Source: Sipunculus nudus
Lineage: Eukaryota; Annelida; Sipuncula; Golfingiida; Sipunculidae
DNA: 64,000 bases
Reading direction: 5' to 3'
Assembly (NCBI GenBank): GCA_026874595.1
Contig: CM049316.1
Span: forward strand, 50,973,676-51,037,675
The position numbers and the translations under genes are program-made. The notes beneath the pieces are model-generated. The model was not told where the DNA came from, ran no database searches, and saw nothing but the letters and a program-made list of their open reading frames with translations. How positions within the stretch are numbered: the stretch's first letter is position 1; every line of letters begins with the position of its first letter. This document shows, piece by piece, positions 1 to 64,000 of this stretch.

Positions 1-589
1 AGCAGGAATTATCATCCAGAAACTAATTTTTGGACAGATGGCTCCTGTGACCTTCACCTTTGACCTTGTGACCTCAAAATTGATAGGGGTCTTCCACTCT
101 TGGCAGGTGAACTGTATGTGCAAGATGAAAGATCTCAGATGAATTTTTTGGCTGAAATTGCATCCACAACCTTTTTAAAGATGTGTCCTGTGACCTTGAC
201 CTTTGACCTCATGACCCCAAAATCAATTCAGGTCTTGCTTTTCCAATGGGTCAAATACAAGTCAAGTTTGAAATCCATACATCAATAAAAGAAGGAATTA
301 TCATCCAGAAACTAATTTTTGGACAGATAGCTCCTGTGGCCTTGACCTTTGACCTTGTGACCCCAAAATTTCTATGGATCATCCACTATTGGCAAGTGAG
401 CTATATATTCAAGATTGAAAACCTGGGATGAAAGTTTGGCTTAAAATGCATCTACAGTATATTTTAAAATGCCAGTCCAGTGACCTTGACCTTTGACCTC
501 ATGACCCTAGAACCTATAGGGTTCTTACTTTAGTGGTGGGCCATACATAAGTCATGTTTGAAATCTATATGGCTATCAACACTGGAGAT
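1..589 (+). repeat. TGACC-family tandem repeat, copy 1
   Basis: Units of about 145-150 bp alternate to give a period near 290 bp: the phrase beginning GGAATTATCATCCAGAAACT near position 4 recurs near 294. Each unit holds a run of the type TGACCTTGACCTTTGACCT followed by a TGACCCC-like tail (near 43, 191, 337 and 481). Open frames through this block (100-288, 246-431) are repeat translations and not genes. A second copy lies at 55040-55760. The left edge is cut by the window. Confidence 0.85.
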
Positions 590-1598
590 ATCATATGAGG
601 AGTGTGATTTTCACCATATATGGCAATATTCAAGGTCAAGGCCACTCACATAGGAAAGGTCATGACCCCAATTTAAATAACCATCATCCCATAACCCATA
701 CCTATGTATATGCATAATATAAAAGAAATCTGTCCATTAGTTTTTGACTTATAATGCTCACAGTACTGTAAGGTGGCAATTTTGGGAGTATTAAACGGCA
801 TGAAAACAAGTAAAGAATAATAGGTGGCGCCACCAGTTTCTGGAACATGACAACCCTATCCATGATCTTCCATCAACTTGATTTTAGGATAAACCTATGC
901 AAGATTTCTTGAGATATTAAAGAATTTGTGTGATTTTCCCCAAAATTGGACCTATTCAAGGTCAAGGACACTCTCCTAGTAAAGGTCATGACCTCATTTT
1001 AAATAGGCGTCGTCCTCTTACCCATATCTATACATATACCAAGTTTGGTAAAGTTCCTTGAAATATTTTTTGGGTTATCGCGCCAACAAGATTTATATGC
1101 GGCGGCGGCGGGACCGGTATGAAAACATAGTATCCCCCGACTTTGTCTGGGGATACAATGATTGCAGAAGGCGACCCCAGTCTTATAAGTAAAAGATGGA
1201 GGAGTCCAAGATCTATGGATATGCACAATTTCAGGCCAATAGGACAAGTCACTCATCATTAAAGGGCATTAATTTATTCTTCAAAAAATGGGATGGTAGG
1301 TGGCGCCACCTGTCTGGTTGACAAGAAAACTTTCAAAGATGAATGGACATGCCAAATTTCAGACCAATACCTTGAACCACTTCAGAGATATGAGCAATTT
1401 CCACTGAAAGCAAACATACGGATGGACTCCACACAATAACGATTGCAGATAGCGCCACCAGTCTTGAATACAAGATGGAGGTATCAAAGATCAATGGACA
1501 TGCACAATTTCTGCCAAATCTGTCCATTAGTTTTAGACTTATACTGCACATAGTACTGTCAAGTGGCAATGATGGATAATTATAAGGCCTGAAAAAAA
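590..1598 (+). repeat. Family A mosaic of GGTGGCGCCACC core modules
   Basis: Diverged core-module repeats. Exact GGTGGCGCCACC sites lie at 823-834 and 1299-1310. The phrase around 'CTGTCCATTAGTTTTTGACT' occurs at about 731 and 1521 and again at 37900, past the gypsy insertion. A hairpin of the B-element 3' type (GTATCCCC...GGGGATAC, 1130-1156) lies inside. The block is interrupted at 1599 by the F element and resumes at 3471. No gene seen. Confidence 0.75.
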
Positions 1599-1604
1599 CT
1601 AGAT

Positions 1605-1632
1605 GTGTCGGAACGACACGAATGCCCCCGCC
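1605..1632 (+). other. F element 5' hairpin and subterminal word
   Basis: A 6-bp perfect stem, GTGTCG/CGACAC, with a 3-nt loop is followed two bases later by ATGCCCCCGCC. The latter pairs with the 3' end of the element. Confidence 0.7.
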
Positions 1633-1984
1633 TGGGGCAAATAAGAAACATTTGTTAAATTTTGTAAATTTTTTTAAGTTCAGGAAGTGTTGTATGGTCA
1701 AAAGTAGGTCAACAAGGGCAAAATGCAAACTCGATCTGTAAAGGGTCAAACTCAAGCAACACACCAAAAATCAGGCCAGTATCTGCAAGCATTGTGAAAA
1801 AAAGTCCATATATGTGCATTTTTCATGAAAATTTCTGTCTTTCATGAAATTTTCTATGTTCAGGATCTGTCATATGGTGAAAAATAGGTTAACTGGGACG
1901 AAACGCGAACTCGATCTGTAAGTGGTCATTATGCGCCCACAAACCAAACATTAGGCCAGTATCTGTAAGCATTGCATTGCGAAA
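1633..1984 (+). repeat. Two diverged units of the 180-bp repeat
   Basis: The phrases GGTCAAAAGTAGGTCAAC, AACTCGATCTGTAA and CACCAAAAATCAGGCCAGTA recur in the same order as in the regular array at 2661-3380, with many substitutions. The second unit is cut at 1984 by the nested element and the array resumes near 2653. Confidence 0.75.
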
Positions 1985-2652
1985 CTAGAATATTAGCAAA
2001 AGTTGATAATCATTTATAAATTTAAATTGGAGAGGTATATACCATGTTTCATAACAATCTACCAAATGCTTCCTGAGAAATAAGCTCCTAAGTTTTTTTC
2101 TATACTAAGCTCTGTGACCTTGAAAAGTAGGTCAAGATCACCCATTTTTGAACTTGACCAAGATTTTGTAAATATAATGCAATAGGACTGAAGAAATGAA
2201 GTTCCTGTGTTGAATACCTTTGGAGATATCCTGCACAAAAGGCCAAAATTGAAAAAATCCAATAAAATTTCATTAAAAAATCAGAAATTGCAGGTGGCGC
2301 CACAAAATTGTGCAGCACATACAGACCATCAGTCCCAATGATCATAGTAAGTTTTGTGAAAATCCACACAATGGTTCCTGAGATATAAACTTCTGAGTGT
2401 TTTTCTATAATCAGCTCTAAAATGTAGAAAAATGGGTCAAGATCACCCATCTTCGAACTTGACCGAGATTTTATCGATATACATCTTCACTGTTGAAATA
2501 AAATTCCAACAGTGAATCCTTTTAGAGATATCCCGCTCACAAGGTAAAAGTTAACAGACGTGGAACGGACGGATGGACGGACAGACACCAGACAGACAGA
2601 TGGACAGCTTGGGTGACGAAAATAGCCCATCAGCCTATGAGCTGAGGGCTAA
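1985..2652 (+). mobile_element. Nested Helitron-like element in the 180-bp array
   Basis: It interrupts the array unit between '...GCATTGCGAAA' and 'AACGGCTGTACATG'. Uninterrupted units nearby read GCATTGCGAAAAAAAGTCC then GTACATG. The 3' end is an imperfect hairpin (AGCCC-ATCAG ... CTGAGGGCT) followed by CTAA, the CTRR-type Helitron terminus. Two internal units of about 290 bp share the phrase 'GTCAAGATCACCCAT', and GGACGGATGGACGGACAGAC lies just before the hairpin. One degenerate core palindrome is at 2293. It starts CTAGAAT, like the B elements. Confidence 0.6.
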
Positions 2653-2660
2653 AAACGGCT

Positions 2661-3380
2661 GTACATGTGTATTCGTCATGAAAATTTCTATTTTTCATGA
2701 ATTTTTCTAAGTTTAGGAGCCGTAAAACGGTCAAAAGTAGGTCAACGGGGACGAAACACGAACTTGATCTGTAACTGGTCAGTATCTGCCCACACACCAA
2801 AAATCAGGCCAATATCTGCAGGCATTGTGAAAAAAAGTCTGTACATGTGTATTTGTCATGAAAATTTCTATTTTTCATGAAATTTTCTAAGTTTAGGAGC
2901 CGTAAAACGGTCAAAAGTAGGTCAACCGGGACGAAACGCGAACTCGATCTGTAACTCGGCATTATCTGCCCACACACCAAAAATTAGGCCAATATCTGCA
3001 GGCATTGCGAAAAAAAGTCCGTACATGTGTATTTGTCATGAAAATTTCTATTTTTCATGAAATTTTCTAAGTTTAGGAGCCGTAAAACGGTCAAAAGTAG
3101 GTCAACCAATACGAAACGCGAACTCGATCTGTAACTGGTCTATATCTGCTCACACACCAAAAATCAGGCCAATATCTGCAGGCATTGTGAAAAAAAGTCC
3201 GTACATGTGTATCTGTCATGAATATTTCTATTTTTCATGAAATTTTCTAAGTTTAGGAGCCGTAAAACGGTCAAAATTAGGTCAAACGGGAAGAAACGCG
3301 AACTCGATCTGTAACTGGTCTATATCTGCCCACACACCAAAAATCAGGCCAATATCTGCAGGCATTGCGAAAAAAAGTCT
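2661..3380 (+). repeat. Four exact-length 180-bp tandem units
   Basis: GTACATGTGT recurs at 2661, 2841, 3021 and 3201, and the next boundary (GTACAACTGT) is at 3381, giving four units of exactly 180 bp with no net indels. Each unit contains CGTAAAACGG, GTCAACCGGGACGAAACGCG-like and GGCCAATATCTGCAGGCATT blocks. Differences are scattered substitutions. Confidence 0.9.
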
Positions 3381-3440
3381 GTACAACTGTTTGATTTCGG
3401 AATGACGGAAGGACGGAATGACAGACATGGGTAAAACTAT

Positions 3441-3469
3441 ATGCCCCGGCCACTTTGTGGCGGGGGCAT
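3441..3469 (+). other. F element 3' terminal hairpin
   Basis: ATGCCCC and GGGGCAT form the outer stem, with CCAC-TTT-GTGG nested inside. The right arm contains the complement of the 5' subterminal word at 1622-1632. Confidence 0.75.
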
Positions 3470-3470
3470 A

Positions 3471-3523
3471 AAAACAAGAAAAGGACACAAGGTGGTGCCA
3501 CCTGTCTTCCGCATATGACAAAG
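3471..3523 (+). repeat. Family A resumes; ends at gypsy target site
   Basis: The sequence continues family A with the module palindrome in its TG form (3491-3502) and then the 5-bp target CAAAG (3519-3523). The same host repeat carries on at 37695 after the gypsy element. Confidence 0.75.
3519..3523 (+). other. Gypsy target-site duplication, left (CAAAG)
   Basis: The five bases immediately before the 5' LTR equal the five bases immediately after the 3' LTR. Five bp is the usual Ty3/gypsy duplication. Confidence 0.85.
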
Positions 3524-4146
3524 TGTTCTGTGGTTCTGAAGAGACGTTGATGACGTCGGGGGTCCTACAGGTTACTGGTTGTGAGGACACAGGAGAACAC
3601 AGGGGGACAATTGAAGGGAGAGCGTTGAAGCATAACACCACAGAAGACAACAGACAAACATGGGACTCTTTATATTAACTGGAACTTGTTTCTTTTGTGA
3701 ACGGTACAAAGTCACGTCATCTATTAAAGCATCACATGCCCGATCCAGTATGGGCTGCAATTATTATTTGAACTGTCGTGGTGCTCGCCAGGCCTGGTTT
3801 TGGACATTTGAACTTTGTTTCGTTTGAGGATGGACTTTTTATCGTGAAAGGCTCCTATGCAGCCCCAGGGGCCGTGCCTGCACTTAAATTACCGGTATAC
3901 TCGCACTCGCACTATGTGATCTATTGATTGGAGGCACTCCTACTACACTTCATTTTGAGCTAAGTATTCTATAATATGGGTGTCTCGCTTGGACAGACTC
4001 ACATTTTATGTAAACCAAACATTGTGTATTCTTGTATAAATTGTACATAATGATTTGTCTATTAAAAATATTATCATTTAAAGAGTCTTTCTTCAGTTGT
4101 GTTGGTTGCATGTGGAACCCGGTTGAAAGTTTAGTTACACGTAACA
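3524..4146 (+). repeat. Gypsy 5' LTR
   Basis: A 623-bp repeat of 37085-37694, beginning TGTTCTGTGG and ending CACGTAACA. The homologue at the right has a clear TATATAA box near 37228, which is altered here (TTTATATTAAC). Internal indels against the other LTR include an extra ACCGGTATACT-like segment near 3890. Open frames on either strand here are not genes. Confidence 0.9.
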
Positions 4147-4152
4147 TAGAAA

Positions 4153-4170
4153 TGGGGGCTTGTCTCTTTG
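4153..4170 (+). other. Probable primer-binding site
   Basis: TGGGGGCTTGTC lies six bases after the 5' LTR. Its first eight bases match the start of tRNA-Pro-type primer-binding sites known from retroelements, and the later bases diverge. The tRNA assignment is inference. Confidence 0.5.
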
Positions 4171-4386
4171 CTTTTCTCTTTGGCTCGTTTTTTTAGGGGT
4201 ATGAATTGGGGTCAGGTCAGTCATCTCTGACATTTTTAGGATTGTTTTGTATTATACTGTGTATGGGTTCACTATAGTTTTTGGAAACACGAAAGACTCG
4301 TCGTATAGTGTCATGTATTAATGGGAGATTCCACTGTGTAAAGTTATAATTATACGGTCTTTGTCATTTGAATATTGTCTGTCATA

Positions 4387-5305
4387 ATGGATATTGACAA
4401 ATTTATAGAAAATCCTACCAGTAAGGTCTTAGACCAAATGAAAAAGGTTGATTTATTAGAAACATGTGACAAATTAGAGATAGATGGAAAACAGTCTATG
4501 AGAAAAACAGAACTGAAAAGAAATATTGTGGATTATTTTGTGGATAATGATATACTTGACCCTTCGGTTCTGGATTTATATCCATATGAAATCCTTTAAG
4601 GTGCTGACTCTAAACAATCTGAGTATCAACTAAAATTAAAAGAATTAGAATTAAGAGAAACTAGAGAGATGAAATAATTGGAATTTCGAGAATTAGAATT
4701 GAAATTAAAATTAGCAAACTCTGGGGAAGAAAAAGGAAAATCTGCTAGTGTTAGAGTTTTAGACCCTAACAGGTACATAAAATTGGTCCCTGTATTCAAT
4801 AGAGATATAGATAAATTCTTCCAACATTTTGAAAAAGTAGCCGAAAGTCTTGAGTGACCAGTTGAGTTATGGTCTATTTTGATACAGAGTGTACTTACGG
4901 GAAAAGCTCAAGAGGTATATTCGGCATTATCTAAAGAGGATTGTTCAAATTATGTCATCTGAAATCTGCTGTACTTCATGTGTATGAATTAGTACCAGAA
5001 GCTTACAGACAGAAGTTTCGAAATTTGAGAAAACATTGGAGTCAGTCACATGCTGAATTTGCTCATGATAAAGAAGTGCTTTTTGAGAAATGGTGTAACT
5101 CAAAAGAAGTGAATTCAAATTATGAAAAACTTAAGCACTTGTTATTAGTTGAAGAATTTAAGAAATGTGTTAGAGATGATATTAAGACATACTTAGATGA
5201 GAAAGAAGTAACATCGTTACCACAAGCGGCAAAATTTGCTGATGAGTTTGCTTTAACTCATAAACACAAATTTGATAGACCTAGAGAAGTTGGTTTTGTT
5301 AAACC
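4387..5305 (+). pseudogene. gag: Gypsy gag pseudogene (SCAN-like capsid region)
   Basis: The first ATG at 4387 opens a frame that begins MDIDKFIENP and is rich in K/E/L. It is broken by TAA at 4597, TAA at 4675 and TGA at 4855, then shifts frame near 4950. The last part (to about 5305) contains GKAQEVYSAL, followed in the new frame by VYELVPEAYRQKF and AQSHAEF-like text, the style of Gmr1-like capsids related to the vertebrate SCAN domain. The protein stops after residues ending FVKPNK, where an HA element begins. A nucleocapsid zinc knuckle is not visible. It would have packaged element RNA in the cytoplasm. Confidence 0.75.
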
Positions 5306-5310
5306 AAACA

Positions 5311-5340
5311 AGGCCTACAGGCCTATTGCGAACCTGTGCA
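5311..5340 (+). other. HA1 5' terminus
   Basis: AGGCCT is repeated with an AC spacer, followed by GCGAACCTGTG, the 5' subterminal word of the family. The same ends are at 8211, 14117, 49282, 55857 and 60407. Confidence 0.75.
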
Positions 5341-5850
5341 TATGGATATACACCAGGTATAACGCTTCAATGCTGAACCACTACTTTTCATATATATGAA
5401 CAATGCAAGTACTAAACATCTGAACAAGAAACAATACACAAACATCACTGCTGAAATTCTCGCATGGGTGCACACAACACAAAAATAATTGTAGGTGGCA
5501 CCACCAGTCTTGTATACAACAAAGCTATTTGACATGTATAAATATGCCCAATTTCAGGCTGATATATCAAATTCCTCCGTAGAATTAAGCAGGCACATAC
5601 ACTTTGCAAAAGTCATTGCAGATGGCGACACCTGTCTTGTGAACGAGAAAGCCATTAAAGACACATAGACAGGTCAGAATAACAGGCCAATACATCAAAC
5701 TTACCTTGAGTCTGATGCATGGGGCTGACCAGGCTGTTGCCCCGTGTGTACTGTGACAAATTACTGGCTCAGGCTACTGCACTGAGTGAACTCTTGACCT
5801 GCACCTGGCTAGACTGAGTGAACTTCTGACCTGTACCTGGCTGCACTGAG

Positions 5851-6494
5851 TGAATTCTTGACCTGTTGCATAATCTGACACAGTTGGCAGTCTGCCAAAG
5901 CTATTAATAAATCCAGACTGACCTTTTGCCTGTTGCCAAATCTGAAATAGTAGCCAAACAATTGCATAAGCTCACAGATTGGCTCCATATGCAGCCCTGA
6001 GGGGCATGACACCCATGTGGTGATCACATGATACTCATGATGTGATCACATGCTACCCATGAGATGATCACATGCTGCCCATGAGGTGCTCACATGACAC
6101 CCATGAGGTGATCACATGCCTTAGGCTTGGCTGCACTGATTGAACTGTTGACCTATATTTGGCTGCACTGAGTGAATTCTTGACCTGTTGCATAATCTGA
6201 CACAGTTGGCAGTCTGCCAAAGCTATAAATAAATCCAGACTGACCTTTTGCCTGTTGCCAAATCTGAAATAGTAGCCAAACAATTGCATAAGCTCACAGA
6301 TTGGCTCCATATGCAGCCCTGAGGGGCATGACACCCATGTGGTGATCACATGATACTCATGATGTGATCACATGCTACCCATGAGATGATCACATGCTGC
6401 CCATGAGGTGCTCACATGACACCCATGAGGTGATCACATGCCTTAGGCTTGGCTGCACTGATTGAACTGTTGACCTATATTTGGCTGCACTGAA
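5851..6494 (+). repeat. 322-bp near-perfect tandem duplication
   Basis: TGAATTCT at 5851 recurs at 6173 and the two 322-bp units differ at only a few positions. The duplication makes twin open frames on the minus strand (5809-6027, 6068-6349). The frames are a by-product and not genes. Each unit holds a TGATCA minisatellite. Confidence 0.9.
5990..6120 (+). repeat. TGATCACATG minisatellite (about 20-bp unit)
   Basis: Imperfect units of the type GATCACATGNNNCCCATGAG repeat five or six times, built on the palindrome TGATCA. The array recurs at 6310-6440, 9010-9075 and 56745-56815 in other HA units. Confidence 0.75.
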
Positions 6495-7179
6495 TGAACT
6501 CTTGATCTGTTGCCAAATCTGAAACAGTTGGCAGTTCCTCAACCTATTCAAGAAACATACACAATCTTGGCCTGTTATGTAACTCTGCTAAAATTTATCA
6601 AACACAAACCATTTGAACAAACTTGAGAGGGCTAGCCTCTGGGATCATTTCTGTAAATTTCTGACTGTTTAGAAGAATAAGACTTTTAAAGTTTTTTTCA
6701 GCTTTTTCCCTGTAAAATCTAAGTAAATACAGATAGCAAAAATAAGCTGAATCCATCAACATTTATTTTGTGACAGATAATTGCATGAAATTTGGGGATG
6801 GTAGCTCCTGCTATTCCTGAGAAATTATGAGTTAGTGTACACATGATATCTAATATCATAAATCTACATTTTTACAAGCTTTTAAAAAACATTCTTGTCA
6901 ATATTTTCCATAGATAACCTGAAATCTAAATGTCTAGAGGCATGATGTAATGGGTGCTGATAAACTGGTGCTAGGCTAGATGTATCTGCTTCACACAGCT
7001 AACATGTATGGTAAAATGACTCAATTCAATCTTTATAAATCAGTCAAAATTCATTCTTTGGAACCATAAAAGAGGATTATTATAAGAATTATTCAGGGAA
7101 TTATTCTTGCAAAATATTAAACAAACTGGCCTCAGTATCATCAGTCAAACGTTTTGTAGGTTTATAACTCATATGGGAA

Positions 7180-7960
7180 AATACAGCAAAATGGCAAAGT
7201 TCAGCTTCCCATAATTCAGCCAAAAATCATTGAACCAAAACCATTTGAACAAACTTGAATTATCAACATCTAAGGATAATTAATGTGTGAGATTTAAGAA
7301 TTTGGCCCAGTGGTTTTTGAGAAGAAGATTTTGTAGCCACTTAGGTAAAATGGGCTGTTATGGCATATGACTAAATTCAGCTTCCCATAACTCAGCCAAA
7401 AGTCACTGAACTGAGACCATTTGAACAAACTTGAATTATCAACATCTAAGAATAATTAATGTGTGAGATTAAAAAATTTGGCCCAGTGGTTTTTGAGAAG
7501 AAGATTTTTGTACCCACTTAGCTAAAATGGGCTGTTACGGCATATGACTAAATTCAGCTTCCCATAACTCAGCCAAAAGTCACTGAACTGAGACCATTTG
7601 AACAAACTTCAGAAAGCACTACCCTAGGATCATTTCTGTGTGAGATTTAAGAATTTGGCCCAGTGGTTTTTGTTGAGAAATTTTTTTAGCCACTTAGCTA
7701 AAATGGGCTGCAATGTCATATGACTAAATTCAGGTTCCCATAACTTATCCAAAAGTCACTGAACTGAGACCATTTGAACAAACTTCAGAAAGCACTACCC
7801 TAGGATCATTTCTGTGCGATTTAAACAATTTGGCCATATCGTTTCAGAGAAGAAGTTATTTGTAGACTTCAGTTTGATACGGGCACTGATGACCCCCGTA
7901 CAAAAAAGGCCAATGCAGGTGGCACCCATCAATACCTGAATTACATAAATGACTCATGTG
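7180..7960 (+). repeat. 177-bp tandem repeats inside HA1
   Basis: CCATTTGAAC occurs at 7241, 7417, 7594 and 7770, spacings of 176-177 bp. Units share 'AATTTGGCCCAGTGGTTTTT', 'CATATGACTAAATTCAGCTT' and 'CCATAACTCAGCCAAAA'. Related units occur at 11040-11340, 32700-32990, 57900-58070 and 59180-59450. Confidence 0.85.
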
Positions 7961-10900
7961 ACCAACACTGGCATAAAATTTGGTGATGTTAGCTCCGGCC
8001 GTTTCTGAGATTGTCATTTTAGTGTGCTTTTTTGGACAGATGACTAAGTTCAACTTCCTGTAACTCGGCCAAAATTCACCGAACTTGAACCATTCGAACA
8101 AACTTGAGAGAGATGGTAGTAAAGATTATTTCTGTGAAATATTGAATAATTTGGCTTGACAGTTTCGGAGGAGAAGACTTTTTTAAGGTTTTTAGCTTTT
8201 TTTCTTAACAAGGCCTACAGGCCTAATGCGAACCTGTGCATTGGGAAATACACCAGATATAATGCTTCAATGCTGGACCATTATTTTTCAACTATGCAAG
8301 TACTAAACATTTTGAATAAGAAACAATAACACAAACATCACTGCTGAAATTCTGGCATAGGTGCACACAACACTAAAAAGATTGTAGATGGCACCACCAG
8401 TCTTGTATACAACGAAGCTATCAGAGATATATACATACGCCCAATTTCAGACTAATATATATAAAACCTCTCCTGAGAAAAACGTGTGCAAAAGTCATGG
8501 TAGGTGCAACACCTGTCTTGTGAGCGAAAGCCATCAAAGAGATATAGACAGGTCAAAATATTAGGCCAATACATCAAACTTACCTTGAGTCTGATGCATG
8601 AGGCTGACAAGGCTTAGGTGAGAAAGGCTGTTGGCCCGAGTGAACTGTGACAAATTGCTTGCTCAGACTACTGCACTGAGTGAACTCATGACCTGCACCT
8701 GGTTAGACTGAGTGAACTTTTGACCTGTACCTGGCTGCACTGAGTGAACTCTTGACCTGTTGCATAATCTGACACAGTTGGCAGTCTGCCAAAGCTATAA
8801 ATAGAATGCAGCTACTGCAATGAGTAAACTCCTGACCCATACCTGGCTGCACTGAGTGAACTCTTGACCTGTTGCCTAATCTGATACAGTTGACAGTCTG
8901 CCAAAGCTATAAATAGATCCAGACTGACCTCTAGCCTGTTGCCAAATCTGAAATAGTAGCCACACCATTGCATAAGTTCATGCAGGGGCCCTGCCCTGAG
9001 GGGCTTGACACCCATGAAGTGATCACATGGTGCCCATGAGGTGTTCACATGTCACCCATGAGGTGATCACATGCCATGTGCTTGGCTGCACTGATTGAAC
9101 TCTTGACCTATATCTGGCTGCACTGAATGAACTCTTGATCTGTTCCCAAATCTGAAACAGTTGGCAGTTTCTCAACCTATTTAAAGATACAGATTCAATC
9201 TTGGCCTGTTGGTATATCTGTTTACACATACTGAAAGACTTTGGTTAAAATTTCTTTTTTCAAGCCGACATATTCATAAACTTTTTATCAAAATATCTAG
9301 AATAATAAAATATGCAGTACTTTCATTGTTAAAGGTCCAATAGTTCTGCCAAAAATCATTCTAGTAAACTTGAACAAAGGCCACCTAAGAATAATTTTTG
9401 TGCAATGTTACAGAAGATATAATTGAAATAATAATTTTGTAGAAGAACACTATTGCAGTTCTCAGTTTGAAAAAGACATAATAATGGCCATAAGACCAAC
9501 TTAAGCTTTTCACAACTCAACCAAAAACAACAAACTCAGTATATTCTGATATGATTGAAAGAACCATGTCCTAGGATAATTCTTTTGAAAAATTGAACAA
9601 TTCAACTTGACAGTTTCATCATTAAGCTGAAAGAGGCTAAAATTATGAGCTTTTTTTGCCCATAAAAAACAGGTCAATGTAGGTGGCACCACTAAATCTA
9701 CAACTTCAAATATGAGTTATGTGACCAACATTTGCACAATACCTGGTAATGCTAGCTTCTGTCATTTCTAAGATTACTATGTCAGTATGCTTACTTGGCC
9801 AAATGACTGTTCAAATTTGTGTAACTCCACTAAAATTCATCAAATGCAAACCATTTGAACAAACTTGAGAGGGCTTGCCTCTGGGATCATTTATGTAAAA
9901 TATTGAACAATTTGGCTGGACCATCTACAAGAAGACAACTTTTAAAATATTGTCAGCTTTTTCCTTATAAAATCTAAGTAAATGCAGATAGCAAAAAAAT
10001 AAGCTGAATCCCACAAAATTTGATATGTGACAGATTATTGCATAAAATCTGGGAAAGGTAGCTCCTGCTATTCCTGAGAAATTATGGATTAATGTACAGA
10101 TGACCAATGATCCCCATACAAAAATAGGTCAATTCAGGTGGCGCCACCAATACCTGAATTTCATATATGACTCATGTGACCAACACTGGCAAAAAATTTG
10201 GTGATGATAGCTCTGGCTGTTTCTGAGACTGTCATTTCAGTATGCTTTTTTTGACAGATGACTAAGTTCAACTTCCTTAACAAAATTGAGGGAGATGGTA
10301 TAAAAGATTATTTCTGTGAAATATTGAACAATTTGGCTTGAGTGTTTCGGAGGAGAAGATTTTTAAAGGTTTTTTTAAGCTTTTTCTCTATAAAATTTAA
10401 GAAAATTTTCAGATGGCTAATTTTTTGCATTAAATTTCATGATGCTAGCTCCAATCATTTTCAAAATAGTATGGGTAAACGTACAGAAGTCAAACGCAGC
10501 CACACCATCGCATTAGTTCACAGGTTCACTAAAAATGAATACAGATGCATATTGAATGCAAAATTGTAATACAGATACATCTCCCTGATGGCAAAATCTT
10601 GAATTAATTTGACTATGGTTACCAATTATTTATAATCCATGTACAACCGTCTTTATATATCCACAGAGAGCTGTATAGCTGTGATTGTAAACATTGCCTG
10701 GCATGAGGAATATCTAAAAATCATAAATCTACACTTTTTAAAAGCTTTTAAAAAACATTCTTGTCAATATTAACCATAGATAACCTGAAATCTAAATGTC
10801 TAGAGGCATGATGTAATAAATGCTGATAAACTGGTGCCAGTCTAGATTATCTAGATGTATCTGTGTATCTGCTTCACACAGCTAACATATATGGTAAAAT

Positions 10901-11703
10901 GACTCAATTGAACCTTTATAATTCAGCCAAAATTCATTCTTTGGAACCATAAAAGACAATTATTATAAGAATTATTCAGGGGATTATTCTTGTAAAATAT
11001 TAAACAAATTGGCCTCTGTTGGGTCAGTCAAAAAAAATTTTACAGGTTTATAACTCATATGGGAAAATACAGCAAAATGGCTAAGTTAAGCTTCCCATAA
11101 CTCAGCCAAAAATCACTGAACCAATACCATTTGAATAAACTTGAATTATCAACATCTAAGGATAATTAATGTGTGAGATTTAAGAATTTGGCCCAGTGGT
11201 TTTTGAGGAGAAGATCTTTGTAGCCACTGAGCTAAAATGGGCTGTTACAGCATATGACTAAATTCAGCTTCCCATAACTCAGCCAAAAGTCACTGAACTG
11301 AGACCATTTGAACAAATTTCAGAAAGTACTACCCTAGGATCATTTCTTTTTGGACAGATGACTAAGTTCAACTTCCTGTAACTCGGCCAAAAATCACTGA
11401 ACTTAAACCATTCGAACAAACTTGAGAAAGATTGTTCCAGGAATCATTTCTGTGAAATATTGGACAATTTGGCTGAACAGTTTCGGAGAAGAAGATTTTT
11501 AAAGGTTTTTTTGCTTTTTCCCTATAAAATTTAAGAAAATGCAGTTAGCCAAAAAATAAGCAAAATCCGATTGAGTTTTTTAGATGACTAATTTTTTGCA
11601 TAAAATTTCGTGATGCTAACTCTTGCCGTTTTCAAGTTAGTATGGGTTAACGTACAGACGACGGACGACGCCACACCATCGCATAAGCTGACAGGTTCGC
11701 TAA

Positions 11704-12956
11704 AAAGTAGAAAGTAGTTAAATACCACTGATTCTGCCAGGATTTTCATCAAACTGTGCTGTTACTGATTGAAAATGTGTTTCATGGTAAACAAACTCAA
11801 TGCATGGGCCTCGGTTGTGATTGAGAAAACTCATGGTGGTAATCATGCAGGATCGTCTTCAAAGTTTAAAGGACTGTTTCCTGTTTATCACTCGAATCCT
11901 CTACAAAATGTGTACCTAAGATGCTGATATTGAAAGAGCAAACAAATAACAAACCAGGGAAGTGAGGGAAGTAAAACATAAAAATATACATTCACAGTCT
12001 GTGAATGTTAGCGGCCACATATGGAAGTCCACAGTTAGATAACCTTTGACAAAATATGTAAAGACTGCATGAAAGTCATTGAGAGGCAGGGAGGGACTTC
12101 AAGTATGACTCAGCTGTCTGTTATGCTTTTCGACCATGCTTTTATCATATATAAATATTTTTTGGGAGACCATTTAGTTCTCCATGCATGTGACAGCTTT
12201 GTTCATTCATATATACACCCTTCATAATACACTCTTTAAAAACTTACATAATCTTAAGTCATGCATGTCCCTTTAATATTATATACAAATGTATACAACT
12301 GTTACATTTGGCACGAATAAAGATGAATTTGCGCAACGGTGCCATTTTGATTTAAATGGACCCAAATTAAGCTCACATAATCCCCTTCCAATTAAGTATA
12401 ATGACACCTAAGTTGTAAATATTGGGCCTTGTCATGATCGACACAAGGGGGGAAAATGAAAACTGTGGATAACGGTAGTTTCGCTCTGATTTTTTTCATC
12501 ATGAAGGTCATACATAGGTCACAAACAGCATCTTCATCTATAATTTAGTGTTTAATTAGTTTACTTTATTACCCTCGATCTGCAGAATGCTTTGGAATTT
12601 AAGTACTAACCGAAACATGTGTTCAGTATTTTTCAGTTTTTTTAATGGGAAAACAGCTACACTGAAAATGGTGGTCATTATGACTAGAACAATACCAAAA
12701 ATGAATTCTCTGGGTCAAAATACCCCAGAATTCATGTATTTGATGACCCTCTATATCAAATGTAAAGGTAGTAATGGCATTTTTGCTATTTTCGCTTTAT
12801 TTTGGCGGCCATTTTGATTTATGATATTTAGCGAAAATTGCCCAAGGCTGACAGAGGGCCAACCAACATATTTTTCACTCCTTGTATGTAGGCAAACAAA
12901 ATCCACAAAGAAAAAAACTTAAGACCATAAAACAAGGTTAGCCAAAAAAATGACAT
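11704..12956 (+). other. Unassigned 1.25 kb between HA1 and gypsy protease
   Basis: I recognise no protein or family here. It could be a remnant of the gypsy interior (gag end, protease start) or a separate insertion. The one structure is a long near-palindrome at 12701-12735, ATGAATTCT ... AGAATTCAT around a 6-nt loop, with one unpaired base on each side. Open frames at 12587-12817 show no family motif. Confidence 0.4.
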
Positions 12957-13290
12957 TTGGCTGCCGGACTATTGTTATTGGGGAACGATTTGGTGGAAGG
13001 TAGGGTGATGGTCTCTAAACTGAGGGCTAGCTTAAATGATGTTAGTGAGGCGGAAAACGATGGGATATTGTTTTCAGCCTGTGCAGTCACTCACGCAATG
13101 GCTAGAAAAGCCAATGATCTTACAGTGAACAAGGGTGCCACGGATAAGGCTGGTATGGCTGTGGGCCAGGGTTCCACTGATGATAAAGCCGATACGGCTA
13201 TGTTCGATAGGACCACTGATGATAATGCAGTATTGTGATGATGATGACTTAATAGATTTGTCACAAACATTCATGTAGGTCACTGATCAT
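12957..13290 (+). pseudogene. Gypsy protease C-terminus and linker, broken
   Basis: The frame from about 12957 has no ATG and reads GLLLLGNDLVEG near its start, the typical (L)LGNDL block near the end of gypsy aspartic proteases. A linker with FSACAVTHAMARK follows. The catalytic D-S/T-G is not present because the upstream part is missing. The frame closes at TGA near 13236, and a different frame continues as DDDDLIDLSQTF, so at least one frameshift is present. It directly precedes the integrase fragment, with no RT between. Confidence 0.65.
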
Positions 13291-13368
13291 TGTAATGACC
13301 AATCAGCGTTTCATCGTTCTCAGAATGAGAAAAGAGCTGAGAAATCACCTGATGAGACATTTCCTTAA

Positions 13369-13917
13369 GGGAAAGGAATTAGTTTATTGAAAGTACAAGA
13401 GAAAGATACAGATCTTAAACATTTGTATGATTTGATTCTGCCAACCGAGGAATTAGAAAAGGTGTCATCGGGTTATTTTATACAAAATGATGTATTAATG
13501 AGAAAATGGAAACCCAGAGATATTCCATCAACAGAGGATCGGGCTACAGTAAATCAAATTGTACTTCCTAAAGTTTACAGGTCAGAAATATTAAAGGTAG
13601 CCCATGAATCGCCTTTGTCAGGACATTTAGGTGTAAATAAAACCAAAGAAAAAATCATGAGACATTTCTTTTGGCCTAAGATGAATCAAGATGTGGCGCA
13701 TTTTTTTAAAACTTGTCATACTTGCCAGATGGTAGGAAAATACAGTCATGATTCATCAATTCCAGTCATGGAAGAACCTCTAAGTTGTGTCATTATAGAT
13801 TGTGTGGGTCCAATGCCCAAAACAAAAAATGGAAACCATTATTTGTTAACTATAATGTGTACCACAACAAGATTTCCAGAGGCCATCCCTCTGAGAAATA
13901 TAAAAGCTTTATGTTTA
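13369..13917 (+). pseudogene. Gypsy integrase fragment (H2C2 zinc finger, start of core)
   Basis: Open from 13369 to the TGA at 13921. Counting from 13387, the zinc-binding domain shows H73 and H80 (HESPLSGHLG...KT) and C110-x2-C113 (TCHTCQ). Then IIDCVGP gives the first catalytic Asp (D138) of the D,D-35-E core, and the block TRFPEAIPLRN follows. The protein then stops, so the second Asp and the Glu are missing. Integrase would insert element cDNA in the nucleus. Its position right after protease, ahead of RNase H, is the Gmr1-like order. Confidence 0.9.
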
Positions 13918-14114
13918 AATTGAAAATCCTTTTCCTCTTCCATTGACCAAAATATTTCATCAGGATTATGAATCTCTTAAACTTTTATCTATAATGTAAT
14001 ACTTTTTGTGCCAATTTATATTTTACATTACATGGTCAGGTTGCACACATTGATATATATATATTGTTACAGAGCAAATGTTATAGATATAGAAAAATTA
14101 TGTTTAATAATAAA
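13918..14114 (+). other. Short AT-rich gap before HA3
   Basis: Nothing recognised. Similarity to integrase stops near 13917, so this is deletion-junction sequence or an unknown fragment. Confidence 0.4.
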
Positions 14115-14643
14115 CAAGGCCTACAGGCCTCATTTGAACCAGTGCAATAAGATTATAACCAGGTATAATGCTTCAATGCTGGACCATTACTTTTCAAGAA
14201 CATGTGTAACATGTATATGATCAATCCAAGTACTAAACACATAGAACAAGAAACAAACAAACATCACTGCTGCAATTCCGGCATGGGTGTACACAACACA
14301 AAAACTAGAATATAGGTAGTCAACAAGGGACTACCTGTATCTGCCAAAATCAGAGTGGGAAAGGTGAAGTGAGGCATGGATTGAGTGGCAAGGGGAAATA
14401 GAGTGAGGTGAGTTGCATAATAGCCTGGATGTTTGCAGCCAAAATGTGTATGTAGGTTGCGTCACCTACAGGGTTCATACACTTATCATGAGAAAAATTT
14501 CAAGCACTTATCAAGCACTTTTCAAGGACCTGAAAAGTATTTTCAAGGACATCAAAAGTTATGGACCGTCAGAGCTCCCTCACCCATGCATGTTGCCGAC
14601 ATTGAAACTCTTATAACACAAAATGCAATATAATATTTATAAG

Positions 14644-15553
14644 TAGAATACGGGTAGTCGACAAGCGACTATGTGTCTCTGCCAAAATCAGAGAAGGACG
14701 GGTGAAGTAAGGCATGGATTGAGCGGCAAGGGGAAATAGAGTTACATGTGTTACATATTAGAATGGATCTCTGCCACATAAACATGATTGTAGGTGGTGC
14801 CACCTGTATTTGAACGAGATACGATCCAAGATGTATACACATGCAAAATTTCATGTGGAAAAGTCAAACCACTGCAGAGATATGAGTGATTTTATCCCAC
14901 AGCAGACAAACAGATGGACGCTGTGCAAAAATGGCTGCAGGTGGCTCCACCATTTTTGTGTATGTTATAAAGCTATCCCAGGGCTACATTTGTGTAAAAA
15001 TTTTTTCCTGATTGGTCAAACGAGTCCGGAGATATAAGCATAAATGTCTGCAGCGTGAATGTGAATGTAGGTGGCACCACCTGTCATAAAATCAAGGAAG
15101 CTATGCGGGATGTATACACATGCAGAATTTAAGGTAATTTGGTCAAACCACTGCAGAGATATGAGTGATTTTAACCTAAGGCAGACAAACAGATGGACGC
15201 TGTGCAAAAATGGCTGCAGGTGGCGCCACCATTTTTGTGTATGTTATAAAGCTATCCAAGGGCTACATTTGTGTATAATTTTTTGCCTGATTGGTCAAAC
15301 GAGTCTGGAGATATGAGCTTGGATGTCTGCAGCTTTAAAGTGAATGTAGGTGGCACCACCTGTCATAAAATCAAGAAAGCTATCTAGGATGTATACGCAT
15401 GCAGAATTTTAGGTGCATTAGTCAAACCACTGCAGAGATATGAGTGATTTTAACCCAAGGCAGATGAACAGATGGACACTATGCAAACATTGTTGCAGAT
15501 GGCGCAAACTTTTTTGTGTATGTTATAAAGCTATCCAAGGGCTACATTTGTGT
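14644..15553 (+). mobile_element. B1b: B-family fragment with core-module array
   Basis: It starts TAGAATACGGGTAGTCGAC with the GTAGTCG/CGACTA hairpin. Alternating modules follow, headed by palindromes at 14793, 15070, 15219 and 15349 (about 130-150 bp apart). Each module carries 'GATGTATACACATGC' or 'ATGTTATAAAGCTATCC' and 'CACTGCAGAGATATGAGTGA'. The 3' end is missing and is joined to an HA 3' fragment. Confidence 0.7.
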
Positions 15554-15806
15554 ACATTGGACAATTTGGCTGGACAGTTTCGGAGAAGAAGATTTTAAAA
15601 CTTTTTTAGCTTTTTCCCTATAAAATCTAAGAAAATGCAGCTAGAAAAAAAATAAGCAAAATCCGATATAGTTTTTTGGATGACTGATTATTTGCAAAAA
15701 ATTTGGTGATGCTAGCTCCTGCCGTTTTTGAGATAGCTATGGTTCACGTACATACGACGCACGATGTACGACTCCGCACCATTGCATAAGCTCACAGGTT
15801 CGCTAA
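15554..15806 (+). mobile_element. HA 3'-end fragment
   Basis: It begins within 'GGACAATTTGGCTGGACAG' and runs through 'TTTTTCCCTATAAAATCTAAG' to GCATAAGCTCACAGGTTCGCTAA. No matching 5' end is adjacent. Confidence 0.7.
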
Positions 15807-16450
15807 TAATGCAACCCACAGGTAAACTGAAAAACCTTTAACCAAAACAAAGTCAGATCGGGTTCGTTGGGGAAATATGACCCCTCTGATATAATTATTA
15901 TCGCCGAGTTACCAATGTAAAACCTAAAGTTAACTTGATTTAAACAACATATTCTACTGAGCGAATTACTTTTATATTATTATTATCCTTCAGATTCGAA
16001 TTGTTCCCATCATGTATTTTTCACACATTTTATTCCCCTGGTTTGTTCCCAGATAATTATTTCATTTGGACAGATCTTCTCAATAGCTATATCAATAATC
16101 ATTGTAGTATTACATTTCAATTTAAATTATAAATCTTGCGAAAATACTTACGTGAACCCGCCGAGCGTGTATTGAGTTTTCAATTAAAGAGCTTTTATAC
16201 GTACCTCGGGGGAAATCTCCGCGATCTATAGAGTAAAGCAGCTCACTTAGTATTTGATAAGAAGCATGGTTATTACTCTCGTATGTTAACCTGTTACACC
16301 GTTTTTTTCACCGCCCAGTCTCATTCATCCAAGATTGGGTTCATTCTATTTCATACATTTGATTGACGTAGAGATGCCCGAAAGTCGATATTAAAATACA
16401 AGGTATGCATAAACACTACATACACCAAACTCTTTCACAAAATTTTATTT
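15807..16450 (+). other. Interior of hAT-like element, no gene seen
   Basis: AT-rich sequence with no module palindromes and no recognisable transposase motif. It is the least repetitive part of the element. Confidence 0.4.
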
Positions 16451-16562
16451 TTCAAGCATTTTTCCAAACCACTCTCTCTTTTTAAGCACTTGTTCAGCCC
16501 TTTAAATTGAAATGACTAAATTCAAGCACTTTTTAAGGTTTTCAAGGTGCGTACTAACCCTG

Positions 16563-17177
16563 ACCTACCACAAAATCCAGAAAGCTGTCCTAGATGTATA
16601 AACATGCAAAATTTTAGGCAGAGAAGTCAAACCACTACTGAGATATGATTGATTTTAGCCCACGGCAGACAAACAGGCGGACGCTGTGCAAAAATGGTGG
16701 CAGGTGGCACCACCAATTTTGTGTGTGATTAAGAGCTATGTGAGTTCTATACACATGCACAATTTCAGGGGGATATGTCAAACCAGTCCTGAGATATAGG
16801 CCTGAATGTCTGCAGCATATACATAAATGTAGGTGGTGCCACCTGCCATAAAATCAAGAAAGCTGTCCAGGATGTATACACATGCAAAATTTCAGGTGGA
16901 TAAGTCCAACCAATGCAGAGATATGAGTATTTTTATCCCAAGGCAGATGAACAGATGGATGCTGTGCAAAAATAGTTGCAGGTGGGCAGAGAGGAAAGAT
17001 CTGAGTTCAACCAAAAATGAGGGCGCAGCAGTTCGCATGTGACCGATCATAATTCCGAATTTTAAAAAATTCTGCCCAGTGGTTATGGAGGAGTTCTCCG
17101 GAAACCTATGCAGCGATGGCGGCAGCGTCTGCATCCGACTGAAAACATAGTATCCACAAAACTCCGTTTTGGCGAAT
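16563..17177 (+). repeat. B1 core modules, right part
   Basis: Module palindromes are at 16703 (CA form) and 16832 (TG form), and a third is truncated near 16979. The segment ends with AAAACATAGTATCC ... TTTTGGCG, the B 3' terminal hairpin in degraded form. Confidence 0.7.
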
Positions 17178-18066
17178 AAAATGATTGTAGCTGGCACCAC
17201 CTGTCTTATATACAAAGAAGAGATATATACATATGCCCAATGTCAGACTGATATGTCAAACCCCCCCTGTGAAATAAGCAGGGACATACACTGTGCAAAA
17301 ATTATTGTATGTGGCGCCACCAGTCTTGTACACTATAAAGCTACCCGATATGTATAAACATGCCCAATTTTAGGCTAATGTATCAAATTCCTCTGTAGAA
17401 ATAAGTAGGCGCATACACTGCAAAAGTCAGGTGGCACCACCTGTCTTGTAAATGAGAATACCATCAAAGATGCATAGACAGGTAAAAATATCAGTCCAAT
17501 ACATCAAACTTCCCCATAGTTTAATGCACTGGGCTGACAAGGCTTAGGTAAGGCAGTTGCCCCTGAGTGACCTGTGACAAATTGCTGCCTCAAGCTACTG
17601 CACTGAGTAAACTCTTGACCTGCACCTGGCTAGACTGAGTGAACTTTTGACCTGTACCTGGCTGCACTGAGTGAACTCTTGACCTGTTGCATAATCTGAC
17701 ACAGTTGGCAGTCTGCCAAAGCTATAAATAGATTCAGGCTGAACTTTGGTGCCAAATATGATGCAGTGAGCAGTCTGCCAAAGCTATAAATAAAATGCAG
17801 CTACTGCACTGAGTGAACTATTGACCTATACCTGGCTGCTATTCTTCCAACCCTGGCACTGTGCCAAAAATATTTATAGAGCTGACATCATCTTGGCTAA
17901 TGGCCAACATCAAGGCACTGGCAATCTGCCAATGGTAAACCAAGTGCTGCCATCTGTACACAAAAGTGGTCCCTACTTGAAATAACTTTGAAATTTATTT
18001 TCCCAATACAAAATGCTTTTCAGCTTTTTTTTTTATAAAAAAAAGAAATCAGGAATATATGTAAAA
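17178..18066 (+). mobile_element. HA3 middle block
   Basis: It resumes HA sequence with palindromes at 17191, 17310 and 17430, then 'CTGACACAGTTGGCAGTCTG' units. C1 cuts it after ...ATATATGTAAAA. The block continues at 32280 with TTATTACGGATGC. Confidence 0.7.
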
Positions 18067-18456
18067 CAAGGGACCCATGGGTCACGGCGTTATATATGAT
18101 AAAAAATATGATTTGGGAATGAGGCACATGCTGGTTTTGTGTGGTAATAAATATAAGCTTTGTTATGAGTTGTTGGTGTTTAGCTTATTTATGATTTTGA
18201 TAGTATCTTTGGAAACAAGGAAGAGGATTGATTTCATTTATTTTATTAACAAATGGAGTGCTTTTGTCAACAGATTTTTACTTGGCCATATAAATTATAA
18301 GCAGCACATATAATAAAAGAGTTTAACTATTTATTAAAATTTAATAACAAATATTGTGCCAATATAATTTTTACTAAAAAAATAATAAGAAAATCATATG
18401 ATTTTTTAAAAATAAAATATAATGGAAATGATTATTAAAATAACATTATAGAATAT

Positions 18457-18478
18457 ATTCATGAATGCATTCATGAAT
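18457..18478 (+). repeat. 22-bp perfect palindrome in C1
   Basis: ATTCATGAATG followed by its exact mirror, CATTCATGAAT. The same palindrome is intact at 49954-49975 in C2 and has one mismatch at 52771-52792 in C3. Confidence 0.9.
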
Positions 18479-20033
18479 ACATTTTGAAAGTATCTGCACT
18501 GGTATTCAAATACTTTCATTTTTACCTGAATTCCCATTCTTATGCAATAAAATTTTTTAATGCAGTACATATTCATATTCATATTCAAATACATTTGCAA
18601 AGCATTCGCACCATGTCTAGTATTTATTCAGTTTTAACCAAACAATGATGTTGAGAATCCAGAATATACAAAATTCACAAATTTAAATAATGATCATAAG
18701 TACCTGGTTTAATGGCTATTATTTATATAAAAAAAAATAAATTTAATATATTCACTTTGGACTACTTTCACATCAATCTACACACTAGACACAGTAGGAA
18801 TCTAGATTAATATTATCAACTGCATCTTTGTCTATCATAAATTTCCTTCGTATGATCCCTAATGATTAGTAATGAATAATATGATTTATTTTGTTATCAT
18901 TAAAATTGAACTGAAAAATACCATAGGTGACTGGAATAACACTGACATTAACATTCTATCCATCCATACAAGATTCTTACATCATCAGTAACTGCAAGTT
19001 AATTTTCTGTTACTCATCAACTAACAAATTCCTTTCTATTAATTTTTCTTTAATTTATTTTTAAAAACCAATATAAATTTATTAATTTATTGTTTATTGT
19101 TAAGTTGTTTTTCAAAACAACTATTAGATGAGTTGGGTTGGACACCTTGATCAACTGTGGCTGGGCATTAGCTGCCTGGCTCCCCCAGTGTATGTCTCAC
19201 CTCAAGCGTGCATAATTTGATGAAAGGTCAACAAGGTCAACATACAGGTGACTGAAGAGGGGCTAGCTAGCCTGGGTCTGACATGGTCTCATTAAAACAT
19301 TAATAAAAGCTACAATATTTTGCCAATATCTTTCAGCTTTCTAAACTACAAAGATGAAATCCTTATGTGTGCATGATATGAAAATTATATCAACAGTGCT
19401 CTCAGGAAACAAATGTGCCATGGTCAAAGATTGGCAAAATTTAAGGTACTAATTTTATATTTATACTAATAACTTATAAAATTTGAAAAATTCAGAACTA
19501 ATTTTAGGTATTCAATTGAATCTTGATAAAATAATGTTACATCCCTGATAAAAAATCTCTAGCTTCAGCAATCCTCTTGTTAAGGGAGTAAATATATTTC
19601 TTGATTTTTTTAAAAAGTGCATTATGTTTGAGCCCATCACTTAAAACAAACACAATACTGACATCATTTCTGGCATGTGCATAGTGAATTTATAGAAAAA
19701 TATGTATATTATATATGATCAAAGTCAGATCAGTGGTTTTGATATTAGGCAGTCTTAAAGTGTAACAATGGGTTTTTAATGGAAAAATGAAGTTTTTCAT
19801 TAATATCTCAAAGGAATTAAGTCCTAGTGACCAATTTCTTGGCATGGTAGGGGGTTTTGGAGACATCTAACTGTATGCCAAATTTAAGGAACTTAGAGCT
19901 GAAGGTGGGGAGCTGAGCTCTAGCTAACTGCATAACACTAGCTTGATGTAAACAATATGTAACATGGTGCTTGATAACTTGAATAAAATCTACAGTTTTT
20001 GATAAACTGGTTTCAAATTTTTGGTGTTAACAG

Positions 20034-20060
20034 CCCTTAGCAAAATGAAAAGTTTGCCGC
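20034..20060 (+). repeat. T1 left TIR
   Basis: CCCTTAGCAAAAT...GTTTGCCGC pairs with 31595-31621 apart from a few mismatches. Confidence 0.8.
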
Positions 20061-20099
20061 TGCTTTGCTGCAACCGTGCTGCAAAGCAGCAGAAACCAA

Positions 20100-20500
20100 A
20101 ATAGGCTGCAAGAAGAGTGTGCAGGAAGGCTGCAGCTAGCAGCATGCTTCCCGCTGCCTGCCATAGGCTGCAGGAAAGTGTGCAGCAAATCTGAATTGTG
20201 TGCTGGAAGGTTGCGGGAAGGTTGCGGCTAGCTGCAGTCCTATAGAGTATTTGACTACTGTGCGCAGGAAGGCTGCGGGAGGGTTGCGGCTAGCCGCAGT
20301 CCTGTAGAGTTGACTGAATGCTGTGTGCAGGAAGGCTGCGGGAGGGTTGCGGCTAGTCGCAGTCCTATAGAGTTGACTTAATACTGTGTGCAGGAAGGCT
20401 GCGGGAGGGTTGCTTCTAGCCGCAGTCCTACAGAGTTGACTGATTGCTGTGTGCAGGAAGGCTGCGGGAGGGTTGCGGCTAGCCGCAGCCTTTTACAGTT
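20100..20500 (+). repeat. T1 left subterminal array (about 65-bp unit)
   Basis: GTGCAGGAAGGCTGCGGGAG followed by GGTTGCGGCTAGCCGCAGTC and TAGAGTTGACT recurs four to five times. It is GC-rich against an AT-rich background. Within each unit, GCGGCTAGCCGC is itself palindromic. Confidence 0.85.
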
Positions 20501-20575
20501 TTATTTGCTCGACTTTTTCTTGTCTTACCCTGCTGTGATTGGCTAAACTGATTTTGGAGGGAAAGGCAGCCATTT

Positions 20576-20760
20576 TTGCAAAATTTGGAAAAGACAGTGC
20601 TTTGTCAGGTCTTGTTAAAATATGAAGATCTGTGCCAAATAGCTAAAGTAAGTGTAACATTTAACAGATCCAGCATGTTCAGAGGACTCATTGGATTAAT
20701 TAGAACATACAATCACTTGATTGGAGGACAAAGAGAGGGAGTTATGTTACTACAAACAGT
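20576..20760 (+). CDS. Possible exon of T1 gene, product unknown
   Basis: A 61-codon open stretch just inside the left subterminal array contains ICQIAKVSV-like and GLIGLIRTYNHLIGGQ text and ends at a good donor (ACA|GTAAGT at about 20759). No start ATG lies upstream in frame; the first in-frame ATG encodes the M of SSMFRG. I do not recognise the family. Position and donor suggest a transposase exon, but chance is possible. Confidence 0.3.
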
Positions 20761-21078
20761 AAGTTTGAACTACATATTTGTACCCCAGGGGCTGCCGCTG
20801 CATTAATTGACAAGTGCTGCCAAGCACTAATAAGAGTGAATTTCATCAGTAATTCTGTCAGTTTTCATTTGTTATGTAGTCCTTTTACCTGTTAAGAAAA
20901 TAAAATAATGTTATTATCATGCTTTCCCTTATCATATGACATATTTATCAAAAGATAAAAAAAAAAAGTAATTAAAAAAACCAGCCCACCCGCACTAATT
21001 TCTAAAAAAAAGTGCAAAGAGAACCATATCTTTTTTTTTTTTGCCTTACTGGTATTTTGTGTAATTTAATTTAAAATA
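20761..21078 (+). other. T1 interior, no gene seen
   Basis: AT-rich sequence with A and T runs; nothing recognised. It ends where E1 begins. Confidence 0.5.
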
Positions 21079-21576
21079 AGGGACCCATGGGTCACGGCGC
21101 TCAGCTGATCGTGATTGGACTATAAATGTTTCTCCACTGTGATCCTATATCTAGACGATAAAGCTTGTGAATATCATGTACATGTTGGGCTATTATAAAG
21201 GAATTTAATGTAATATGTGAGTAAATGAAAAATGAAATTACCTGACTGATGGATTAATAGAGTCAAATAAAGTGGTTTATTTTTTATTTATTTAGGAGGG
21301 GTTGAAAATTGTGATATATTTGAGCAAATATGAATGCAATGACAGCAGTAATAAGCAGTAGTAGAATGGTAGTCTGCAAGCGTTCAATTTGACAGATATG
21401 ATGTTATGATTAACTATGCTAATGAAGTGATTTATGAATATGTGACTGTATGACACAATATCTCTTTAGTCTTGACAATGTACATTATTGTGATGCCCAC
21501 TATGTCTACATATTACACAATATTGACATAATTTCTGGCATGTACATAGGTACCTATGGACAAATAGTCATACAAA

Positions 21577-22550
21577 CTAGAATACGGGTAGTCGACAAGC
21601 GACTACGTGTATCCGCCAAAATCAGAGAAGGACGGGTGAAGTAAGGCATGGATTGAGTGGCAAGGGGATATAGAGTTACATGTGTTAAATATTAGAATGG
21701 ATCTCTGCCACATAAACATGATTGTAGGTGGCGCCACCTGTTATTTGAAACTATCCAAGATATATACACAAGCAAAATTTCATGTGGAAAAGTCAAACCA
21801 CTGCAGAGATATGAGTGATTTTATCCCACAGCAGACAAACAGATGGACGCTGTGCAAAAATGGCTGCAGGTGGCACCAACATTTTTGTGTATGTTATAAA
21901 GCTATCGAAGGGCTACATTTGTGTCAAAAAATTTTCCTGATTGGTTGAATGAGTCCAGAGATATAAGCATGGATGTCTACAGTGTGAACGTGAATGTAGG
22001 TGGCGCCACCTGTCATAAAATCAAGAAAGCTATGCGGGATGTATAAGCATGCTGAATTTCAGGTAATTTGGTCAAACCACTGCAGAGATATGAGTGATTT
22101 TAACCAAAGGCAGACAAACAGATGGATGCTGTGTAAAATGGCTGCAGGTGGCGCCACCATTTTTGTGTATGTTATAAAGCTATCCAAGGGCTACATTTGT
22201 GTAAATTTTTCTTCCTGATTGGTCAAACGGTTCCCGAGATATGAGCTTGGATGTCTGCAGCGTTAACGTGAATGTAGGTGGCACCAACTGTCATAAAATC
22301 AAGAAAGCTATCTAGGATGTATACGCATGCCGAATTTTAGGTGAATTAGTCAAACCACTGCAGAGATATGAGTGATTTTAACCCCAGGCAGATGAACAGA
22401 TGGACACTGTGCAAACATGGTTGCAGGTGGCGCCACCTTTTGTTGTGTATGTTATAAAGCTATCCCAGGGCTACATTTGTGTAAAAATTTTGTTTTGCGG
22501 AACCCGGTCAAAAACATAGTATCCGCAAAATTTTTTTTTGGCGGATACAA
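21577..22550 (+). mobile_element. B2: complete 974-bp B element
   Basis: E2 has the uninterrupted site (TACAAAATATTAAAG at 38513-38527), so the insert is exactly defined apart from an A-run ambiguity. The 5' end is CTAGAATACGGG, hairpin GTAGTCG-acaag-CGACTAC, then TGTATCCGCCAAAA. The 3' end is a hairpin, GTATCCGC...GCGGATAC, with TTTTGGCGGATAC complementary to the 5' word. Inside are six modules headed by the palindrome family (21727, 21869, 21999, 22147, 22276, 22426). It is the best reference copy of family B. Confidence 0.9.
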
Positions 22551-25082
22551 ATATTAAAGTATGAATATATCTGATTCATCTTGTTCTTGCTTACTGAGGC
22601 TGACTTTGGGATGGGGTTCGGAGAAGGGAAAAGTGAGGGCAGCACGAAGGTGGATGTAGAAATATACTATTGTAATGTTTTTCATTTATATAAGAATATG
22701 AAAAGCTAAGAGGAAAGGGGCCCTCCTACTTGGTTATAGTAAAATTCTAAATATATGATTGCAAACTAATACTCTGACAAGACTGTCATGAAGAAAAACA
22801 GTATAAGTTTTGAGATACTGTGTTGCATACGAAAATTTACAGATGGACAGGCAAGTGGACAGAATGGACTAATACCTTTATTTCACTTTCAAGAGAATAA
22901 TGCATTTAAGTTTATATATAATCCTATTTTTTTTAGCAGATCCACTTTTTCCATTAAGAAGTTTTTATCTGAATCTTTTTTTTATTTACAGGTTTATAAA
23001 TTTTTAATTTAAAAAACCTGAAAATATAAGTTAAAATATTAGAATTGTTGCAAAAGTTGCAGTCATTATATATACAGAGTAAAATACATTGGGTCATATT
23101 TTGCATACACATATATTTTATTATTTTGAAATCATAAATGTTTAAACTGATTTAAGAAGAAAATAATGCCACAACATGGCATCTACAAGAATATTCCTTG
23201 AATCACTATTAAAAAGTTTTGCACAATGGAGTTTTCAGGACATGCTTAATTTTATTCACCAAAATAAAATAAAAGTAAATTTGATAAAATAAATCATCTT
23301 TTCAAATAAAGTATACACTCTGTTGGTTGAATGAGGGAAAAACAATATCATTGTGCTAATTACTATCCCAGTTTTAATTAATTACTGGAATTAATAGTCA
23401 ATTTCACACCTGGTGAAGATTTTACTCTTCTGAAGTAAGGAATTACTTATCTCATGAACATCCACACTTTCACAGCAATACACCACTTTGTGGACACAAT
23501 TAAATGTACACTTTAATCATTGTAACCCTGGTGGTTCAATACAAAATCTAAAATGTAGCATGTCCAAGAATAAAATAAAATACAGAAAAATCATAACATT
23601 CATCTAGTTTATGCACCAGCTGGGGGGGGGGGATGAGTGCAGGGCAGAGGGGAAGCCTGCTAGTAGTGGCCAAGCTGGGCCAAGGTAAGCTGCCTGGGGT
23701 GGGTTACATAATGCAAGTGAAGGCTGTACTACTAGGTGGGCCAGATGTAAACAACGCTTGACATGGTGTATGAAAACATGAATAAAAGCTATTCATTCCA
23801 ATCAATTTCTTTTGTAAGTTCAGATTTTAAAAGATTAAATCCTTATGCATATATGCTGGGAAAATTAAATCAACAGTGCCAAAGTTGGACAAAATTTAAG
23901 GTATTGATTTTTTATTTATGCTAATAACTTGAAAAATTTTCAAAATTCAGATCTAATTTTGGGTAAACAACTGAATCTTGATTAAATAAAGTTATATTAC
24001 TGAAAAAAAGTCTCTAGGTTCAGCAATTCTCATGTTAGGTGAGTAAATATATTCCTGATTTTTTTTAAAAATTGCATTATGTTTTGGCCCATCACTTCAA
24101 AATAATACTCAATACTGACCTTATTTTTGGTATGTTCATAGAAAATGTATAAAAGAATGTGAATACTAAATACGATCAAAAACAGATCAGTGGTTTTGAT
24201 ATTAGGCAGCCTTGAAGTGTAACAATGGCTTTTTTTATGGAAAACAGAGTTTTTTTCCTTAATATCTCGAAGGAACAAAGTCCTAATGACCCAATTTTCT
24301 GTATGGTAGGAGATTTTGGGGACATCTAAAATTATGTCAACAGCCTGGGGAGCATAGAGATGTGCACTGAATGACCTACAGTCATCAAAGTGGACTGCTT
24401 GACAATGTAAAGGAATACAACAAGAGCCTCCAAAAAAATTCAATAACTAGCCTAATTTTGCAGCTTTTATTTTCAAATTTCAGATTTTAACAGATAAAAT
24501 CCTTATGTATACATGGTGTGAAAATTAAATTCACAGTACTTACAGGAAAAAAACGTGCCATGGCCAAAGTTTGGCAAAATTTAAGGTACCATTTTTATAT
24601 TTTTGCCAATATTTAAAAAAATTTAACAAATTTTGATCTAATTTTTGGTATACAATTAAATTTTGATTAATTAAAATTGTATTACTGGAAAAAAGTCCCT
24701 ACCTTTAACACTTTTGGTCTTAAGTGACCAAATATCTTCCTGATTTTTTTACAAAGTCCATTATGTTTGGGCCCATAACTTTTTTAAATTATATGGTACT
24801 GGCTTAATATCTGGCATGTACATAGGAACTATATAGAGGAATATTTATTTTAAATATGAAGAAAACCAGATTAGTGGTTTTGATATTAGGCAGTCCTGAA
24901 GTGTGAAAATAGATTTCTAATAAAAAATTGAGGTTTTTCCTTAATATCTCAAAGGAACGAAGTCCTATTGACCCAATTTTTGGCATGGTAGGAGATTATG
25001 GGGACATCTAACTGTATGCTGAAATTCAGATTCGTAGGTCCAACGGTGTCGAAACATGCCAGTCTTACGGACTGACATCCAG
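22551..25082 (+). repeat. E1 body, paralogous to 38518-40830
   Basis: Near-identical to E2 over most of its length, including a G-run (23622-23632) and the 'GGCAGAGGGGAAGCCTGCT' segment. E2 lacks about 0.3 kb present here (roughly 24000-24316). Confidence 0.85.
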
Positions 25083-25086
25083 ACGG

Positions 25087-25121
<35 letters not shown>

Positions 25122-25179
25122 GACGGACGGACAATGGACCATGACTATAGCTCAGATGACTTATAGTCAGCTGAGCTAA
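25083..25179 (+). repeat. E1 microsatellite and 3' hairpin
   Basis: GGACGGACGGACAGACAG-type repeats are followed by ACAATGGACCATGACTATAG and the terminal hairpin with CTAA. The same order is found at 32195-32279, 52314-52418 and 54927-55026. Confidence 0.85.
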
Positions 25180-25502
25180 AAATTGGATAAGTTAAAGGCC
25201 AAGCACTCATATCCCTGGTTTGCCTGGCAGAATCTACCCTGTATACTCCCTGAAGACATCTGGTAATTAGCCACAGCTCATTATTATCTAATCAAGTGAT
25301 CACCCTGCTGTGTCACTGGTGTCCAGTGCTCTCCTGCCTGAACTGAGGCCCTGGACGGGTCTTTCTAAACACCGAAAAGTACAGAAAAGTACCGAAAAGT
25401 ACCGAAAAGTTACCGAAAAGTACCGAAAAGTACCGAAAAGTTACCGAAAAGTTACTGAAAAGTAACTGAAAAGACTTTAAAAGCATCTTTGAAAAATGAA
25501 TA

Positions 25503-27554
25503 CCGTAAAATCTCCACTTAAAACCGCGGTTTAATCAAGAAATTCAAAATCTTGAAATCAGGTTCATTTCCTGAAAGCACTGTGCGGTTTATACTAGAAG
25601 GGTTTCCTGAATATCTTCCTGACAGTCATCGTTTTTGGGCCGGCGAGTGAGCGATAATATTGCAACTTTCAAAGGCCGTTCTTAGCAGCAGTCTCGCATG
25701 CATGGGAGCCGTGTGTTAATGTATTATTTACGGTTATTTGTTATTTATAAATTAAAATATTGCTGATTAGTTTTCGTGTGATATATAACTTGTTATAAAA
25801 TCTTGGTAATTGTTGCCAAATAATACGTTTACAACAACCCTGCTGTAACACACAGCGGCCTAACTGCATTAAATGCGGCGGTATCCAGAACCCAGGATAC
25901 CGCCGCATAAAAAGCTTCAGAGTAAACTGGAAAACATCAAACCCTTGTCGGAAAAAAATCGTGTAAAATCAAATAGTGCGTTTATGACAAGGAAACTTTG
26001 AGTAATCTAAGGGAGATATAGTACTTTATTCGAATGACCACGAAATTCAGCAAAATATTATGTTTTAGTATGTAAACAAGACTCACTTTTAAAACTTTGT
26101 AATACTTGCGCTTGAAACTGTCTCAGAATCTGAAACAATGAACTGCGTGACGTTTGCTCGCTGAGCCAACAAGGCCCGTTACCACTGGTTACACAGGCGG
26201 CTGCCGGCCAGCCGTGGCTGGAGGGAAAACCCAGAGCAGACATCATTCCCCGTGTAACACTGTTTATTAGGATAATACATATTCTTCTAATCAACATTTA
26301 AAGTGGACAAACACTGTCTAAGTGGAATGTTATATGCGTATTTGATAAGAATACGCTTTATTTCTTAACGAATACGACATTTTCAGACAAAATATAAGAA
26401 TTTAATTGTCATGTGGAATGTCTCCAGTTTCCTCAAATTATCTTCTAGGGCTTTCGCACAGCGTAGTGTAGTAAGAGAGGACGGGTGCTAGGGCTAACAG
26501 CGGCCCACATCGTTGGGCATGGTCAAGCAAAATTGAAATAAAAGCCTACTATAAACCCATTTGCGGCATTATTTAGGAATGATTATTTGTTTAAAACGTA
26601 AAGTAAAGCTGACATCGCAAAGAGTCACACAATGGCAGATGATCATTTTAAAATCAAGTTTGAGTGCCGCCATGTGCTGATACGCCCTGGTATTCTGCTA
26701 AGAATATTTTGAACGGCTGTACGCGGTGGGTGGTAAACAGAACAGCCACCTATTTTGTCCCAGCGTGCCTTGCGCGAACACTGCCTTGACAAAATGGCTC
26801 CCCACACGAAAACTTTCTTCAGGAAAAAAACTTGCTTACCCCGACTGGCCACTTTAATTTTACCTTAAAATCACTCGTTTTCAAGCGTCATTTTTCCTTT
26901 ACGTGCGTATCTCGACAAGGTAACTTCAGTTACTTTGATATTTAGTTAAGGTGACCAGCGATGTTTTCAAACGAACCAGCAAATTGTAACATGGAGCGAT
27001 GTCAACGTACGATGTGACAATTATAATACCGAAGTAACATGTATGAAAATGATTTGAATCTTCCGAGTAATTCCAGAAAATGGAATTTTTAATGAAAAAT
27101 TAAGATTTCAAAATATTACTTTTAGAATTAAAATATACGGTGACTTGAAATGGATAAGCAGAATATTTTTTTCCAAAATATAATGACAAATCAGTAGCAA
27201 ACAAGAATACGGCACGGAATATAAAATCTGTATAAACAGGCAGAGGTTCACCGGTCCTTGCGTCTTCCCAAATTTCATGATTGAGTGACCCTGCAAAAAA
27301 AGTCTTATGATGTGTTTAAATAAAATGCCCAAGGAATTTTAAAGTGTACAGTAATGGCCGAGCCGCAACCTACGCATGTTCATTTCTAGATGATAGCTTG
27401 ATTGTCTTTTGTCAAATCATTCCGTAGCGAAAGTTGGTGCGGTTTAAAAGGGGGTTTTTAGTTTTTGAGCCCCTCGCGGTGTCTCACCTGGAATTTCGGC
27501 GAAGTCTGGGTGCGGTTTTAATCGGAAGTGCGGTTTTAAGTGGAGATTTTACGG
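25503..27554 (+). mobile_element. TA-flanked 25-bp perfect TIR element (pogo/mariner-like)
   Basis: CCGTAAAATCTCCACTTA... (25503-25527) is repeated perfectly inverted at 27530-27554, with TA on both sides (25501-25502; 27555-27556). The subterminal words GCGGTTTT are repeated at the right end. It is 2,052 bp long. TA duplication and TIR style suggest Tc1/mariner-pogo relatives. The frames here (26058-26297, 26643-26852 minus) show no DDE motif, so it is non-autonomous or too decayed. Confidence 0.75.
25873..25908 (+). other. Perfect 14-bp-stem hairpin
   Basis: ATGCGGCGGTATCC, 8-nt loop AGAACCCA, then the exact complement. GC-rich, inside the 25-bp-TIR element. Confidence 0.9.
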
Positions 27555-28600
27555 TACTAGAAAATGACAAAATGTAACAATATAAGTACTAAAAAATAAA
27601 AAAAAAATATACAAAAATATGTCAAAAAGTACTGAAAAGTACTTAAGGTTACCAATAAGTCACTTAAAAGTTACTGAATACTATATTAAAAATAATTATT
27701 TTAATTTTGGAATATCTGCTCATTATACAGTTTATATGCCTGATTCATTTTTAAAGCTGATTTGAATGGGAACATCATTTGAAATAGTGAACAGTTTTTT
27801 ATTCTTTCGGCATAATATACTGGTACAGCCTTGTGAGAGAGGTAGCCATAACTTTAAATTAATTAAACCAAGGGCAGCAAACCTTTGAATGTTTATTGTA
27901 TTGTGAAATCAGAATGCATTTCACAAAAATGTCCATATTTTTTTATAAAGTGCCATTTTAGACCAATGAGAGGTTCTGAATTAAGTACATGATATGGAAT
28001 ATTTTATGTAAATCCACTTGGTAAATAATATAATTTTTAAATGACCAAACACCTAAAGCAAGAACATTTTATTTCAAGTCAATGAGTAAACATTTAGGAT
28101 GGAAAGCAGTTTGATCATATTATCTCTCACACTGAAAATATATTATGGCAAAGCATGCAACACAATGGTGCTTTCATTCATTTTTATCACTATTCTTGCC
28201 ATTTTCATTTATTTAAAAATTATAAATGTATCCATACTTTTAAGTAAGGTAACTTTTCAAAAAATGTTTGTGTTTTTTAGAACTTATTTGATAACAATTT
28301 GTCACTTATAAAGGGTAAAAACACAATTTGCTAACTTTAAAGACAAGTTACAGTCTTTTTCATTAATTTTGTGTTTAAATAAGTATATATAAAAATCGCC
28401 TTTATAGTCTTTCATTAATTTTTTGGTATTTCGGTACATTATAGTACCTTTTCAGGAACTTTTTGGTTACTTTTCAATACTTTATGGTGACTTTTCGGTA
28501 CTTTTCAGTAACCCTATAAAAGGGTAAAAAAAAAGCACAATTTGCTAACTTTATTGACAGTCTGAAACAACTTTTTGGTAATTTTTAGTGTTAATATTAA
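27555..28600 (+). other. hAT-like interior, right part
   Basis: AT-rich with scattered degenerate ACTTTTCGGTA decamers (27620-27680, 28430-28515). No gene seen. Confidence 0.6.
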
Positions 28601-28989
28601 TTACAAGATGCTTTTAAAGTCTTTTCAGTTACTTTTCAGTAACTTTTCGGTAACTTTTCGGTACTTTTCGGTAACTTTTCGGTACTTTCCGGTAACTTTT
28701 CGGTACTTTTCAGTAACTTTTCGGTACTTTTCGGTGTTTAGAAAGACCTGCCCTGGACAGCAAGAAATCTGTGCATGCGTAGCTAAGCCAGTGTCCAGTG
28801 CTTCTACAGCTTGTGCCAGAATCTGGGGTATTTTTATGAGTTGGTTTGATTTGCAAGGAATATTCTCTGTCCATCTCTCTGTCAAAAAAACTTTCACTCA
28901 CAGCTGAATGCAGACGGTTTATCATAATATTTATTATACAACCAACTGAATTTTACATATTTTTTTTAACAGCCATGTCATCCAGTGTT

Positions 28990-29160
28990 GAAGAATGAAT
29001 ATATATTTCTCTCCCTGACACACACACAGACACAAACTCTCTCTCTTTGACCAGACACACACCCACTCTCTCTCTCTCTGACACACACACACACAATTTT
29101 CTCTCTCTCCCGCTCTCTCTCTAACAAACACAAAGACATTCTCTCTCCATTTCTGACACA

Positions 29161-29192
<32 letters not shown>
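28990..29192 (+). repeat. CT/CA microsatellite in left arm of P
   Basis: Runs of CTCTCT and ACACAC, with a pure CT run at 29164-29192. These produce low-complexity frames on the minus strand that are not genes. Confidence 0.95.
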
Positions 29193-29194
<2 letters not shown>

Positions 29195-29859
29195 CAGGGA
29201 CCTACACTAAACAATATTATGGAAACTTTTAACCAGACTATTCATAAAATAATGAAGAAGGTATACATTGTTTATTGGCAATTTTATTGGAATGAAAATT
29301 TTTATATATATATAATATATATATATATAGTTATATCCTATAAGATACTAAATATCACCATACTATCTCCAACACAAAAAATATCTAACTGTATGCAATA
29401 TGTTGCAGCATCGTCTCTAAAGACACGTTAAAAATTATATTAATGCAATCACAATTCAAATTTATTATTTTTCGATGCACTTGTAACAAAATAAAAAGGA
29501 AACACTAATGATGACCAACTGAATATTGAATTATTTTGTTTCTTTCTATGGTGTGTAAACATCTCGACAAATAAATTGTTTGCTAATTCATCAATTGTTC
29601 TTTTGTGTAATCGAACATTTATGACCAACATAATTTATGACTGCCAGTCATATCAATAAACATATTTATATACTATATAAATATACTTGTCCAGTTATCA
29701 ACACACGTAAAAAAATCAAAATAATTCAATATTCAGTTGGTCTTCTATAGTGTATCCTCTTGTTTTTTTTTTTTTGTTACAAGTGCATCCATAATTAATA
29801 AATTTGAATTGGTTTTTGCATGTTTGCTCTGAAAATAAATGTTCATGTGTCTTAAGAGG

Positions 29860-30029
29860 CATATATTTTGCACATATATATATATATATATATATAAAAC
29901 ATATACATATAAATACACCCTAAAAACTATTCCTTCCAATAAAATTGCCAGTAAACAATACATATACCTCGTCATTATTTTATGCATGGTTTGGTGAAGA
30001 GTTTCCAATATACTGCTTTGTGGTAGGTT

Positions 30030-30078
<49 letters not shown>

Positions 30079-30111
30079 GTCAGAAAGAGCGAGCATATGT
30101 GTGTGTCCGAG

Positions 30112-30169
<58 letters not shown>

Positions 30170-30170
30170 A
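29860..30170 (+). repeat. TA and GA microsatellites in right arm of P
   Basis: TA run at 29873-29896, GA run at 30031-30075 and TA run at 30114-30165. The GA run is the inverted partner of the CT run in the left arm. Confidence 0.95.
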
Positions 30171-30542
30171 TAATAAATAGCACCGTTAAACTGTTTGCAT
30201 TCAACTGTGAGTCTTTCTGACAGACAGATAGACAAAGAATATTACATGCAAGTCTGAACCAAATCATAAAAATGCCCCACTCTGATCCCCGGCACAAGCT
30301 GTGGAAGCACTGGACACTGGCTTAGCTATACTGGACACAGACTTAGCTATGCAAGCACAGATTTCTTGCTGTCCAGGACCTGAGTTCAGGCAGGAGTGTG
30401 CTGGACACCAGTGACACAGCAGGGTGATCACTAGATTAGATAATAATGAGGTGTGGCTAATTACCAGATGTCTTCAGGGACTATACAGGGTAGATTCTGC
30501 CAGGCAAACCTGGGATATGAGTGCTTGGCCTTTAAATTTATT

Positions 30543-30707
30543 TCATGCCAAGTGGATGTTTGGACCAAGTCTACCCGTCGCCCGAAGGCGTCTCGTGACA
30601 GGCAACATGGCCGACCACCCAGCACGAAAGATCAACCAGTGACACAAACACTTAAAGAAGTTGATGTTACCTCTCAAATATACAAAAAATTGTGTATGCA
30701 TTTGTAA
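30543..30707 (+). CDS. Possible last exon of T1 gene
   Basis: The frame continues past the right edge of P and ends at TAA near 30705. It is basic and hydrophilic (TKSTRRPKASRDRQHGRPPS) and ends KKLCMHL. An AATAAA lies at 31035, and the right subterminal array follows. The product is unknown and the acceptor is not clear. The layout (last exon, poly(A) signal, array, TIR) is the same as in T2. Confidence 0.3.
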   Translation, partial: SCQVDVWTKSTRRPKASRDRQHGRPPSTKDQPVTQTLKEVDVTSQIYKKLCMHL

Positions 30708-31170
30708 CTTAAAAGCCTTATTATTCCCTTGTATGAATCTTGTAGCTTAATGTTGCCTGAATATTAATATTATTTTTGGATCATTACCAGAAACTCACAG
30801 CGCTGACTGTACAACTTGTACTGCAGTGTAGTCTACACACTAAGTGACAGAAGGAAACTAATATTTCTCATCATAAAGTTAATTGTATGTTCACAAAGTG
30901 ATCATATCCCCATGTGGACATGTTTGATGAAGTGTTGATGTGCCCTTTTTCGTTGTTTTATGTTTAAAAATGCTGATAAATTGCAGTTAAATGTCAGAAG
31001 TCGTAGCCGCTTGGTGGAGGATAATAGAAGTTTTCAATAAAATTTATATTGTAAACATATCTCATTTGCAAACTTCATGAAATTTCTCTTTTTCTAATTG
31101 AAAGCAATATAAAAACATTGTATTTCTGGCCAAAACATCACTTAAATGAAAATTAAGTACATATTAAAAG
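30708..31170 (+). other. T1 3' region with AATAAA
   Basis: No gene. A canonical AATAAA lies at about 31035 in 'TTTTCAATAAAATTTATA', a plausible poly(A) signal for the T1 transcript. Confidence 0.4.
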
Positions 31171-31174
31171 GAGA

Positions 31175-31480
31175 CTGCGGGAAATGTGCAGGAAGGCTGC
31201 AGGCAGTGTGAGAGAAAGCTGCGAGAAGTGTGCGAGAAGGCTGCAGGAAGTGTGTGAGAAGGCTGCGAGAAGGCTGTGGGAAGTGTGCAAGGAGGCTGCG
31301 GGAAGTGAGCAAGAAGGCAGCGAGAAGGCTGCGGGAAGTGTGAGAGAAGGCTGCGAGAAGGCTGTGGGAAGTGTGCGGGAAGGCTGCGGGAAGTGTGCGA
31401 GTAGGCTGCGAGAAGGCTGCGGGAAGTGAGCCAGAAGGCTGCGGGAAGGCTGCGGGAAGGCTGCGGGAAAAGGGCTGCGG
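31175..31480 (+). repeat. T1 right subterminal array (GGCTGCGGGAAG)
   Basis: Variants of GGCTGCGGGAAGTGTGCGAGAA repeat about a dozen times. The array creates long frames on both strands (for example 31142-31588 minus) that are repeat translations. The word runs in the same direction as in the left array and is not inverted. Confidence 0.9.
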
Positions 31481-31594
31481 GAACATAGGTTGCGGCAAGC
31501 CTGCAGCAAGGTTGCCGCAAACTAATTTGCATGGCAAATCATGACCTTGCTGCAAGGTTGCTGCAAAGCTGCAGCAAGTTTGCAGCAACAGTAC

Positions 31595-31621
31595 GCGGCA
31601 AAGCTCTATTTTTGCTAAGGG
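31595..31621 (-). repeat. T1 right TIR
   Basis: GCGGCAAAGC...GCTAAGGG, the complement of the left TIR, followed by the AG duplication. Confidence 0.8.
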
Positions 31622-31623
31622 AG

Positions 31624-32279
31624 TTGAAATGCAAATAAAAACATGCTTTGAAAATTAAATCCACAGCAGTTACAGGAAAAAAACGTGCCATGGTCAAACT
31701 TGGGCAAAATTTAAGGTACCAATTTTATATTTTTGCCAATATTTAAAAAAGTTTAACAGATTTTGATCTAATTTTTGGTATACAATTAAATTTTGATTAA
31801 TTTAAGTTTTATAACTGAGAAAAAGATCCATCCTTTTACACTTTTGGTCTTAAGTGACCAAATATCTTTCCTGATTTTTTAAAGATTTATTTATTTTGTG
31901 TCTATAACTTTTTCAAATTAAATAATACTGACTTAATTTCTGGCATGTACATAGGAACTATATATAGGAACATTAATGGTAAAGATGAAGAAAACCAGAT
32001 GAGTGGTTTTGATATTAGGCAGTCCTGAAGTGTGAAAATAGATTTCTAATACAAAATTGAGGTTTTTCTTTAATATCTCAAAGGAATGAAGTCCTATTGA
32101 CCAAATTTTCGACATGGTAGGAGATTTTGGGGTCATCTTACTGTATGCCGAATTTCAGATTCGTAGGTCCAATGATGTCGAAATGTGCCAGTCTTACGGA
32201 CAGACGGACGGACAGACAGACAGACGACAGACAATGGACCACGACTATAGCTCAGATGACTTATAGTCAGCTGAGCTAA
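31624..32279 (+). mobile_element. C1 right part with microsatellite and 3' hairpin
   Basis: It resumes C sequence ('GTGCCATGGTCAAACTTGGG', 'GGTTTTGATATTAGGCAGTC'), then ACGG/ACAG repeats (32195-32231), then the terminal hairpin and CTAA at 32276-32279. Confidence 0.85.
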
Positions 32280-33703
32280 TTATTACGGATGCATACTGAA
32301 TGCAAAATTAAAATACAGATATATCTCATTGATGGCAAATTCTTAAAATTAATTTGAGCACTGATACCAATAATTTATAATCCACGTACAGTTGTCATTA
32401 TATAGCCACAGAGAGCTGAATAACCATGATTATACCATTGCCTGGTATGATGAATAACTTAAATCATAAATCTAAATTTTTTAAAAGCTTTTAAAAAAAC
32501 TTTCTTGTCAATATTAACCAAAGATAACCTGAAATCTAAATGTCTAGTGGCATGATGTAACAGATGCTGATAACTGGTGCCAGGCTAGATGTAACAGCAT
32601 CACACAGCTAACATATATGGTAAAATGACTCAATTCAATCTCCATAATTCAGCCAAAAATCATTCATGTGGAACCATTTATGACAATTATTATAAGAATT
32701 ATTGTAGCTTCCCGTAACTCAGTCAAAAAGCACTCAACCAATACCATATTTGAGCAAACTTGAATAATCAACATCTGAGGATAATTAATGATTGAGATTT
32801 AAGAATTTGGCCCAGTGGTTTTTGAGAAGAAGTTCTTTGTAGCCACTGAATTAAAATGGGCTGTTATAGCATATGACTTAATTCAGCTTCCCATAACTAA
32901 GCCAAAAGTCACTGAAAAGAGACCATTTGAACAAACTTCAGAAAGCACTACCTTAGGATCATTTCTGTGCGATATTAAACATTTTGGCCATATTGTTTCA
33001 GAGAAGAAGTTTTTTTGTAGCCCTCAGTGTGATACAGGCACTGATGACCCCGTACAAAAAAGGCCAATGCAGGTGGCGCCACCAATACCTTAATTTCAGA
33101 TATAACCTATGTGACCAACATTGGCATAAAATTTGGTGATGATAGCTCAAGCCATTTCTGAGATTGTAATTTTAGTATGCTTTTTTGGACAGATGACTAA
33201 GTTCAACTTCCTGTAACTTGGCCAAAAATCACCGAACTTAAACCATTCAAACAAACTTGAGAGAGATTGTTCCAGGAATCATTTCTGTAAAATATTGGAC
33301 AATTTGGCTGAACAGATTCCGAGAAGAAGATTTTAAAATTTTTTTTTAACTTTTTCCTTATAAAATCTAAGAAAATGCAGTTAGCCAAAAAATAAGCAAA
33401 ATCCGATAGAGTTTTTTAGAGGACTAATTTTATGCATAAAATTTTGTGATGCTAATTCTTGCCATTTTCAAGATAGTATGGGTTAACGTACAGACGACGG
33501 ATGACGCCACACCATAGCACAAGCTCACAGGTTCGCTAAAAATAAACAAAATCCGATATAGTTTTTTGGATGACTGATTATTTGCAAAAGATTTGGTGAT
33601 GCTAGCTCCTGCCGTTTTTGAGATAGCTATGGTTGACGTACAGACAACGCACGACACACGACGGACGCCGCCGCACCATCCCATAAGCTCACAGGTTCGC
33701 TAA
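32280..33703 (+). mobile_element. HA3 right block with two 3' ends
   Basis: It continues HA with 'ATGCATACTGAATGCAAAA', the 177-bp-type units, and a palindrome at 33072. The 3' ends ...CACAGGTTCGCTAA close at 33539 and 33703. The second (33540-33703) is an extra 3' segment stacked behind the first. Confidence 0.75.
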
Positions 33704-33710
33704 ATACAAG

Positions 33711-33815
33711 AACAGACGATTGTAAAATTGGAGTCTGCTCTGACAAGAGTATGATATCACTGCGAAACACATTAGAGGCAAGGATAATGTCATAGCTGAT
33801 ACATTGTCCAGATGA
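33711..33815 (+). pseudogene. Gypsy RNase H C-terminal fragment
   Basis: The frame at 33711 reads NRRL-stop-NWSLL-stop-QEYDIT.KHIRGKDNVIADTLSR-stop. This is the conserved RNase H end (W-S-L-x-x-Q-E-Y and GKDNVIAD-LSR). Stops are at 33723, 33741 and 33813. Reverse transcriptase and the rest of RNase H are gone. It lies downstream of integrase on the same strand, consistent with the Gmr1-like order. Confidence 0.85.
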
Positions 33816-33889
33816 ATTAAATTGTTTGAGATGGATATCGGAAAATGTTTGCAAATGTGTGCAGTACCCGGCTATAGATTTTCTGAAGA

Positions 33890-34205
33890 AACCACAAAAT
33901 ATCCATGGATTTCCGCGGATTTCCGAGTATTGGGACTGCGGCATTTTTCCGAAGATTTAAAAAATTCTTCGGAAAAAGCACCAAATCCTAAATCTTCGGA
34001 TTTTTGCCGTAGATTCCGCACTTTTCCGCGGATTTCTGCCGTAGATTCCGCACTTTTCAGCAGATTTCTGCCGCAGTTTCGGCACTTTTCCGCTGATTTC
34101 TGCTGCAGTTTCCGCACTTTTCCGTGGATTTCTGCCGCAGTTTCCGCATTTTTCAGAGGATTTCTTCCGCACTTTTCCGCAGATTTCTTCAACAGTTTCC
34201 ATAGA
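33890..34205 (+). repeat. 32-bp tandem repeat near N left end
   Basis: GATTTCTGCCGCAGTTTCCG followed by CACTTTTCCGCG repeats at a 32-bp period about six times. It produces artificial frames on both strands (33822-34253 plus; 33872-34192 and 33957-34319 minus). Confidence 0.9.
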
Positions 34206-35385
34206 TATTTTTCTGCAGCTTCCCCACTCTTTCATGAAGGTCTCCTTTGGTAAATGAATTTCTGTGGCAATATTTTTCTGAAATTGTAAAAATTCTAATT
34301 TTCTGAATAAAAATAACAATCAGCTATATTTTGAGAACGTTGCCTTCCTTTTCTTCTTGAATATTAGAGTATTGCCACACCTGCATCTGCTTATAGATGT
34401 AATAAATGAAAAACACTAAAAGAAGTAAACTGATTATTTATTGAAAAAATTATAATAAATATTGGTTAGTTTTGTTTTCTTTACAATGGCTTCAATTAGT
34501 CACTCAGTTTGTGTCTCATATTTGCTTTGGTGGACCTTTCAAATATCCTGGTGATTTTATCTGGAAAGAAAAAAAAATAATTTAGTGATCTTGCAAGAAA
34601 CATCATATTGTGAAATTTTTTAAGACCTCTTTCATAGTAAAATAAGTATATTTTCAGACATGGAATTTTTCCATAAGATCTTTAAGTACTACAACTTTAA
34701 AACTGCAAGAAAGTCAATTAAGTGTAAACTGCATATTAATCAGAAACACTGAAAATTTTCTATTGACAAACAGTGCATTATGTTTTATATGTATCTTTCT
34801 CCTAGATTTGCTGGTAATTCCAACTCGTAAGGCAACATTAAATAAAACTTTAAAAATTCCTGCACACATAAAACTCATAAATAATGAATAAATATGGATG
34901 CACATGGTTTGTAAACAATTTAAAAAATATTCTTTTTAGGCCATAATAACAAATGCCCCAAATAAATACATAACAGTGGTGTCATATATGGCAAGAAAAT
35001 GCATATTGCTGATCTAAATTGAAAGATGTATCCTATTCAGAAATAAAAAGGATATTTTGGTTGTAAATAGAAAGATGTTTACCATATTTAAGCTATTTAA
35101 GGATATTTCAGAATACCAGTTCAGTCTGTTGAATGACTTTTTGCATCATCAAATTTTCAATAACAATACTTTTATGGTTAAAAAAAATGTATTTTATAAT
35201 AAGTAAGGATGAGGCATGATGATTCTCAAAATATACTTGAGGAAATACCCAGTGTTATAGACCATCTAAGTCTATACACATATAAACCGTACCCATTAGT
35301 GCTCATCCTCAGACAAGTAAATTAACAAGATATTTTGCATATTCTGTTCACATATTTTGAACTCAAATAAAATAGGTGGATATGC
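34206..35385 (+). other. N interior, no repeat recognised
   Basis: AT-rich sequence without module palindromes. A minus-strand AATAAA (plus TTTATT near 34435) could serve the exon at 35390-35611. Confidence 0.4.
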
Positions 35386-35389
35386 TTAC

Positions 35390-35608
35390 ATGAGTTGTGT
35401 TCTCTTCATTCCTCCTGACCGTTAACCACTCCATTTGAACTGACCCTGCATTTATGCACTGTAAGCGTCTTGATACACTGCTTCCTGTAACCTGAGATGC
35501 TGGGGACTGGCCTTGCAAGGTCAAGATGGCTGGATGACAGTACTTGACAATGACATAGTACAGCTGCAGCTGGCTTCTGCCCAGGGTGCATGTACATGCC
35601 TTGTAACA
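35390..35608 (-). CDS. Possible minus-strand exon in N, product unknown
   Basis: On the minus strand, an AG precedes ATCCATGTGTTACAAGG, which opens a frame of about 73 codons with balanced composition (MCYKACTCTLGRSQL... ending ENTTH). It runs into a good donor, CAT|GTAAGC (plus GCTTAC at 35384-35389). The segment is less AT-rich than its surroundings. I see no known motif. It may be a transposase exon of N or chance. Confidence 0.35.
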
Positions 35609-35796
35609 CATGGATCTTTTAGTACATTATATATAATTAATACCTATTCATTTTAATGAGCTGTTTTTTAGTTCCAAGGGGAGCTGGTGAACACTTAATC
35701 TCAGGTTAAATCAAGACACTTGAAAAAATTTCATCAGAGAGAAATATATATGTGATACATTTATCTTTCAAAACATTATTTAATTTTTTATTCAGC

Positions 35797-35799
<3 letters not shown>

Positions 35800-35838
<39 letters not shown>
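35800..35838 (+). repeat. TA microsatellite
   Basis: About 19 TA units, followed by GTGTGTGCATGTGTGTGTG. Confidence 0.95.
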
Positions 35839-35842
<4 letters not shown>

Positions 35843-36143
35843 GAGTGTGTGCATGTGTGTGTGTGCAGGAAAATTACACATATGAACAAATTATAATACA
35901 CAGTACCTCTATCACAAAATTGATTTGAACAGGAAAAATTTTCTATATTTGTATTCTTGATGCTTTTCTAAACATATTGGTATGTTGGATGCCATATCTC
36001 TATAAAGAATGAAGTATATTATATTTTTTTATAGTTTTTAACATGTAGCTGGACTTAGCATTTTTCCCTTCCGGCCCAGTACATCACCATGTCCAAGTAA
36101 AATTTCTATGTCCAGAAAGCCTTTTTCACAGCCAAAAATTTTC

Positions 36144-36811
36144 TAAGTCCTAGAATTTTGTGGAAATCTGCGGAAATTTGCCGCACTTTCAGAAAAAAGT
36201 GGATTTTTTTCCACACTTTTCCGAAGTGTTCGGAAAAGTGTGGATAAAAATCTTCGGAAATCTTCCACAAATGCATAAAATCTGTGGAAAACTGCGGAAA
36301 TCCATGGAATTCCGAAGTTTTCCACGGAAATACGTGGAAATTTAATTGACACACAGAAATTTTTCGGAAAATCCACAGCCGGGTAGCTATAGTGCTGTGA
36401 CAGATTTTGATATAAATTAAGCAGTAACTGCAGATAAAGTCAGTTTGCGTCAATCGCAGTTTTGTTTGATGGTTTTGTAAGTCCTAGAATTTTGTGGAAA
36501 TCCGCGGAAATTTGCCGCACTTTCGGAAAAAAGTGGATTTTTTTCCACACTTTTCCGAAGTGTTCGGAAAAGTGTGGAAAAAAATCTTCGGAAATCTTCC
36601 ACAAATGCATGAAATCTGTGGAAAACTGCGGAAATCCATGGAATTCCGAAGTTTTCCACGGAAATACGTGGAAATTTAATTGACACACAGAAATTTTTCG
36701 GAAAATCTACAGCCAGGTAGCTATAGTGCGGTGACAGATTTTGATATAAATTAAGCAGTAACTGCAGATAAAGTCAGTTTGCGTCAATCGCAGTTTTGTT
36801 TGATGGTTTTG
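36144..36811 (+). repeat. 334-bp tandem duplication
   Basis: TAAGTCCTAG begins at 36144 and again at 36478. The two units of 334 bp differ at few positions. Each holds the N right end (GCCGGGTA or GCCAGGTA) plus about 90 bp of the outside flank, so the duplication came after N inserted. Paired frames on both strands are by-products. Confidence 0.9.
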
Positions 36812-37074
36812 TATGACGTGGATGTGTATAATCACAGTAATGTCTAAAGAGGTCAGAAAGGGTAATTGCGTCAATCGCAGGAAATGATTGTGAATAATGT
36901 CTATTGATAAAAATGTATTGATGAACTTAATGATTAAGCATAAATGATCATGTTAAATAATCATTCCATTTATCTGTTGAATTATTCCTTATGTGATTAA
37001 CTGAGTCATTTAATGGCACGCGTCGAAAGGTTACAAAATTTTACTCATATGGATGTCATAAAATTTTCCTTTTT
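36812..37074 (+). other. Gypsy 3' untranslated region
   Basis: Non-coding sequence that leads into the polypurine tract and contains 'GCGTCAATCGCAG', also present in the duplicated flank at about 36449 and 36783. Confidence 0.5.
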
Positions 37075-37084
37075 AGGGGGAAGG
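37075..37084 (+). other. Gypsy polypurine tract
   Basis: AGGGGGAAGG after a T-run, immediately before the 3' LTR. It would prime plus-strand synthesis. Confidence 0.75.
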
Positions 37085-37694
37085 TGTTATGTGGTTCTGT
37101 AGAGTCGTTGATGACATTGGGGGTCCTACAGACCGGTTCTGAGGACACAGGAGAACACAGGGGGACAATCGAACGGAGAGCGTTGAAGCATAACACCACA
37201 GAGGACAACAGACAAACATGGACTCTTTATATAAACTGGAACTTGTTTCTTTTGTGAACGGTACAAAGTCACATCGTGTACATCTATAAAAGCATCACAT
37301 GCCCGATCCCGTATGGGCTGCAATTATTATTTGAACTGTTGTGGTGCTCGCCAGGCCTGGTTTTGGACATTTGAACTTTGTTTCGTTTGAGGATGAACTT
37401 TTTATCGTGAACGGCTCCTACGCAGCCCCCTGGGCTGTACCTGCACTTGTACTCACACTCGCACTATGTGATTTTATTGATTGGAGGCATGCCTACTACA
37501 TTTTGAGCTAAGTATTGTATAATATGGGTGTCTCACTTTGACAGACTCACATGTTATGTGAACCAAACATTTTGTATTCTTGTATATATTGTATATAATG
37601 ATTTGTCTATTATAAATATTATCATTTAAAGAGTCTTTCTTCAGTTGAGTTGGTTGCGTGTGGAACCCAGTTGAAAGTTTAGTTACACGTAACA
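37085..37694 (+). repeat. Gypsy 3' LTR
   Basis: 610 bp, TGTTATGTGG...ACGTAACA, the homologue of 3524-4146. A TATATAA box is at about 37228. It is followed directly by the CAAAG duplication (37695-37699). Confidence 0.9.
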
Positions 37695-37986
37695 CAAAGC
37701 TATACAAGAACTTCGGTCAATTTTATTTTTGGACCAATCCATGCATCCCTTATTGAGATATTTATGATTTTGTGTGATTTTCACCATATACGACAATATT
37801 CAAGATCAAGGCCACTCTCACAAGAAAGGTCATTACCCCAATTTAAATATACATCATCCCTTAATCCATGTCTATGTATATGCATAATATGAAAGAAATC
37901 TGTCCATTATTTTTTGACTTATAATGCTCACAGTACTATTAAGTGGCAATGACGGGGGTATTAAACAGCATGAAAACAAGAAAACA
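37695..37986 (+). repeat. Family A resumes after gypsy
   Basis: It continues the repeat interrupted at 3523: CAAAGCTATAC ... GAGATATTTATG ... GTGTGATTTTCACC lines up with 845-940 and 590-640. It then matches 640-810 up to GCATGAAAACAAG, where E2 begins. Confidence 0.8.
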
Positions 37987-40890
37987 AGGGACCCATGGGT
38001 CACAGCGCTCAGCTGATCGTGGACCATAAATGTTTCTCCATTGTGATACTATATTGAGTCTATAAAGCTTATGAATATCAAGGACATGTTGAGCTATTAT
38101 AAAGGAATGCAATGTAATATGTGAGTAAATGATAAATGAAATAACCTGACTGATGGATTAATAGAGTAAAATATAGTGGTTTATTTTATTATCTATTTAG
38201 GAGGGGTTGAAAACTGTGATATATATGAGCAAATATGAATGCAATGACAGCGGTAATAAGCAGGAGTAGAATGATGATAAGGCTATTTGTTGAAGGATCT
38301 ATAGTGTATGGAAGTCTGCAAGATTTCAATTTGACAGATATGATGTTATAATTTACTATGCTGATGAGGGGATTTATGAATTTATGACTGTATGACACAA
38401 TATCTCTTCAGTCTTGACAAGGTACATTATTTTGATGCCCACTATGTCTACATTTTACACAATATTGACATAATTTCTGGCATGTACATAGGTACCTATG
38501 GACGAATAGTTATACAAAATATTAAAGTATTAATATATCTGATTCATCTTGTTCTTGCTTACCGAGGCTGACTTTGGGATGGGGTTCGGAGAAGGGAAAA
38601 GTGAGGGCAGCACGAAGGTGGATGTAGAAATATACTATTGTAATGTTTTTCATTTATATAAGAATATGAAAAGCTAAGAGGAAAGGGGCCCTCCTACTTG
38701 GTTATAGTAAAGTTCTAAATATATGATTGCAAACTAATACTCTGACAAGACTGTCATGAAGAAAAACAGTAAAAGTTTTGAGATACTGTGATGCATAAGA
38801 AAATTTACAGATGGACAGGCAAGTGGACAGAATGGACTAATACCTTTATTTCACTTTCAAGGGAATAATACATTTAAGTTTATATATAATCCTATTTTTT
38901 TTAGCAGATCCACTTTTTCCATTAAGAAGTTTTTATTTGAATCATTTTTTTATTTACAGGTTTTATAAATTTTTAATAAAAAAACCTGAAAACATAAGTT
39001 AAAATATTAGAATTGTTGCAAAAGTTGCAATCATTATATATACAGAGTAAAAAACTGAAATTATAAGTTAAAATATTAGAATTGTTGCAAAACTTGCAAT
39101 CATCATATATCCAGAGTGTAGCTCATATTGGGTCATATTATGCATACACATATATTTTATTTTGTTAAATCATAAATGTTTAAACTGAATTTAAAAGAAA
39201 ATAATGCCACAACATGGCATCTACAAGAATATTCCTTGAATCACTATTAAAAAGTTTTGCACATTGGAGTTTTCAGTACATGCTTAATTTTATTCACCAA
39301 AATAAAATAAAAGATTCAGTAAATTTGATAAAACAATTTGATAAACATCTTTTCAAATAAAGTATACACACTGTTGGTTGAATGAGGGACAAACAATATC
39401 ATTGTGCTAATTACTATCCCAGTTTTAATTTATTACTTGAATTAATAGTCAATTTCACACCTGGTGAGGTTTTTACTCCTCTGAAGTAAGGAATTACTTA
39501 TCTCATGAACATCCACACTTTCATAGCAATACACCACTTTGTGGACACAATTAAATGTACACTTTAATCATTGTAACCCTGGTGGTACAATACAAAATCT
39601 AAAATGTAGCATAGCCTAGAATAAAAATGAATCAAATACAGAAAATAATAACATTCATCTAGTTTATGCACCATCTGGGGGGGGGGGGGGAGTGCAGGGC
39701 AGAGGGGAAGCCTGCTGGTAGTGGCCAAGCTGACCCAAGGCAAGCTGCCTGGGGTGGGTTACATAATGCAAGTGAAGGCTGTACTACTAGGTGGGCTAGA
39801 TGTAAACAACACTTGACATGGTGTATGAAAACATGAATAAAAGCTATTCTTTCCAATCAATTTCTTTGAAATTTCAGATTTTAAAAGATTAAATCCTTAT
39901 GTAGATATGCTGTGAAAATTAAATCAACAGTGCCAAAGTTGGACAAAATTTAAGGTATTGATTTTTTATTTATGCTTATAACTTGAAAAATTTGCAAAAT
40001 TCAGATCTAATTTTTGGTAAACAATTGAATCTTGATTAAATAAAGTTATATTCCTGGGGACATCTAAAATTATGCCAACAGCCTGGGGAGCATAGAGATG
40101 TGCACTGAATGACCTACAGTCATCAAAGTGGACTGCTTGACAATGTAAGGGAATACAACAAGAGCCTCCAAAAAAATTCAATAACTAGCCTAATTTTGCA
40201 GCTTTTATTTTCAAATTTCAGATTTTAACAGATTGAATCTTTATGTATACATGCTGTGAAAATTTAATCCACAGTACTTACAGGAAAAAAACGTGCCGTG
40301 GCCAAAGTTGGGCAAAATTTAAGGTACCAATTTTATATTTTTGCCAATATTTAAAAAAATTTAACAGATTTTGATCTAATTTTTGGTATACAATTAAATT
40401 TTGATTAATTAAAGTTGTATTACTGGAAAAAAGTCCCTACCTTTAACACTTTTGGTCTCAAGTGACCAAATATCATCCTGATTTTTTTATTGTAAAGTCC
40501 ATTATGTTTGGGCCCATAACTTTTTTAAATTATATAATACTGACTTAATTTCTGGCTTGTACATAGAAACTATATAGAGGAATATTTATGGTAAATATGA
40601 AGAAAACCAGATGAGTGGTTTTGATATTAGGCAGTCCTGAAGAGTGAAAATAGATTTCTAATAAAGGATTGAGGTTTTTCCTTAATATCTCGAAGAAACG
40701 AAGTCATATTGACCCAATTTTCGGCACGGTAGGAGATTTTGGGAACATCTAACTGTATGCCGAATTTCAGATTCGTAGGTCCAACGGTGTCGAAACATGC
40801 CAGTCTTACGGACGGACATCCGGACAGACGGACGGACAGACAGACAGACGGACGACGGACAATGGACCACGACTATAGCTCAGATGACTT
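37987..40890 (+). mobile_element. E2: Helentron-like element, truncated 3' end
   Basis: The 5' end is GGGACCCATGGGTCACAGCG (37988). The body matches E1, lacks the B2 insertion (empty site at 38513-38527), lacks about 0.3 kb near 40055, and has an extra 67-bp-type duplication near 39047-39115. It breaks off in the terminal hairpin after GATGACTTA, losing the last arm and CTAA, and joins family A sequence. Confidence 0.85.
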
Positions 40891-41194
40891 ACAGGTGGTG
40901 CCACCAGTTTCCGGTACATAACAACACTATTCGAAATCTTCAGTCAAGTTGATTTTGAGAACAATCTACGCAAGATTTTTTTAGATATTTAAGAATTTGG
41001 CGGCAGCGCCGCGACCGTGCTTATATTATACCAACTTGGTCTGGGGATACAATTAAAGTTACAGTTGTCATTGGATCAAAATATGCCATGGTCAAAGTTT
41101 GTAAAATTTAATGTACTGATTTTAAATTTATGCCAATAACTTAAATAACTTACAAAGTTCTGATCTTGTATCTGGTCCAAAATTAAATTTAAAA
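40891..41194 (+). repeat. Family A end and C-like fragment
   Basis: Module palindrome (TG form) at 40894-40905, then sequence parallel to 835-940. It ends in a B-type tail (GTCTGGGGATACAA near 41038). From 41045 a C interior fragment with 'GCCATGGTCAAAGTTTG' follows to 41190. Confidence 0.65.
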
Positions 41195-42221
41195 CTAGAA
41201 TACGAGTAGTCGACAAGCGACTAAGTTTTAAAGCGACTAAAATTTTAGGCAGATAAGTCAAACCACTACTGAGATATGAGTGATTTTATCCCACAGCAGA
41301 CAAACAGAAGGACTTGTGCTAAAATGGTGGCAGGTGGCGCCACCAATTTTGTGTATGATTAAGAGATATGTGAGATCTATACACATGCAACATTTCAGGG
41401 GTATATGTCCAACCAGTCCTGAGATATAAGCCTGAATGTCTGCAGCGTTAACATAAATGTAGGTGGCACCATCTGCCAAAAAATCAAGACAGCTATCCAA
41501 AATGTATAAACATGCAACATTTTTAGGCAGATAAGTCAAACCACTACAGAGATATTATTGATTTTAGCCCACGTCAGACAAACAGACAGACGCTGTGCAA
41601 AAATGGTTGCAGGTGGCCCCTCCAGTTTTGTGTATGATAAAGAGCTATGTGAGATCTACACACATGCAAAATTTAAGCCCAATCGGTCAATCAGTTCCCG
41701 AGATATGAGCTTGGATGTCTGCAGCGTGAACGTGAATATAGGTGGTGCCTATATTATATTACATGCCTTAAAATCGAGAAACCTATCCAGGATGAATACA
41801 CATGCAAAATTTCAGAGGGATAAGTCCATACACTTTAGAGAGATGAGTGATTTTTTATCCCAAGACAGATGAACAAATGGACACTTTGCAAAAATTGTTG
41901 CAGGTGGCGCCACCATTTTTATGTATGTTATAAAGCTATTTAAGGGCTACATTTGTGCAAATTTTTTTTTTTTCCTGATTGGTCAAACGAGTCTGAAGAT
42001 ATGTGGGTTTATGTGTCAAAACAGATGAACAGATAAATGCACTGGAGAGAGGAAAGGTCAGAGGTCAACACAAAATATTTTGGCACCAGTTTACATGTGA
42101 CCCAATAATTGTATATCATTTCGGAAAAATCTGTCCAGTGGTGTCAGAGTTCTATTCCGAAACCGAACGCGGCAGTGGCAGCGGAAACATAGTATCCACA
42201 AAACTTTGTTTTGGCGGATAC
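41195..42221 (+). mobile_element. B3: B-family element
   Basis: It starts CTAGAATACGAGTAGTCGAC and ends TTTTGGCGGATAC. Modules are headed by palindromes at 41333 and 41903 (exact) with degenerate ones near 41461, 41612 and 41741. The 3' hairpin is GTATCCACAAAAC...TTTTGGCGGATAC. The 5' subterminal word is degraded. Confidence 0.85.
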
Positions 42222-43837
42222 ATTTATTTATATAGCCAAATTAATATATGATAATGATAAATTATGATGATGTGACGGTCATGTTAGCATGAGTCTAAAC
42301 TTTTGTAAGCAAAAACAATATTTTCAAATGTCCAAATAGTCAGCTAACTTAACGGAATTATTGTTACATATTAAACAAAAACATCAAATTTTGTAAGAAG
42401 TATTTTTAGGTTAGGTGCCCATTAAGCAGGCCAGAGTCCACAATAGCTGGATAACAAAATGTTATCAGACCTTTACAACAATGAAGGGAAAGCAGTAGAG
42501 TTGGTTGAATCTACTTTTTCATTTAATCAATATATATATATAAAGAACACTTTTAAATATATCAAGCATCTGTTGCAGCAAAGAAAAAAACTAGTTTAAA
42601 GGTTAAATGTTGCCAGCTTCAGGAAAGAAGGTCTCGTCATCCTTTCATCCTTTAATTGGCCCCATGTTTTAAAGTTAAAATACTGGAGCTCAGCATTTCA
42701 AAAACATTAATATATATTTGAATATAAATCAGTACTGCATAATTGTTTGGATGATAAAGATCACAGTAGCTAGTATAGGTGCGATCTGGGCAGCTCAGTG
42801 TATGATTGGAGTTTATATCCACAGTCTGCAGAGACTGGACCATTATTTTTTCTGGACAACACCTGTATAGATAGTAATTTTGGCGACCGCACATTCTGAT
42901 TAAGAATTTAATGTGTATCATATCATACCCTCGTCGTCTATACGAGCAAGACCATCTGTTTAACTGCTGTGTCTGAATATGTTGTTACAAAGAACACAGA
43001 ATATTGAAACAATTTCGTGAGCTGCCTATATGATCATTGAGGGAATGTGTATTAATGCATCTCAGTCACGATATATATTATAGGGGCGAGTGAGAAAATC
43101 CTCAGAATGTAACATAATGCAGCATTTGTTTACATTTCTCCTAAATACTGTTTAACTGAAATGACAAATTTGGGTTGTGGCTTTGTTCAAATCTATGCCT
43201 TCTGAGACTGAGGATACCTTTTGAGTACAAATTAATTTAATGAGGACTTATGAAGATCAGCTGGGTGTTTTATCCGGTTAGAATAAATATGTCTCTATAC
43301 AAATAAATGTCAGTAATATTATCGATCTGCATTGTTTAGACTAAGTTCTACATTCTAAATTGTTATGAGGAAATGTACGACTGAGTTAACTTTAATTGTT
43401 TATGATTATAAAGTTATGTAAGTGAATATGAATATGCCATGTAATATTATGTTGCTGAGACCGCCAATTTAGTGTAAATCTAAAGTGCTGTAGAAGCAAA
43501 CATGATATATATCTATCAAGAAAACTGGGCTTGGCCTTGAGTTTACCCACACCTTCTGTTGTTTAGAGTTGTTTTTCAATGTTCGATTTCTTAACCTCTA
43601 GGAACCTTTTTGGTGAATTAAAGAGAGAGTTTGGAGATACAGATAACACATATATTGGATTTGGAATATAATTGGTCGATTTTGTTATTCTGACATATAC
43701 TTTCAAGTTTTCATTTATTTATAGACATCTTGTTTGCGATTAAATCATTTCATAAATATATTTGTAACCTGAAACGGAAAATAAAATGGCCTGTGAAATT
43801 GATTAAACTGAGGAATGCATGCATATATTATAGAATA
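42222..43837 (+). other. 1.6 kb with nothing recognised
   Basis: AT-rich, with no module palindromes, tandem structure or convincing coding frame. It is one of two stretches that could be low-copy host DNA. Confidence 0.5.
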
Positions 43838-44899
43838 AGTGACCCATGGGTCATGTCCTTGCACAGACAACTAATTAAGATAGGTGGCATCATTGTTCAT
43901 GCATATTAGCTTATTTTCATCAAGACCCATAAGCACAACAAATTTGATGACAATCCAACCAGCCTTTCATGAGGAATCTGGCAATTTGTGTGTATTTTCC
44001 ATTGTTTCTGGGGTGCTCAAACATACCCCCAAAACTGAGAATATATGTCACTGTGACTTAATTTTAGGTTTCCGGGGAGAACTTTTGAGGAACTCTCAGG
44101 ATGTTAAGTTAGAAGATTCTGGGCCCCATGGTTATGATTTGTGCCCTAGTTTGGTATAAAATTTTCAATTATTCTGAGGGGTGCTTATAAGCCCCGTAGC
44201 TCAGAAAATATGGGTAACAGAGGCCTTAATTCATGTTTCCAAAGAGACTTTTCACAGATCTCCCTGGATGTCAAGTTTGAAGATTCTAGGACCAATGGTT
44301 ACAATTTGAGCCTTATTAAGGGATGACCGCATCTTTGAAGGTCTCACAAATAGAGAAAAAAATGTGTTAAAATTTTTTTTTAATTTAGGTGGTGCCACCG
44401 GTCTGCAAGAACTGATGAAACACATACTTCAGGATGAATATGCATGCAAAGAATCAGGGTGATCAATGCAATAGTTGTTCAGATACTGGAGCTTTTGTAT
44501 CACATTTTTAGTTATTCTGGGAGGTACTTCTAAGCCCCATAGCTCGGAGGATATGGGTAACAGAGACCTAATTTCAGGTTTCCATGTAGTTTTTATGGAC
44601 CTCCCAGGATGTCAAGAAAGTAGATTCAAGGTCAAATAGTTATGATTTGTGCCCTGTTAACAGACGACCACATCTTTGAAGGTCTCAAAAATAAAGATAA
44701 AAATGCGTAAAAATTCAGAGAAGTCAAGATGGCACCACCAGTCTGCAGGAACTGATGAAACACTCCATGATGCATAAGCATGCAAAGAATAATGCCGATC
44801 AATGCACTAGTTGTTCAGGTACCAGAGCTTTTGTATCAAAAATTTAGTTATTTCTGGGGAGTACTTCTGAGCCCAACCCTTACGAAAATGGAAAGTACT

Positions 44900-45190
44900 C
44901 ACATATATGTGCCTTATATGCCCCTTATAAGGGCCTTATATGTCCCTTATATTTCCCATATAAGTGCTGTGTATGTGAGTTATATGTATATTACAGCTAT
45001 ATGTTTAGTCAGGCATTGTTATATGTGAGTTATAAGGGAGTTGTATGTTTGTTATATGTCAGTTATAAGGGAGTTGCACATGAGGCCATTCTGTACATTT
45101 CATTTATATGTGACTTGTATGGGAGATATAAGGGAGGTGAACATGAAGGGGTTCTGTATATGTCAGTTATATGTCAGTTATAAGTTTATA
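44900..45190 (+). repeat. T2 left subterminal array
   Basis: Irregular repeats of GTTATATG, CTTATATGTCCC and TTATAAGGGAGTT, about 20 bp each. Confidence 0.8.
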
Positions 45191-45870
45191 TACTGTGAGC
45201 TTACTGTTCTATAAGATAGGACTTAGACATTTTCCAAGGGAACACAAATGCTGCAGAAACTTCTAAGTCCCAGCTCCATTATGGTTTTAAGAAAATGAAT
45301 TATAATTGAATAATAAATACTGAAGAAGTATATTAAAATGGGTATCAAAATAACCAGCTTCCTCAGAACTTTATGTATATTAGAAAAATAATACTATAAA
45401 TAATTTTTTTTTCATCTGACTTATTCATTAAGAAGTGTAAAATATAGTAATCATGCATGCAGTAAAACATCATTTACACAAAACACTATACAAAAAAATA
45501 ATTTGACTATATTTCACATTGGTTATAATTTGTGCCCTTGATAATTACAAGAAAAAATAATTCTTTTGGAATGTAGTGTATATACAAGTACTTCAGCATC
45601 TAATTGCAACTGATAACTACCTCATAAATACAGAACAAAGGGTACTGATGTAGTGTGCCACTGACCAATTATGGGAATACATAGGCATTAACCTAATATC
45701 ATATTGGTTTTAGAAACAGCTCAGCACCCACACATTTTAGCAGTAAAATATTGCCACTGAAAATCAACAGCATTGATAAAAGCAGAGGTACTTAAAAAGA
45801 ATAAGTATCTGCATTCTTATTGTGACAATAACCAGCATTCTAATCAGTAAATTTCACTAGTATATGTAAC
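45191..45870 (+). other. T2 interior, upstream part
   Basis: AT-rich; no coding sequence or known repeat seen. Confidence 0.5.
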
Positions 45871-45872
45871 TA

Positions 45873-45892
45873 CCCCCCCCCCCCCCCCCCCC
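45873..45892 (+). repeat. Poly-C run of 20
   Basis: Twenty consecutive C. It lies about 75 bp before the CRE palindrome. Confidence 0.95.
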
Positions 45893-45967
45893 AGCAGACA
45901 AGCTTGCTGTACAAGCACTCTCTGCAATGGGCCACTGACCTTACTGTACCCTGCCCTGGAATAGTGG

Positions 45968-45975
45968 TGACGTCA
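45968..45975 (+). promoter_or_regulatory. CRE palindrome, candidate T2 promoter
   Basis: TGACGTCA, the consensus for CREB/ATF proteins. It lies about 165 bp upstream of a good splice donor (GTAAGT at 46139) and in a locally GC-richer stretch. Promoter function is inference. Confidence 0.35.
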
Positions 45976-46039
45976 CATGAATACTGTACAGGCTGTGCAC
46001 AACTAAGGCATGCAGAGTCAGTTTACATCTGTGTGATAA

Positions 46040-46138
46040 CATCCGGTAACGGTTAAGGGAGTACACACTTTGAAGAGAAGTTCTTTGTCAAGCTGCTCAA
46101 GCAGAAGGGGAATGTATAGCTGAAAAAATGTCTCATTG
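46040..46138 (+). other. Possible first exon of T2 gene
   Basis: The stretch ends CTCATTG|GTAAGT. A short ATG frame (46129) precedes the donor. The 5' boundary is not visible and it could be untranslated. An acceptor with a long T-run (TTTTTTTTTTTTCAG) lies near 46760. Confidence 0.3.
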
Positions 46139-47584
46139 GTAAGTAATCTTGCATTATTTAAGTTATTTTTGCATAGTAAACCAGTGATTGCATAAAGATG
46201 ACTTCACCTATCTTGGTTTGCCCTGCAAAAACAGAATTTGTGTGTTTCAAGATAACATTTCCTATTTGGTGGCCCATTTTTACAAAATACCACATTTTCT
46301 ACAAAAAGCTGATGCTGTTGCCCCTATATAGTGACAATGTGCATGTTCTATGCACCAACAGGAAGCTAAGAACATATTCTTTTCAGTGGTGCTATTTGCA
46401 ATAGGGTGTGGAAAAATCAAGAGTCAGCAGCAGGCCCTAAAGTTACATATTGATTTAATTTCTGAATGTCCCCTACCTGTGAAGGGTTGATCAGTTAACC
46501 TACATAAAGCTTAATCGGCACACAAATGCTATGAGTACCACATACTACCATTTTATTTGTTGAACCTATACATGGCTATTGACCATGTTATTATTTAGCT
46601 GAACTCTGGGTCATGAAAAGAAAAGCTGCTACAAGGTAATTATGTTCCTTTCCATTTTCCAAATTGACTTGAATTTTTCTGTCTTGCTAGAGTGCCCAAA
46701 AGTTATAATATGATTAAAAATGTTTAATTATACAAGATTTATAAGTTTTTTTTTTTTCAGGCAAAGTAAACATTAACACTGTTGATCATTGCTGAATTTA
46801 CAGCCACTGTCTCAATTTTGATGAATGCTTTTTTTATAAAATTGAAGAGAGGTTTGCTGTACTCAACCAAAACATATCAACTAATCAAATATTTTTTTAC
46901 TATTGGAGTCTATCACACAAAAGCTCCTAAATTAAGCTTTAATTTGGTAATATGCCTTTCTACATGTCATTTACATATACTGTAAACACCAATTAATTAA
47001 CAATTTGACACATAACACACTATGTTTCATAACAACCCATAAACCATTCATAACCATATGTATGAATTTAATCTGAATTTGACATCAGAAGATCAAGAAC
47101 ACTCTTTATTAAGGTCATGAGCACTTTAAAGGGCTTGGTCCTCTGACTTTTCTTTTCCTTTGAAGTTTTTCTGACATATTCACTTTCATCACAAAAGAAA
47201 AAGCATAATAATTTGGGAATTTGTTTCACTAAGGATCAGATGATTTCATTAGGTACTGTTTTGATTCCCAAAGAGAAATCAAATCCGGTTCAATTTACAG
47301 GTTAATCAAGAGTGGGTTTTTAGTCCACCTTGAATGATTTCTTTTTACATGTACATGTATTAGTGCCATTTCACCATAAAAGATCAAGACGTCATTTTGA
47401 ACATTACTGACCACCAATATTTCATTGATGTACTGTTTTAGTAAAATTATTGATGTGAGGCCCTTTTTTAGTTAAATAATTTGTCTACTTAAATGTCAAA
47501 ATATGCAAGACTCCATGTTCTTAATTATTTATTTCCAACAACCTTTGTTTCTATGATTTGTAATGATTTCTTTACTTTTCTTAG

Positions 47585-47657
47585 AACCAGTATGAAGAAA
47601 TGGTGCAGAAAGTATAAGGAGAGCCCAGATATCTCCAGCCCTTGCAAGAATTGTCTG
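47585..47657 (+). CDS. Putative internal exon of T2 gene
   Basis: The acceptor TTTACTTTTCTTAG is followed by 73 bp and the donor CTG|GTAAGC. The frame from 47586 encodes 24 residues starting TSMKKWCRKYKESPD, with C-x2-C near the end (SPCKNCL). It ends in phase 0 and joins in frame to the exon at 48265. The family is unknown; a transposase C-terminal part is the simplest guess. Confidence 0.45.
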
Positions 47658-48264
47658 GTAAGCATATTCAGTTTATCATATAAAGGAACATTTAAATCTT
47701 TTAGCAAATGGGAAATGTTATGAATTGTAAGGTTTTTTTTATCAAATAGCTGGAACTTACCATATTTGAAGTGCAAATTTGGTGGTTAACATTTATTGTG
47801 CATATGGGATATTAATATAACTGCTTACATGTTAAAATTGTTTCAACTGAGTAACCTACTTTCTGAACCTATGAGCATCTTTAGGCCACAGTGTCTGTCC
47901 CGTGACCAGTATATTTAATAATCTGTATGTTTGTATATACTCTGTATAAGTGGAAAACTCTTCCTCTGTTAGTAATTGAGAAGTCCAACTGTATTAAATT
48001 ATAATCCTAAATGTTAAACAGGCATATTTTCAGAACATTTAAAACCCCTATATAGAGAGCAGATGTACTTTCAGTGAAATAAATTCTTTTCATTTTTTGA
48101 CTTGTGTGTTGCCTCCAGATAAGGTAAACTAATGTTAATGTTAAGAAAAGCAATACTAAGCATCAATGTCAAAATATTATCTTTAAACTTATGTAATAAA
48201 ATAATTAATTTGAGCAATAATGACTATATGTGTATACTTAGACTGGTAACATTTGTTTTTGCAG

Positions 48265-48339
48265 GTCAAACAGGAGGGGACAGAAAAGGATTTAGAGTGT
48301 GGCAAGGCTGTATATTTCCTTCCAGCCTTCATTCCCTAA
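48265..48339 (+). CDS. Putative last exon of T2 gene
   Basis: The acceptor TTTGTTTTTGCAG precedes a frame in phase with the exon ending at 47657. It reads VKQEGTEKDLECGKAVYF and stops at TAA (48337-48339). A canonical AATAAA follows at 48422. Open phase-0 joining, both splice signals and the poly(A) signal agree with a real 3' gene end. Confidence 0.45.
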   Translation, partial: VKQEGTEKDLECGKAVYFLPAFIP

Positions 48340-48421
48340 AATGACAACACTCTCAAATCTGACTGAACCAGGGAGTTTTAAAAATCTTATGAAAATATTA
48401 TTTTCAGTTTACAAATGTGTA

Positions 48422-48427
48422 AATAAA
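48422..48427 (+). other. Poly(A) signal of putative T2 gene
   Basis: AATAAA, 83 bases after the stop codon at 48337-48339. Confidence 0.5.
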
Positions 48428-48689
48428 CATTAATTTTGGCTATTGTATTTTCTTACTTTTATGTTTCATGTGTTTGCGTCCATGTGACTGTGTGAAGTTG
48501 ATGACCCCCAGTGTGACTGCAGGCCAGCATTGATTTCAAGGAATTGCACAGTGCAGGAAGCTCACCACACACACACACAAAGCTTAATTTCTATCATCTA
48601 ACATAATTGCTTGTGGAATAAAGAAAAGAGTAAACACCTTTCAAAACAGAACATACAACAGATAGTAACTGAGCTATTGACAAACAGCA

Positions 48690-49100
48690 CAGAAGGTGCA
48701 TACACTGGACTTGTATGTGAGTTATATGTCATTTATAAGGGACATATATGGCACTTATAAGTCCCATATATGTCACATATATGTCACATATATGGGAGTT
48801 ATAAGGCACATATATGGGAGTTATAAGGCACATATATGGGACATATATGGGAGTTATAAGGGACATATATGGGATATATGGGAGTTATAGGGGACCTATA
48901 TGTGGAAGCCTTATAAGTGACATATAAGGCCCATATATGTGACATATAAGGCTCCTACCTAATTTGCATATAAAATCCATATACCAGACATATATGTGAC
49001 ATATATGGGAGTTATAAGGTTGGATATAAGGGACATATATGGCACATATATGTGCCTTATATGTGCCATATAACTTTCACATATATGGCACTTATAAAAA
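48690..49100 (+). repeat. T2 right subterminal array
   Basis: GGGACATATATGGGAGTTAT-type words of about 20 bp repeat in mixed orientation. The open frame at 48696-48890 is repeat translation. Confidence 0.9.
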
Positions 49101-49278
49101 TTTTCGGTAAGGGAATAGTTCGGACAACATGGGTGACAGAGACCTAATTTCAGGTTTCCGTGAAGACTTTTTATGGGCCTCCCTGCTTGTCAAGAAAAAA
49201 GATTCTAGGTCTAGTCGTTACAATTTGTGCCCTGTTAACAGATGACAGCATCTTTTAAGGTCTCAATATAGATAAAAA

Positions 49279-49457
49279 ACAAGGCCTACAGGCCTAATGC
49301 GAACCTGTGCATTGGGAAATACACCAGGTATAATGCTTTAATGCTGGACCAATACTTCTCATGTATATGAACAATGCAGGTAGTAAACATTTTGAATAAG
49401 AAACAATTACACAAAATCACTGCTGAAATTCTGGCAAGGGTGCACACAACACAACTA
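49279..49457 (+). mobile_element. HA5: 5' end only
   Basis: AGGCCTACAGGCCT at 49282, GCGAACCTGTG, then the normal HA start up to 'GTGCACACAACACAA', where C-type 5' ends begin. Confidence 0.75.
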
Positions 49458-49590
49458 GGGACCCATGGGTCTCTACGCTCATCTGAATTTGTCTATAAGG
49501 ATATTTTTAAACAAGGGACCTATGGGTCACGGCGCTCAGCTGATATATATGATAAAACAAGGGACCTATGGGTCACGACGCTCAGCTGTT
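49458..49590 (+). other. Three stacked C-type 5' ends
   Basis: GGGACC(C/T)ATGGGTC at 49458, 49515 and 49561, each followed by CGCTCA or CGCTCAGCTG and only 20-30 further bases before the next. Only the last leads into a full C element. Confidence 0.85.
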
Positions 49591-50253
49591 ATACATGATA
49601 AAAAAATATTATTTAGAAATGAGGCACATGCTGGTTTTGTGTGGTAATAAATATAAGCTGTATTATGAGTTGTTGTTGTTTAGCTTATGTATGATTTTGA
49701 TAGTACCTTTGGAGACAGGGAAGAGGATTAATTTCATTTATTTTATTAACAAATGGAGTACTATTGTCACACAGATTTTGACTTGGCCATATAACTTATA
49801 AGCAGAACATATAATATAAGAGTTTAACTATTTATTAAAAAAAATACAAATATTGTCCCAAATATAATTTTTATTAAAAATAATAAGAGAATCATATGAT
49901 TTTTTAAAATGAATTATAACTGATATGATTATTAAAATAATATTAAAGAATATATTCATGAATGCATTCATGAATACATTTTGAAAGTATCTGCACGAGT
50001 ATTCATATATTTTCATTTTTACCTGAATTCCCATTCTTTATGCAAGAAATTTTATAATGGAGTACAAAATCATATTCGTATTTAAATACAATTACAAAGT
50101 ATTTGCACCATGTCTGGAATTTATTCAGTTTTCACCAAACAATGATGTTGAGAATCCAGAATATACAAAATTCACACATTTAAATAATGATCATAAGTAC
50201 CTGGTTTTATGGCTTTTATTTATATTAAAAAATAACTGTAAAAAATTCATTTT

Positions 50254-50739
50254 GGACTAATTTCACATCAATGTACACACTAGACACAGTAGGAATCTAG
50301 ATTAATATTATCAACTGCATCTTTGTCTAATTTCCTTCATATGATCCCTAATGATTAGTAATGAATAATATGATTTACTTCTTTATCATTAAAATTGAAC
50401 TGAAAAATGCCATAGGTGACTGCATGGTGTTATTTGGAATATGTGACATTCTACCCATCGATACAAGATTCTTATATCATCAGTAACTGCAAGTTTGGAC
50501 TAATTTCACATCAATGTACACACTAGACACAGTAGGAATCTAGATTAATATTATCAACTGCATCTTTGTCTAATTTCCTTCATATGATCCCTAATGATTA
50601 GTAATGAATAATATGATTTACTTCTTTATCATTAAAATTGAACTGAAAAATGCCATAGGTGACTGCATGGTGTTATTTGGAATATGTGACATTCTACCCA
50701 TCGATACAAGATTCTTATATCATCAGTAACTGCAAGTTA
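50254..50739 (+). repeat. 243-bp tandem duplication in C2
   Basis: GGACTAATTTCACATCAATG begins at 50254 and 50497. The two units look identical by eye, so the event is recent relative to the insertion. C1 and C3 have one unit. Confidence 0.9.
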
Positions 50740-52313
50740 ATTTCCTGTTATTAACAAATTCCTTTTCTATTTTTCTTTAATTTGTTATTAAAAACCAATA
50801 AAAATTTATTAATTTATTGTTTTTTGTTATGTTCTTGGTTAAAACTACTAGATGAGTTGGGTTGGACACCTGGATCAACTGTGGCTTGCCATAAGCTGCC
50901 TGGATTCCATGTATGCTTTGCCTCAAGCGTGCATAATTTGATGAAAGGTCAACAAGGTCAACATACAAGTGACTCAAGAGGGGCTGGAGAGAGCCAAAGT
51001 CTGACAGGGTCTCATAAAAAACATTAATAAAAGCTACAATTTTTGGCCAATTTCTTTCAGCTTTCTAAACTAAAAAGCTGAAATGCTTATGTGTACATGA
51101 TATGAAAATTATATCAACAGTGCTCACGGGAAACAAACGTGCCATGGTCACAGTTGGGCAAAATTTAAGGTACTAATTTTATATTTATACTAAATAAAAT
51201 TTGAAAAATTCAGAACTAATTTTGGGTATTCAATTGAATCTTGATTAAATAATGTTACATCCCTGACAAAAAAATCTCTAGCTTCAGCAATGCTCTTGTT
51301 AAGGGAGTAAATATATTTCTTGATTTTTTACAAAGTGCATTATGTTTGGGCCCATAACTTAAAACAATTACACAATACTGACATCATTCTGGCATGTGCA
51401 TAGAGAATGAAAAATATGTATATTATTTATGATTAAAGTCAGATCAGTGGTTTTGATATTAGGCAGTCTTGAAGTGTAACAATGGGTTTTTAATGGAAAA
51501 ATGAAGTTTTTCATTAATATCTGGAATGTCCTAGTGACCAAATTCTTGGCATGGTAGGGCATTTTGGAGACATCTAACTGTATGCCGAATTTAAGGAACT
51601 TAGAGCTGAAGCTGGGGAGCTGAGCTCTTGCAAACTGCATAACACTAGCTTGATGTAAACAATATGTTACATGGTGCTTGAAAACTTGATTAAAATCTAC
51701 AGTTTTTGATCAACTGGTTTCAAATTTTTGGTGTTAACAGTTGAAATGCTAACAAAAACATGCTGTGAAAATTAAATCCACAGTACTTACAGGAAAAAAA
51801 CGTGCCATGGTCAAAGTTGGACAAATTTTAAGGTACCAATTTTTTATTTTTATTAATATTTTAAAAATTTTAAAAGATTTTCATCTAATTTTGGGTATAC
51901 AATTTAATTTTGATTAATTAAAGATATATTACTGGAAAAAAGGTCCATAGCATTAACATTTTTTGTGTTAAGTGATAAAATATCTTTTCTGATTTTTTAC
52001 AAAATGCATTATGTTTGGGCCCATAACTTTTTTAAATTAAATAATACAGACATAATTTCTGGCATGTACATAGGGACTATATAGAGGAATATTTATGGTA
52101 AATATGAGGTAAAACAGATGAGTGGTTTTGATATTAGGCAGTCCTGAAGTGTGAAAATAGGTTTTTAATAAAAAATTGAGGTTTTTCCTTAATTTCTCAA
52201 AGGAACGAAGTTGCAAACACCCAGTTTTCGGCTTGGTAGGAGATCTTGGGGACATCTAACATTATGCCGAATTTTGGATTCCTAGGTCTTACGGTTTCAA
52301 AACGTGCCACATC

Positions 52314-52418
52314 TACGGACGGACGGACGGACGGACGGACGGACGGACGGACAGACGGACGGACGACGGACAATGGACCACGACTATAGCTCAGATGACT
52401 TATAGTCAGCTGAGCTAA
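52314..52418 (+). repeat. ACGG microsatellite and C2 3' hairpin
   Basis: About a dozen GGAC units, then ACAATGGACCACGACTATAG and CTCAGATGAC-TTATA-GTCAGCTGAG-CTAA. One mismatch in a 10-bp stem. Confidence 0.9.
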
Positions 52419-55026
52419 AAATATGATTTAGAAATGAGGCACATGCTGGTTTTATATGGTAATAAAAATAAGCTGTATTATGAGTTGTTGTTGTTTAGCT
52501 TATGTATGATTTTGATAGTACCTTTGGAGACAGGAAAGAGGATTAATTTCATTTATTTCATTAACAAATGGAGTGGGATTGTCACACAGATTTTGACTTG
52601 GCCATATAACTAATATAAGCAGAACATATAATATAAATGTTTAACTATTTATTAGAAAAATTACAAATATTGTCCTAAATATAATTTTTATTAAAAATAA
52701 TAAGAGAATAGTATGATTTTTTCAAATAAAATATGACTGAAATGATTATTAAAATAATATTAAAGAATATATTCATGAATGCATTCATTAATACATTTTG
52801 AAAATATTTGCACTGGTATTCATATACTTTCATTTTTACCTGAATTCCCATTCTTATGAAAGAAATTTTATAATGGAGTACATATTCATATTCGTGTTTA
52901 AATACAATTGCAAAGTATTCGCACCATGTCTGGTATTTATTCAGTTTTCACCAAACAATGATGTTGAGAATCCAGAATATACAAAATTCACACATTTAAA
53001 TAATGATCATAAGTACCTGGTTTATGGCTTTTATTTATATTTAAAAAAAAATGTAATATATTTATTTTGGACTAATTTCACATCAATGTACACACTAGAC
53101 ACAGTAGGAATCTAGATTAATATTATCAACTGCATCTTTGTCTATCATTAATTTCCTTCATATGATCCCTAATGATTAGTAATGAATAATATGATTTACT
53201 TTTTTATCATTAAAATTGAACTGAAAAATACCATAGGTGACTGCATGGTGTTATTTGGAATACATGACATTCTATCCATCGATACAAGATTCTTATATCA
53301 TCAGTAGCTGCAAGTTAATTTCCTGTTATTATCAACTAACAAATTCCTTTTCTATTTTTCTTTAATTTGTTATTAAAAACCAATAAAAATTTATTAATTT
53401 ATTGTTTATTCTTATGTTGTTGGTTAAAACTACTAGATGAGTTGGGTTGGACACCTAGATCAACTCTGGCTGGCCATTATATAATAAGCTGCCTGGACCC
53501 CCAGTTTATGTCTTACCTCAAGCATGCATAATTTGCTGAAAGTTCAACCAGGTCAACATACAGGTGACTCAAGAGGTGCTACAGAGAGCCAAGGTCTGAC
53601 ATGGTCTCATAAAAACATTAATAAAAGCTACAATTTTTGGCCAATTTCTTTCAGCTTTTCAAACTAAAAAGCTGAAATCTTTATGTGTGCATGATATGAA
53701 AATTATATCAACAGTACTCACAGGAAACAAACATGCCATGGTCAAAGTTGGGCAAAATTTAAGGTACTAATTTTATATTTATACTAATAACTTATACAAT
53801 TTGAAAAATTCAGAACTAATTTTGGGTATTCAATTGAATCCTGATTAAATAATGTTACATCCCTGACAAAAAATCTCTAGCTTCAGCAATCCTCTTGTTA
53901 AGGGAGTAAATATATTTCTTGATTTTTTACAAAGTGCATTATGTTTGGGCCCATAACTTAAAACAATTACGCAATACTGACATCATTTCTGGTATGTGCA
54001 TAGAGAATATATAGCAAAATATGTATATTATATATGATTAAAGTCAGATCAGTGGTTTTGATATTAGGCTGTCTTGAAGTGTAACAATGGGTTTTTAATG
54101 GAAAAATGAAGTTTTTCATTAATATCTCGAAGGTATTAAGTCCTAGTGATCAAATTCTTGGCATGGTAGGGGATTTTTGAGACATCTAATTGTATGCCAA
54201 ATTTTAGGAACTGAGAGCTGAAGTTGGGGAGCTGAGCACTTGCAAACTGCATGACACTAGTTTGATGTAAACAATATGTTACATGGTGCTTGAAAGCTTG
54301 AATAAAATCTACAGTTTTTGATCAACTGGTTTCAAATTTTCGATGTTCACAGACAAAATGCTAAAAAAAACATGCTGTGAAAATTAAATCCACAGTACTT
54401 ACAGGAAAAAAACGTGCCATTGTCAAAGTTGGGCAAAATTTAAGGTACCAATTTTTTATTTTTGTTAATATTTTAAAAAATTTAAAAGATTTTGATCTAA
54501 TTTTGGGTATACAATTTAATTTTGATTAATTAAAGTTATATTACTGTAAAAAAAGTTTATAGCTTTAACATATTTTGTGTTAAGTGATCAAATAACTTTC
54601 CTGATTTTTTACACAATGCATTATGTTTGGGCCCATAACTTTTTAAATTTTTATAATACAGACATAATTTCTGGCATGTACATAGGAACTATATAGAGGA
54701 ATAACTATGGTAAATATGAGGAAAAACAGATGAGTGGTTTTGATATTAGGCAGTCCTGAAGTGTAAAAATAGGTTATTAATAAAAAATTGAGGTTTTTCT
54801 TTAATTTCTCAAAGGAACAAAGTCGCAAAGACCCAGTTTTCCGCTTGGTAGGAGATCTTGGGGACATCTAACATTATGCCGAATTTTGGATTCCTAGGTC
54901 TTACGGTTTCAAAACGCGCCACATCTACGGACGGACGGACGGACGGACGGACGGACGGACAGACGGACGGACGACGGACAATGGACCACGACTATAGCTC
55001 AGATGACTTATAGTCAGCTGAGCTAA
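52419..55026 (+). mobile_element. C3: C-family element, head to tail with C2
   Basis: It starts directly after C2's CTAA at a point about 60 bp inside the family ('ATATGATTTAGAAATGAGGC') and lacks the GGGACC 5' palindrome. It continues like C1 and C2 to a microsatellite (54927-54976) and a 3' hairpin ending CTAA at 55023-55026. Confidence 0.85.
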
Positions 55027-55856
55027 AAAAATTTTCAGAATGACAGTTCTGTGATCTTAACCAATGACCTTGTGACCAAAATATCTTAGAACTTAATATC
55101 CTTGAACTAGCAGCATTAGGATTATTGTAACAATCTTTTCAAAAGTGACCATGACCTATGAACCAAAAATCAAACAGTATCTTCCCCTAGTGGCAGGTTA
55201 GCAATTTCTTGAAGATGGAAGGTTTGCGATGGAAAGTTTGGCTTCAAATGGATACACATTCCTTTTAAAGAAATGGGTCCTGTGACCTTGACCTTTGACC
55301 GTTGGACCCCAAAATTGACATGATTCTTACTTTAGTGGGGACCATTTATAAGTTAAGTTTGAAACCAATATGTCAAACTAAACTGGGGTTATCATCTGGA
55401 AACTAATTTGTGAACAGATGGCCCCTGTGACCTTGACCTTTGACCTTGTGACCCAAAATTAATTTATGCTCTCCCCATATTGGCAAGTCAGCTAAATGCC
55501 CAAGATGGAGAGTTTGGGATGAAAAGCTTGGCTTAAAATGCAGCCATAATCTTTTTTATTAAGTGAGTCCTCTGACCTTGACCATTGACCTAATGACCCC
55601 AAAATCATAAAGGTCTTGCTTTTGTGGTGGGCCATGTGTAAGTCAAGTTTGAAATCCACGTGCCAATCCAACCTGGAGTTATCATCTGGAAACAAATTTG
55701 TGTGGATGGACAGACAGACGTACAAACAAACAGACAGACAGGGTGATAGGGAATCTACTTGTGATCAATAAACACACCAGGTTTTGGGACACCAGATGTA
55801 ATCACAGCTGAGAAACTGACATGATTGTTGTCATTTTATTGTAAATAAATAGAACA
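55027..55856 (+). repeat. TGACC-family repeat, copy 2
   Basis: Units with GTGACCTTGACCTTTGACC at about 55283, 55428 and 55573 (145-bp steps) and the phrase 'TTATCATCTGGAAACTAATTTGTG'. The block ends with a GGACAGACAGAC tract near 55710 and about 120 bp of unassigned sequence before the next HA. Confidence 0.8.
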
Positions 55857-58800
55857 AGGCCTACAGGCCTAATGCGAACCTGTGCATATGGATATACACC
55901 AGGTATAACGCTTCAATGCTGAACCACTACTTTTCATATATATGAACAATGCAAGTACTAAACATTTTGAACAAGAAACAAAACACAAACATCACTGCTG
56001 AAATTCTGGCATGGGTGCACATAACAAAAAAATGATTGTAGCTGGCACCACCAGTCTTGTATACAACAAAGCTATCAGAGATATATACATATGCCCAATT
56101 TCACACTGATATATCAAATTCCTCCCTAGAATTAGGCAGGCACACACACTTTGCAAAAGTCATTGTGGATGGCGACACCTGCCTTGTGAACGAGAAAGCC
56201 ATTAAAGACACATAGACAGGTCAGAATATCAGGCCAATACATCAAACTTACCTAGAGTCTGATGCACGGGGCTGACCAGGCTTAGGTGGGAAAGGCTGTT
56301 GCCCCGAGTGTACTGTGACAAATTACTGGCTCAGGCTACTGCACTGAGTGAACTCATGACCTGCACCTGGCTAGACTGAGTAAACTTTTGACCTGTACCT
56401 GGCTGCACTGAGTGAACTCTTGACCTGTTGCATAATCTGACACAGTTGGCAGTCTGCCAAAGCTATAAATAGATCCAGGCTGAACTTTGGTGCCAAATCT
56501 GATGCAGTGGGAAGTCTGCTCATGCTATAAATAGAATGCAGCTACTGCACTGAGTAAACTCCTGACCTATACCTGGCTGAACTGAGTGAACTCTTGACCT
56601 GTTGCCTAATCTGATACAGTTATCAGTTTGACAATACTATAAATAGATCCAGGCTGACCTTTGGCCTGTTGCCAAATCTGAAATAGTAGCATCACCAATG
56701 CATAAGCTCTCAGATTGGCTTCACATGCAGCCCTGAGGAGCATGACATACATGAGGTGATCACATGATATTCATGAGTTGATCACATGCTACCTATGAGT
56801 TGATCACATGCCTTGTGCTTGGCTGCACTGACTGAACTCTTGACCTATATCTGGCTGCACTGAATGAACTCTTGATCTGTTGCCAAATCTGAAACAGTTG
56901 GCAGTTTCTCAACCTATTTAAAAATACAGACACAATCTTGGCCTGTTAGTAAATCTGTTTACACATACTGAAAGACTTTGGCTAAAATACTTTTTTTTCC
57001 AAGCTGACATATATATAAACTTTGTATCAAAATATTTAGAATAATAAAAGATGCAGTCCTTTCATTGTTAAAGGTCCAATAGTTCTGCCAAAAATCATTC
57101 AAGTAAATTTGAACAAAAGCCACCTATGAATAAATTTTGTGCAATGTTACAGAAAATATAATTGAAACAATAATTTTGTAGAAGAACACTATTACAGTCC
57201 CCAGTTTGAAATAAACATAATAATCGCCATAAGACCAATTTAAGCTTTTCAAGACTCAACCAAAAATCAACAAACTCAATCTATTCTGATATGATTGAAA
57301 GAACCATGTCCTAGGATAATTCTTTTGAAAAATTGAACTATTCAACTTGACAGTTTAATCACATACTTTTAAGCTGAAAAAGGCTATTATGAGTTTTTTT
57401 TGCCCATAAAATACAGGTCAATGTAGGTGGCACCACGAAATCTGCATCTTCAAATATGAGTCATGTAACTAGCTTCTGTCATTTCTGATATTACTATGTC
57501 AGTATGCTTACTTAGCAAAATGACTAAGTTCAAATTTGTGTAACTCTGCTAAAATTCACAAATGCAAACCAATTGAACAAACCTGAGAGGGCTTGCCTCT
57601 GGGATTATTTCTGTAAAATACTGAACAATTTGGCTGGACTGTTTACAAGAATGAGATTTTTAAAGGTTTTTCAGCTTTTTCCCTATAAAATCTAAGTACA
57701 TGCAGATAGCCAAAAAAATAAGCTGAATCCCACAACATTTGATATGTGACAGATTATTGCATAACATCTTGGGATGGTAGCTCCTGCTATTCCTGAGAAA
57801 ATATGGGTTAATGTACAGATGACCAATGACCTCTGTACAAAAAAAGGTTAATGCAGGTGGCACCACCAATACCTCAATTTCAGATATGACTCATGTGACC
57901 AAGAATTTGGCCCAGTGGTTTTTGAGAAGATCTTTGTAGCCACTGAGCTGAAATGGGCTGTTATGGCATATGACTAAATTCAGCTTCCCATAACTCAGCC
58001 AAAAGTCCCTGAACTGTCATCATCTGAACATCAGAAAGCACTACCCTAGGATCATTTCTGTGTGATATTAAACAATTTGGCCGTATGGTTTAAGAGAAGA
58101 AGGTTTTGTAGCCGTCAGTATGATACGGGCACTGATGACCCCAATACAAAAAAGGCCGATCCAGGTGGCGCCACCAATACCTCAATTTCAGATATGACTC
58201 ATGTGACCAAGATTGGCATAAAATTTGGTGATGATAGCTCCAGCCTTTTCTGAGATTGTAATTTTAGTATGCTTTTTTGGACAGATGACTCAGTCAACTT
58301 CCTGAAACTCAGCCAAAAATTACCGAACTGAAACCATTTGAACAAACTTGAGAGAGATGGCATAAGAGATTATTTCTGTACAATATTGAACAATTTTGCT
58401 GGACCTTTTCGGAGAAGAAGATTTTTAAAGCTTTTTTAGCTTTTTCCCTATAAAATCTAAGAAAATGCAGTTAGCCAAAAAATAAGCAAAATCCCATAGA
58501 GTTTTTTAGATGACTAATTTTGTGCATAAAATTTCGTGATGCTTACTCTTGCCTTTTTCAAGATAGTATGGGTTAACTTAGAGACGCCGGATGCCGGACG
58601 ACGCCACACCATCGCATAAGCTCACAGGTTCACTAAAAAAAATCAGGAATATATGTAAAATTATTACGGATGCATACTGAATGCAAAATTAAAATACAGA
58701 TATATCTCATTGATGGCAAATTCTTGAATTAAGTTGAGTAGGGATACCAATAATTCATAATCCACGTACAGTTGTCTTTATACAGCCACAGAGAGCTGAA

Positions 58801-60406
58801 TATCCATGATTGTAACATTGCCTGGTATGATGAATTACTTAAATCATAAATCTAAAATTTTTAAAAGCTTTTAAAAAAACTTTCTTGTCAATATTAACCA
58901 AAGATAACCTGAAATCTAAATGTCTAAGTGCATGATGTAATAGATGCTGATAAACTGGTGCCAGGCTAGATGTAACAGCATCACACAGCTAACATCTTTG
59001 GTAAAATGACTCAATTCAATCTCCATAATTCAGCCAAAAATCATTCATGTGGAACCATTAATGACAATTATTATAAGAATTTTGTAGATATTATTCTTGT
59101 AAAATATTTAACAAACTGGCTTCAGTGGCATCAGTCGAAAAACATTTGGCAGGTTTATAACTCATATAGGACGATACAGCAAACTGGCTAAGTTCAGCTT
59201 CCTGTAACTCAGCCAAAAAGCACTGAACCAAAACCATTTGAACAAACTTAAATTATCAACATATGAGGATAAATAATGTGTAAGCTTTAAGAATTTGGCC
59301 CAGTGGTTTTTGAGAAGAAGATCTTTGTAGCCACTGAGCTAAAATGGGCTGTTATGGCATATGACTAAATTCAGCTTCCCATAACTTAGCCAAAAGTCAC
59401 TGAAAGAGACCATTTGAACCAACTTCAGATAGCACTACCCAAGGATCATTTCTGTGTGATATTAAACATTTTGGCCATATGGTTTCAGAGAAGAAGTTTT
59501 TTGTAGCCCTCAGTGTGATCAGGCACTGATGACCCTGTACAAAAAAGGCCGATGCAGGTGGCGCCACCAATACCTCAATTTCAGATATGACCTATGTGAC
59601 CAACATTTGCATAAAATTTTGTGATGATAGCTACAGCCTTTTCTGAGATTGTAATTTTAGTATGCTTTTTTGGACAGATGACTCAGTCAACTTCCTGAAA
59701 CTCAGCCAAAAATTACCGAACTGAAACCATTTGAACAAACTTGAGAGAGATTGTTCCAGGAATCATTTCTGTAAAATATTGGACAATTTGGCTGGACAGT
59801 TTTGGAGAAGAAGATTTTTAAAGCTTTTTTAGCTTTTTCCCTATAAAATCTAAGAAAATGTAGTTAGAAAAAAAATAAACAAAATCCGATAAAGTTTTTT
59901 GGATGACTGATATTTTGCAAAAAAATTGGTGATGCTAGCTCCTGCTGTTTTTGAGATAGCTATGGTTGATGTACCGACGACGCACGACGGACGACAGACG
60001 ACACACGACAGACGACGACGCACCATCACATAAGCTCACAGGTTTGCTAAAAATGCAGAGTTTATCAGATGGCTAATTTTTTGCATTAAATTTCATGATG
60101 CTAGCACCAGTCGTTTTCGAATATTAGGGTTAACATACAGACGATGGACTACGGATGCCGCCACATTATCGAATTAGCCCACCTGTTCACTAAAAATTAC
60201 TGCAGATGCATATTGAATGCAAAATTATAATACAGATACATCTCATTGATGGCAAAATCTTGAATTAAGTTGAGTATGGATACCAATTATTAATAATCCA
60301 TGTAAATCTGTCTTTATATACCCACAGAGAGCTGTATACCTGTGATTGTTAACATTGCCTGGCATGAGGAATCATAAATCTACATTTTTTAAAAGCTTTC
60401 TAAACA
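55857..60406 (+). mobile_element. HA4: long HA composite, least interrupted copy
   Basis: The 5' end is at 55857 (AGGCCTACAGGCCTAATGCG). In order it holds core modules (56042, 56166), 'CTGACACAGTTGGCAGTCTG' units, TGATCA minisatellite (56745-56815), 177-bp-type units, and palindromes at 57427, 57856, 58164 and 59557. 3' ends close at 58636, 60050 and 60193. The stretch at 58637-58680 is the uninterrupted site for C1. The several 3' ends suggest stacked insertions or tandem growth. Confidence 0.75.
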
Positions 60407-60575
60407 AGGCCTACAGGCCTAATGGGAACCTGTGCAAGGTTTAGCAGTATGAATGGAGGTTTATTTTTAAAATTCAATACTGATCCTCTTAAGTCCTGCA
60501 TGTCTACCTTAGTCATTATGATTCAGCAAAATTGACGTTTCCGACCTGCAAGTTTCAGACTAGGACATTTTAAAA
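60407..60575 (+). mobile_element. HA6: 5' end only
   Basis: AGGCCTACAGGCCTAATGGG at 60407, then unrelated-looking sequence from about 60435 to the B4 start. Confidence 0.6.
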
Positions 60576-61038
60576 CCAGAATATGGGTAGTCGACAAGCG
60601 ACTATGTGTATCTGCAGAAATCAGAGTGGAAGGGGTGAAGTGAGGCATGGATTAAGTGGCAAGGGGAATAGAGTGAGGTGTGTTGCATATTAGCATGGAT
60701 GTCTGCAGCTTAAACATGAATGTAGGTGGTGCCACCTGTCATAAAATCTAGAAATTTGTCCAGGATGTATAAACCTGCAAAATTTCAGATGGATAAGGCA
60801 AACCACTGCTGAGATATGAGTGATTTTACCCTAAGGCAGAAGAACAGATGGACACTGTGCAAAAGTGGTTGCAGGTGGCGCCACCAGTTTCACCTATGAT
60901 GAAGAGCTATGTGAGATCTATACACAAGTAAAATTTTGGCCCAATCCGTCAAACGGTTCCCGAGATATGAGCTTAAATGTCTGCAGCGTAAACATGAATG
61001 AAGGTGGCCCCACCTGTCATAAAATCAAGAAAGCTGTC
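60576..61038 (+). mobile_element. B4: B-family element, 3' truncated
   Basis: Starts CCAGAATATGGGTAGTCGAC with the hairpin and TGTATCTGCAGAAA. Modules at 60725 (TG form), 60874 (exact) and 61004 (GGTGGCCCCACC). It breaks off at GAAAGCTGTC and joins HA sequence. Confidence 0.75.
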
Positions 61039-61195
61039 TGGCCAAGAAATTAGCAAAATCCAATAGAATTTTTTAGATGACTAAGTTTTTTCAAAAAATT
61101 TGGTGATGCTAGCTCCTGCCCTTTTTGAGATAGCTATGACGCACAACGGACGACAGAAGATGCCACACCATTGCATAAGCTCACACATTCGCTAA
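61039..61195 (+). mobile_element. HA 3'-end fragment
   Basis: 'TTAGCAAAATCCAATAGA' to GCATAAGCTCACACATTCGCTAA (CTAA 61192-61195). Confidence 0.7.
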
Positions 61196-61261
61196 AAATG
61201 CAAACCAAGTTTTTTCAAACAGTTGAAAGATATATTTCCAATAATTCTAATCTGGGCATTC

Positions 61262-61338
61262 TGCATCTAGATGATGTGTCCAGACGTCTAGATGCTGTGT
61301 CTAGATGTCTAGACACATTGTCTAGACACTAGACAGAG
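61262..61338 (+). repeat. TCTAGA/GTCTAGAC cluster
   Basis: Six or so overlapping copies of GTCTAGA/TCTAGAC within 77 bp, many palindromic, able to form alternative hairpins. Confidence 0.8.
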
Positions 61339-62146
61339 CCAGGTCAGTTGCCATGGTGATGTCTGGACCCCATTGGGTTGTACTGAGTGACCTCTTGACT
61401 TGACTGCTGAAACTCAGCATGTTGTCAAATCTGTTTTCAAACACAGAAAGCCTTTTACAATTGACTACACTGCTTTTTTAAAGCTGCATTTACCCAAACT
61501 ATTCTTATAAAACTGGCAGAACCCTACCATAGAATAATCCTTTTAAAGTTTAAATCAATCAGCTTAACAGTTTCTTAAAAAAACAGTTTATAAGCTAGAA
61601 GAGTCTAAACTTACATTTTTGCTTGTAAAAAACAGATCAATGTAGGTGGCGCCACCAACACCTCAATTTCAGATATGACTCATGTGACAAACATTGGCAT
61701 AAAATTTGGTGATGACAGCTCCAGCTGTTTCTGAGATTTTAAGTTTAGTATGCTTTTTTGTACAGATGACTAAGTTCAACTTCCTGTAACTCGGTCAAAA
61801 ATCATCGAACTGATACCATTTGAATAAACTTAAGAGAGATTGTTCCAAGCAACATTTCTGTGAACTATTGGACAATTTGGCTGGACAGTTTCAGAGAAGA
61901 AGATTTTTAAAGGTTTTTAAGCTTTTTCTATATAAAATCTAAATTACTGCAGATACTTAATAATAAGCTCTAGGGCACCAAGTTTCACATGTGACTAATT
62001 CTTACATGTAATTTGGAGCTGCTAGCTCTGACAGTTTCTGACTTACAGCCATGGACGGTGGAAAGCCAGCCCTGGATGGCGGACAGTGGACAGCGGACGG
62101 CTGATGGACGACGCTGCGCCATTGCATAAGCTCACAGGTTCGCTAA
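61339..62146 (+). mobile_element. HA fragment with 3' end
   Basis: HA-like phrases from about 61480, palindrome at 61645-61656, then 'GACAATTTGGCTGGACAG' and GCATAAGCTCACAGGTTCGCTAA (CTAA 62143-62146). No 5' end is adjacent. Confidence 0.75.
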
Positions 62147-62240
62147 AAATTACACAATACTTACATAATTTCTTGTATGTATATAGGAAATATAAAGAGG
62201 AATATGTATATGAAATACTAGCTGTTAAAGCTGGTATACC
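62147..62240 (+). repeat. C-family interior fragment
   Basis: 'TGTATATAGGAAATATAAAGAGGAATATG'-type text matches the C interior near 54680-54705, in shortened form. Confidence 0.55.
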
Positions 62241-64000
62241 GGGCTTATTACTGGGGTTGGGGAGATATATTAACTGAGATGTGGAATGTTGGCTCATTTT
62301 TTATTCATAAAGTTAACAGAAAATATAGGTTTTCAGTGGGAAACTGTCTCAATTAGATATGTATAAATATTTTTTACATTTATTTGATGGTGCTGTGCTC
62401 GTGGCAATAAATTATTACTCGGGTATATTTACCTTGAAGGTGTGAGGATGTTGATGTGAGGAACATATGAAAGATTTATTAAATGTATGTTGCAAGGAAA
62501 CTGTTCCTGAAGAAAGAAACAGAAATATGCATACCTCATAAGTAGCAGAAGTGGACCCAACTGGACTCCATGCAGAGGGTCAGTATCCCATTTTCAGGCA
62601 CCACAACCTTTTTTTTCATTGTATCAGACAAATTTTGAGGCCTGAAACCCCCGCCACCACTCCACCCCATCCCACCCTACCCCTGTACCTGAAATTGGGA
62701 CCTTGAATAAGTTTTGTCATAAATCCCCCTGGATTGAACTCTCCATTTCATAAATAAACATGTGTATTTCTCTTTTACTGATCACACACGTGGGTGAGAG
62801 CCTCATTCAAATTCAAGGCTAGACATGCTCAAATCCCTTACTGAAAGCAAGCGTTATTCATATAAACAATATAGGCCATGGGCTAGTGGGGGTCATAGTG
62901 CACCCCCCTTGTGATTTACTTTAATAGGTATTTTCATGTAGCCCTAGGTCTAACAATTCAGAAAATTGATGTTGCCACAAAAAAAACTGGGATGGAAGAT
63001 ACCTCCCATGGACTTTTTAACCACGCCTACTTTTACAGCTGGAGGCAGATAATTAGGGGTATGGAAAATCCAAACAACCCTAACTTTGCAACTCTTGACC
63101 AAAATATTTCAAATGACCACTTAAAATGTTTTCCTTGTCAAGATCTACCAGTTCATGCAAATGATATGCAAATTTATTTTGTGAAAGGTCACTAGAGGTC
63201 AAAAGGTCACAAACTTTGACCTTTACCTATAATTTCTCGCATTATCAGGGTTTATTTATCGCCAAGACCATATAAAGTTATTTCTTTATTAATGATAAAT
63301 TAAATGAAGGTTTACATGTGCTTTTTAATACTTGGGAGTCAAAAAGTTTGAAAAGAAGTAGTGATTACCCCGCGGTTTGTAAGATATTTCTGCACTTTTA
63401 CATACTTCTTGTACGTATTGCTGGATGTGTCGAATAGGAGTAAGGCAAAATCTAACAATGGTACTTTGAAATCTTTCATTGAATCTGTGCAAATGACCAC
63501 AAAAGGTTATATTTGTGTGTTACTATAAAATGAAACAAATATATTATGCAAATATTTTCATCGAAGCGTTTGTTGGAGTCAAAAGTAAACAAAGAGTGAC
63601 CTCACCAACACCATAGCTGTTTGTTACACATGGTCAATATAAAGCGTGCCATGAAATTTTAATATTGAAACAAATGTATGTTACTTTCTTTCTTTCAATG
63701 AACACATTTCCAGTTAACATTCATGCCAATTCTTACCGGTTTGTATCATATATCATGACAGTTATATGTTCTTAGATATTTGTCACTGGTTCATTAATCT
63801 CTGTTAACAGCAAAACCCTTATTTTGACTAGTAACAGCCAAAATATTATTGGGGGGGTGGGGGTGGTAAATACGCTTATATCACATATATCCATTTCTAT
63901 CACTAGTATACAATATATAAGTTATTATAATTCTTATTATAATTGATAATTAATTCTCTAATTAATTACATATGATTAATATTATATCTCACCTGGATAT
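62241..64000 (+). other. 1.8 kb with nothing recognised
   Basis: No module palindromes or tandem arrays. There is a C-rich stretch at 62648-62693 and a G-rich run at 63850-63867. Frames such as 62911-63195 have no family motif. A pair of AGGTCA-type words with inverted partner lies at 63187-63226. It may be low-copy host DNA. Confidence 0.45.

Follow-up and report, generated by a model that had tools for sequence, protein, structure and literature searches.

A conserved 12-bp palindrome in tandem repeat modules of the Sipunculus nudus genome

The palindrome and its module families

The window analyzed here, a 64,000-nucleotide stretch of the Sipunculus nudus genome, contains 45 sites that match a 12-bp palindrome with at most two mismatches, compared with a mean of 0.37 and a maximum of 2 in 100 dinucleotide shuffles. 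All 15 exact copies located by the first-pass annotation were present at their positions, and the many one-off variants that it mentioned were counted as 16 one-mismatch sites, 12 of which are CpG-deamination products (GGTGGCACCACC and GGTGGTGCCACC, six each). The sites head modules that were sorted into families A, B, H, G, K and C.

823..834, 1299, 10137, 15219, 21727, 21999, 22147, 22426, 33072, 41333, 41903, 58164, 59557, 60874, 61645, unstranded: exact 12-bp palindromes
823..931, unstranded: C-type copy whose palindrome is exact; its partner lies at 40894
1160..1542, minus strand: A/B-related modules 1167 (decayed), 1299 and 1448, found by the A+B flank model
5307..5737, minus strand: H-type end with modules H1 (5494) and H2 (5621)
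8207..8617, minus strand: H-type copy, modules 8387 and 8503
10137..10256, unstranded: G-type copy, palindrome exact; its flanks align hardly or not at all with A/B/H
7918, 9682, 33072, 57426, 57856, 58164, 59557, 61645: further G copies
14303..17180, minus strand: older A-type element, itself interrupted by other sequence; modules 16563 (palindrome lost), 16703 and 16832
14642..15557, minus strand: A-type element, right side truncated; modules 14793, 14940, 15070, 15219, 15349 and 15498
17184..17550, minus strand: H-type modules 17190, 17310 and 17430, the right-hand portion of an H element that the A-type insertion divides
21574..22550, minus strand: A-type HINE-like element with six modules, 21727, 21869, 21999, 22147, 22277 and 22426
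41238..42030, minus strand: A/B module array, 41333, 41462, 41612, 41741 (palindrome interrupted) and 41903
44388..44839, unstranded: K-type copies at 44388 and 44728 with a period of 341 bp, whose flanks show only a marginal relation to A/B/H
55853..56285, minus strand: H-type copy, modules 56041 and 56168
60720..61060, minus strand: A/B modules 60725, 60874 and 61003

Each module has one palindrome, arrays in the young A-type copies examined run from 4 to at least 11 modules, and A/B modules form dimers of 278-279 bp. The annotation had also proposed a single downstream plan for families A, B, G and H. Modules of A, B and H do align, but the inclusion of G was not confirmed: a flank model built from A and B found 5/5 H1, 2/4 H2, 1/7 G (E 0.038), 1/2 K (E 0.032) and 0/2 C modules, and with H added to the training it found 0/7 G, 1/2 K (E 0.010) and 0/2 C. 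Judged by these alignments, G and C modules appear to have little in common with A/B/H beyond the palindrome. Common to all six families are the palindrome and the A that precedes it; this A is kept in 94% of modules (98% when family-weighted). Modules similar to K-type are present in two other sampled regions (L024 and L013).

Genome-wide abundance, like the carrier elements and the orientation bias described below, had not been part of the earlier annotation. The 1.43-Gb genome contains 111,729 exact copies of the palindrome. Its reversed string occurs 14 times, and GTGGGCGCCCAC, a palindrome with identical base composition, occurs 5 times. The 16 exact copies counted in twenty 10-kb regions, whose places had been preset, match the genome-wide density. 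On C1, the first 100 palindromes leave 99 gaps; 52 of these are shorter than 700 bp, and gap lengths peak at 129-131, 149 and 336 bp.

Searches elsewhere returned little. Rfam gave no match in the window at gathering score; TRYAGGTGGCGCCACCWGT matched one contig of a viral collection, with no module in the 801 bases around the match; two module patterns had no match in viral contigs, nor had one module pattern in genome contigs; and one A-type query run in distant mode against phages and against plasmids found nothing. Within the open-access papers searched, the palindrome string was found in one, on an endochitinase, and a title and abstract search of the same papers returned nothing on the dyad or on Helitron strand domains.

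Anatomy of the A-type carrier

The A-type carrier, the one whose ends could be defined, has the anatomy of HINEs, which are non-autonomous rolling-circle transposons, when read on the minus strand; this is the 5′-to-3′ Helentron reading of the element at 21574..22550. Its left end, AAACTAG, is common to 10 young copies, and the sequence preceding it differs among them except in L042 and L046, which have a common flank. Of 40 scored matches, 26 begin at window positions 21570-21574, 12 of these at 21574. The truncated element at 14642..15557 is 92.9% identical to 21575-22483.

In the excerpted account of PMC4067079, subterminal inverted repeats measure 12-15 bp in mite HINEs and 13 bp in DINE-1, an inverted copy stands beside the 5′ subterminal repeat at 3-22 bp, a stem-loop and the 3′ end are ~8-35 bp apart, and insertion occurs at T-rich sites without target duplication. 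The A-type repeats are 14 bp long (TGTATCCGCCAAAA / TTTTGGCGGATACA) in the window element and the young copy L047 and 10 bp long in L027, and the decayed copy L011 has no inverted 8-mer. The second repeat lies ~34 nt from the A-type end, compared with ~38-60 nt in the mite HINEs of that account. In L027 and the window element, the right end carries GTATCCGC and GGCGGATAC with 13 nt between them, an arrangement not predicted in L011. Similarly, a GTAGTCG-ACAAG-CGACTAC hairpin stands ~14 nt from the left end of both elements and is shorter in L011. The central tandem repeats of Helentrons and HINEs are also present. A TIR-type MITE was rejected as an assignment, because the inverted repeat stands off both termini, by ~34 nt on the left and 2 nt on the right.

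A single filled/unfilled comparison bears on target preference. The older A-type element interrupts an H element within its A-tract, immediately upstream of that H element's palindrome, and the filled ends (14283-14330 and 17148-17205) were compared with unfilled H copies at 5463, 8363 and 56015 and in L028; no clear target duplication was seen, and A-runs leave the cut ambiguous. AAA precedes CTAG in 10/10 young copies and AA follows GGATAC in 4/4 mapped right ends, and these bases may be the element's own. For the H-type, self-alignment of the copy at 5307..5737 begins at the H end AACAAGGCCTACAGGCCT.

The genome contains 143 Helitron_like_N matches. One autonomous Helitron that was inspected (C11:50.38 Mb, 13.6 kb) had neither the palindrome (≤3 mismatches) nor A- or H-type end motifs, and eight loci of ~3.5 kb around Rep domains had no palindrome (≤2 mismatches), so that the palindrome could not be tied to Helitron proteins. 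An autonomous partner with the same ends is not required for a HINE.

The A-type resembles HINE/DINE-1, as excerpted in PMC4067079, in its subterminal inverted repeats, the inverted copy beside one of them, the stem-loop near the other end and the central tandem repeats. It differs in that here a 12-bp dyad is common to the repeats of several families, and in that no autonomous partner was found here, the one Helitron inspected to its surroundings having other ends. Cg_HINE of the Pacific oyster, in the available parts of PMC7492417, likewise contains repeats of 138-181 bp in short arrays and, within one genome, elements with unrelated flanks. By contrast, its repeat cluster is tied to one flank pair, whereas here alignable A/B/H modules occur between different ends; in that excerpted text the autonomous HINE partners remained unresolved. 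The pearl, DTC84 and CvA elements of bivalves (PMC5139131 and PMC7492417, in part) are also modular with tandem core repeats. Membership in the BIV160/Cg170/pearl family found no support: one primer-derived BIV160 21-mer (≤2 mismatches) had 2 genome matches, compared with 5 for a control.

Conservation between lineages and in young copies

The annotation had taken the palindrome to be conserved beyond its flanks, suggesting selection, and tree counts uphold this on both module sets. Among 84 modules the palindrome accumulated 40 changes in 798 alignment cells (0.050), compared with 490 in 3,596 (0.136) for flanking G/C columns. None of 20,000 column sets drawn at random, and none of 116 contiguous windows, was as low. 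When the set was restricted to the 57 modules found through A/B/H1 flanks only, the counts were 30/549 and 334/2,645, and 13 of 20,000 random sets and 0 of 117 windows were as low. At non-CpG palindrome sites change was 2-3 times below that of flanking G/C sites, and no other ten-column block of the module alignment is as well conserved across lineages as the palindrome. Its halves changed about equally often (left 21/399, right 19/399, per-column counts summed).

A downstream, flank-only model gave 47 matches in twenty random regions, of which 46 were examined and one lay outside position filters. A palindrome (≤3 mismatches) stood near the expected place in 42/46, compared with 0/46 for a control window 50-70 bp downstream; the model excludes the palindrome, but its training modules were the palindrome-bearing modules of the window.

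Within families, non-CpG changes were 3/100 in A, 5/110 in B and 0/72 in G, compared with 0.108, 0.149 and 0.148 in the flanks. Within H1, H2 and K there was little or no protection, with palindrome variability of 0.080, 0.077 and 0.136 against flank values of 0.140, 0.086 and 0.096. Across pairs of falling identity, divergence at non-CpG G/C sites of the palindrome was 0.059, 0.058, 0.076, 0.075 and 0.097, whereas 507 control 12-mers chosen by the same picking rule gave 0.108, 0.202, 0.263, 0.321 and 0.402 in the same bins. Even in the youngest bin (≥90% identity) the palindrome (8/136) was below the control words (671/6,187).

The annotation had named equal decay of palindrome and flanks as grounds for abandoning selection. 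Young inserted copies showed such decay, whereas comparisons between lineages did not. In 19 young A-type pairs of at least 93% identity, the closest of 45 non-independent pairs from 10 copies, the palindrome (63/1690 = 0.037) and the flank (0.029) decayed about alike, which disfavors a mutational cold spot. The equality rests on these closest pairs: two pairs at 88-93% identity gave 2/80 for the palindrome against 0.078 for the flank, and the 24 of 45 pairs below 88% gave 0.210 against 0.161. Taken at face value, the last figures contradict the interpretation favored here; these pairs were set aside, since arrays that differ in length lose register when aligned. Equal decay in young copies but not between lineages suggests that selection acts on active elements rather than on inserted chromosomal copies. 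Young A-type copies share the imperfect palindromes GGTTGCGCCACC, GGTGACGCCACC and GGTGGCGCCGCC, indicating that none of the sites is essential by itself. The annotation's other proposal, repeated module exchange, is not needed as an explanation, since the remainder of the module does diverge.

A candidate protein-binding site and its alternatives

On balance, we consider it probable that the palindrome is a cis-acting protein-binding site heading the central tandem repeats of several HINE-type Helentron-derivative families. A symmetric, probably homodimeric DNA-binding protein would read the double-stranded palindrome, and could belong to transposition machinery shared by the families or be a host factor that this machinery needs. 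Elements with too few good palindromes would leave fewer descendants, so that source elements would keep the palindrome constant, whereas the remaining module sequence, the ends of the elements and dead copies would drift. Some imperfect sites would be tolerated within an array, and source elements apparently carry such sites.

Alternatively, the palindrome might be a recombination or junction site at which modules are cut and joined, yielding tandem arrays and module swaps between elements. The available parts of PMC5139131 describe a bivalve parallel in phBglII400, whose monomer also contains a 12-bp palindrome that marks 13 of 16 satellite junctions there, and a conserved palindrome near the repeat junction of DTC84; the likeness is one of description. 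Here module number differs between copies, and one array breaks, by eye, within a palindrome at ~16981, but the three other array ends examined (~22490, 15557 and 61041) fall outside it, and we regard this reading as unlikely.

Quite unlikely, too, is a CTCF-like host site, in which AGGTGGCGC cores would recruit a host architectural zinc-finger protein that aids element expression or accessibility. With a provisional CTCF matrix, the two highest scores in the window, 17.0 bits each, fall on module sites at 15210 and 22138, 15 of 49 modules exceed 8 bits and six exceed 10, and the window has 33 sites above 8 bits compared with 10.7 in Markov sequences; the conserved A at -1 also belongs to the CTCF-like core. 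However, 34 of 49 modules score 8 bits or less with the same matrix. Whereas a CTCF site is asymmetric, the two halves of the palindrome are under like constraint, and no CCA is kept by the bases ahead of the A.

An absence of function, with a recent common ancestor or homogenization by gene conversion leaving the palindrome merely as the recognizable remnant, would agree with the even decay of the closest young copies and with the similarity of modules within arrays. We think it very improbable: the tree counts and the divergence plateau already argue against it, homogenization would affect a stretch longer than 12 bp, divergence of control words in the same modules reaches 40%, and exact palindromes occur in G and C, whose flanks hardly or do not align. 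Finally, a single-strand hairpin or cruciform signal for rolling-circle replication, for which a perfect palindrome with equally constrained halves in rolling-circle-type elements might be taken, is highly improbable, as the hairpin predicted for two examples is a weak one (-2.3 to -5.3 kcal/mol) and none of 46 changed pairs was compensatory (25 left-only, 21 right-only, leaving out 6 of 84 palindromes with gaps), a weak point given that ~1.3 two-sided changes are expected by chance. Equal constraint on the halves, together with this weak evidence from compensatory change, is best fitted by a dyad site for a protein.

The tandem repeats of Helentron derivatives are usually regarded as passive satellite seeds, whereas those described here contain a site that bears the signature of selection acting on the active element. 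As bait, the 12 bp offer a concrete handle on the putative protein that mobilizes or licenses HINEs.

Different repeat families were also seen to face one strand over tens of kilobases. Same-strand coherence was present in H-H pairs, in a third family and between families; A-type pairs alone, 5-100 kb apart, showed none (17/36 on the same strand). The A list for the strand comparison covered 57 of 100 places, and A and GGGACCC were compared with H below 13.1 Mb, as the lists end differently. The intended orientation controls were too rare (12 copies of an LTR-end pattern, 6 of a TIR-element pattern), and skew in unmasked sequence did not clearly track element orientation.

Insertion of the single-stranded DNA transposon IS608 in bacteria reads the direction of the replication fork. 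Tentatively, and as a possibility more than an expectation, several rolling-circle families with different ends may depend on one trans-acting, putatively dimeric protein and insert strand-specifically, with families co-oriented over tens of kilobases to ~100 kb as expected if insertion reads replication-fork or transcription direction. If so, few specific protein sites in the 1.43-Gb genome would be commoner than the 12-bp dyad. The strand domains, if confirmed, would allow old insertions to report fork or transcription direction without functional data.

Abundance and conservation of the palindrome

All 15 exact positions reported by the first-pass annotation for the 12-bp CpG-centred palindrome were verified, and the window contained 45 sites with ≤2 mismatches, against 0.37 expected by chance. 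In the whole genome (1,426,538,692 bases in 153 contigs; window at C11:50973676-51037675), the exact palindrome occurred 111,729 times, compared with 14 occurrences of the reversed string and 5 of a control palindrome of identical composition. Twenty 10-kb regions at preset places held 16 exact copies, matching the genome-wide density. Repeats are abundant in the window, CpG observed/expected is 0.42, and TpG and CpA are in excess; no open frame >178 aa, tRNA or Rfam family was found there.

To compare the palindrome with its surroundings, we placed 84 modules (43 window modules and 41 from random regions) on a tree derived from their flanking sequence. Non-CpG columns of the palindrome showed 40 changes in 798 cells, versus 490 in 3,596 at flanking G/C columns, and none of 20,000 random ten-column flank sets or 116 contiguous windows was as conserved. 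Of 46 random-region modules located through their flanks alone, 42 carried the palindrome at ≤3 mismatches, versus 0 of 46 at a control window. These results bear out the earlier proposal that the palindrome is conserved beyond its flanks. The 57 modules detected by A, B and H1 family flanks only gave 30/549 for the palindrome and 334/2,645 for the flank; 13 of 20,000 random sets and 0 of 117 contiguous windows were as conserved. Within families, protection was clear in A, B and G, whereas H1, H2 and K showed little or none. Decay is fast at the central CpG, where the dinucleotide was CG in 41, CA in 23 and TG in 10 of the 84 modules.

Module kinship and timing of the constraint

When only the downstream flank was modelled, with A and B as the training set, the model detected 5/5 H1, 2/4 H2, 1/7 G (E 0.038) and 1/2 K copies (E 0.032), and 0/2 C copies; with H added to the training, 0/7 G copies were detected. 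These detections place A, B, H and the copies at 1160-1540 in a single module family. Thus, the single module plan previously suggested for families A, B, G and HA stands for A, B and H and was not confirmed for G (0-1/7 detected by flank models). G and C have the palindrome and the preceding A in common with A, B and H; their flanks have lost alignability to these families, or never had it.

In pairwise alignments at non-CpG G/C sites, palindrome differences stayed at 0.059-0.097 with growing pair distance, whereas those of 507 control words picked by the same rule rose from 0.108 to 0.402. Equal decay of palindrome and flank, named at the outset as evidence against selection, was approximately what we observed in 19 young A-type pairs (≥93% identity, drawn from 10 copies), in which 63/1690 non-CpG palindrome sites differed versus 0.029 in the flank; it was not observed between more distant pairs (0.059-0.097 versus up to 0.402). 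In an older A-type pair (14641-15554 and 21575-22483), 5 of 6 palindromes differed. Because of this older pair and the decay in young pairs, individual inserted copies seem not to be protected, and constancy seems to reside in source lineages. Contrary to this, fewer palindrome changes were found in the closest pairwise bin (8/136 versus 671/6,187 in control words) and in two further young A-type pairs (2/80 versus 0.078 in the flank). Ten young A-type copies (L038-L047) carry from 4 to at least 11 palindrome-headed modules, and have imperfect, subfamily-specific palindromes in common, indicating that single sites are dispensable within the array.

Carrier elements and candidate readers

Gaps between the first 100 exact palindromes on contig C1 peaked at 129-131, 149 and 336 bp, indicating that palindromes head tandem modules. 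A and B modules alternate to form 278-279-bp dimers, and K modules have a period of 336-341 bp. The A-type left end, AAACTAG, is common to ten young copies with differing preceding sequence, two of which (L042 and L046) have an identical left flank; of 40 matches scored across the genome, 26 started within the five bases up to this end. Read on the minus strand, the element starts with TT-GTATCCGCC, with an inverted copy 13 nt further inward. The other end bears an inverted subterminal repeat ~34 nt and a GTAGTCG/CGACTAC stem-loop ~14 nt from the terminus. A single filled/unfilled comparison, within an A-tract, revealed no clear target-site duplication. H-type elements (AACAAGGCCTACAGGCCT end) resemble the A-type at one end, as judged by eye. 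The A-type anatomy is near that of the Helentron derivatives HINE and DINE-1, and of Cg_HINE, as described in parts of PMC4067079 and PMC7492417, respectively.

Helitron_like_N had 143 genome matches, some in open frames >2,000 aa; A/H-type end motifs and the palindrome were absent from the one such element inspected with its surroundings. That element, of Helitron type and located at C11:50376801-50390400 (L048, L033 and L049), has a 2,235-codon open frame, the start of which is spanned by a 69-bp tandem repeat of ~15 copies.

The two palindrome halves changed to a similar extent in the 84-module tree (21/399 versus 19/399), which speaks for a symmetric reader. A hairpin formed by the palindrome is weakly disfavored: all 46 changed base pairs were one-sided, but only ~1.3 two-sided changes were expected by chance. 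CTCF was also considered as a reader, since AGGTGGCGC of the modules resembles the CTCF core; a CTCF matrix ranked two B-type sites top in the window, but failed for most modules. For a protein-binding dyad, the simplest candidates would be a shared transposition protein or a required host protein, the choice between which would be inferential.

Strand agreement and other repeats

Repeat families of unlike sequence agree in strand over tens of kilobases to ~100 kb in the window, C1:0-16.4 Mb and the random regions L010-L029. Of the window's 414 self-alignments, 405 were direct, and modules from an iterated model lay on the plus strand, save a few weak minus-strand matches (E 0.0056 or worse) overlapping plus-strand palindromes. 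All matches fell on a single strand in 12 of the 13 random regions matching the window; at a looser cut-off, 3/77 in L018 were on the opposite strand. Genome-wide, the end patterns were balanced between strands: 1680/1623 for A-type, 2976/3049 for H-type and 2146/2269 for GGGACCC-type, a family defined here by its ends, with no implication of palindrome-module membership.

Local agreement was scored among the first places listed, all on C1 (C1:0-16.4 Mb), against 188 rotated or mirrored label sets. GGGACCC-type copies matched the strand of the nearest H in 41/45 cases within 30 kb and 54/62 within 100 kb (0/188 label sets as high). A and GGGACCC types agreed in 29/33 within 100 kb (0/188), and A and H in 16/19 within 30 kb (1/188) and 23/33 within 100 kb (7/188). 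The first 44 listed C1 copies of the three families were all plus. Among A-type copies alone, 5-100 kb apart, there was no coherence (17/36 pairs on the same strand). Strand domains possibly reflect insertion at the lagging-strand template, or a link to transcription; bacterial single-stranded DNA transposons like IS608 follow replication direction, according to part of PMC5371812.

Other repeats in the window were as follows.
3520-4146 and 37081-37694: LTR-like copies, like orientation, 89% identity, 33.5 kb apart
25371-28735: a 10-bp unit (ACCGAAAAGT) repeated in arrays of inverted orientation separated by ~3.1 kb, as in a transposon whose termini are tandem repeats
44904-49095: arrays in inverted orientation, separated by ~3.7 kb, with an 11-bp period similar to TATATGTGCCT
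1-590 and 55180-55688: repeats containing TGACCTTTGACC words

The LTR-like copies, whose end pattern has only 12 genome occurrences, are possibly one old LTR element filled by later insertions; a decayed gag-like retrotransposon frame follows the first copy, by eye. The TGACCTTTGACC words are reminiscent of direct repeats of nuclear-receptor half-sites, and relatives of these repeats matched in random regions L011, L017, L023 and L025. Elsewhere, a ~50-bp satellite fills the entire 10-kb region L010 (C1:4000001-4010000), and a 51-bp array in L012 (3552-6500) contains long open frames, the longest of 976 codons, on either strand.
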